From NCBI GenBank assembly GCA_017445015.1, contig JAFSVL010000026.1, positions 1 to 38,235 on the forward strand: a stretch of 38,235 nt of DNA, in the 5' to 3' direction. Shown in pieces: positions 1 to 38,235 of this stretch (position 1 is its first letter; each line of letters begins with the position of its first letter). This DNA comes from Bacteroidales bacterium (GTDB lineage Bacteria; Bacteroidota; Bacteroidia; Bacteroidales; UBA932). The notes below the pieces were generated by a model. The model did no database searches. It saw only the letters and a program-made list of their open reading frames with translations, and was not told the DNA's origin. Both the position numbers and the translations under genes were made by a program.

Positions 1-61
1 CCTTAGCGACGACTTGTATGGAACAGGTTCCGCTCTTGTTATGCTTCCGCCGGACAAACAT
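1..61 (-). CDS. IS transposase, N-terminal fragment (IS1634/IS4-type), cut by window edge
   Basis: An ATG at 61 reading leftwards gives 20 codons before the window ends. The peptide begins MFVRRKHNKSG and continues TCSIQVVAK. From memory of the family, this opening (MFVRKK-NKSG-xSVQ) is that of DDE transposases of the IS1634 type in Bacteroidota, which are about 500-600 aa, so only the first few percent is visible and no catalytic residue can be seen. A good promoter sits directly upstream at 66-97. The gene points the same way as the lipoprotein operon ending at 213. The call rests on a short motif, so it is moderate; an unrelated gene with a similar opening cannot be excluded. Confidence 0.6.
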   Translation of the reverse strand, partial: MFVRRKHNKSGTCSIQVVAK

Positions 62-65
62 ACTA

Positions 66-97
66 CGAAGGTAGCGATTTGTCGCGGGACACCCAAA
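66..97 (-). promoter_or_regulatory. Promoter of the transposase
   Basis: On the minus strand TTTG (97-94) is followed after exactly 20 bases by TACCTTCG (73-66), one base off the Bacteroidota -7 consensus TAnnTTTG. Only 4 bases separate the -7 box from the ATG at 61, so the message would be leaderless or nearly so. An exact TAnnTTTG (TATGTTTG, 62-55) overlaps the ATG but has no -33 partner. Confidence 0.5.
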
Positions 98-212
98 TCG
101 AAGTTTGAATCAGCCTCTCACGATGCTGTAAGGGCGGTTTTGGTCAGCGAACTAGAAAAGTGCGGAAAACAGGACAAGTTCCGAGCCGCATTTTTAACAA
201 TAAATGTCCCTT

Positions 213-3200
213 TTACTGCGCAAATCCTATGTTCGCCGGAACCAAGGTAGGATTGGACGAATAGGGTTCGCCGACATAGCGAAAGTAATTGTCCGCAGTG
301 AGCGGCACCGTATCCCAGGTACCGCCGTTATAACGCCCGACGACGCCATTCACGCTGCAATTGCTGAATACCGCCGCAGCCTGCCGGCAGCGCCCGTAAA
401 GGACACCGCAATAATCCTGGTCTGCATCCATCTTGACGGCATCGGAAATAATGGATGCGCCTATGCTGCCGCAGTTCTTCACGGTCACGTTGGCATGATT
501 GACAAGGCAGATCACACCGGCTACGGACGCGCCGCCTGAACTGATCAGGTCACCCTTGTTGATACAAGCGTCCAGGACCGAGCCTTCTGCCGCCACACAG
601 GTAATATTGCCGATACGGAAGCCGGTTCCCCCGGTAAAGTGCACATCGGCATTATTGACGCAGTTCTTGAGCAGGGCATAGCGGTTGGCCGTAGAAACGA
701 TGCCGGAGGTACGTCCGGCGGAACTGTAGATGACGCCGTCGTTGGTGCAATTCTCAATCGTAACCGTCTGGGTATTGTTCTGATTGCTCGCGAATCCTAC
801 GACTGCGCCCAGCATGACACCGTTGGCGCCGTTGCCCTTGTTGTTACCGCATGTAAACGACTGTTCCGCACTGCCTATGGCACCTGCGTTGTAAAGGTTG
901 GAAAGGGTTGCAGGAACGGAACCGGCAATGACGAATCCAACGATTCCTCCGGCCATGATACGTCCGCCGGCAACGTTGTTGGGCAGCGAAGACGTACCTC
1001 CTCCGGTAATGCTCGCATAAGTCTGCACATTATCGATATCCACGCCCATGGCAAGTCCGGCAAGCATTCCGAAGACCCCCGAAACCGAGGTAGAAATGTT
1101 CATGGAGCAGGTCTCGTCGAAGATGACGTCCTTCACGGAAGCCCCGTCGCCAAGACCGCCGAAGAGGCCCCATGCCCCCGCAGCCACGTCAGGGGTGAAG
1201 GAGAGATGCAGATTCTTGAATGAATGGCCCTTTCCGTCGAATGAACCACTGAACAAATATCCGCTCGCCACGGCCGAATTGTGTGCCCAGGTAGGCATCG
1301 TACACGCCCCGATGGGAGTCCAGTCGCCAATGGAAGAACAGTCGATGTCATTCTCCAGCGTCACCTCGGCCTTCATGGCCGCGGCATCACCCGAATTGAC
1401 CCTTTCCGCAAAGGTGGCGAGGTCTCCAGCCGAAGAAATCTTGATGACGTCCGCTTCAGGTTCCGGTTCATCTCCGCCGCCTTCGCCCGCCATATCGGTA
1501 ACCTCATAAGGCTTTGCAATCGCATAACGCGCCGCCTTGAGGGCGATGGGGGCGTTTGCATCGGTCACCGCCGTCGTCCCGGCCGCCGTAGAAGAGTAAC
1601 GGAAGCTGTTTCCAGTCATCGTCACATTGCCGTTGTAAGGGCCTATTATCGTCTCGAAAACGGTACAGGATGCACCGTAACGGGCAAGACCGTAATCCAT
1701 GTGATATCCGTCGCGGGTAAGTCCCATATCGTTGTTCAGGCCTGAAGTCCTGAGGTTCTGCAGCATCGCTCCGGTGGAGATGATGCCGTCGAAGTCGCAT
1801 TCCTCCATCACTTTCCGGCCCTGGGCAGCGATGACCGTCCACATTCCCGACGTATTGGAGAAGGGTTTGGTCACGTTCTGCGCCTTGGAGAGGTCGTGAT
1901 AGGCCTGTGAAAGGATATAATACAGTTCAGGAGAAGCACCCAGTGCGGTCTGCGCATCTCTCACCTTCTGTACCAGGCCCTGAACGGCCGCCTTTTCATC
2001 GGCGGTCCAGCCCCAAGCCAGCTGACGGCCGGTATGTTCCTGGATGGTCACGATATCGAATTTCGCACCTGTGGCCACCTGCGCAAGGCTCTTTCCGGAA
2101 ATGTCCGTCCATGAAGTCTGGCCGGGATTGCAGAGATAACAGTGATAATCCGTCGCTGTCGCCCAGCCGGAGTTATATTCGGGAACGGTACGCCCGCCAT
2201 AATACATGTGCACCAGCTGGATTCCGTTCAGGCCGGCTGCGTGCAGGATGCCGGGAAGGTGCTCCACGGCGTCCTTTGTAAAGCTGTTGCCGATGAAGAA
2301 GATACGGAAATCCGCATCGACGTCCAAGTCGGGATCGGGCTCGTCTTCACCGGTCTGGATATCGTAGGTGATGTTGTTGTAACTGCCGTTCGCGTTGCCC
2401 TGCCTTCCGAGGTAACTTATCTTGTTAGCTTCGCTGTAAAGGTCGTACTGCCAATCTCCGTTATTATACTTGCCCACGCGTCCGGAGGCGACGCCTCCGT
2501 TCCAGACGGCGGCAGTATTCACATAGCCGAAGAACACGCCGCGGTAATCGCTGTCCGTGATGATGCGTCCATAATTCTCACAATCGGTATAGGTTCCGGC
2601 ATTGGGCAGGGAGAGGATGCCTCCGCAACGTCCGGCGGTGGTGGAGACCAGATCGCCGTAGTTCTTGCAGGAAGTAATGGTGGAGCCGTTGGCGCACATG
2701 CAGGTGATGTTGCCCGGACGCGAGCCGCCACTGGTGGCGAAGGTGTTCAACTGGTCACCGCGGTTTTCGCAAAGCACGATGTCCGTGCAACTGTTGGCCA
2801 CACCGACGATTCCGGCAGAACGGGCCACGGCGGAGTTGATGTCTCCGTAATTGTTGCAAGACGAAATCGTGTTGCGGAAGGTCCCGGTGGACGGGGCATT
2901 GGCAAAGCCCACGATGCCGGCAATATGAATGGCGGTGGCACCGTTTGTCTGGTTTGCGGTGTTCGGGGCGTTGATTTCTCCGTAATTATGCACGCTGTCC
3001 ACCGTGCAGCCGCGGTTCCTGGCATACATTCCGCCGACAAGCGCCATGTGCAGATAACCTGTGGCGGAACCGCCGTAGGTCATTGGTGCATAGCTGGTTA
3101 CATCGCGCACGTCAGCATCGTACAGCACGCCGGCAATCATCCCCGCGCTGAGCGAAACGGAAGAATTGACCGTAAGGGAGCAATTGTCCTCGATGACGAA

Positions 3201-4283
3201 GTTCTGCACGATGGCACCTTCGCCGAGGTATCCGAACAATCCGCAGTGCCGGCCGGCGACAATCTCGTCGCAGACCAGGTGCAGGTTCTTGATATGGTGC
3301 GCGTTGCCGTCGAATTTACCGGTAAAGGCATGACCTTCGGTAACGACAGGGTTGTAACTTGTCCAGGGTGCGGTGGCATTTCCGACCGGAATCCAGTTTT
3401 CCACTTCGGCAAAATCGATGTCGGCGAGCAGGTTCACCCAGCCTTCCGCATTCTCCCAGCGGGCAATAGACGTGCCGGCATTGACAGCGGCCGAGAATTC
3501 GGCAAAATCCGCCGCATCCGCAATGCCGTTCACCTTCCAGGTCACCGCGGGCATGGAGCGGAGCTGCCCGGCCTCAAGGGTACGGGGCCCCATCTCGCGC
3601 GTCATGATCTCATCATTCTGGTCTGTCACGATGACCCTGATGCCCGCAGGATACTCTCCTGCAGGAACCGGCAGATAGAGGACCAGCGGTTCAGCAAGGT
3701 TTACATTGCAGTTGACGGTCAAGGACTTGTCCGCCTCTGCATCGGAGGCGCCCGTGAGGGCGAGCGTCTCGTAATCAATGCTAAAGTCACCGGTTATCTG
3801 CTCTCCGCCAAGCCCGGCCAGCACCACATTTTTGACAGTGGTCTCCCCAGTACCCGCCACCGTTATCTTCAGCATGGCGGTAAGCGAGGAGAAATGCAGG
3901 TCTCCGGTCGATTCGGAGCGGCCGCCCAGGGGCACGACCTGCGAATCGCACGCGCGTTCCCTGGGCAGGGAAAGCGTCTGCGCGTCTTTATAGATAGATG
4001 CGGGATACACGCCCTCGTAGGGAGGGGAGAGAAGTGCGTCAAAGACAAAGTTGCCAACTTCTGCGGCAGTCGCAAGCGGTTGGGATGCCGCGCCATTGAC
4101 GACGATGGCATCGCCCGCCGTCCAACTCACCTTGACCCCATTGATGGCCGTACGGCTGTCGAATTCCGGAAGGGAAACCCGGATGACGCTCCCCTCATCC
4201 GGTTGCGGTTTTTCCTGCGTACAGCCCGGGGTCAGCCCCAGAGCCGCACAAAAAGCCACAAAAAACAATACAGACTTTTTCAT
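213..4283 (-). CDS. Surface lipoprotein: fimbrillin-like N-domain, GLUG beta-helix, DUF4886 (SGNH-like), second GLUG beta-helix
   Basis: 1356 aa. Residues 1-21 are a lipoprotein signal (LTPGC, Cys21) followed by an acidic stretch of the kind linked to surface export. Residues about 30-250 look fimbrillin-like (VSWTAGDAIVVNG; closing LEAGQLRSMP). About 255-640 are GLUG-type repeats of the pattern CxNxGxI...GGIxG, predicted to form a beta-helix. About 655-930 are a DUF4886 domain related to SGNH hydrolases: it opens FFIGNSFT (candidate nucleophile Ser near 667) and carries RDGYHMD near 861 as candidate Asp/His. About 945-1356 are a second GLUG block. The start lies 1 base after the stop of the upstream gene (TGATATG), so it is the last gene of the operon before the IS. 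Likely an outer-surface glycan-binding protein with an esterase/deacetylase-like activity; the substrate is unknown. Confidence 0.8.
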   Translation of the reverse strand: MKKSVLFFVAFCAALGLTPGCTQEKPQPDEGSVIRVSLPEFDSRTAINGVKVSWTAGDAIVVNGAASQPLATAAEVGNFVFDALLSPPYEGVYPASIYKDAQTLSLPRERACDSQVVPLGGRSESTGDLHFSSLTAMLKITVAGTGETTVKNVVLAGLGGEQITGDFSIDYETLALTGASDAEADKSLTVNCNVNLAEPLVLYLPVPAGEYPAGIRVIVTDQNDEIMTREMGPRTLEAGQLRSMPAVTWKVNGIADAADFAEFSAAVNAGTSIARWENAEGWVNLLADIDFAEVENWIPVGNATAPWTSYNPVVTEGHAFTGKFDGNAHHIKNLHLVCDEIVAGRHCGLFGYLGEGAIVQNFVIEDNCSLTVNSSVSLSAGMIAGVLYDADVRDVTSYAPMTYGGSATGYLHMALVGGMYARNRGCTVDSVHNYGEINAPNTANQTNGATAIHIAGIVGFANAPSTGTFRNTISSCNNYGDINSAVARSAGIVGVANSCTDIVLCENRGDQLNTFATSGGSRPGNITCMCANGSTITSCKNYGDLVSTTAGRCGGILSLPNAGTYTDCENYGRIITDSDYRGVFFGYVNTAAVWNGGVASGRVGKYNNGDWQYDLYSEANKISYLGRQGNANGSYNNITYDIQTGEDEPDPDLDVDADFRIFFIGNSFTKDAVEHLPGILHAAGLNGIQLVHMYYGGRTVPEYNSGWATATDYHCYLCNPGQTSWTDISGKSLAQVATGAKFDIVTIQEHTGRQLAWGWTADEKAAVQGLVQKVRDAQTALGASPELYYILSQAYHDLSKAQNVTKPFSNTSGMWTVIAAQGRKVMEECDFDGIISTGAMLQNLRTSGLNNDMGLTRDGYHMDYGLARYGASCTVFETIIGPYNGNVTMTGNSFRYSSTAAGTTAVTDANAPIALKAARYAIAKPYEVTDMAGEGGGDEPEPEADVIKISSAGDLATFAERVNSGDAAAMKAEVTLENDIDCSSIGDWTPIGACTMPTWAHNSAVASGYLFSGSFDGKGHSFKNLHLSFTPDVAAGAWGLFGGLGDGASVKDVIFDETCSMNISTSVSGVFGMLAGLAMGVDIDNVQTYASITGGGTSSLPNNVAGGRIMAGGIVGFVIAGSVPATLSNLYNAGAIGSAEQSFTCGNNKGNGANGVMLGAVVGFASNQNNTQTVTIENCTNDGVIYSSAGRTSGIVSTANRYALLKNCVNNADVHFTGGTGFRIGNITCVAAEGSVLDACINKGDLISSGGASVAGVICLVNHANVTVKNCGSIGASIISDAVKMDADQDYCGVLYGRCRQAAAVFSNCSVNGVVGRYNGGTWDTVPLTADNYFRYVGEPYSSNPTLVPANIGFAQ

Positions 4284-4284
4284 A

Positions 4285-7200
4285 TCAATTTTTTGATCTT
4301 AATAACAAATAGGACATACAACTGCGTTCGCCCTTCCAGTCGCAGGGGCTGCTGACGATGGAGCCCTTGCCCTGGGAAGACCGCCAGACCCACATGGCGG
4401 AGGACCCCCCGCCATCCATACGGGTGACGGACCAGCCGCCGAGCTTGGCGCCGATCTTATACATCTCGTAGCCCCTGACACCGAGCGAATACCATTTATT
4501 GCTATCAATCTGGCGTCCGTCGATCTCCACTATCCACACCTTGGTGCCGTCCCGGCTGACCACGGGGAAAGTCATGGGATCATATTTTGAATGCAGGCTC
4601 GCCGAAGGTCCGGGTGTATTGGAAGCATCCCTTCCGTCGGTCATCAGCTGATACATCGTGGAGCCCATCATGGTAATCGGCCTGGAAGCATCTCCGTCAA
4701 CGGAAATGTCACATTTGAACTCTACGGTATCCCCCACCTTGACCGACGACCAGGAGGACGCGGCGGCTCCGGACAGGGCGATTCCGATCTGATTCTTCGC
4801 GCTGAGGTACGGAAGGGTTGAAAGCGGCGTCGTGCGCCCGTCGGCAATCCGGGTCACCCGGGCCTGCGCATATCCGCAATTCACTTTCATGCGGGACAAA
4901 GTATATTCACAGATCACATACAGCACGTTCGGCGCCATGGGATTCTGCAACGAAGTATTGGACGAATGCGGAATCTTGACATATCGCGATGTATAGAGGT
5001 TGATCGGCGCCACCGCCGGCGAAGCATGCCGCATCGTGGTATCGTTTATCGTATAATAAGGATACTCCGCGCCGTTCCAACGCAAGGTGCCCGTAAAGGC
5101 CTTCTTTCCGCAAGACGCGGTTCCGTCGTTGAATACGGTAAAGCCCCACCTGTGATTTCCCAGGCTTGCGACCACTGAAGGATTGTTGATGTAAAGAGGT
5201 TCCCCGTCCTCCACATGGAATCCCCGCAGGATTCCGGCTTCGGAATCGAAGAATCCGAGATTGGTACCGGCAAGAATCCCCTGCCCCGCATTACGGCGGC
5301 GGTTGCAGACCATCGACAAGGTTTCCCTCAACACGAATCCTTCGTACAGATGGTCATTGTCGCGCCCGTTGGGATTGGGCATGAGATCATCGGCAAGCGC
5401 CGTCGCAAGTTCTATGGCCGGGCTGCTCAAATCAATTTCGAGCGCATGCATGTGACGCGGGACGTTCTTGAACGAATAATGGTGATACACCGCCCCGGTG
5501 GCAAGGTTCAGCCGCTCGACCTCGGTCCAGTCGTAATACGCATCAAGGGTCCAGTCCGTCCTGTTGTCCTCGGGATCGAACTTGTTCTTGTAATCGTCGC
5601 GAACAGCATTGTAGAATGTCGAAGGCGCGGCCGCCGAAGGGTCGGAGGAAAATTTCGAATATTCATCCACATAGCCGCCGCCGATATTCGAGGAGAAATT
5701 GCCCTTCACCCTGTTATATGAACAGCCCCATGCAGGACCGTACTGGGAGCCGTCGGTCTTCCCCAGGATAGCGCCCGTATTGGTGCAATTCCTGATGACC
5801 CCGGAATTGTATCCTACGAGTCCCCCCTGCTGGCACACCACGGGGACAAGGACGTTTCCGTTGTTCGTACAGCCCTCGTTGACGGAAGTCCCGCCTAAAG
5901 TGGAATTCCCGTCGACATAGCCCGCCAGGCCTCCGATGATAAGGTCGTTCCCATAAGCCGTATTGCCCTTCGTCTCAAGGGCGGCATTGTTCACGACATT
6001 GCTCAGGGTCGTGCCCAGGGCATAGCCGACGATACCTCCCGCACGCAGTTTCGAAGGATTGCCGGAGAAGACCACCGAACTGTTTTCATCCCCGAAAACG
6101 AGGTCGCTGATGGTTATCGCCCCGGTATCTCCGAAGAGGCCGGCATGGGTATATTTCCCCGTATCTATCGTCCAGTTCACATGGGAAATCCTGTGCCCCA
6201 TCCCCTTGATATTATATTCCAGGGGGTGGGCGCTGTTCCCGATGGGCACCCATTCGCGGATGGACGAAGCATCGATGTCGCAAAGGATCTGTACGTCATT
6301 TCCCACCAGGAATGCCGAGGCGTCGCCGCCGGTATTCACGATATGGGCGAAGGCAAGCAGGTCTTCCATGTTCTCGATGCCCTTCCAGACGGGTTTGCTC
6401 CCGTAGATGATGTTGGAAGAGGTTACATTCACAGCGGCGGACGAGTGATATCCCACATAGTTGAAATAATTGCTCCCGTTCACTCCGACCATAGCATAGT
6501 TGCCGTTATTGTACGCCCCGACGTCCCCGCTGCCTATGCATGCAGTAAAGCCTGCAGCAAGATTGCACTGCTGGAAAATGGTGCCGCGATAGGTCGTTTC
6601 GTCCGTAATGACGCGCCCGTAATTGGCGCAGCGTACAAAATTGCAGCTTGCATGGTTGACAAGGCTCACGATGCCTCCGGCACGAGCCTTGGTAGAGCAG
6701 ACGACATCGCCGTAATTGGTGGAATTGATGACTTCTGAACCGGCTCCGGAAATGCAGGTAATGTTGCCGATACGGCCGCTTCCGCTTACCGGGAAGGCAT
6801 TGTAATTATTCCCATGGTTTTCGCAGTACTCGATGACGGTATAGCGGTTTGCCGCCGCTACGATTCCCGAAGCACGGCAGGCCTTGGAATCAATGTCCCC
6901 GTTATTGGTGCAGTGGAATACGTGCACCCTTTCTGCAGAAGAGAGGTCATTAGAGCCGAAACCGAGAATTCCGGCCACCTGCACACCCGTGGCACCGTTT
7001 TTGGCATTATTGCCATTGGAGCCGGAAACTTCTCCTTCGTTTACGAGATACTCAAGCCGGGTCTCCCCGTCCCGGGCAAACGCAAAGCCGACAAGGCCGA
7101 GCGTCTGCCTCATGTTATCCGCCGATGAGGGGGTGACGGAGAACGGCGCATAGTTGGTCACGTTCAGCACGGAAGCGTCAAACACGACACCCGCCACGAC

Positions 7201-8364
7201 TCCTGCATCGCTTCTCACGGACGGGTGGAACTCAAACGAACAACTGCCGTCAATGACAAGATTCCCGACCACGGCACCCTCCGTGAGACAGCCGAAAATT
7301 CCGCATGCCACAGAATACATATTCTCCGCCGACACGCCTGAGCCCGATGCTGCATAATAGAAGGAAAAATCAGAGATTTTATGGCCGCGGCCGTCGAATT
7401 TCCCGGTAAAAGGATGCCCCGAGACGACGGAGAGCGTATTGTCCTTCCAGCAGGTCACCGCCTCGCCCACGGGCGTCCAGTCGGAGACGGCGCTGAAATC
7501 GATATCATCCAGCAGCGTTACGACACCCTCCGCATTTTCCCACGCCTCGGTCGGGGAGCCGGAATTCACGGCCTCCGCGAATGCTATAAAGTCATCGGCG
7601 TCCCGGATGCCGCGAGGATAGAACGCAATTTCAGGCATTGCCCGCAACTGCCCCGCCTCAAGGACCCTCGCGCCCGTTTCCAGCCGCATAGAATTGTCCT
7701 CAGCATCGAACAGATCCACGCTGAATCCCGAGGAATAAGTGCCGCCCGGCACGGGAATATACAGGTCGAGCGGAGTCGGGGACAAGACGGCATTGCAGTT
7801 CAGGGCAACGGCGGAGGAAGTGCCGGCCGACGCGGACAGGGAGCCGCTCTGCCAGTCAATGGCAAAGTCTCCGCTCAGGTCCTCGCCGCCCTTTGCGCTG
7901 AGGACCACCCTGCGCAGGGTTTCCCCATTCCCGGTGACTCGCAGGCGCATCACCGCTGTCAGCGGGGAGAAAAGCAGCGTTTCCCCGCCGGTGATATAGG
8001 AGTGAAGGGGTATCTGCGTGAGGTCCGCATCCCAGACGGACGGGAGCGTCACCGCCGAGGAGCTCTTCCAGAGTCCGGCGGGATACACCGCGCGGTAAGG
8101 GAATGAGAGCGCATCGGCAAAACCGAAAAAGGCCACATCCGTATCTCCGGGAAGCGGATAAGAAGCGCTCCCGTTGATTGCGATGTCGTCACCCTCACGC
8201 CATGAAAGCTTTACGCCTTCAACCGCCGTCTTACCAATCCCGGACAGATACGCACTTACAACAGTATTTACGGGTCCCTGAGCAGTTTCAGGAGTTTCCG
8301 AAACTTCCGCAACGCATGCGGAAAACGCGGCAAGCGCAGCAGCAGCGAACAATATTTTTTTCAT
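4285..8364 (-). CDS. Surface lipoprotein: fimbrillin-like N-domain, GLUG repeats, C-terminal phosphodiester glycosidase (NAGPA/DUF2233)
   Basis: 1359 aa. Signal with FSAC (Cys17). Residues about 30-250 match the N-domain of the next gene downstream (VEGVKLSWREGDDIAING against INGVKVSWTAGDAIVVNG). GLUG repeats fill about 255-660, and a second GLUG block about 665-930 begins MEDLLAFAHIVN. The C-terminal part, about 960-1359, is a NAGPA/DUF2233 domain: NLGFFDS, then VEIDGRQ, SLGVRGYEMY and the hallmark MDGGGSSAMWVW near 1316. This family includes the human enzyme that removes GlcNAc from the GlcNAc-1-phospho-6-mannose phosphodiester; bacterial members are predicted phosphodiester glycosidases. 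The second GLUG block plus NAGPA domain is paralogous to the 812-aa gene at 11113. It starts 3 bases after the EEP gene. Confidence 0.82.
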   Translation of the reverse strand: MKKILFAAAALAAFSACVAEVSETPETAQGPVNTVVSAYLSGIGKTAVEGVKLSWREGDDIAINGSASYPLPGDTDVAFFGFADALSFPYRAVYPAGLWKSSSAVTLPSVWDADLTQIPLHSYITGGETLLFSPLTAVMRLRVTGNGETLRRVVLSAKGGEDLSGDFAIDWQSGSLSASAGTSSAVALNCNAVLSPTPLDLYIPVPGGTYSSGFSVDLFDAEDNSMRLETGARVLEAGQLRAMPEIAFYPRGIRDADDFIAFAEAVNSGSPTEAWENAEGVVTLLDDIDFSAVSDWTPVGEAVTCWKDNTLSVVSGHPFTGKFDGRGHKISDFSFYYAASGSGVSAENMYSVACGIFGCLTEGAVVGNLVIDGSCSFEFHPSVRSDAGVVAGVVFDASVLNVTNYAPFSVTPSSADNMRQTLGLVGFAFARDGETRLEYLVNEGEVSGSNGNNAKNGATGVQVAGILGFGSNDLSSAERVHVFHCTNNGDIDSKACRASGIVAAANRYTVIEYCENHGNNYNAFPVSGSGRIGNITCISGAGSEVINSTNYGDVVCSTKARAGGIVSLVNHASCNFVRCANYGRVITDETTYRGTIFQQCNLAAGFTACIGSGDVGAYNNGNYAMVGVNGSNYFNYVGYHSSAAVNVTSSNIIYGSKPVWKGIENMEDLLAFAHIVNTGGDASAFLVGNDVQILCDIDASSIREWVPIGNSAHPLEYNIKGMGHRISHVNWTIDTGKYTHAGLFGDTGAITISDLVFGDENSSVVFSGNPSKLRAGGIVGYALGTTLSNVVNNAALETKGNTAYGNDLIIGGLAGYVDGNSTLGGTSVNEGCTNNGNVLVPVVCQQGGLVGYNSGVIRNCTNTGAILGKTDGSQYGPAWGCSYNRVKGNFSSNIGGGYVDEYSKFSSDPSAAAPSTFYNAVRDDYKNKFDPEDNRTDWTLDAYYDWTEVERLNLATGAVYHHYSFKNVPRHMHALEIDLSSPAIELATALADDLMPNPNGRDNDHLYEGFVLRETLSMVCNRRRNAGQGILAGTNLGFFDSEAGILRGFHVEDGEPLYINNPSVVASLGNHRWGFTVFNDGTASCGKKAFTGTLRWNGAEYPYYTINDTTMRHASPAVAPINLYTSRYVKIPHSSNTSLQNPMAPNVLYVICEYTLSRMKVNCGYAQARVTRIADGRTTPLSTLPYLSAKNQIGIALSGAAASSWSSVKVGDTVEFKCDISVDGDASRPITMMGSTMYQLMTDGRDASNTPGPSASLHSKYDPMTFPVVSRDGTKVWIVEIDGRQIDSNKWYSLGVRGYEMYKIGAKLGGWSVTRMDGGGSSAMWVWRSSQGKGSIVSSPCDWKGERSCMSYLLLRSKN

Positions 8365-8367
8365 CGG

Positions 8368-9342
8368 TTACAACTTAATGACCATCCACACGGGATAATG
8401 GTCGGAGGGATGGCAGAAATTATGGATCGCCTTTCCGCGGGGATCCCGCGACGATGCCGCGAATCCGTCATAAAGCACATCCGCGGACTTTACCCGACGA
8501 AACAGGGCGGGAGTGACATACATCATGTCAATCCTGCGCCCGGACACCGTGCTCTTCTTGAATTCACCCGGGAACAGACGCTCGATCACGTCGATATAGG
8601 GCGTATTGGTACGCACATAATCATGTACCAGAAAAGCCGGATCCGCCGGATCAAGGGCGTAATGGAAATTGTCGGCCGATGAAATGGCGTTGAAATCACC
8701 CGTCATCAGCCACCACTGGTTTTCCATCCCGGGAACGGTTCCCGCGGTTTGAGAGCAGATATACTTTATCTCGGCGGCACGGAAGTAGTCGCCTCCATGC
8801 TCCGCAGCACTCTGTTTCTGGTCCTCGGCCATGTATGCGTAACGCTGGGGCCAGGTATGCAAGGTCACGATATTGAGTTCCCTGCCCCTGCCGAGGTCCG
8901 CCACCGCCCAACCGGCGCCGTGCACCACCAGCATGTCCTCCCCGTTCCCGGTGACGCGCTTGACGATGTGCAGCGGGTACTTCGAGGTAATCACCTGGGG
9001 AAAGGTATCGCGCTTGCCGCACACCAGGGTGTACTTGTGTCCATAACGCGCCGCGAGCAAATCCCAGTTCCACGGGAGATACTGGTCCTCCGGCATCTGC
9101 ATCTTGACACTGGTATCGGTCAGATAGCGGGATTCCGCCTCGCACCAGATACAGATATCCGGATCCAGGTCCTTTACATAGGCCACAAACCGGTCATAGT
9201 TGCCGCCCTGGTCGGACCACATCCCGTTCTGGATATTCCAATAGAGTATTTTTAAATCTATCCCTGCCTTACCGCGGCAGGGCAGGGAAAAGATTGCAAA
9301 TACGGCCATCAGGGCGGCCAGGTAAACGGAAAGACGCCTCAT
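8368..9342 (-). CDS. Secreted endonuclease/exonuclease/phosphatase (EEP) family hydrolase
   Basis: 325 aa from the ATG at 9345-9343, or 324 aa from the second ATG at 9342, which is the start given here; the two ATGs are adjacent. It has a signal peptide (hydrophobic about 6-22, then LPCRGKAG), so it acts beyond the inner membrane; the Cys lacks a proper lipobox. EEP landmarks are all present: LYWNIQNG (Asn37), the metal-binding CEAES (Glu69/71), MTGDFNA, RRIDMMYV and the terminal CHPSDHYPVW (Asp315, His316). Family members cleave phosphodiester or phosphomonoester bonds in nucleic acids, inositol phosphates, sphingomyelin and similar, so the reaction type is clear but the substrate is not. 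The first ATG overlaps the stop of the 42-aa peptide gene (ATGA), implying translational coupling. It sits between two phosphodiester-glycosidase genes. Confidence 0.85.
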   Translation of the reverse strand: MRRLSVYLAALMAVFAIFSLPCRGKAGIDLKILYWNIQNGMWSDQGGNYDRFVAYVKDLDPDICIWCEAESRYLTDTSVKMQMPEDQYLPWNWDLLAARYGHKYTLVCGKRDTFPQVITSKYPLHIVKRVTGNGEDMLVVHGAGWAVADLGRGRELNIVTLHTWPQRYAYMAEDQKQSAAEHGGDYFRAAEIKYICSQTAGTVPGMENQWWLMTGDFNAISSADNFHYALDPADPAFLVHDYVRTNTPYIDVIERLFPGEFKKSTVSGRRIDMMYVTPALFRRVKSADVLYDGFAASSRDPRGKAIHNFCHPSDHYPVWMVIKL

Positions 9343-9470
9343 CATGTCCAGGTATCCTCAACGAGTTCCAAATCCGTAATCTGGGACGACGTATTGAGCA
9401 GACATTCCTCTGCACCCAGTTCTGCGCCCACGACAAGGACGCAGGGTCTTTCGTATGTATGTCCGGTCAT
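9342..9470 (-). CDS. 42-aa conserved-motif small protein (peptide 2)
   Basis: A tiny gene between the 547-aa lipoprotein and the EEP hydrolase. Its ATG overlaps the upstream stop by one base (TAATG) and its TGA overlaps the next ATG (ATGA), so it fills the gap exactly. That is strong evidence it is translated. The peptide begins MTGHTYERPCVLVV, passes through EECLLNTSSQ, and ends in an acidic tail (DLELVEDTWT). No signal peptide or membrane segment is visible. The pattern TYxxPxxxV...L...LLxxS resembles many short Bacteroidales proteins of the YxKPxxxVxE type found near lipoprotein genes, whose function is unknown, and it is shared with the 51-aa peptide at 21530. A peptide precursor, a signalling peptide and a small partner of the lipoproteins are all possible. 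Confidence 0.72.
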   Translation of the reverse strand: MTGHTYERPCVLVVGAELGAEECLLNTSSQITDLELVEDTWT

Positions 9471-11101
9471 TATTTCGCTACATAAGTGATACCGCTGACC
9501 TTTGCCAGGTTGGCATCGGAAATCTTTCCTCCGAGGGCATAGGTCATATAATTCTCCTGGGTGATTTCATACATCTCGTGATTGCCGTCGGCCTTGTACA
9601 CGCCAAGTCTTCCGCTGGCAACGACATCGCTGACATGGTCCAGGTTGGTCACGTTGGCAAAAAGCAGCCCGGTGAACCTGCGCCCCTGGCCGTCCGTCGC
9701 CGGGTCGAAACCCGCGATGATTGTACCGTAGTTGGCACCTCCCTCGACATAAGCGCTCGCATTGCCGAGGAGCGCCACAAGTCCGCCGGCGGTAGTCTGA
9801 TTGCCCGTGGTGGTAAGGTCCCCGTTGTTCACACAGTCAATGACTCCGCTGTCAGCTGCCAGGTTGCAGACAATCTGGCCTATGCGCCCGTTGGCGATGG
9901 TATTCAGCTGAGATGCATTGTTGGTGCAGCCACGAACAACCGTGCCGCCATTGGCGGTGGGAACGATGCCGCTGCAGCGGCCGACCTTCGCCTTGATGCT
10001 TCCGTTGTTGATGCAGTCCTCGATATAATTCCGGGAGGTTCCCTTGTCATTCGTGGCAAAGGCGACGATACCGCCGTACATGGCACAGGTTGCTCCGTTC
10101 GCCGTGTTGCTTCCCCCGTCAACATCCACCTCCAGGTCGGCAGTACATCCCTTGACGGTCGTATTTAAGGTGGTCCCGCTTGTAGCGTCATCGGGAGCGA
10201 ATATGAATCCGGCAATGCCTCCGACAGCAAAACGGGCGCTCGCAGTCGTCCCTGTAGATTTCACCGTTCCCTTTACTTTTACATTCTCTATCGTGGATCC
10301 GTACGCGGTTCCGACGACAATTCCAGCGTCGGCGACTCCGGCGGCGCTGAGGGTAACCTTGGCCTCGACCTCAAGATTCTTTACGGTCGCGTTCGAAATA
10401 TAACCGAAAAGACCCCAGGTCGTACCTTCCGCAAGGGTGGCGCTGACATTGAAATTGGAAATCTTGTGGCCGCCGCCGTTGAAGACGCCGGTAAAGGGAG
10501 CCCCTACCGCCTTGGAGGCATTGTTCGCGTTCCCGGACGCGCTGACAAGACCGACAGGTTCCCATTCCTCGTAGGCTCCGAGGTCGATATCGGCAAGAAG
10601 CGCAATCTCTCCGTTATCGTTCGTCCAGCGGGTAAGGACATTGCCGTCGTTGACCGCATCGCGGAATTTGATGAATTCTTCCAGGTCGGGGATGCCCCCG
10701 ATGCTGGCGCTGGGGTCGATAACCGCTTCGTGTCCCAACTGCGAGATATTGACCGTAACGGAGGTCATGCCGCCCGAGAACTTGACGGATCCGCTCCGGG
10801 GAGCGGTCGTAGTCCCTTCATTTTTGTAATTGGAGGTGAAAGTAAGGGTAACGATGGTCTCGCCGCTCAATCCCTGGACGGGATCCACGGAAATCCAGTC
10901 CTCCGTCGTAGTTGCAATCCAGTACGGCGCGTCCGTCGAGACGACGACTACTTCGGCGGAAGGATTGTTGGCCGCTATGTCGGTGATGACAGTAGGGTCG
11001 GCACCAATCATGTACGTTTTTTCTTCCTTCTGGTTGCAGGAGACAGCCAGGAAACCGGCCCCCAGAAGCAGGGCCGCAGCAAATTTGTAAAAATTCTTCA
11101 T
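9470..11101 (-). CDS. BACON-domain GLUG-repeat surface lipoprotein
   Basis: 543 aa from the ATG at 11101 (MKNFYKFAAALLLGAG, lipobox AVSC, Cys22). An ATG four codons upstream at 11113 overlaps the previous stop (TAATG) and may also be used, but MKN is the usual lipoprotein opening. The mature protein starts CNQKEEKTY, acidic enough for a surface-export signal. Residues about 35-130 are a BACON domain (SVDPVQGLSGETIVTLTF, ending VNISQLG), seen in carbohydrate-active proteins of Bacteroidota. The rest is GLUG beta-helix (FNGGGHKISNFNV, GGIAGF, CTNN...GRIGQI). No catalytic domain is recognisable, so it is probably a surface glycan-binding protein of the SusE/F kind in role, not in sequence. Confidence 0.8.
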   Translation of the reverse strand: MKNFYKFAAALLLGAGFLAVSCNQKEEKTYMIGADPTVITDIAANNPSAEVVVVSTDAPYWIATTTEDWISVDPVQGLSGETIVTLTFTSNYKNEGTTTAPRSGSVKFSGGMTSVTVNISQLGHEAVIDPSASIGGIPDLEEFIKFRDAVNDGNVLTRWTNDNGEIALLADIDLGAYEEWEPVGLVSASGNANNASKAVGAPFTGVFNGGGHKISNFNVSATLAEGTTWGLFGYISNATVKNLEVEAKVTLSAAGVADAGIVVGTAYGSTIENVKVKGTVKSTGTTASARFAVGGIAGFIFAPDDATSGTTLNTTVKGCTADLEVDVDGGSNTANGATCAMYGGIVAFATNDKGTSRNYIEDCINNGSIKAKVGRCSGIVPTANGGTVVRGCTNNASQLNTIANGRIGQIVCNLAADSGVIDCVNNGDLTTTGNQTTAGGLVALLGNASAYVEGGANYGTIIAGFDPATDGQGRRFTGLLFANVTNLDHVSDVVASGRLGVYKADGNHEMYEITQENYMTYALGGKISDANLAKVSGITYVAK

Positions 11102-11112
11102 AATATTGGACA

Positions 11113-13551
11113 TTACTTTTCTCTAACTAGAACATAGGTCATACAACTGCGCTCGCCCTTGGTGTCGCAGGGCCTGTTGACAAGGGAGCCGGCACCTTTG
11201 GCGCTGTCCCATACCCACATGGCTGAAGAGCCGCCGCCATCCATGCCGGTCGTCCACCAGCCGCCCAGTTTTTGGGCGATGCGATAGATCTCGTATCCTT
11301 TGACGCCCAGCGAATACCAAAGCTGACGGCCATCCACCTCCACGAGCCAGACTTTCTTGCGGTCCCGGCTGATGACGGGGAAGGTCTTGGGATCGTATTT
11401 GGAATAAAGGCTGGCGTTAGGGCCGGGTGTATTCGATGCGTCCTTGCCGTCATCCATCAGCATATACATGGTGGAATCGAGGGAATAAATGGGCTTGGAG
11501 GCATCGCCGTCGATGGAAATATCGCAACGGACATCCAGCACATCCCCTGCCTTGAGAGCTGCAAAAGCGGTTCTTTTCTCTCCGCATACGGCAATCCCGA
11601 AACGCTTCGGGTCCGAAATGTAAACCGGCGAGAGATTGCTTACCTCCACCACCTTTGCGGCCGCGTAGCCCGTATTGACGCCCATCTCACCTCCCGTCCA
11701 CTCGCAGACGACATACAGGGCGTCGGAAGCAAGGGGGTTGGTAATCGAGGGTTTCTGGGGATGCGGAATCTCTACATAACGGGAATTGTAGAGGTTTACC
11801 GGTGCAATGGCCGGGGAAGTGTGGCGCAGAATCGTGTCATTCAGGCTCCCCCAGGTATGTTCCACCCCATTCATGCGGATTTTTCCGCTGAATTTCTTCA
11901 CACCGCAGGAGGCCGTACGGTCCTCGAAAACCGTAAAAGACCAGAGATGATTGGAAAGGTCCTTCGCCACCTTCGGATTGTTGATATAGACGGGATGGCC
12001 TTCCTCGACGTGGAACCCGCGCGGGAACCCGTCGTTGGAATCAAAGAAGGAGCAGTTCACCCCCGCGATGATTTTCTGCCCGGCCGCACGCTTGCGTACG
12101 CAAATCTGGGAGAGGGTTTCTCGCAGGTTGAACCCGTTGTTGCTGTTTTTATTGCCGTTGGGATTCGGGACGATATCGTCGGCGATGGTGGTCGTAAACT
12201 CTACGCCCGGATCCGTCAGGTCAACTTCAAGGACATACAGATGCCTCGGCACATTCGTGCAGGAGAGGTGATAATACTGGGTTCCGGGGCCTATCTGCCG
12301 CCGCTCCAGTTCCGTCCAGTCGTAATAGGAGTCCTTGGTCCAGTCAACGGTATTTGCCTCCAGGTCGTAACCTTCGCTGTACGTTGCCATCGCATTGAGA
12401 ATGGCGTCCGAAGGAGCCGCTTCGGGATTGCCGATATAGAGATCATAGTCCCCGGTCCTTCCGTAACCATAGTTGGAAGTAAAGTTCCCACTGTTCTTAT
12501 TGTATGAACAGGCCCAGCCGGGTCCCCAGTCCCCTTCCCGCTTGCCGAGAATGGTTCCGTTGTTGGTACAGTTGGTGACCACCCCGGACAGGTAGCCCAG
12601 GATACCACCCTGCTGCGCCGGGACCTTCACGAAGACGTCGCCGTTGTTGACGCAGCCCTTTGCCGGGGTATCTCCGCCAAGTAAGGAATTTTTGTCGGCA
12701 TATCCTGCGATACCGCCGACAATGAGGTTGTTGCCGGTGGCGGAAGTTCCTTCAAAAAAAAGGTCTGCATTGTTTGTGACACGCTGCATCGTCACCCCTA
12801 TGGCATATCCGAGAACGCCCGCGGCACGCACCTTGCCGGAAGGTTCGCCGACAAAGCTGATGCTGCTGCCATCGTCTCCGAAGGTCAGTTTTTCAATGGA
12901 GGCATCCTTGGCATAGCCGAAGAGTCCGCAATGGGGATACCGCGTCACATCGACCGTCCAGTGCACATTTTTGATGGCATATCCGCCTCCATCGAAATTG
13001 ACGGAAAGGGGGTTCGACTCACTACCTATGGGAATCCATTCCGTGATGGAGGAAGCGTCGATGTCCCCGAGCAGCGTTGCCACGCCGTCTATCAGGTAAC
13101 GGGCAATGGAACCCTCGCCATTCACTGCCCTGGCAAAACCGAGCAGGTCCTCGGCCGTGGCGATACCCCTCTCGACGGGCGTATCCGAAGCCGCCTGCTG
13201 GGTAACGCTGACCGTCAGGGATTCTCCGCCCAGGTTGGTCACCGTAAACGCACCTTCCCTCGGCGAGTCCGCCTTGTTCTCTTCAATATTCACGGTGAGG
13301 GTTCCCGCCTCCTTCGAGCCCTTGCCGCTGGCCTTGGGAATTTTGATCCAGGCCGATGACGACCGGGCATACCAGTCCTTTGCGGACAGGACGGAGAACT
13401 GCCGGGATTCGCCGAGCGCCGCGACATTCTCAAGCGCAGCGGGGGAAACGGCCAGAGGAAGGGTCTCTTCCTCCGGCTGTTTTTCTCCGCACGAGACGGC
13501 TCCTGTCCAAAAGAGCAATCCGCACAAGAGGATTTCAAATCGATTTCTCAT
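11113..13551 (-). CDS. Surface lipoprotein: BACON domain, GLUG repeats, C-terminal phosphodiester glycosidase (NAGPA/DUF2233)
   Basis: 812 aa. Signal with lipobox AVSC (Cys21), then CGEKQPEEE, an acidic export-type stretch. Residues about 32-120 are a BACON domain (DWYARSSSAWIKIP...VSVTQQA). GLUG repeats run from about 130 to 400 (FDGGGYAIKNVHW, GLFGYAKDASI, NNADLFF). The C-terminal 400 residues are NAGPA/DUF2233: GVNCSFFDS, then VEVDGRQ, SLGVKGYEIY and MDGGGSSAMWVW near 769. The GLUG plus catalytic part is clearly a duplicate of the 1359-aa gene's second half, visible even in the DNA near 4317 and 11139. Start is 2 bases after the susD stop. Predicted to remove sugars from sugar-1-phosphodiesters at the cell surface. 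Confidence 0.83.
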   Translation of the reverse strand: MRNRFEILLCGLLFWTGAVSCGEKQPEEETLPLAVSPAALENVAALGESRQFSVLSAKDWYARSSSAWIKIPKASGKGSKEAGTLTVNIEENKADSPREGAFTVTNLGGESLTVSVTQQAASDTPVERGIATAEDLLGFARAVNGEGSIARYLIDGVATLLGDIDASSITEWIPIGSESNPLSVNFDGGGYAIKNVHWTVDVTRYPHCGLFGYAKDASIEKLTFGDDGSSISFVGEPSGKVRAAGVLGYAIGVTMQRVTNNADLFFEGTSATGNNLIVGGIAGYADKNSLLGGDTPAKGCVNNGDVFVKVPAQQGGILGYLSGVVTNCTNNGTILGKREGDWGPGWACSYNKNSGNFTSNYGYGRTGDYDLYIGNPEAAPSDAILNAMATYSEGYDLEANTVDWTKDSYYDWTELERRQIGPGTQYYHLSCTNVPRHLYVLEVDLTDPGVEFTTTIADDIVPNPNGNKNSNNGFNLRETLSQICVRKRAAGQKIIAGVNCSFFDSNDGFPRGFHVEEGHPVYINNPKVAKDLSNHLWSFTVFEDRTASCGVKKFSGKIRMNGVEHTWGSLNDTILRHTSPAIAPVNLYNSRYVEIPHPQKPSITNPLASDALYVVCEWTGGEMGVNTGYAAAKVVEVSNLSPVYISDPKRFGIAVCGEKRTAFAALKAGDVLDVRCDISIDGDASKPIYSLDSTMYMLMDDGKDASNTPGPNASLYSKYDPKTFPVISRDRKKVWLVEVDGRQLWYSLGVKGYEIYRIAQKLGGWWTTGMDGGGSSAMWVWDSAKGAGSLVNRPCDTKGERSCMTYVLVREK

Positions 13552-13553
13552 GG

Positions 13554-15392
13554 TCAGTCATCAAATGACACGCCGTCTATCCAACCCGGATTCTGCGAAA
13601 GGCTGCCATGCGTCGCCTGACGCTGGTCCGCAGGAATGGGCCAGAGATAATCGCGGCCTTCGTTCCATACGTACTCTTCTCCGGCATAATAGGTAAGGTA
13701 GCCCCTGTCACCCTCGGAAAGGGTATAGTTGCCGCCGATTTCAATCACGTTGGTGGCCGGTGCCGTTGTGGAAGGCTTGGAGCCTCTCCAGAGACAGAGG
13801 TCCACCTTGCCGTCACCGTCAAGGTCATAGTCTCCAAGCGCCGGGAAATATACACCGCGCGAACCGCTGGTAGCCTTAAGGGTAAGCCACTCACCTTCCT
13901 TCCAGCGGAGAAGGTCCCACTGGCGGAAACCCTCGCAGAAGAGCTCCACCGTGCGTTCGCGGCGAACTTCAAGGATCGCCGCCTTCTGGCTGCCCCTGGC
14001 ATTGGGATAATACTCGCTCATAAGTGCGTCTTCCACAGCCGGCACGCTGCCCATTGCGGGCATCCCGACGCGGGCGCGGATGACATCAATGGTCCGGCGT
14101 ACGTCTTCGTCGGTCAGCTGCCCCAGTTCGGCCTTCGCCTCGGCATAGTTCAGCAGGACCTCGGCATAGCGGATCAGGGGATAATCCGTGGTGGAAGTGG
14201 TTGCGCCCTCATGGCTGGCATCGGAGATGAACTTGATAATCCTGTAGCCGTTATAGGTACGTTCAAAACTCAGCTGCTCCGGGGCAGTCCCGCCAAGGGC
14301 CACATAGGACGGACCGTGCAGCGTCTGCGCCATGCGTGGATCGCGCCTCGAGAAAGCGTCCTTGTAAGAGAGTGTCTGCCAGCCGGCACGCTGCTGGATG
14401 GGCGTGCCGTCGCTCTGCAGGTAATGGTTCACCATGCGGTTGGTGGCACTGCGGCGATGGCTCTTGTAATCAAACTGGATTCCATGACGCACCAGCACAT
14501 CCACGCTGTAACGGCGGGAAAGGATGGTCTCGTCGGACTCGGCGTCCTCAAGCACGAAATATTCCCGGTAGGAAGCGTCTGCAGCCTTCGAGGCAAGACC
14601 GAGCGTGTTGCCTGTATAAAGGGCACGTCTGCCCAGGAGTATTTCAGCGGCGGCCGCCGCCTCGCGGAGGAACCACTCCGAAGAAATCGTGACACCATCG
14701 AAAGTCTGGACATCCTGGGGCACATACTCGCTCCCTGCGTGATACTTGCGGAAGGTTCCCTCAAAGAGCGCAGCACGTGACTTGAGCGCCAGCGCGGCAT
14801 CCTTCGAGACATGATAGACGGGATCGGAAGCCCACTTTTCAGGAAGCAGTTCATACGCTTTATCCAAGTCCTGCATCACCTTCAGCATCACGTATCCGCG
14901 GGGATCGCGGGGCTTGTTGAGGTCCTCCTTGTCGGAAGAACCTATCACATGGTCATACCAGGGCATGTCACCCCACTGGCGCACCTTCTCAAAATAGAAC
15001 CATGCACGGAAGAAATAGGCGACGCCGTCATACATGCCCTTCACCGCCGCATCCTGACAGCGGTTGTTCTCCAGCAGATAATTGATGTTGCGCAGCGGCT
15101 TCCATGTATCCGAGGTCCATGTCTTCGAAGAGGGATTGAGGGTCCCCCGCTGGATTCCGTTCAGGGTACTGGCCGAACAGTTGTCGTCCGCATTCAACTC
15201 GGCCAGGGTGGCCGCACCGGGAAGGACGCTGTTATAGATATCATTGGCCCACAAATCCAGTTCCTTGGCCGTGGAGAAGTAAGTATCCGGAGAGAGCGAG
15301 GTCTCCGGGGAAAGGGTCAGAAAATCCTTATTGCACGAGACGGAAAGGCCCAGTGCGAACAGGCAGGACAAGGGTATAATAATCTTTTTCAT
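13554..15392 (-). CDS. susD: SusD-family glycan-binding outer-membrane lipoprotein
   Basis: 612 aa. Lipoprotein signal with SVSC (Cys20) followed by NKDFLTLSPET, the classic SusD opening. SPDTYFSTAKELDLWANDIYN and the later LIRYAEVLLNYAEAKAELG, VRRERTVELFCEGFRQWDLLRWKEGE and LWPIPADQ are standard SusD/RagB landmarks at the expected positions. Length is within the normal 500-650. It caps the SusC transporter immediately upstream (5-base gap) and captures oligosaccharide or other glycan fragments on the cell surface. The glycan cannot be read from the sequence; neighbouring phosphodiester-directed enzymes suggest a phosphorylated polymer. The name denotes the family, not starch specificity. Confidence 0.95.
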   Translation of the reverse strand: MKKIIIPLSCLFALGLSVSCNKDFLTLSPETSLSPDTYFSTAKELDLWANDIYNSVLPGAATLAELNADDNCSASTLNGIQRGTLNPSSKTWTSDTWKPLRNINYLLENNRCQDAAVKGMYDGVAYFFRAWFYFEKVRQWGDMPWYDHVIGSSDKEDLNKPRDPRGYVMLKVMQDLDKAYELLPEKWASDPVYHVSKDAALALKSRAALFEGTFRKYHAGSEYVPQDVQTFDGVTISSEWFLREAAAAAEILLGRRALYTGNTLGLASKAADASYREYFVLEDAESDETILSRRYSVDVLVRHGIQFDYKSHRRSATNRMVNHYLQSDGTPIQQRAGWQTLSYKDAFSRRDPRMAQTLHGPSYVALGGTAPEQLSFERTYNGYRIIKFISDASHEGATTSTTDYPLIRYAEVLLNYAEAKAELGQLTDEDVRRTIDVIRARVGMPAMGSVPAVEDALMSEYYPNARGSQKAAILEVRRERTVELFCEGFRQWDLLRWKEGEWLTLKATSGSRGVYFPALGDYDLDGDGKVDLCLWRGSKPSTTAPATNVIEIGGNYTLSEGDRGYLTYYAGEEYVWNEGRDYLWPIPADQRQATHGSLSQNPGWIDGVSFDD

Positions 15393-15397
15393 GACTG

Positions 15398-18300
15398 TCA
15401 GAATGTAATGTCAACACCGAATGAGAAAGTCTTGGAATAAGGATAGGTCACGTCGTAACCCACGGACGTGGTCGCGACTTCCGGATCGACATACCTCGTC
15501 GCCTTCATTAGGGGTGACAGGTAGAACAGGTTCTCGCCGGAGAAATAGATTCTCGCCTTTTCAATGGCCTTGGACTTGAAGGGGATGGTATATCCTATAG
15601 TCAGGTTCTTCAGACGCACATAGGCGGCATTCTGGAGGTAGAAGTCAGATGTGACGATATTGGAGCCGTTGGCCACGCGTCCCCTGATCCTCGGGAAGAT
15701 GGCCTTGCTGTTGTCGGCGCCTTCCGCGTCTGACCAGCACTTGCTCCTGAAATCCGTAGGGATGAAGGTGGGGCGCTGATAGGAATAGAGGCTCCAGAAG
15801 TACGTGGCGTTGGTGTTGGGCATCCAGTCCATCTGGCCCACGCCCTGGAAGAACACGCTCAGGTCGAAGCCGTACCAGCTGAAATCACCCTTCAGGGCAA
15901 AGTTGTAGCGGGGACGGCTGTTGCCGATAATCTCACGGTCGCCGGGATTGTCCACCGTATTGGCGCCGGTGTTGATGATACCGTCGCCGTTCAGGTCCTT
16001 GTAAATGACGTCACCTGCAAGAAGATGCATGTAATCGGGATTCTTGGAGCCGAACACTCCTTTGTTGACTGCCGACGAATTGATGGCGGCCTCGTATGCG
16101 GCAGCCTCCTCGTTGGTCTTGAACAGCCCGTCGGTACGGTAACCCCAGATGTCTCCAAGACGTTTGCCCACATAGTTGTCGCTGATGAGCTTGTCCTCGT
16201 TGGCATAGCGCGTAATATAGGTCACATAGTCTCCGAGGGTGGCCGTGATGCCATAGTAGAGGGGCTTGCCGGCAACGACGACATTGTCCTTCCAGCTCAG
16301 GGCCAGTTCATAGCCCCAGGTGCGCAGGTCCGCCGCATTCTCTTTCGGTGCCGCCTCTCCGTAAACCGCAGGAAGGGTCATGGCCGTGGTCAGCATGTTC
16401 TTGGTGTCGCGGATGAAGAAATCCGCATTAAGGGTAAGCCTGTCGCGCAGGAAGCCCATATCCAGACCGAGGTTCTTGGTAATGACCGTTTCCCAGGTCA
16501 GGGCGGAGGACACCGGGGCGTCCACGTAGGCCCGGGCGGCATTGCTGGTACCGTCAAAGGTATATCCGGAAAGAAGGCCGGTCTTGAGTTCCTCCCAATA
16601 ATAGTAGTTGTCCACCTGCTGGTTGCCGAGCGAACCGTAGGAGAAACGGAGCTTGAAGTTGTTCACATACGGTTTGACGCTTGCCCAGAAAGGCTCTTCC
16701 GAAATACGCCATCCGGCGGAAGCCGAAGGGAAGAAGCCCCAGCGGTTGCTGGCGGGGAAACGGGAAGATCCGTCGTAACGGCCCGACAGCTCGATGAGGT
16801 AGCGGCTCTTCCAGTCGTAATTCACCCTGGCAAAGAATCCGAGCGTGCGGTATGCGCTGTTGGACTGTGAAGCCTTCTCAATTTCTCCGTTCGCCATATT
16901 GATATAGGCGAGGTTGTCGCTCAGGGACCCTTTTTGCTGGATGGTGATACTGCTGGAGTAATAGTCATCGTAGTTGGCGCCGAGGGTGGCGGCTACATGA
17001 TGGCCGTCGCCGAAAGTGTCGTCATAGGAGAAATAGGCGTTGGCTACGCTTCCGTCCTGATAGTAGCGGTACTCGCGGGTATAGTCGTAAACCGAGCCGT
17101 TGGAGAACAGACCGCCCGTCAGGCCGTTGCCTACATACAGTCTCTTATTGACATTGTCATAGGAATTGGGGGTGGGAAGCACGCGGTTCATCATCCGGCG
17201 GTCACGGCGCCTGTAAGAGTAATCGACGACAAAATCGAGACCCTTGTAAATGTGCGCGGTGAGCCTGTTGGTCCAGGTCCAGTAATTATTGGAATTGGTG
17301 TTGCGGTAGATGTCGGTCATGAAAACGCCTGCCCGTCCGCTCATGAGCGGGGATACGGCATCCATGTAACCGGGATACATGGCAACCGTTCCGTCAGGAT
17401 TGTAGGGGACAAAGGTAGGAGACACGTTCTGGGTCAGGTTCCACATGATTCCATAATCGGAACTGACAACCCCCAGGGAGCCGTCCATTTCCGGGAATCC
17501 GCCCCAGTCGTAACTGTTCCGCTCCAGGCTGACATTGCTGGAATATTTCAGCCACTTGGTAATCCTGGCATCCACCTTGCCGCGCAGGGACAGGGCATTG
17601 TAGTTGTCCTGCGCATATCCCGTGAATAGTCCCTTCCGGTAGAGGTAACGGGCCGAAGCATAGTACTGCACCTTGTCGGTACCGCCGCGCACGGTAATAT
17701 TGTGCTCGGTCTCGGGACGCACCTTGTTGAACAGGAAGCTGTACCAGTCGAAGTTGCCCAGATACACATAGGTGTATTTCCCGGTCTCGTCAGGAATCAC
17801 CCACGGACGCTCGGGATTCTCGGTAACGTCGTTCCTTCGCTCGTAGAGCATCTGCATCTGCTCGTCGGAATAGGTCAACGCGTCCACTCCCTGCCAAGTT
17901 CTGTAAAACTCGTTGCAAAGGGTCACATAGTCGTAACCGGTAGTGATAAAGTCCGTGCTGGTGGTATTCATGGAGAACGAAGCGCGTCCGTTATAGGTGA
18001 TTTTCGCTTCACCCTCCGCCCCGCTCTTGGTGGTGATGAGCACCACGCCGGCGGAAGCCTTGGCACCGTAAATCGCGCAGGCGGAAGCATCCTTGAGGAC
18101 GGACACGCTCTCGATGTCATTGGGGTTCACCTGGCTCAGCGACGCCTCGACCCCATCCACAAGGACAAGGGGGGAACCGCTGTTGAGCGACAGTTTGCCG
18201 CGGATATTCACGCTGTACTGCGTTCCGTCAATGGAACCGGACCCGGTGGTAATTACCAGCGAAGGGTCGGCTCCCTGGAGGGCCATCGCCGTATTGGTAA

Positions 18301-18727
18301 CGGGGCGGGCGTTGAGTTCCTTGCCGTCAACCACGGAGACGGCACCGGTCAGATTGACCCGCTTCTGGGTACCGTAACCTACGACGACAATCTCGTTCAG
18401 AAGTGTGTTTTCGCTGTCCATCATGATGGTGAGCGGCATGCGCTCACCCGCACTCAGGCCGACTTCCTTGTCGGTATATCCGATGAAGGAGACCGTGAGC
18501 GTTGCGGGAAGGGAAACCCCGTCGAGGGAGAAGGTTCCGCTGCCGTCGGTGATGGCGTAATTGCGGGTTCCCTTCACGACGACGGAGGCGCCCATCAGAG
18601 GCTCACCGTCGGCATCCTTCACCTGTCCCCTGACGGCCGTGCCGCCCTGGGCGAACAGCGCCGCGGGAAGCAGCATCATCGACAGCATCAATGCCCCCAT
18701 GAAGGAGGAAGAAACAAGTTTTTTCAT
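15398..18727 (-). CDS. susC: SusC/RagA-family TonB-dependent outer-membrane transporter
   Basis: 1109 aa, full length. Signal peptide to about residue 27 (LFAQGG). A carboxypeptidase-regulatory-like domain follows (about 30-115: VRGQVKDADGEPLMGASVVVKG), then the TonB-box region and plug (about 120-235: LNEIVVVGYGTQKRVNLTGAV, VNIRGKLSLNSGSPLVLVDG, DIESVSVLKDASACAIYGAKASAGVV). The rest is the 22-strand barrel with terminal FSFGVDITF. No extra N-terminal signalling domain is present, so it is a plain transporter and not an anti-sigma-linked regulator. It pairs with the SusD gene to import glycan fragments in a TonB-driven manner. It follows the 918-aa lipoprotein gene by 27 bases, an uncommon order because susC usually leads the operon. 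Confidence 0.95.
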   Translation of the reverse strand: MKKLVSSSFMGALMLSMMLLPAALFAQGGTAVRGQVKDADGEPLMGASVVVKGTRNYAITDGSGTFSLDGVSLPATLTVSFIGYTDKEVGLSAGERMPLTIMMDSENTLLNEIVVVGYGTQKRVNLTGAVSVVDGKELNARPVTNTAMALQGADPSLVITTGSGSIDGTQYSVNIRGKLSLNSGSPLVLVDGVEASLSQVNPNDIESVSVLKDASACAIYGAKASAGVVLITTKSGAEGEAKITYNGRASFSMNTTSTDFITTGYDYVTLCNEFYRTWQGVDALTYSDEQMQMLYERRNDVTENPERPWVIPDETGKYTYVYLGNFDWYSFLFNKVRPETEHNITVRGGTDKVQYYASARYLYRKGLFTGYAQDNYNALSLRGKVDARITKWLKYSSNVSLERNSYDWGGFPEMDGSLGVVSSDYGIMWNLTQNVSPTFVPYNPDGTVAMYPGYMDAVSPLMSGRAGVFMTDIYRNTNSNNYWTWTNRLTAHIYKGLDFVVDYSYRRRDRRMMNRVLPTPNSYDNVNKRLYVGNGLTGGLFSNGSVYDYTREYRYYQDGSVANAYFSYDDTFGDGHHVAATLGANYDDYYSSSITIQQKGSLSDNLAYINMANGEIEKASQSNSAYRTLGFFARVNYDWKSRYLIELSGRYDGSSRFPASNRWGFFPSASAGWRISEEPFWASVKPYVNNFKLRFSYGSLGNQQVDNYYYWEELKTGLLSGYTFDGTSNAARAYVDAPVSSALTWETVITKNLGLDMGFLRDRLTLNADFFIRDTKNMLTTAMTLPAVYGEAAPKENAADLRTWGYELALSWKDNVVVAGKPLYYGITATLGDYVTYITRYANEDKLISDNYVGKRLGDIWGYRTDGLFKTNEEAAAYEAAINSSAVNKGVFGSKNPDYMHLLAGDVIYKDLNGDGIINTGANTVDNPGDREIIGNSRPRYNFALKGDFSWYGFDLSVFFQGVGQMDWMPNTNATYFWSLYSYQRPTFIPTDFRSKCWSDAEGADNSKAIFPRIRGRVANGSNIVTSDFYLQNAAYVRLKNLTIGYTIPFKSKAIEKARIYFSGENLFYLSPLMKATRYVDPEVATTSVGYDVTYPYSKTFSFGVDITF

Positions 18728-18754
18728 TGGCGTGCTATTAAATTATGTTTGGAA

Positions 18755-21511
18755 TTATTTATAATAGGCCTCTCCCAACGCGGCCAGCGTGGAGGGAACA
18801 GGATAGGAACAACCAGCGGGAATCTCCCAGCCGGAGGACTGGTATCTCACAGAAGGACTTCCAAAGCTGAGAAAATATGTCTGACCTTTTGTGGAGAAGG
18901 ACTCGCAGAACGCCGCGCTGGTGAGGTTCGCCAGGGTCGATTGGGTAACGTTGACTGCCGTTGCGTTACCGCTGCCTCCAATGGTCTGGCTGTTATTATC
19001 CACGAGATAGTAGTTCTCCGCCATGTAGCCGTAGGGCATTGCCCCGACAAAGCCTCCCTTATTGGATGTTGCCGTGCAAACCAGATTGGCATTTTCCACC
19101 AGTGAGATGTTGTTGCGCACGCGTACCCTGTTGAAATTAGTGGCAACGCTTGCCGTAACATTCCCGGCGAAAACACCCATATAAGGACGGGCACCTGCCG
19201 AAAGTCTCTGGTTCAGACCGATGCAGTTGTCCAGTGCCATATACTGGTCCGTGATGGTTGAGTGTCTCAACATTCGCCCAACGACACCGCCCAGGTTGGC
19301 GGAACCGCTGGTGCGGGTACAGGTGACATCGTTCGCGGCCAGGCAGTCATAGACATACTGGCGGCCATAATCCGCTCCCGCCGTGGTGCAGTACATGAGG
19401 CCCACGATGCCGCCGATGTCATAGCCGGCGCCCGTGACGGAACCCTTTGCGGAACAGGTGTTGAGGATGCCGCTGTACATTTCTCCTGCAATTCCCCCTA
19501 CGCAGTCCTGACCGTTCAGCGTGGCCGATATCGCAGCATTCGAGCGGCATTTTTCCACACGGGGGAAGGCCGAGTTGTTGCCAAGGCCGCCCACGATGCC
19601 ACCCACTTTGGCGCTGCCGCTCACATCGCCCGTATTGACGCATCCGGTAATGGTGCCGGTATAGATGCGGGAAGCAATTCCTCCCATATAAGAGGCCCCG
19701 GCGGTTCCGCCGTCCACTTCTCCGTTATTGGTACAATTCTCAACCTTGGCCGTGGCGCCGTTGACCAGACAGATGATACCGCCGGCATTGGCCCCGCTGC
19801 TGCTCACGCTCACATCACCGTTATTGACGCAGCCGGTCAAGGTGCAGTTGGCGGCAATGATGCAGGTGATTCCGCCGGGTCTGGCGTTTCCTGTCCAGGT
19901 ATTGGAAATTGCACCCTCGTTATTACACAACTCAATCTTTGTCCGGGAATTGGCAGATGACAATATCCCGGCGCAGCGGGCCGTGGCGGCTTCTATGTCT
20001 GCATAGTTGGTGCAGTCCGTAATCTCGTTGATGATGGATGCGGCGCCCGTGTTGCTCAGTCCGGCAATACCGGCCACCTGTACGCTCAAGGCACCGTTTG
20101 TCTCGTTGGAGGAAGACTGCCCGGCGCTTACCTTACCGTAGTTATTAAGGCTGATAATCTGGGAAATCCCCGAGATGGCATCGCCATAGACGTAACCCAC
20201 CATCGCCATCTCCACCCGGCTCGGGGAGCTGTTGACGGGGATGGTCATCGGATAGTAATTGGTCACGTTCAGGATAGTAGAGCCATAACTGACCCCGGCT
20301 ACGGCGCCGGCGTCCATCCGGCCTGTGGGAGTAGCCACCAGTTTGCCGGTATCGCCGTCAGCAGCGCCCAGCGTAAGGTCCTTGACCGTCGCCTTGTACA
20401 GGATGCCGAACAGACCGTAGGAAGAATATTCGGCGGGAGAAGCCGTCATGTCGAGGTTTTTGATGGCATGCCCGCCGCCATTGAACGTGCCTTTGAAGGC
20501 GGGTTCCGTCCAGGTGGCGGAAACCGAACCGGACTCCGTAGGTTCAAACGTACCGTTGCCGATGGGGGTCCAGCCGCTTACGCCGCCGAGGTCCAGATCC
20601 TTTTGCATCGTGACCTCCGCACCCTGGAACCGCGCATTGGAGGCGTTGACGCCTTCAGCGAACTGGAGCAAGTCAACGGGACATCTCAGGGCAATCTGCA
20701 TGACCTGCACAGGGGCTACGCTGCGCAGATTCTTCTTGATGGTGTACTGGGCGCCTCCCGCCCAGACATGATTCCCTTCCGTATTGACCGCTACGGCATA
20801 AGAACCGGCATCGGTCTCGGCTCGCAGGGAAAGGCTCTCCCCTACCGTACAAGGCGGAATCATCATATAGGCGTTTACCACCTTCTGTGCATCGGGAAGG
20901 GCGCCTGAGAGCCACAAGGTATGCTTGAAAGCGTCCGCATCATCAAGATACACGCTGTAAACCTCAGTCACCTCGTCGGGAAACTGGAGACGCATCTGAA
21001 GCACCCCGTTCTGATCTATGCTGCCGCCGTGCTCTTCGGCCCAGTCCGCGGAGAAGGTGATATCGTCATAGCTGTCAACTCCGGAGAGCACTACGACATA
21101 TTCAAGGTGATCCGTGGATGAATTGCCGGCCTGGACCTGCCCGTCGTAGGCGTCGCCCCCAAAAGCGGAGGCTCCGCCGTATGTGATGGTGTACGGACCG
21201 TCGCCGGGCGCGGTACCCGTAAACGTTGCGCTGTGCCCGTCTTCACTGATGCTCTGGGCATCGATGGTAAACACCTGGGTAGTTGCGCCGGAGACCGTCA
21301 GCTGGTCGTCCGCCTGCCACTGAAGGACGGCACGCTTGAAATCATCGGCCTCGGTAATGGACACCCTGCCGGCATCTTCGGGCACGGATACCCGGATGGT
21401 AACGGTTTCTGCCCCTTCCGGCTCTACGGATTCAGGGGATTCAACGGCGCAGGATGCGAAAAAAGACAGCGCGGCAATCGCCGCAAACCAATAAGAATAA
21501 TTACGTTTCAT
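18755..21511 (-). CDS. GLUG-repeat surface lipoprotein preceding susC
   Basis: 918 aa. Lipoprotein signal with FASC (Cys21), then AVESPESVEPEGAE, strongly acidic as in surface-exported lipoproteins. Residues about 35-300 form a divergent fimbrillin-like N-domain (RVSITEADDF..VLQWQADDQLTVSG; YMMIPP). About 305-830 carry GLUG-type repeats (FNGGGHAIKNLDM, GLFGILYKATVKDLTLG, many CTNxGxVxGG units), predicted to form a beta-helix. The last 90 residues lack repeats and resemble no domain I know. No catalytic motif is visible. It lies 18 bases after the 51-aa peptide gene and 27 before susC, so it is presumably a glycan-binding or adhesin-like component of the same surface apparatus. Confidence 0.8.
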   Translation of the reverse strand: MKRNYSYWFAAIAALSFFASCAVESPESVEPEGAETVTIRVSVPEDAGRVSITEADDFKRAVLQWQADDQLTVSGATTQVFTIDAQSISEDGHSATFTGTAPGDGPYTITYGGASAFGGDAYDGQVQAGNSSTDHLEYVVVLSGVDSYDDITFSADWAEEHGGSIDQNGVLQMRLQFPDEVTEVYSVYLDDADAFKHTLWLSGALPDAQKVVNAYMMIPPCTVGESLSLRAETDAGSYAVAVNTEGNHVWAGGAQYTIKKNLRSVAPVQVMQIALRCPVDLLQFAEGVNASNARFQGAEVTMQKDLDLGGVSGWTPIGNGTFEPTESGSVSATWTEPAFKGTFNGGGHAIKNLDMTASPAEYSSYGLFGILYKATVKDLTLGAADGDTGKLVATPTGRMDAGAVAGVSYGSTILNVTNYYPMTIPVNSSPSRVEMAMVGYVYGDAISGISQIISLNNYGKVSAGQSSSNETNGALSVQVAGIAGLSNTGAASIINEITDCTNYADIEAATARCAGILSSANSRTKIELCNNEGAISNTWTGNARPGGITCIIAANCTLTGCVNNGDVSVSSSGANAGGIICLVNGATAKVENCTNNGEVDGGTAGASYMGGIASRIYTGTITGCVNTGDVSGSAKVGGIVGGLGNNSAFPRVEKCRSNAAISATLNGQDCVGGIAGEMYSGILNTCSAKGSVTGAGYDIGGIVGLMYCTTAGADYGRQYVYDCLAANDVTCTRTSGSANLGGVVGRMLRHSTITDQYMALDNCIGLNQRLSAGARPYMGVFAGNVTASVATNFNRVRVRNNISLVENANLVCTATSNKGGFVGAMPYGYMAENYYLVDNNSQTIGGSGNATAVNVTQSTLANLTSAAFCESFSTKGQTYFLSFGSPSVRYQSSGWEIPAGCSYPVPSTLAALGEAYYK

Positions 21512-21529
21512 AGTGTATTCCTCCGCAAT

Positions 21530-21685
21530 TTAAAGTTCATCGAATTCATCTTCATCGACCGGATTGTCCAACATGTCGTGAAGACTTCCCAGAAGAACCA
21601 ACTTCAATTGCCAGAATGCGACGCTGCACTCCGGGGAGGAATACGTCCCTCTCTTAAGTATTGATGGGGGGGTAAAATGACTCAT
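21530..21685 (-). CDS. 51-aa conserved-motif small protein (peptide 1), first gene of the operon
   Basis: The ATG at 21685 lies about 60 bases downstream of a promoter-like box and reads 51 codons to a TAA at 21530, with 18 bases before the 918-aa lipoprotein gene. The peptide contains GTYSSPECSVAFWQLKLVLL and ends in a strongly acidic tail (NPVDEDEFDEL). No signal peptide. It shares with the 42-aa peptide at 9342 the order TYxxP, V, L, LL, S and then an acidic tail, and it fits the loose family of short Bacteroidales proteins near GLUG/fimbrillin lipoproteins. It could also act as a translated leader. Function is not known; reality is supported by the shared motif and position but less firmly than for peptide 2. 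Confidence 0.62.
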   Translation of the reverse strand: MSHFTPPSILKRGTYSSPECSVAFWQLKLVLLGSLHDMLDNPVDEDEFDEL

Positions 21686-21747
21686 AATCAAATACTTACG
21701 TTATTTTTTTAAATAAAACAGACGGTTATTACATTTTATTCCAACCC

Positions 21748-21755
21748 CAAATGTA
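21748..21755 (-). promoter_or_regulatory. Candidate -7 box for the lipoprotein/SusCD operon
   Basis: The very AT-rich 109 bases between the MFS gene (stop 21795) and peptide 1 (start 21685) contain TACATTTG on the minus strand, an exact TAnnTTTG. There is no clear TTTG 19-21 bases upstream, only a T-run, so a helper regulator or ECF sigma factor may be needed. Predicted transcription start is near 21743, giving a leader of about 58 bases. No strong terminator hairpin for the upstream MFS gene was found. Confidence 0.4.
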
Positions 21756-21794
21756 TAAAAATTATTAAAAAAATCGCCCAATTTTATCAATAAT

Positions 21795-23147
21795 TTAATT
21801 TTTCCGTCTCCAAATGAGAATAGGGAGAAGGAAGGAAATTATGGCGGCCCCCAGCCAGAACCAGGAGACGCAGGTATAATCATGGACGCCCGAAGCCGTG
21901 ACATGTCCGTCCAGCAGAAGCCCCGTCACGACCATCTGGATGCCGGCTGCGGCATATGATGCGATGCCGGTAATGCCGATGGCCGCTCCGCTGGCCTCGC
22001 GGGGGACAAGGTCGATGGCCATCAGCCCGGGCAGGAAGCTGATCAGCACACCTATGGCGATACCGAAAAGAACCATCGCCGTAATGTTCAGGAATCTCGA
22101 TGGCCCACCGAACAGGAAAAGCGCCAACGCGATGGATTCGAGGATACCGGCAACCAGCGCCGTCCACTTCCGGTCTCCCTGAAAGGCATAGTCGGTAAGC
22201 CAGCCCGACACCACGGTCCCGATGACGCCGAAGACGGGATTGATGGCGATGATGGCGGCGGCGCCTGCCAGATCATATCCCTTTGCCTCCTGCAAGAAGA
22301 TAGTGCCCCACTCATTGATGGCATAGCGGCTCATATACATAAAGGCGCTGGCCAGGGCAAGAACCCAGATACCCGGGTTGCAAAGGACTTCCCTTTGTGC
22401 ATTTTTGGACTTTGCAGGCATGGATGTGCCCTGCGCTTCCCCGGAAAGTTCCTCGATGGGCGGCAGGCCTTTGCTTTGTGGCGTGTCGTGCAGGAAAAGC
22501 AAAATCAGCAGTATGCCGGCGGCTCCTGCCGCAGCCGCTCCGAAGAAGCCCCATCGCCAGCCGGCGTGTGCCACCAGAAGGCCTACAAAGAGGAAGGAGA
22601 GCGCTTCCCCGATGTTGTGCGAAGCGCTGAAAAAACCGTAGAACGTGCCACGGATGCGCAGCGGAAACCAGCGGGAGAGACCGACGATGGCAGGAGGTGC
22701 ACCCATGGACTGCGCCCAGCCGTTGAGCGCCCAGCACAGCGCAAATACCGGAAACAGGGCCGCATTGGCAATATTTCCGCTGATGGCGCTTACCCCGACG
22801 ATTCCCATGACAAGATTCATCCCTGCCGATATGACAAGCCCGGTGGCCATGAAACGCTTGATATTGGCACCGTCCGCAAGAAAACCGTTCACAAGTTTTC
22901 CAACGGCATAGGTCCAATATAGGCAGGCCCCGACGATACCCAGCTGCGTCGCGTTCATCAGCCCTGCATCGATGATGGGCTGCTTCATCACGCCCAGCGA
23001 AAGCCGGCAGACATAATACAGGGCATAGGAAAGCGTAAAGGCAAGGAAACTCTGCATCCTGAGTCTCCGCCAGACCTTGTCCTGCCTTTCGGCTGCCACC
23101 CTGCTCCCGGACGGAGCGCTGATGCTGAAGAAATGTTTTAGGCTCAT
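21795..23147 (-). CDS. MFS transporter of the organophosphate:phosphate antiporter type (GlpT/UhpT-like)
   Basis: 450 aa, 12 predicted membrane segments beginning at about residue 33. The first part reads LSYALYYVCRLSLGVMKQPI with an Arg in TM1, followed by YWTYAVGKLVNGFLADGANIKRFM, which corresponds to the YGFSK..MG.VSDRSNPR loop of GlpT/UhpT. WAQSMGAPPAIVGLSRWF matches the conserved GW.QG...P...R.....W region. These transporters swap a sugar phosphate or glycerol-3-phosphate for inorganic phosphate across the inner membrane. The ATG overlaps the phosphohexomutase stop (ATGA), so it is the last gene of the nanE operon. In context, import of a hexosamine phosphate or glycerol phosphate released outside is a reasonable inference; the substrate is not proven. 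Confidence 0.75.
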   Translation of the reverse strand: MSLKHFFSISAPSGSRVAAERQDKVWRRLRMQSFLAFTLSYALYYVCRLSLGVMKQPIIDAGLMNATQLGIVGACLYWTYAVGKLVNGFLADGANIKRFMATGLVISAGMNLVMGIVGVSAISGNIANAALFPVFALCWALNGWAQSMGAPPAIVGLSRWFPLRIRGTFYGFFSASHNIGEALSFLFVGLLVAHAGWRWGFFGAAAAGAAGILLILLFLHDTPQSKGLPPIEELSGEAQGTSMPAKSKNAQREVLCNPGIWVLALASAFMYMSRYAINEWGTIFLQEAKGYDLAGAAAIIAINPVFGVIGTVVSGWLTDYAFQGDRKWTALVAGILESIALALFLFGGPSRFLNITAMVLFGIAIGVLISFLPGLMAIDLVPREASGAAIGITGIASYAAAGIQMVVTGLLLDGHVTASGVHDYTCVSWFWLGAAIISFLLPILIWRRKN

Positions 23148-24706
23148 ACGCCGAAATGTTTGCGCAATGCCATTGTCTTTTTGCGGGCGTCGGGCCCCTT
23201 GGTGCTGAAGTAGAAGCGGATTTTGGGTTCGGTACCCGACGGGCGGGCGGAGATAATATCGCCTTCGCCGGTAATGAACTGGATGACATTGGCGGCGGGG
23301 AGTCCGGTCTTCTCCGGGACCATATAATCGATGAGCTCTGCGACGGGGAGGCCGGCAAGCGTCTTCGGCGGATCGCTCCGGAGCCCTTTCAGAATACTGC
23401 GAATTTCTTCCGCCCCTTCCCTGCCCTTCTTCATCAGCGAGAAACGGGTCTCTTCCCAGAAACCATATTTATCGTATAAGTCCTGCAGCAGGTCGCAGAG
23501 GGTTTTTCCGCTGTCGGCCGCCCATGCGGCACATTCGGCAAGGAGCGCCGACGCGAGCTGGGCGTCCTTGTCGCGGACGAACTGCCCTGCGTTGAAACCG
23601 CAGCTTTCCTCGCCTCCGCAGACGAATTCGCCGTCGGCTTCATGCAGTTTCACCTGCTCGGCAAGGTATTTCCACCCCGTCAGGACATTGTGGCAGGGAA
23701 CGCCGAAATCGCGGGCGATGGCGCTGATCAGTTCCGTAGTGACGATGGTCTTGACAACGTAGCAGCCTTTATGCAGCGTCCCCAGTTCTTTGCGCCGGGT
23801 GAGGATATACCATGTAAGGAGGGCAGCCGTCTGGTTGCCGGTGAGACGGACGATCTGTCCTTCGCGGTCGCGCACTGCGGCGCCCATCCGGTCGGCGTCC
23901 GGGTCGGTGGCCAGGACCAGATCGGCCCGTTCGCGTTCCGCCACAGCAAAGGCCATCTCCCAGGCCGGAGCCTCTTCCGGGTTGGGAGAGGAGACCGTCG
24001 GGAAATTGCCGTCGTTGATATCCTGTTCCGGGACATGGAAGACCTGCTTGAATCCCAGCCGCCGGAGGCACTCCGGCACCAGACGTACCCCGCATCCGTG
24101 GAGCGGGGTATAGACGATTTTCAGGTCGGCATGGCGCCGTATCGATTCGGGAGAGAGGGTCAGCGACAGGATATCGCGGAGGTAGCATTCGTCCTCGGCT
24201 TCGCCCATTGATTCAATCTTGCCGGCGGCCATACCGGGAAGCGGGTCGAAGCGCACTTCGCCGCTGTCCTTGATCTTGCCCACTTCCGCTACGATGTCCT
24301 TGTCCACCGGCGAGGTAATCTGCCCGCCGTCCTGCCAGGACACCTTGTAGCCGTTGTATTCCGCCGGATTATGGGATGCCGTAATCATGATGCCGGCGAT
24401 GGCGCCTTTGAGCCGGATTGCGTAGCTCATTTCGGGTGTAGGCCGCAGACTTTCAAAGAGATGGACGTCGATTCCATTGGCCGAGAGCACGCGGGCCGCC
24501 GTCCGGGCGAAGGCCTCGGAGTTGTTGCGGCAGTCATAGGAAATGACGACCGATGCGGGCGACCCGCCGGTGAATTTCCGGATATAGTTCGAAAGGCCCT
24601 GGGTAGCCATCGCGACGGTCATTTCGTTCATTCTGTCGCTACCGGGCCCCATCACGGCCCGCAGGCCGCCTGTGCCGAATTCCAGTTCAAAGTTTACTTT
24701 TTCCAT
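23144..24706 (-). CDS. Phospho-sugar mutase (phosphoglucomutase/phosphomannomutase family)
   Basis: 520 aa from the ATG at 24706; a TTG seven codons upstream would overlap the previous gene and is less likely. All four alpha-D-phosphohexomutase loops are present: catalytic TASHNPAEYNGY with phospho-Ser at 111, metal loop TDPDADRMG, sugar-binding GGEESCGF, and phosphate-binding RPSGTEPKIRFY. It interconverts hexose or hexosamine 6- and 1-phosphates in the cytosol. Most Bacteroidota relatives are nearer 570-580 aa with about 45 extra residues before the EFGTGGLRG motif; here that motif starts at residue 9, so the N-terminus is shortened. Between a nucleotidyltransferase and a sugar-phosphate transporter, it probably supplies the 1-phosphate for nucleotide-sugar synthesis. 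Confidence 0.9.
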   Translation of the reverse strand: MEKVNFELEFGTGGLRAVMGPGSDRMNEMTVAMATQGLSNYIRKFTGGSPASVVISYDCRNNSEAFARTAARVLSANGIDVHLFESLRPTPEMSYAIRLKGAIAGIMITASHNPAEYNGYKVSWQDGGQITSPVDKDIVAEVGKIKDSGEVRFDPLPGMAAGKIESMGEAEDECYLRDILSLTLSPESIRRHADLKIVYTPLHGCGVRLVPECLRRLGFKQVFHVPEQDINDGNFPTVSSPNPEEAPAWEMAFAVAERERADLVLATDPDADRMGAAVRDREGQIVRLTGNQTAALLTWYILTRRKELGTLHKGCYVVKTIVTTELISAIARDFGVPCHNVLTGWKYLAEQVKLHEADGEFVCGGEESCGFNAGQFVRDKDAQLASALLAECAAWAADSGKTLCDLLQDLYDKYGFWEETRFSLMKKGREGAEEIRSILKGLRSDPPKTLAGLPVAELIDYMVPEKTGLPAANVIQFITGEGDIISARPSGTEPKIRFYFSTKGPDARKKTMALRKHFGV

Positions 24707-24717
24707 GTGTGTCTCAT

Positions 24718-25650
24718 TTATTTCCAAAGAGGGGAAGGATATATTCCCGCATCGGTCAGCTCGCGGAAACGTTCCACGACGGCCGGCCGGTCTTCCCGGT
24801 ACGTCACGCCGAACCAGTGCGAAGGCGTGGACAGGACTTCGCAGTATCCAAGACCTTCCTTGATGATGCAGTCAAAAACGAAAGGCGGGTCGAATTCCTT
24901 TCCGGGAAGCCGTCCGTCGCCGCTTAAAAAAGTCTTGAATACCTCTTCCGTTCTATCGAAATAATCCGGCGTCAGGCAGAACATGTTCATTGAGCAAAGC
25001 GCCTGTCCGTCCAGAAGGGCCTCCTCTCCCGTAATGGCGTTGATTCCCCGGGCAATCCCCTGCGCGTCTTTTCGGATCTTCAGATGCTGGACCATGGACT
25101 TCAGCCGGCGCTGTGAATCGTAGAAGCAGATGCCCCGGTTGACGCCGCCCGCATCCGTTAGTGTGTTCTCGAGGGTAAACCCGAGGACGGCGGATTCCCC
25201 TTTGGCCTCTTGATGCGCCTGGCACCAATCCGCGGCGATCAGGAAGGTTTCCCTGCCGTAATAGTCATCTCCGTTGATGGTGACGAAAGGTTCGTGGATG
25301 ATGTGACGCGCCACCAGTATGGCATGACCGGTACCCCAGGGCTTTTCACGGCCTTCCGGCACACCGTACCCCTCCGGGAGCATATTCAGTTCCTGGCTGA
25401 CGAAGTGGAATTCCACCTTCTTCCCGTCCGGCCCGGTCAGTCCGGCATACTTGGCCAACACGGCCTGCTCCATGGCTTCACGGAAGTATTCCCGGACAAT
25501 ATAGACAATCTTCCCGAATCCGGCCCTGACCGCATCGTAGATGGAGTAGTCGATAATGGTTTCGCCGGAGGGACCCATTCCGTCCATCTGTTTCAGGCCG
25601 CCGTACCGGCTTCCCATTCCGGCTGCGAAAACAAGCAGTGTGGGTTTCAT
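24718..25650 (-). CDS. Sugar-1-phosphate nucleotidyltransferase
   Basis: 310 aa. The N-terminus carries the nucleotidyltransferase signature VFAAGMGSRYGGLKQ (residues 7-21, the G-x-G-S/T-R type loop), followed by GMGPSGETIIDYSIYDA. WGTGHAILVA and INGDDYYG (the metal-binding Asp pair) complete the GT-A-like pyrophosphorylase fold. It joins a sugar-1-phosphate to a nucleoside triphosphate. No left-handed beta-helix acetyltransferase domain follows, so it is not GlmU. The ATG overlaps the metallophosphoesterase stop (ATGA), and an 11-base gap leads to the mutase. With NanE and the mutase, UDP-GlcNAc or a similar nucleotide amino sugar is a fitting product, but specificity cannot be read from the sequence. 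Confidence 0.82.
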   Translation of the reverse strand: MKPTLLVFAAGMGSRYGGLKQMDGMGPSGETIIDYSIYDAVRAGFGKIVYIVREYFREAMEQAVLAKYAGLTGPDGKKVEFHFVSQELNMLPEGYGVPEGREKPWGTGHAILVARHIIHEPFVTINGDDYYGRETFLIAADWCQAHQEAKGESAVLGFTLENTLTDAGGVNRGICFYDSQRRLKSMVQHLKIRKDAQGIARGINAITGEEALLDGQALCSMNMFCLTPDYFDRTEEVFKTFLSGDGRLPGKEFDPPFVFDCIIKEGLGYCEVLSTPSHWFGVTYREDRPAVVERFRELTDAGIYPSPLWK

Positions 25651-26996
25651 TTTCTCTTTCGTTTGTCGAATGTGAGATTGTCCAGGACTTCCCCGCTCAT
25701 CAGATTATAGGCTATGACGCGGAGTTTTCCCTTCTCGACCTTTCCTTCGATGACTGTCGGGAATTTGCCGGCATCGGGATGACGATTGGCCCCTTTCCCT
25801 TCGAATCCCATTTCAGGTCCTCCGCCTACAATCTGGCCCCAGGGCCTCTCTTTTGTCGGGGCGTCGTAGCGGTAACGGTGCTGGTGGCCGGTAATGATGA
25901 GCTGGCATCCGGCCTTCTCCAGAAGCGGAGTCCACATCCGGGCGCAAGGACGCTGCCATTCGGCCCAGGTAAGCGTGTAACGGGAATCCGTGTCGTCAGG
26001 ATAGATGTCTCCGGGGTTGTGGAGCGGGTCGGCATCGAATAGTGGAATATGGCAAAAGGCGACCAGGAAGGGGGCGTTTTTGATTTCTTTCAGGCTCAGG
26101 ACATCCTTCAGCCAGAGCGTCTGGGCCTTGCGGTATTCTGTATAATTGAACAGTCCCGCGAATTTCGGATTCGTATCGACCTTGTCTTCGCCGGTATCGA
26201 GTCCTATCATCGCGATATCGCCCATCCTCACGGCGAAATTCCGGCCGAGATCCCAGTCCCTGGAAGAGCGTTCCTCCGGCTGGCGGTACATCCAGACCTT
26301 TTCCAGATGACGGTTGGCCATTCCCCGGTCGTCGTGGTTGCCCGGGCAGAACAGATAGGGTATCCCGGAGGCGTAATCCTTCCGCTCGATATCTGGATCC
26401 AGGAAGATTTTCACTTGTTCGTCGATCGTCTCGTTGACGGTGCAGGCATCCCCGTTCCAGACCACGCAGGAAGGGTTCAGCGAGACGATTTTCTCGATGG
26501 CCAGCCCGAAGGGGACCTTCTGGATATGCGTATCATTGATGACGCAGAAATGTGCTCTGGCGCCTTTCCCTGCCGTAGTGAAACTGTAAATCTGCGGGGC
26601 TTCCTCGTTTCCGGTGACGTACATTCGGTATCCGCTCCGATAGTCGATGCGGTCTGCACCGATGCGGTAATAATACTTCGTGGCGCTCCTGAGCCCGGTC
26701 AGCCGCACCAGCATCACCTTGTCGTTCATGCCCGTGACCCGGTAACCGCCGCAGACCGCTTTCCGGGCGTCCGAGAGATCCTCTTTCTCGCCATAGAGCA
26801 CATAACCGTTTGCCATATCGCTGACGGCGAAGGCGATGCCTATGGAGGTCTCCGCGTAATTCTGGAGCATCGGCGCGGAGATAATCAAGGGCCCCTGCGC
26901 CTTTGCACCCTCAGGTTCAGCACCCTTTGCCAGCGTCCCGGTCCCGGCGGCAACGACGAGAAGGGCTCCGCTGAGGAGGAAGTCTCTTCTTTTCAT
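25647..26996 (-). CDS. Exported calcineurin-like metallophosphoesterase
   Basis: 449 aa from the ATG at 26996; an upstream extension in frame runs into nanE and is not credible. It opens MKRRDFLLSGALLVV, a twin-arginine-like signal, so it probably acts in the periplasm. Residues about 38-142 form a fibronectin/purple-acid-phosphatase-type N-domain (LRSATKYYYRIG). The catalytic domain shows the binuclear-metal motifs NDTHIQ (Asp155, His157), WNGDACT, PGNHDDRG, CHIPLF and ITGHQHRYRY. It should hydrolyse phosphomonoesters or phosphodiesters. Start lies 2 bases after the nanE stop and its stop overlaps the nucleotidyltransferase start, so it belongs to the sugar-phosphate operon; it may trim phosphorylated sugars before or instead of uptake. 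Confidence 0.87.
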   Translation of the reverse strand: MKRRDFLLSGALLVVAAGTGTLAKGAEPEGAKAQGPLIISAPMLQNYAETSIGIAFAVSDMANGYVLYGEKEDLSDARKAVCGGYRVTGMNDKVMLVRLTGLRSATKYYYRIGADRIDYRSGYRMYVTGNEEAPQIYSFTTAGKGARAHFCVINDTHIQKVPFGLAIEKIVSLNPSCVVWNGDACTVNETIDEQVKIFLDPDIERKDYASGIPYLFCPGNHDDRGMANRHLEKVWMYRQPEERSSRDWDLGRNFAVRMGDIAMIGLDTGEDKVDTNPKFAGLFNYTEYRKAQTLWLKDVLSLKEIKNAPFLVAFCHIPLFDADPLHNPGDIYPDDTDSRYTLTWAEWQRPCARMWTPLLEKAGCQLIITGHQHRYRYDAPTKERPWGQIVGGGPEMGFEGKGANRHPDAGKFPTVIEGKVEKGKLRVIAYNLMSGEVLDNLTFDKRKRK

Positions 26997-26998
26997 CG

Positions 26999-27736
26999 TC
27001 AGTGATGGCTGGTCTCCGCCTTGCGCCAGTCGCTGCGGTATCCGCTCAAGAGGTCCGTGAAGCGGGCCGTGATGAGGTGCGGACGGGTGATGGCGCTGCC
27101 CACCACGACGGCGTGCGCGCCCAGATAGAGCACCTTCATCGCGTCTTCGGGTGTGTAGATATGCCCTTCCATAATGACGCAGGATTTGCCTTTGAAGGCC
27201 CGGCACATCCGCCCGAATTCCCGGAAGTCCGGTCCGGTGATATGCATCGTCTCCTTCGTGTAGCCATAGAGGGTGGGACCTACGAAATCGGCACCCATCG
27301 CGACAGCCCTTTCGGCTTCGGCGAAATTGGAAACATCGGCAAAGAGGGGGGCGTCGGGAATGGCCTCGCGCACCTTCTGGAACAGTTCCCAGGCGGGGCG
27401 TCCCTCGTGGGTAATCTGGTCGGTGCAGTCCAGCGCGATGATGTCGGCCCCAGCTTCCCAGACCTCCCGGGCGGCCTCCAGCGTCGGCGTAATGAATACG
27501 TCGGTATCGTCATGCCATATCTTGTACAGGCCGATGAGCGGCAGGTCCACTTCTTTTTTGATGGCCGCAATCTGGTCGGGAGAGTTGGCCCTCAGGCCCA
27601 CCGCTCCACCCCAGGCGGCGGATTTTGCCATTTTTACGACGAAATCAATGGAATAGCAAGGATCGTCCGGCTGCACCTGGCAGGAAACAATCAATCCTCC
27701 TTCAAGTTTTTTGGATAGTTCTGCTGTCTTTTTCAT
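26999..27736 (-). CDS. nanE: N-acylglucosamine-6-phosphate (ManNAc-6-P) 2-epimerase
   Basis: 245 aa from the ATG at 27736 (MKKTAELSKKLEGG); the in-frame extension upstream crosses the promoter and is rejected. KLEGGLIVSCQVQPDDPC is the family opening. GAVGLRANS (Arg49), IGLYKIW (Lys72) and VIMEGHIYTP (Glu190) match the substrate-binding Arg, catalytic Lys and Glu of characterised NanE, and AHAVVVGSAITRP is the phosphate-binding end of the TIM barrel. It converts ManNAc-6-P to GlcNAc-6-P in the cytosol. No sialic acid lyase, kinase or sialidase is nearby, so the ManNAc-6-P may not come from sialic acid. First gene of the five-gene operon. Confidence 0.85.
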   Translation of the reverse strand: MKKTAELSKKLEGGLIVSCQVQPDDPCYSIDFVVKMAKSAAWGGAVGLRANSPDQIAAIKKEVDLPLIGLYKIWHDDTDVFITPTLEAAREVWEAGADIIALDCTDQITHEGRPAWELFQKVREAIPDAPLFADVSNFAEAERAVAMGADFVGPTLYGYTKETMHITGPDFREFGRMCRAFKGKSCVIMEGHIYTPEDAMKVLYLGAHAVVVGSAITRPHLITARFTDLLSGYRSDWRKAETSHH

Positions 27737-27741
27737 GTTGA

Positions 27742-27749
27742 CAAAGTTA
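27742..27749 (-). promoter_or_regulatory. -7 box of the nanE operon
   Basis: TAACTTTG on the minus strand, an exact TAnnTTTG, ends 5 bases before the nanE ATG. The -33 partner is weak (a T-run about 20 bases upstream), which would suit activation by the divergent AraC-type regulator. Transcription would start at or within a base or two of the ATG. Confidence 0.5.
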
Positions 27750-27823
27750 TAAAGACCCGCGGAGATGAAAAATGTGACATCCCCCCCTAAAAGATGGAAA
27801 AACATGCTTTTATCTGCGGGGAC

Positions 27824-27855
27824 TTTGGAAATTACACCCTAAAATCATACTTTTG
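27824..27855 (+). promoter_or_regulatory. Promoter of the araC-type gene
   Basis: TTTG at 27824-27827, a 20-base spacer, and TACTTTTG at 27848-27855 match the Bacteroidota consensus in both boxes and spacing. The ATG of the regulator follows after 5 bases, so the message should be leaderless or nearly so. The 124-base gap between the divergent nanE and araC starts also holds any operator; no obvious direct repeat stands out. Confidence 0.6.
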
Positions 27856-27860
27856 CATGT

Positions 27861-28733
27861 ATGCTCAGAATCAGGAAGGGTTTTCAAGGGCAGCGGCTCA
27901 CCGTTTATCCTTTTTATACTGTGGGGAACAGGCAAAGGCCCGCCCTGCGGGTGCAGTCGATGGGGGCCTTCCCGAGAGCCGCCCACCACTATGTGGAACG
28001 TCCGGAGGGCTGCGGCGAATATATCCTCATCTGGTGCACCGACGGAGAGGGCTGGTATTCCCTGCACGGGGAGAAACACACCGTCTCCAAATCCCACTTT
28101 TTCATGTTGCCTCCCGATGGCGCGCATGCATACGGTTCTTCCGAAGATAATCCCTGGTCCATCTACTGGTTTCACTTCACCGGAGAAGACGCTCCCTCCG
28201 CATACGAAAGGGGCAGGGGCGTCCAGACTTTTCCCATGGAAGGCCGCATAAGGGATGTCAGCACCCTTTTTGACGAACTTCTGTCGCTGATGGAGGGCCA
28301 TGCGGACGAAGAGACCGCTGCCTTCATTGATTTTTCGTTTCCCCGGCTGCTCTCAGCCTTCCTCTACCCCGATATCTGGCAGCGTAACGGAAGCGCCAAC
28401 GGCAGCCCCAACGTGTCCATCGTGGGCAAAGCCGCCCATTTCATGGAAGAACACCTCTCGGAGAAACTCTCGCTCGCGGATATCTGCTCCTATCTGGGAT
28501 ACTCCGAATCTTACGTGACGCGCATTTTTTCAGCCGAGGCGGGTTGCGGGCCGATGACCTACCTGCAGCGCCTGAAAGTGGCAAGGGCATGCCGTCTGCT
28601 TGCAAACACGGACCTCAAAATCAACCAGATTGCATTCATGGTGGGATTCGACGACCCCCTCTATTTCTCAAAATTCTTTGCGAAGGCAAAAGGTGTTTCT
28701 CCCAAAGAGTACCGCAAGGCCCGTCACGCCTAA
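27861..28733 (+). CDS. AraC-family transcriptional regulator with N-terminal cupin sensor
   Basis: 290 aa. Residues 1-150 are the AraC ligand-binding cupin: KGFQGQRLTVYPF, AHHYVERPEGCGEYILIWCTDGEGWYSLHGEKH and HFFMLPPDGAHAY are its usual landmarks in Bacteroidota. Residues about 195-288 hold the paired helix-turn-helix (LADICSYLGYSESYVTRIF; INQIAFMVGFDDPLYFSKFF; PKEYRKA). The start is supported because residues before the next Met (34) still match the family. It lies divergent to nanE and tail-to-tail with the activase gene, its stop overlapping that gene's stop. It could control the nanE operon, the glycyl radical enzyme genes, or both, in response to a small sugar-like ligand. Confidence 0.9.
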   Translation: MLRIRKGFQGQRLTVYPFYTVGNRQRPALRVQSMGAFPRAAHHYVERPEGCGEYILIWCTDGEGWYSLHGEKHTVSKSHFFMLPPDGAHAYGSSEDNPWSIYWFHFTGEDAPSAYERGRGVQTFPMEGRIRDVSTLFDELLSLMEGHADEETAAFIDFSFPRLLSAFLYPDIWQRNGSANGSPNVSIVGKAAHFMEEHLSEKLSLADICSYLGYSESYVTRIFSAEAGCGPMTYLQRLKVARACRLLANTDLKINQIAFMVGFDDPLYFSKFFAKAKGVSPKEYRKARHA

Positions 28734-29482
28734 CCGCCTATACGTATGCGCAGGCCAGCCTCGCGGCCCAGGCAGGCAAAAGGCTCCACGTCTTCTTTGG
28801 AAATGCCGCTCTGCTCCCATCCCCACGTCCTTCCAAGCCGGGCATATTTGTCTTTGGCCAGGGTATGGTAAGGCAGCAGATGCGCCTCTTTTATTCCGAG
28901 CGACAGCGCCAGGGCAAAGATTCCGCGCACCGTATCCGCGTCCATGTTGAAGGCGGGAATGCAGGGAATCCGGGCTATTACCTTGCCGCTTTTCGAAAGT
29001 GCCTCCAGATTCCGCAGGATGGTGTCGAGGCTGCCTGAGCAGACTTTGCGGAAAATTTTTGCGTCGCAGTGCTTGATATCGAAAAGAAAAATATCCGTAA
29101 AGGGCTCCGCACGGAGCAGGTTTTCCCCGGCCGTTTCGCCGCTGGTCTCCACCGCCGTGTGGAATCCGGACGCTTTGGATGCCTTTAAAAGCGCCTCAAG
29201 CGCATCAGGCTGCATCAACGGCTCTCCTCCCGAAAAAGTGACGCCCCCTCCTGAGTGCCTGTAATAGTCTGCGTCCCGCTCCACCACGGACAGGATTTGC
29301 GAGACGCTCATCATTTTACCGGAAAGCGGATCCTGGGTCTCCGGGTTGGCGCACCACGGACAGCGCAGCGGGCAGCCTTGCAGGAAGACCGTCGTGCGGA
29401 TTCCCGGACCGTCATGGATGGAGAACCGCTGAATGGACGATACGCGTACGGAAGTGCTGTCAGGCGAGGGAATGTTGTTCAT
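28730..29482 (-). CDS. Glycyl radical enzyme activating enzyme (radical SAM)
   Basis: 250 aa. RFSIHDGPGIRTTVFLQG leads into the radical-SAM cluster motif CPLRCPWC (Cys37, 41, 44) and NPE, typical of activases for glycyl radical enzymes. GGVTFSGGEPLMQ binds SAM. The two extra iron-sulphur clusters found as a ferredoxin-like insert in most non-PFL activases are absent: the protein runs directly from NPETQDPLSG to the next helix, so in length and layout it matches PFL activase (about 246 aa). It overlaps the upstream glycyl radical enzyme gene by 23 bases and certainly serves it by abstracting the H of the radical Gly using 5'-deoxyadenosyl radical. Not named pflA because the partner is not a canonical PFL. 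Confidence 0.88.
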   Translation of the reverse strand: MNNIPSPDSTSVRVSSIQRFSIHDGPGIRTTVFLQGCPLRCPWCANPETQDPLSGKMMSVSQILSVVERDADYYRHSGGGVTFSGGEPLMQPDALEALLKASKASGFHTAVETSGETAGENLLRAEPFTDIFLFDIKHCDAKIFRKVCSGSLDTILRNLEALSKSGKVIARIPCIPAFNMDADTVRGIFALALSLGIKEAHLLPYHTLAKDKYARLGRTWGWEQSGISKEDVEPFACLGREAGLRIRIGG

Positions 29483-31754
29483 CGTAAAGTACCCTGCTCA
29501 GCAGTTCTTTCTGGATGTCCGGCGACAAATCCACGAATACGGCGGAAAAGCCTGCCACCCGCACAATCAGGTTCGGATATTTTTCCGGATGCGCCATGGC
29601 GTCTTCAAGGACGCCGCTGTCCACGACCGTTACCATGATGTGGCATCCGCCCCGGTCGAAATAAGTGCGGAACAGGCTCTTTATCACATCCCGGTGGCCG
29701 TTGAACATGGCCGGAGTGAATTTTATGTTCTGCACGGAACCGGCGTGGTAGCGGGCATCGAATTTGGCGAGCGAATTGAGCATGGCTGTCGGGCCGTTCT
29801 TGTCGGCGCCGCCCTGGGGATTGTTGGCAGGGTTCATATACATTCCCCGCAGCCGTCCGTCGGGGGATGCGGCCGTCTTGAGTCCCCATTCGGTATTGAG
29901 CTGGTTGTTGCTGATGACAATCAGGAAGTATTGCATCCCGATGGCGATTCCACGCTCCCGCACCCCTTTGGCGACGAACTCGTAAAGGTCGTTGGCCATG
30001 GAATCCGCTGTGTCCAGGTCATTGCCATACTTGTCGCAGGCAAGGCAGTCTTCGCGCACTTGTCCGTACCCCTCAAAGTTGGCGAGAACCGCCTCTTCCA
30101 GTTGTTTAAGCGTATATTTCTTCTGGTCGAAGACCAGCGTCTTTATGGCCTGGAGCGAATCTGAGGCGTTGATGTTGCCGTAGGTCTCGTTGGTGCCGCC
30201 CAGGTAGCGTACCCCACCGTCCAGCACCGCCTTGCCGCGGGCGATGCAATCATCCATCAGGAGGCTCGTAAAGAGGAAGGCAACGTGGCGGTTCATCACC
30301 TCGTAAGAGTGATACTGTGCCTCGGCGGAAAGATCCAGATAGAAGTCCAGCAGGCGCTTGTAGCCGTCATAGAATTCCTCGAAAGTCCTGTATTCGCCGA
30401 GCGGCCTGATGGGTACGCCTCCGTCCTTGCGGATGCCGTCCTCGGGGTCGATGCCTCCGTTCATATAAATCGTGAGTATCTTGAGGAGGTTGATGCAGAT
30501 GTTGGGCGTTCCGGTACTCTGCCCCTGGATAACGAATTCCGTGCAGCCGAAGGGAACGTACTGTTCGGCGGTTTTTTCGTCGATGCGCATTCCGTACGCT
30601 ACGGCCGGGATTTCCACGTCGTCGTTGTAGATTGTGGGGTAAGTGGCGCCGGCGCCAAGGGCCTCCAGGGCTTCGTCCCATACCTGCTCCGATGTGTCTT
30701 TGTCGAGCCGGAGCGTAAACTGCGGCTCGACGTAGCGGCAGTCCTTTGCCACTTTCATCGCAAGGTGCAGGAAGATGTCGGCGTCTTCGGGGTGTTTGCG
30801 GCCCCGTCCTCCGACAATAATCCTCCCGTTGACGGTTGTGCGGCGGTTCTCAATGAGGGTCCACAGGCTGCGGATATAGCGATAGGCCTCGTCTTCCGTG
30901 AGCCGGCCTTCACGCAGGTCCGCCGCGAGGTAAGGACCGAGAAAGTCGTCGAGCCTCCCGTAATTGATGACGCCGGCCAAAAGGGCGTACAGCCAGAGGA
31001 GCTGAAGGGCTTCCGGGAAGGTTTCCGGCGCCTTTTCCTTGATGTTCTCCAGTACCGCCGCCATTCGCTTCAACTCGTCCGCCCTCTCCGGCGATGCGCC
31101 CCGCGCTTGCGCAAGGGCATCCTGCAGGAGCGTTTCGGCACACTTGACAAAGATGTCCAGACAGCTGAGTCCCGCCGTCAGGAATTCGTTCTCCGGATCT
31201 TCGGAAAGCCTTTCTCCGATTCTTTTGCGCAGGCCGCCTATGCCCAGGCTCAGCAAGGTGGGGTAGTCCAGCATCATGCCCGACAGGCGTGCCGTCGCAA
31301 TCATCGGATATTCCGTGTCGATAAACATTCCCAGGATGCCGTCCTGAAGCGTCTCCTGATTGTAGAGGGTCTTGAGGTCGTGGTCCTTCCAATAATCATA
31401 GAGGGCATCCACGCGCGGCCGCATTGCCTCTGGAAGCGTTTCGCGGAAGGCCTTCAGTTTGCGGAATACGCAGTAGTGGCCCACTCCGCCCAGTGATGTG
31501 ACGCAGCCGAATCCGATGGGCAGGAAGTCCAGCCGCCCCGCGGTCAGGTCCTGATCCTGTATATGCCTCAGCAGGGTGGGGTACAGGACCTCGAGGCATG
31601 CCGCCTCCCTGATTTCCTTGGAGGAACCCAGATGCTCCCGGTGTACCCGGGTATAGCGTTCCATAATCTCCAGTTGTTCGGGGAGACTCTTTTCGCAGGG
31701 TATTTTTTTACTGATTTCGACGTTTTGCGCCGTCTCTATATTAAATCGTGCCAT
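29460..31754 (-). CDS. Glycyl radical enzyme of the pyruvate formate-lyase superfamily, substrate unknown
   Basis: 764 aa from the ATG at 31754 (MARFNIE); the longer in-frame form crosses the promoter. The radical site is VRVAGFSAVFVDL with Gly735, 30 residues from the end as in the family. The thiyl-radical site is YVPFGCTEFVIQGQS with one Cys (Cys404); PFL has adjacent Cys-Cys here and the diol/choline dehydratases have GCVEP, so this is neither a typical PFL nor clearly one of those. Oxygen-sensitive cytosolic chemistry is expected, fitting an anaerobe. It forms a two-gene unit with its activase. It follows the rRNA methyltransferase gene by 81 bases but has its own promoter-like box. Confidence 0.85.
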   Translation of the reverse strand: MARFNIETAQNVEISKKIPCEKSLPEQLEIMERYTRVHREHLGSSKEIREAACLEVLYPTLLRHIQDQDLTAGRLDFLPIGFGCVTSLGGVGHYCVFRKLKAFRETLPEAMRPRVDALYDYWKDHDLKTLYNQETLQDGILGMFIDTEYPMIATARLSGMMLDYPTLLSLGIGGLRKRIGERLSEDPENEFLTAGLSCLDIFVKCAETLLQDALAQARGASPERADELKRMAAVLENIKEKAPETFPEALQLLWLYALLAGVINYGRLDDFLGPYLAADLREGRLTEDEAYRYIRSLWTLIENRRTTVNGRIIVGGRGRKHPEDADIFLHLAMKVAKDCRYVEPQFTLRLDKDTSEQVWDEALEALGAGATYPTIYNDDVEIPAVAYGMRIDEKTAEQYVPFGCTEFVIQGQSTGTPNICINLLKILTIYMNGGIDPEDGIRKDGGVPIRPLGEYRTFEEFYDGYKRLLDFYLDLSAEAQYHSYEVMNRHVAFLFTSLLMDDCIARGKAVLDGGVRYLGGTNETYGNINASDSLQAIKTLVFDQKKYTLKQLEEAVLANFEGYGQVREDCLACDKYGNDLDTADSMANDLYEFVAKGVRERGIAIGMQYFLIVISNNQLNTEWGLKTAASPDGRLRGMYMNPANNPQGGADKNGPTAMLNSLAKFDARYHAGSVQNIKFTPAMFNGHRDVIKSLFRTYFDRGGCHIMVTVVDSGVLEDAMAHPEKYPNLIVRVAGFSAVFVDLSPDIQKELLSRVLYDEQHSLA

Positions 31755-31762
31755 ATCAAGGA

Positions 31763-31770
31763 CAAAGATA
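31763..31770 (-). promoter_or_regulatory. -7 box of the glycyl radical enzyme gene
   Basis: TATCTTTG on the minus strand is an exact TAnnTTTG ending 8 bases before the ATG at 31754. The upstream -33 region has T-rich sequence (TTTTGG, CATTTT) but no TTTG at the preferred distance. Leader would be about 2-4 bases. Confidence 0.45.
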
Positions 31771-31835
31771 CGGCATCCCTTCCGCTTTAAAATGCCAAAA
31801 ACCACCAAAATAAATGGAGAATCCTACCTTATAGG

Positions 31836-32639
31836 TCAATTCTTCATGTGCTCCTGCCGCTGCCGCACGGCCTCGAAAAGGAGGATGGCGGCGCTCGCCG
31901 AGACATTCAGCGAATCCACGATGCCCGACATCGGGATAAGGATGTGGGCATCGGCGGCAAGACGCCAGGCGTCACCGAGCCCCTGCGCCTCACTGCCCAC
32001 CACCAGGGCAGTCCCTGTGGTCATGTCCACGCCATAGTAAGGATTGCTGTCCTGCAGTTGCGCCGTCAGGATGCGGATGCCGCGCTCCTTCAAAAACGCG
32101 ATGGCTTCATTGGAACGGCAGCAGCAGACGGGAAGGCTGAACAAGGCTCCGAGGCTTGCCCGGACGGTATTGGGGTTGTAAATATCCGTAAGCGGATTGC
32201 AGACCAGCACTGCGTCGGCCCCGGCGGCATCGGCGCTGCGAAGAAGCGCACCGACATTGCCCGGCTTTTCAACGCCCTCAAGCACGAGTACGAGCGGATT
32301 CTGTGGCAGTACAAGGCTGTCAAGGGAGAGGTCACGCGAACGGAAGACGGCGATGACCCCCTCCGTGCCGCCCCTGTAGGCGACTTTTTCATACACCCGG
32401 GGGCTTATTTCCACCAACCCTCCCGGGGGCAGTGCCGCCAGAGAGGAACGCAGCGCGGCGGAGTCCCTTGCAATCTCGGAACACAGATAAACGGTTTCCG
32501 GGACAAATCCGGATGCGATGCAACGCTCTGCCTCACGCACGCCTTCGACCACGAAAAGCCCCGTCTCGCGCCGCAGGGAAGACTTTTCCTGCAACGCCAG
32601 CAGGCGCTTTACGGAAGGATTCTGCGCGGAACTGATCAT
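31836..32639 (-). CDS. SpoU/TrmH-family rRNA or tRNA 2'-O-methyltransferase
   Basis: 267 aa. Residues 1-100 are the substrate-binding N-domain ([30 protein letters not shown]). The SPOUT catalytic domain follows with its three motifs: [34 protein letters not shown], and [23 protein letters not shown], which form the trefoil knot that binds SAM. Enzymes of this group methylate ribose 2'-OH in 23S rRNA (RlmB-like) or tRNA; the exact site cannot be told. Its ATG overlaps the lysS stop (ATGA), so it is the last gene of the dxs-lysS operon. Confidence 0.88.
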
Positions 32640-34159
32640 TCCTTTTCCTTGCGCAAGGCCTTTTCCGGCCGCATCTGCGGGAAGAAGAGCACGTCCTGGA
32701 TGGCGGTCTGGCCGGTCATGAACATCGTCAGACGGTCAATGCCCATCCCCAGCCCCGAAGTGGGCGGCATACCGTATTCGAGCGCACGGACGAAGTCATA
32801 GTCGATGAACATCGCCTCGTCGTCGCCCTTGCTCTTGAGCGCGGCCTGCTCCTGAAAACGCTCCAGCTGGTCGATCGGGTCGTTCAGCTCGCTGTAGGCG
32901 TTCGCGAGCTCCTTGCCGCAGACAAAGAGTTCGAAGCGCTCGGTCAGCGTCGGGTCCTCGCGGTGGCGCTTGGTCAGCGGGGACATCTCGACGGGATAGT
33001 CGGTGATGAAGGTCGGCTGGATGAGTTTTTCCTCGCAATAGGCGCCGAAAATCGCGTCAATCAGCTTGCCTTTGCCCATCGACGGCTCGATTTCCACCTT
33101 CAGCTTTTTGCAGGTATCGCGCAGGGCCGCTTCGTCCATGCCCTTCACGTCGACGCCGGCATATTCCTTAATCGCTTCGAGGATGGGCAGCCGGCGGTAG
33201 GTTCCGCCAAAGTCCACCTGGTTCCCGGCGATGTCCACGACCGTCGTCCCGTTCACCGCCGTCGCCACCTTCGCGAGCATCTTCTCCACGAAATCCATCA
33301 TCCAGTTGTAGTCCTTGTAGGCGACATAGATTTCCATACAGGTAAACTCCGGGTTGTGGGTCTTGTCCATACCCTCGTTGCGGAAGTCCTTGGCAAATTC
33401 ATACACTCCGTTGTAGCCGCCCACGATGAGGCGCTTGAGATACAGTTCATTGGCAATCCGCAGATAAAGCGGGATGTCGAGGGCATTATGGTGCGTAATG
33501 AAGGGACGTGCGGCCGCACCGCCGGGGATGCTCTGCAGGATCGGGGTTTCCACCTCCAGGCAGCCGGCCTCGTCAAAGTACCGGCGCATCGTCGCGACGA
33601 TTTTCGCACGCTTGACGAAGGTGTCGCGCACCTGGGGATTCACGATAAGGTCCACATAGCGCTGACGGTAGCGCAGTTCCGGATCCGTAAAGGCATCGAA
33701 CACCTGCCCGTCGAGTTCCTTGACGATGGGCAGCACGCGCAGCGACTTGCTCAGGACCGTCAGGCTGCGAACATGGATGGACAACTGCCCTGTCTGCGTG
33801 ATGAAGGCAAAGCCCCTGATACCGATGATATCCCCGATATCCAGAAGTTTTTTCCAGACGGTGTTATACATCGTCTTGTCCTCACCGGGACAGATTTCGT
33901 CCCGCTTGACATAAATCTGGATGCGGCCGGAGGCGTCCTGGATTTCGCCGAAGGACGCCGCGCCCATGATGCGGCGGCTCATGATGCGGCCCGCCATGCA
34001 GACATCGGAATAATTGCCTTCTTCGGGCTTGTATTCCGCGGCCACCTGCGCCGCTTCGGCATTGACCGGGAATTGGGCTGCAGGATAGGGCTCGATGCCC
34101 AGTTCGCGCAGTTTTGCAAGGGATTCCCTTCTGATTTGTTCCTGTTCGCTGTATTCCAT
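32636..34159 (-). CDS. lysS: Lysyl-tRNA synthetase, class II
   Basis: 507 aa from the ATG at 34159 ([14 protein letters not shown]), which overlaps the dxs stop by one base (TGATG); a longer in-frame form lies within dxs. An OB-fold anticodon-binding domain (about 50-160: [23 protein letters not shown]) precedes the class II core with motif 1 ([15 protein letters not shown]), motif 2 ([20 protein letters not shown]) and motif 3 ([14 protein letters not shown]). It charges tRNA-Lys. The protein ends shortly after motif 3 ([16 protein letters not shown]), like the 505-aa E. coli enzyme; many Bacteroides LysS proteins, from memory, carry about 70 more residues here. Confidence 0.96.
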
Positions 34160-36021
34160 CACTGTAAAATTGATTTCAAAGTTTCTTCGATGCCGCGCGT
34201 CGAGAGGCCGCACTCTTCACGCTGGTCGGTCTGACGCGCATGGGGGATGAAACGGTCGGGGACACCTATGCCGTGCACGCGGACGGCTGCCCCCTTTTCC
34301 TGCACATATTCACAGACTGCGCCGTACAGACCGCCCGCGAGGCAGCCGTCCTCGACCGTCAGGATGACCCTGCTGCGGGCCAGGACCGCATCGAGCAACG
34401 CCTTGTCAAGCGGCTTGAGGAAACGCATGTCGCATACCCCCACCCTGTCTTCAAAAGCGGCAGCCGCCTCCAGGGCGCAGTTGACGACCGGGCCGATGCC
34501 CAACACCGTCACGAAGGTGCCTTCCAGCAGCATTTCCGCAGTTCCGACGGGGATCTGCGGGGCCGGGACATCCTTCCAGGCGACACCCTCCCCCGTCCCG
34601 CGGGGATACCTTATTATATAAGGACCCCCGTCATGGCGGAGCGCCGAATACATCAGGCCCTTGAGTTGAAGTTCATTGCGGGGCGCGCTTACCACGGTGC
34701 CGGGGATGCTGCGGTACGCGGCCATGTCGAAGATACCGTTGTGGGTGGCCCCGTCCTCACCGACGAGTCCGGCCCGGTCGAAACAAAGCACGACCGGCAG
34801 GTTCTGGAGCGCCACATCATGGATAATCTGGTCATAGGCGCGCTGGGAAAACGCGGAGTAGATATTGCAATAGGGACGCATCCCGCCGGCGGCAAGTCCG
34901 GCGGAAAAGGTCACGGCGTGTTCTTCCTCTATGCCGACGTCGAAAAAGCGTTCCGGATGCCGGCGTTCCAGCGCCGTCATGCCGCAGCCGCTGGACATTG
35001 CGGGGGTAATGCCCACGACGCGCGGGTCAGCATCGCAGAGTTGGCAGAGCACTTCCCCGAACACGTCCTGGTAGCGGTCGGCACCATAGACCGACGGGAT
35101 ACGCTCGCCCGTCTGCGGATCGAACCTTCCGGGCGCATGCCAGACGACGGGGTCCGCCTCGGCGGGTGCGAAGCCCTTGCCTTTGACGGTGATGCAATGC
35201 AGCAGCCGGGGGCCGCTCATCGGCTTGAGGCGGCGCAGGGCCCGGACCACCGCTTCGATATCGTTGCCGTCCACCGGGCCGAAGTAGCGCAGGCCCAGGG
35301 ACTCGAAGAAATCGCCGCCGCTGCGTTTGACGAACCAGGACTTGACCGAACGCACGCTGCGCTGGAGCATGCGCCGTATCCTGCCCTCCCCCAGCACATT
35401 CCATACCCCTTTCTTGATGCGGTTATATCCCTTGCTGGTCGTAACCTGCAGCAGATAGCGGTGCAGCGCCCCGCGGGGGGCATCGATACTCTGGTTGTTG
35501 TCGTTGAGAAGGATCAGGATGTCGGCATTGCTTTCGCCGGCATTATTGAGTCCCTCAAAAGCCAGCCCTCCGGTGAGGGCGCCGTCTCCGATCAGGGCCG
35601 CCACCTTATATTCTCCGCCCTGCATACGCGCCGCTTCCGCGAATCCGAGCGCCGCCGAAACAGACACCGAAGAATGGCCTGCGCCAAAGGCATCATACGG
35701 ACTTTCCGACATCTGGGGGAAACCGCTGGGGCCGCCCTGGGCGCGCAGGTTCCGGAAAGCCTCCCGGCGGCCGGTCAGGATTTTATGGGCATAGGCCTGG
35801 TGGCCTACGTCAAAGACAATCTTGTCCCTGGGCGTGTCAAAGACATAATGGTAGCCGACAATAAGTTCCACCGCACCCAGGCTCGACCCCAGATGGCCGG
35901 GGCTCTTTGCACAGCACTGTACCATATAATCCCGCACCTCCGCGCACAGGTCACGGAGTTCGTCCGGGGAGAAGGACCGGAAATCTTCCGGCGACTCGAT
36001 GTGGTCCAGATATTTATACAT
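34159..36021 (-). CDS. dxs: 1-deoxy-D-xylulose-5-phosphate synthase
   Basis: 620 aa from the ATG at 36021; a TTG one codon upstream is less likely. Family landmarks are in order: [27 protein letters not shown], the thiamine-diphosphate motif [33 protein letters not shown], the central [12 protein letters not shown], and [18 protein letters not shown]. Length matches E. coli Dxs (620). It condenses pyruvate and glyceraldehyde-3-phosphate into DXP, the first step of the non-mevalonate isoprenoid pathway. Its ATG overlaps the stop of the MFS gene (TGATG) and its stop overlaps lysS. Confidence 0.97.
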
Positions 36022-37457
36022 CAATCCTGCGAAGATACGGAATCTTCCCGGATATTCGGCAATTCCAGGCCGAAGCCTTTGCGGCGGTCTTCAATTTTCA
36101 GGATGAAACCCAGCAGGAGCGCAATCCCGCCGAGGGAGGCGAACACCAGCATCGGCACGGTATAATCGTAGCGGAGCGGATCGGAAACGCCGGGATTCGT
36201 CGCCCGGAGCACGCTCCCGATAATCATCGGGAAAGCATAGAGCCCAATATTCTGGATCCAGAAAATCAGGGCGTAGGCGGAACCGAGAAGTTTATTGTCG
36301 ATGAGCTTCGGCACGCTGGGCCAGAGGGCGGCGGGTACGAGCGAAAACGAAATCCCCAGCAGGATGATGGCCAGATAGGTAATGACGACCGATTGCGTGG
36401 CGGGCACGACCAGCGCGAAAGTCAGATGACAGAGGATCATCAGCAGCGCACCCAGGATCAGCATCGTGGCCCCTTTGCCCCTGCGGTCCAGGAAATTGCC
36501 CAGGAAAGGCGTGATGGCCGCGGCACCGAGCGGGAACACGAAAAACACCCGTCCGGCCTGTTCCGCGGTATAGCCCAGGTTGCACTGGAGCATATTGACG
36601 GCATATTTCTGGAAGGGGAAAATCGCACTGTAATACAACACGCAAAGCAGCGCGACAATCCAGAACATCTTGAGGGACAGTATCTTTCCGATATCGCTGA
36701 CTTTGAAGGGATCGTCCTTTTCCTCTTCCACTCCCTGCGCATCCAGCCGCTTGTCCAGGAAGCCGTACACGATGAACAGGATCAGGGCAATGCAAAGAAG
36801 CACCGCGCCCAGCGCCACCGGACGGGACACGCTGGCGGGAGCGATCGACGCAATGACCGGAGAGCCGAGCATCACGACGGCCACACCGACGCGGGCGATA
36901 GCCATCTCCACCCCCATCGCAAGCGCCATTTCCTTGCCCTGGAACCACTTCACGATACCTCGGGATACCGTAATGCCCGCCATCTCGCAGCCGCAGCCGA
37001 AAATCATAAAGCCCACCGAGGCGAGTTTCGCCGAACCGGGCATGCCATTATAAAAAGGAGTGACGTTCCACCAGGCCTCGGGCAGGTTCAGGTGCGCGTC
37101 GAACCAGGCCTGCACGGCACTGCCCGCGAATCCGTCGCTGACCGCATAATACTTGACGAGCGCACCCGCGAGCATCACGCCGCCGGAGAGGATGGCGGTA
37201 AAGCGCACCCCCATCTTGTCGAGGATAATGCCGGCAAAAATCAGGAAAAAGACGAAGACGTTGAGGAAGGTCTCGGAACCGGCATAATGCCCGTAGGCCA
37301 CCGGATCCCAGCCCCGCTGCGTCTGCAGCATTTCCTGCAGGGGCGAGAGGACATCCATGAAAATGTACGCGGCGAGATTGGCGGCAGCCAGCAGCACGAG
37401 GGCCGTCCAGCGCATGGCCGCGGAGTCACTGAGCAGTTTTTTGGAGTTTTCAGACAT
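36021..37457 (-). CDS. MFS transporter, first gene of the dxs-lysS operon
   Basis: 478 aa from the ATG at 37457 (MSENSKKLLSDSAAMRW); the longer form runs into the promoter region. About 12 membrane segments; AGIILDKMGVRF is the MFS loop 2-3 signature. GCGCEMAGITVSRGIVKWFQGKEMALAMGVEMAIARVGVAVV is the conserved TM4-TM5 region of a family that from memory includes MFSD1-like proteins, for some of which peptide transport has been proposed. A cytosolic charged loop with EEEKDDPFKVSD separates the two halves. Substrate not assignable. Its coupling to isoprenoid and tRNA-charging genes looks like genome packing and not a shared pathway. Confidence 0.85.
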   Translation of the reverse strand: MSENSKKLLSDSAAMRWTALVLLAAANLAAYIFMDVLSPLQEMLQTQRGWDPVAYGHYAGSETFLNVFVFFLIFAGIILDKMGVRFTAILSGGVMLAGALVKYYAVSDGFAGSAVQAWFDAHLNLPEAWWNVTPFYNGMPGSAKLASVGFMIFGCGCEMAGITVSRGIVKWFQGKEMALAMGVEMAIARVGVAVVMLGSPVIASIAPASVSRPVALGAVLLCIALILFIVYGFLDKRLDAQGVEEEKDDPFKVSDIGKILSLKMFWIVALLCVLYYSAIFPFQKYAVNMLQCNLGYTAEQAGRVFFVFPLGAAAITPFLGNFLDRRGKGATMLILGALLMILCHLTFALVVPATQSVVITYLAIILLGISFSLVPAALWPSVPKLIDNKLLGSAYALIFWIQNIGLYAFPMIIGSVLRATNPGVSDPLRYDYTVPMLVFASLGGIALLLGFILKIEDRRKGFGLELPNIREDSVSSQD

Positions 37458-37479
37458 AAAACATTCAACTTTGAGCGGC

Positions 37480-37487
37480 CGAAGGTA
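37480..37487 (-). promoter_or_regulatory. Candidate -7 box for the MFS-dxs-lysS operon
   Basis: TACCTTCG on the minus strand, one base off TAnnTTTG and identical to the -7 box of the IS transposase at 66-73. It lies 22 bases before the ATG at 37457. No TTTG at the usual -33 distance; the region shares its AT-rich upstream with the divergent tRNA promoter. Confidence 0.35.
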
Positions 37488-37508
37488 GCAATTTTTTATC
37501 AAATATGT

Positions 37509-37538
37509 TTTGGAATTTGAAAAATATATCTATCTTTG
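37509..37538 (+). promoter_or_regulatory. Promoter of the tRNA-tuf operon
   Basis: TTTG at 37509-37512, an 18-base spacer and TATCTTTG at 37531-37538 fit the Bacteroidota promoter. Start of transcription is expected near 37543. The divergent gap 37458-37580 holds nothing else but the hairpin and boxA-like element listed here. Confidence 0.6.
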
Positions 37539-37542
37539 CAGT

Positions 37543-37557
37543 CCCTTTGCAAAAGGG
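37543..37557 (+). other. Small hairpin at the 5' end of the tRNA transcript
   Basis: CCCTTT (37543-37548) pairs with AAAGGG (37552-37557) across a 3-base loop. It lies right at the predicted transcription start and directly before the boxA-like element, and is not followed by a T-run, so it is not a terminator. Confidence 0.35.
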
Positions 37558-37567
37558 GTCTTTGACA
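37557..37567 (+). promoter_or_regulatory. boxA-like antitermination element
   Basis: GGTCTTTGACA resembles the TTCTTTGACA sequence seen ahead of Bacteroidota rRNA operons and E. coli boxA (TGCTCTTTAACA), the RNA site bound by NusB/S10. Its place between the promoter and the first tRNA of an untranslated operon suits an antitermination signal. Assigned by motif only. Confidence 0.45.
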
Positions 37568-37580
37568 TATAAAAAGTTTT

Positions 37581-37654
37581 GCCGATATAGCTCAGCCGGC
37601 CAGAGCGCGTGATTTGTAATCTCGAGGTCGTGGGTTCGACTCCCTCTATCGGCT
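37581..37654 (+). tRNA. tRNA-Thr (anticodon TGT)
   Basis: Acceptor GCCGATA pairs with TATCGGC; D-arm GCTC...GAGC; anticodon loop TTTGTAA gives TGT; T-loop TTCGACT. Single T-T mismatches appear in the anticodon and T stems. Discriminator base T; CCA is not encoded. First of four tRNAs ahead of tuf. Confidence 0.95.
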
Positions 37655-37671
37655 CAACGAAAGCGATATCC

Positions 37672-37753
37672 GGGTGAGTACCAGAGCGGTCAAATGGGGC
37701 AGACTGTAAATCTGCTGGCGATGCCTACGGTGGTTCGAATCCATCCTCACCCA
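37672..37753 (+). tRNA. tRNA-Tyr (anticodon GTA)
   Basis: Acceptor GGGTGAG pairs with CTCACCC; anticodon loop CTGTAAA gives GTA; a long variable arm (class II) between the anticodon stem and GGTTCGAATCC T-arm, as expected for bacterial tRNA-Tyr. 82 bases; discriminator A. Confidence 0.95.
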
Positions 37754-37757
37754 CAAA

Positions 37758-37781
37758 GCGGAAGAGAGCCGCGGCTTCCGC
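37758..37781 (+). other. Hairpin between tRNA-Tyr and tRNA-Gly
   Basis: GCGGAAG (37758-37764) pairs with CTTCCGC (37775-37781) around a 10-base loop that itself contains the palindrome AGCCGCGGCT. It fills most of the spacer between the two tRNAs. No T-run follows, so a processing signal is more likely than a terminator. Confidence 0.4.
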
Positions 37782-37787
37782 CATCTT

Positions 37788-37862
37788 GCGGGGTTCGTAT
37801 AATGGCTATTATGCCAGCCTTCCAAGCTGGAAATGGGAGTTCGATTCTCCTACCCCGCTCCA
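37788..37862 (+). tRNA. tRNA-Gly (anticodon TCC)
   Basis: Acceptor GCGGGGT pairs with ACCCCGC; anticodon loop CTTCCAA gives TCC; T-arm GGGAGTTCGATTCTCC. Discriminator T at 37859 followed by an encoded CCA (37860-37862), unlike the first threonine tRNA in the cluster. Confidence 0.95.
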
Positions 37863-37871
37863 CATGAAAAA

Positions 37872-37943
<72 letters not shown>

Positions 37944-37977
37944 CTTTTTTGTTGATAACAACTTTATACATAATATT

Positions 37978-38235
37978 ATGGCAAAAGAAGTTTTTAAAAG
38001 GGACAAACCCCATGTCAACATTGGCACGATTGGCCACGTTGACCACGGTAAGACTACTCTTACCGCCGCCATCACCCAGGTGCTGGCAAAGAAAGGTCTG
38101 AGCGAAATCAAGTCTTTCGACCAGATCGACAACGCTCCGGAAGAGAAGGAGCGCGGTATCACCATCAACACAGACCACGTCGAGTACGATACCGAAAAGC
38201 GTCACTATGCTCACGTCGACAGCCCTGTCCACGCC
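37978..38235 (+). CDS. tuf: Elongation factor Tu, N-terminal 86 codons, cut by window edge
   Basis: Starts [32 protein letters not shown]: the P-loop GHVDHGKT is at 19-26 and the switch I region ERGITINT follows. EF-Tu is about 395 aa, so roughly 22 percent is visible. It delivers aminoacyl-tRNA to the ribosome as a GTPase. The tRNA-Thr/Tyr/Gly/Thr-tuf order is standard in Bacteroidota. The last residues read HVDSPVHA where essentially all EF-Tu proteins have HVDCPGHA; the missing Gly84 belongs to the DxxG GTPase motif. Since the change sits in the final 15 bases of the window, a sequence-end error is the likely cause. Confidence 0.95.

Follow-up and report, generated by a model that had tools for sequence, protein, structure and literature searches.

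A SusCD locus without recognisable glycoside hydrolases as a candidate system for phosphodiester-containing glycoconjugates in a Bacteroidales bacterium

Analysis of a Bacteroidales contig of 38,235 bases (hereafter the window, which is the entire contig; the view stops at base 1 on the left) revealed a SusCD operon rich in predicted phosphodiester-directed enzymes, with a tightly packed sugar-phosphate cassette directly upstream (27805-21795). We are inclined to believe that this SusCD locus serves a phosphodiester-containing glycoconjugate and couples its breakdown to the uptake of an intact phosphorylated product, a reading that builds on the gene content, conserved motifs and recurring gene association observed here. 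A phosphodiester-directed role is well supported by conserved synteny: in 28 of 32 related loci the gene immediately after SusD encodes NAGPA, EEP and/or GDPD occur within the stretches of 23 of 32 genomes, and S1/P1-nuclease and histidine-phosphatase families are found in 3 and 4 of 32. The operon consists of the following features:

213..21511, minus strand: SusCD operon, with SusC, SusD, two NAGPA lipoproteins, an EEP protein, a DUF4886 protein and two unassigned lipoproteins
18755..21511, minus strand: repeat-rich lipoprotein of 918 aa, first gene of the operon, resembling the other repeat-rich proteins; no Pfam family at E<=10
15398..18727, minus strand: SusC (TIGR04056, 822 bits; PF00593, PF07715, PF13715); no STN domain found
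13554..15392, minus strand: SusD (PF07980, E 2.8e-41)
11113..13551, minus strand: NAGPA_B, lipoprotein with BACON (37.8 bits), repeats and NAGPA (PF09992, 59 bits)
9470..11113, minus strand: lipoprotein with BACON (PF13004, 25.6 bits) and repeats
8368..9345, minus strand: exported EEP (endonuclease/exonuclease/phosphatase) superfamily protein (PF03372, 23 bits, cut-off 24.5)
4285..8364, minus strand: NAGPA_A, repeat-rich lipoprotein with NAGPA (PF09992, 36.5 bits)
213..4283, minus strand: lipoprotein with DUF4886 (SGNH-like) between repeats (PF16227, E 2.1e-26; PDB 4i8i, E 1e-12)

All of the components named in the original prediction (SusC, SusD, two NAGPA lipoproteins, EEP and DUF4886) were recovered by Pfam/NCBIfam. 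It had placed the operon at 213..21685; the left end stands, and the first gene starts at 21511 instead of 21685. Both NAGPA lipoproteins belong to PF09992 (NAGPA/DUF2233; 59 and 36.5 bits, cut-off 25), and the DGGGSS motifs reported near 11240 and 4400 were located at 11241-11224 (NAGPA_B) and 4416-4399 (NAGPA_A). The window-type NAGPA is a divergent form of ~430 residues, NAGPA_B having a weak match to PDB 3ohg (E 0.0011); the NAGPA domain of one relative matches human NAGPA (PDB 6pku and others), and the DGR and DGGGS motifs are invariant in 14 of 14 aligned NAGPA domains. We know of no assay of an enzyme of the window's NAGPA subfamily. The EEP protein had been described as exported with all motifs; N37, E69, H163, D217, N219, D315 and H316, which we take to be the metal and catalytic positions, are indeed identical in all 18 aligned sequences, and its PF03372 score of 23.0 bits falls just below the cut-off of 24.5 (36.2 bits for the L028 orthologue). 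A sequence search against solved structures gave no PDB match to it at E<=0.1, and a two-row EEP alignment search of 395 class genomes found the window alone at E<=1e-30, indicating that this EEP subfamily is clade-restricted. The predicted SGNH-like DUF4886 domain agrees with the PF16227 match, its kinship to SGNH proteins being suggested by GNSF/DGYHMD-like motifs, which presumably correspond to SGNH motifs.

The original prediction had also stated that the operon lacks a recognisable glycoside hydrolase or lyase, and Pfam bears this out: scans of the eight operon proteins (E<=0.001) and, more permissively, of the five repeat-rich ones (E<=10) brought up no GH or PL family, and NCBIfam gave no match in six operon proteins at E<=0.01. 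A glycoside hydrolase concealed in the repeat proteins is thus absent at Pfam E<=10 and NCBIfam E<=0.01, searches that would miss a new fold-level family. The name "GLUG proteins" fared less well, PF07581 (GLUG, cut-off 20.5) reaching 19.3 bits in one protein, 9 in another and nothing in three. In terms of a CAZyme PUL, susC and susD are adjacent (a gap of 5 bases), and Pfam/NCBIfam identified no GH, lyase or recognised carbohydrate esterase beside them, DUF4886 being SGNH-like and assigned to no named esterase family. Since about half of the Bacteroidetes SusCD loci have no CAZyme (PMC6499787), such an absence is ordinary.

The original prediction captured the content of the SusCD operon, and its gene list was without the cassette of organophosphate antiporter, NanE and phosphohexomutase, which extends the functional neighbourhood upstream to 27805:

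27861..28733, plus strand: AraC-type regulator, divergent from NanE (PF12833, PF02311)
26999..27805, minus strand: NanE, N-acetylmannosamine-6-phosphate 2-epimerase (PF04131, E 1.3e-48; NCBIfam NF002231, 241.5 bits, cut-off 189)
25647..26996, minus strand: calcineurin-like/purple-acid-phosphatase-like phosphoesterase (PF00149, E 8.6e-13; PF16656 below cut-off)
24718..25650, minus strand: sugar-1-phosphate nucleotidyltransferase-like protein (PDB 3pnn, E 1.5e-91; weak matches to UTP-glucose-1-P uridylyltransferases and GlmU; no family in the Pfam search)
23144..24727, minus strand: phosphohexomutase of the PGM/PMM/GlmM superfamily (PF02878/79/80/00408; best NCBIfam match Arch_GlmM, 175 bits, cut-off 439)
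21795..23147, minus strand: organophosphate:phosphate antiporter of the GlpT/UhpT/PgtP family (PDB 1pw4 GlpT, E 6.1e-44; TIGR00881, 218 bits, cut-off 408)
21512..21794, no strand: intergenic region of 283 bases between cassette and SusCD operon, with a TAnnTTTG-like box 244 bases upstream of 21511

The likely start codon of NanE is at 27736, with a TAACTTTG -7-like box 13 bases before it. The phosphoesterase, probably periplasmic as judged by its twin-arginine-like signal MKRRDFLL, begins with an ATG at 26996, leaving 2 bases and no overlap between it and NanE, and the phosphohexomutase starts at a TTG at 24727 or an ATG at 24706. The AraC-type protein may regulate the locus; its orthologue is also found upstream of NanE in the nearest relative, L051, with one gene intervening. 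Sequence kinship to GlpT/UhpT/PgtP places the antiporter in OPA, GlpT being the nearest solved structure. It could be named neither GlpT (188 of 633 bits), UhpT (172 of 497) nor PgtP (148 of 750), and the UhpC model behaves alike, all lying far below their NCBIfam cut-offs; with such similar scores for GlpT, UhpT and PgtP, the sequence does not single out the transported ester. The NanE/phosphohexomutase/antiporter cassette is the best evidence for a predicted uptake of phosphorylated products.

Comparative analysis showed how far these associations recur. Besides the 28 loci with NAGPA immediately after SusD, three (L022, L029 and L031) start at a contig end and one (L042) has another gene at that position. 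Within the stretches covered, EEP occurs in 21 of the 32 genomes, GDPD in 14 and either of them in 23. The original prediction had proposed a phosphodiester-linked glycan that is taken apart at its phosphate bridges instead of its glycosidic bonds; this is upheld as far as the locus is phosphodiester-directed, whereas cleavage confined to the phosphate bridges would be conjecture, given the unassigned repeat regions, a Gfo/Idh/MocA-family protein beside one such locus (L042) and the GH97, GH109-type protein or GH27 in other NAGPA or antiporter loci of these genomes.

The antiporter was examined separately, with close orthologues defined by >=55% identity (n=30). In 11 of these 30 a NAGPA-family domain lies <=25 kb away, always in the same orientation, and at <=10 kb the figures are 9 of 30 for close antiporters vs 2 of 76 for more distant paralogues (Fisher p=1.6e-4; p=0.004 when four near-identical species are treated as one). 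The NAGPA-near label must have changed six or more times across the antiporter tree, which argues against a single inherited arrangement behind the pairing. When the labels were shuffled 500 times, 35 shuffles reached a count this low, so the label is mildly clustered, no more. At the genus level, close antiporters (E<=1e-150) are present in 11 of 16 genomes with window-type NAGPA and 20 of 84 without it (p=8e-4, kinship ignored). The linkage is limited to the close group, since antiporters of 44-54% identity are unlinked to NAGPA (none of 27 lies within 10 kb and 2 lie within 25 kb). Away from window-type NAGPA, antiporter orthologues are found <=~8 kb from EEP/GDPD relatives in L063 (EEP overlapping the antiporter, by Pfam) and in L064, L067 and L068 (by similarity), and GDPD directly adjoins the antiporter in L032, L040, L060 and L067. 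The antiporter subfamily is rare outside the clade in the class draw (E<=1e-90 in 2 of 257 genomes including the window's own; PF09992 in 46 of 257); among 199 genomes of the family, 26 carry an antiporter at E<=1e-90 and 2 carry type-I NAGPA. Of 395 genomes drawn from the phylum, 4 gave a match to the NAGPA catalytic region, and all three besides the window were partial matches of 32-42% identity. The full five-gene cassette recurs in L051, on a contig separate from its NAGPA locus, and NanE-antiporter-phosphohexomutase recurs in L068; the complete NanE cassette accompanies a NAGPA locus only in the window and L051. Among the extended loci, NanE is found in 1 of 32 and a close antiporter in 9 of 32, while 5 of the 32 genomes have GlcN6P deaminase in their stretch (family check on one).

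A pathway can be proposed in which all enzyme activities, the direction of flow and the substrate are what we infer from the sequences. SusC and SusD would bring in oligomers, from which the DUF4886 (SGNH-like) protein may strip O-acyl groups. NAGPA would cleave sugar-1-phosphodiesters with the phosphate remaining on the aglycone; human NAGPA releases mannose-6-phosphate, leaving the phosphate on the aglycone. EEP (GDPD in relatives) would cleave other phosphodiesters, the antiporter would take the sugar phosphate inward with phosphate moving out in exchange, and NanE and phosphohexomutase would pass it into amino-sugar-phosphate metabolism, while the nucleotidyltransferase may recycle sugar phosphate into NDP-sugars. 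NanE points to hexosamine phosphates as the probable imported product. The most economical candidate substrate would be a polymer or linkage unit built on hexosamine-1-phosphate. Poly-ManNAc-1-P and the GlcNAc-1-P link in wall teichoic acid are examples, since cleavage of a 1->6 phosphate bridge by NAGPA would directly yield hexosamine-6-phosphate; the target may be a teichoic acid or a capsule. A narrower version, catabolism of glycosyl-1-phosphate polymers in which surface NAGPA would free hexosamine-6-phosphates for import by the antiporter and entry through NanE/NagB without a kinase, can be offered only tentatively. If it is true, these gut Bacteroidales would feed on the phosphoglycan envelopes of their neighbours (teichoic acids, sugar-1-phosphate capsules) without a glycoside hydrolase.

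Several observations count against the model. The GDPD product would be glycerol-3-phosphate and not a hexosamine phosphate, the 283-base gap divides the cassette from the SusCD operon, and the whole NanE cassette is rare (the window and L051), with a close antiporter in just 9 of the 32 loci. The near-equal scores of the GlpT, UhpT and PgtP models and the merely mild clustering of the label on the tree also weigh against it.

Phosphorus nutrition is a less probable but live alternative, in which SusCD and phosphodiesterases would free phosphate or small organophosphates and carbon gain would be incidental. The model for it is the set of six PusCD complexes (phosphate utilisation systems) of Flavobacterium, which, in the available part of the report, combine SusCD with phosphomono-/diesterases and with organophosphate transporters of the inner membrane, and are switched on when phosphate is depleted (PMC8115612). 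The periplasmic-type phosphoesterase of the window and histidine phosphatases in 4 of 32 relatives would fit such a role. However, ECF sigma factors in 15 and FecR in 18 of 32 relatives, an STN-bearing SusC in G177 (the one such SusC scanned) and the AraC-type regulator of the window suggest substrate sensing, the organic part appears to be used by NanE and phosphohexomutase, and rumen fluid is rich in phosphate.

A target among phospholipid head groups or glycerophosphodiesters, with inositol phosphates included, is unlikely; it would make EEP a phospholipase C/sphingomyelinase-like enzyme and GDPD with the antiporter a GlpQ/GlpT-like pair. The 14 loci with GDPD, four of them with GDPD beside the antiporter, the closeness of the antiporter to GlpT and the fusions of phytase-type histidine phosphatases to NAGPA in some loci are consistent with it, but NAGPA, the sole constant enzyme, is in a family named for sugar-1-phosphodiesters, oligomeric glycans fit SusCD and BACON lipoproteins, the window shows no GDPD within its bounds, and NanE would have no role on such substrates. 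Nucleic-acid utilisation is highly improbable: EEP and S1/P1 families (S1/P1 in 3 of 32 loci) include nucleases, and the available part of one source proposes nucleic acid as a target for some SusCD loci that have phosphodiesterases and no CAZyme (PMC6499787), whereas NAGPA, GDPD, NanE and the organophosphate antiporter would have no evident role, and no nucleoside/nucleotide salvage enzyme was found among the Pfam-scanned proteins, a subset of the neighbours.

The reading as a locus for a phosphodiester-containing glycoconjugate provides a testable hypothesis for some CAZyme-less SusCD loci, namely that they target phosphodiester-linked glycans, and the logic of NAGPA leaving the phosphate for antiporter import allows activities to be predicted for NAGPA, EEP, GDPD and antiporter proteins that lack an assignment. 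If this is true, phosphoglycans of bacteria or fungi would provide a nutrient niche within the herbivore gut, and teichoic-acid or capsule analysis could draw on NAGPA enzymes as tools.

Among known systems, human NAGPA (the uncovering enzyme) shares the domain family and, as generally understood, the product logic of phosphate on the aglycone, whereas it acts in lysosomal-enzyme maturation and the window form is divergent. The GlpT/UhpT/SLC37 antiporters (PDB 1pw4) are of the same family, and charged positions, whose roles we take to be those of the GlpT residues, are conserved in the GlpT alignment; the window antiporter differs in scoring under every named NCBIfam cut-off. GDPD-family proteins in 14 of 32 relatives and the calcineurin-like phosphoesterase of the window resemble GlpQ and PhoD, a correspondence of fold names that we partly assume. 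These wall-teichoic-acid hydrolases likewise cleave phosphodiesters of a glycan polymer, but, as far as the available text goes, that of the own cell wall under phosphate starvation and without SusCD or NAGPA; calcineurin-like proteins fused to NAGPA are noted there (PMC11488536). The CAZyme-less loci of PULDB, 576 of which were counted, also join SusCD to phosphodiesterases, but in the accessible part of that study they were counted by PF00149/PF01663 and not by NAGPA/EEP, with nucleic acid suggested for some (PMC6499787). The window has the gene content of Pus (SusCD, phosphoesterases and, across the 283-base gap, an inner-membrane organophosphate transporter), and both place SusCD beside phosphoesterases and such transporters instead of CAZymes; Pus differs in its regulation by phosphate depletion and its plant-associated niche, and the available text mentions no NAGPA or NanE and describes endonuclease/exonuclease/phosphatase as an orphan gene (PMC8115612). 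The original prediction knew of no described utilisation locus of this composition, and neither a NAGPA/EEP SusCD locus nor the NAGPA-antiporter-NanE composition turned up among the matches listed from open-licence PMC papers. Thus, judging from the parts of those sources at hand, CAZyme-free SusCD loci and SusCD/phosphoesterase/organophosphate-transporter loci are already described (PMC6499787, PMC8115612), while the combination of NAGPA, antiporter and NanE is apparently new.

Two tightly packed gene sets lie on the minus strand of the window, which is an entire contig of 38,235 bases from an incomplete (79.75%) 2.3-Mb genome. The original prediction described a SusC/SusD locus with phosphodiester- and ester-directed enzymes and no glycoside hydrolase, and overlooked the five-gene set (the cassette) directly upstream of the operon.

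Features of the window (coordinates, strand, description)
21511-213, minus: eight-gene operon, in order repeat-rich lipoprotein, SusC, SusD, NAGPA_B, BACON/repeat lipoprotein, endonuclease/exonuclease/phosphatase (EEP) superfamily protein, NAGPA_A, DUF4886 protein
27805-21795, minus: cassette, in order NanE, calcineurin-like phosphoesterase, sugar-1-phosphate nucleotidyltransferase, phosphohexomutase, GlpT/UhpT-family organophosphate antiporter
29460-31808 and 28730-29482, minus: glycyl radical enzyme with a GCTE motif (30548-30537), presumably of dehydratase type, and its activase; the enzyme scores below every NCBIfam cut-off listed for it
37581-37944, plus: four clustered tRNA genes (Thr, Tyr, Gly, Thr) close to the right-hand end of the contig

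Gaps within the operon are 27, 5, 2, -1, 124, 3 and 1 bases. SusC, SusD, both NAGPA domains and DUF4886 scored above the Pfam cut-offs, as did BACON, and no glycoside hydrolase or polysaccharide lyase was found in any of the eight operon proteins (Pfam, E≤0.001) or hidden in the five repeat-rich proteins (Pfam, E≤10), for which the proposed name GLUG was only weakly borne out. An orthologue of the EEP protein (in L028) exceeded the Pfam cut-off, the window protein itself falling 1.5 bits below it; residues that we take to have metal or catalytic-type roles were invariant in all 18 aligned sequences. In the cassette, NanE and the phosphoesterase, which bears a twin-arginine-like signal, are separated by 2 bases, followed by a 4-base overlap, a 10-base overlap (or an 11-base gap with the ATG start of the mutase) and a 4-base overlap at the successive junctions. 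An AraC regulator gene is divergent from NanE, and TAnnTTTG boxes, presumably of the Bacteroidetes -7 type, precede both gene sets (10 occurrences of the motif on both strands of the window). The nearest relative found (L051, genome G928) has the identical cassette order, after which a similar lipoprotein begins.

Human NAGPA cleaves GlcNAc off GlcNAc-1-P-6-mannose, leaving mannose-6-phosphate. By analogy, the NAGPA proteins would split a sugar-1-phosphodiester to yield a free sugar end and a phosphomonoester on the next residue, and a 1→6 phosphate-bridged hexosamine polymer would give hexosamine-6-phosphate, which is a plausible cargo of the antiporter and, if it is ManNAc-6-P, the substrate of NanE. 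One such polymer, that of meningococcal serogroup A, is given in excerpts of a published report as O-acetylated alpha-ManNAc(1→PO3→6) (PMC12348895). An SGNH esterase would fit the O-acetyl groups of such a polymer, which serves here as a chemical example only, the locus not being tied to the capsule of any particular organism. The wall teichoic acid linkage, GlcNAc-1-P-6-MurNAc, matches this chemistry just as well, and the GDPD proteins of relatives would suit glycerol-phosphate chains. All of these predicted enzyme and transport activities are deduced from protein families.

When named genome contigs were scanned with the NAGPA alignment, 32 loci of the window type (type-I) were found; the titles of their records read Bacteroidales, Bacteroidia or Alistipes. 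Six records name rumen, omasum or reticulum and one horse faeces; many carry RUG numbers, which we take to denote rumen genome sets, and the rest give no source. The gene immediately after SusD encodes NAGPA in 28 of the 32 loci; among the four exceptions, three start at a contig end (L022, L029, L031) and one has a different gene there (L042). Matches were counted anywhere in the extended stretches of 32 genomes including the window, which are mostly metagenome-assembled with loci cut by contig ends, genes being called by simple ORF and codon-score methods and family scans covering part of the neighbouring genes. On this basis, EEP is present in 21, GDPD in 14 and either of them in 23 genomes, the EEP count including a longer, 40%-identical protein past NagB (G947, G949) and a longer upstream protein (G931). 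The contig ends near the locus in seven of the nine remaining genomes (G937, G943, G944, G945, G948, G952, G957); in G935 and G958, both families are absent from the stretch seen. A close antiporter occurs in the stretches of nine genomes, histidine phosphatase in four, S1/P1 nuclease in three, NagB in five, NanE in one, ECF in 15 and FecR in 18, and a search with the SGNH domain alone, used because repeats inflated the count, placed it in the loci of 21. The STN domain is present in the sole ECF/FecR-associated SusC scanned (from G177, a genome of the window's genus) and absent from the SusC of L021, whose stretch contains no ECF/FecR, and from that of the window (Pfam), in keeping with a different regulator of the window locus. 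Several loci have at their edge a second EEP-like protein, which is longer and 34-40% identical (L016:2-2407, L018:2-2425, L113-L115), S1/P1-nuclease-family proteins adjoin GDPD in type-I loci (L039:19054-19815, L032:10792-11625, L110:98-889), and one SusD frame (L023:6996-8834) seems broken, its ORF ending at 8465 and similarity running on to 8834.

Linkage between NAGPA and the antiporter was assessed with 134 NAGPA-family domains (E≤1e-6; up to 13 per genome) and 106 antiporter homologues (E≤1e-30, after joining of two split matches; a small number are fragments) of the 32 genomes; since these were picked for carrying NAGPA, the counts are conditional on its presence. A NAGPA domain lies within 25 kb of 11 of the 30 close antiporters (≥55% identity; found in 24 genomes), co-oriented in all 11, versus two of 27 antiporters at 44-54% identity and two of 49 below 40%, the latter two directly adjacent on the same strand. 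Within 10 kb, the figures are 9/30 for close and 2/76 for remaining antiporters (p=1.6e-4), or 6/27 and 2/76 (p=0.004) with four near-identical species collapsed to one. Across the genus, 11 of 16 genomes with type-I NAGPA have a close antiporter (here E≤1e-150) versus 20 of 84 without (p=8e-4), kinship being ignored, the 100 genomes of one search being taken as among the 101 of the other with non-matching ones partly listed, and several genomes apparently repeating the 32-genome set (identical NAGPA coordinates). On a tree of 33 antiporters, 11 labelled NAGPA-near, this label changes at least six times on well-supported branches (seven in the best tree), so the pairing was gained or lost several times; shuffled labels gave a mean of 9.4 changes, with 35 of 500 as low as observed. 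The window's sister, L051, was labelled "other" owing to its contig end, and long branches were flagged outside the close group. Distant antiporters (32% identical) adjoin a co-oriented NAGPA gene in L081:7827-10587 and L082:8169-11452, and the pairing may thus extend past the close group.

The same parts recur in other contexts. Antiporter orthologues overlap an EEP-family gene (L063, Pfam), lie beside an EEP-family protein (L064, where an SGNH-GH27 protein and a ROK kinase are also present), a GDPD (L067, by similarity) or a cassette-type phosphoesterase (L053), or accompany NanE and phosphohexomutase, EEP-like and histidine-phosphatase-like genes being no more than 8 kb away (L068); other members of the set of 20 antiporter neighbourhoods, among them L055, L056, L058, L065 and L070, have no partner of this sort. 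Fusions of NAGPA with a histidine phosphatase of phytase type (PF00328) occur in L021:1584-3590 (score just below the cut-off), L059:4866-7010 and L075:11967-14030, and a NAGPA-BACON fusion adjoins an antiporter in L066. These partner genes and fusions hint at formation of a phosphorylated product that is subsequently imported or else dephosphorylated. A strict "no glycosidase" reading is opposed by GH97 adjoining the antiporter in L059, a GH109-type protein in L075, GH27 in L064 and a Gfo/Idh/MocA-family gene directly following the type-I locus L042; none of these three GH-type genes lies in a type-I locus. NAGPA-bearing SusCD loci show at least two more layouts (L071, L072 with L066, L076, L078 and L083; L059 with L073, L077, L084, L074/L075 and L080), and L057:8051-10837 holds a tandem pair of organophosphate antiporter paralogues.

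According to excerpts of a survey, 52% of 28,250 SusCD loci are without CAZymes, and phosphodiesterases occur in 576 of 14,713 that lack CAZymes, sulfatases and peptidases (PMC6499787). The Flavobacterium Pus, as far as described in excerpts of its report (PMC8115612), already combines SusCD, phosphoesterases and inner-membrane organophosphate transporters, as in the window. The general kind of locus is therefore known. Among the matches listed from open-licence full-text literature, neither the combination of NAGPA, EEP/GDPD, antiporter and NanE nor its repeated assembly in this clade was found; the new element would be this composition, a variant on the known SusCD-phosphoesterase theme.
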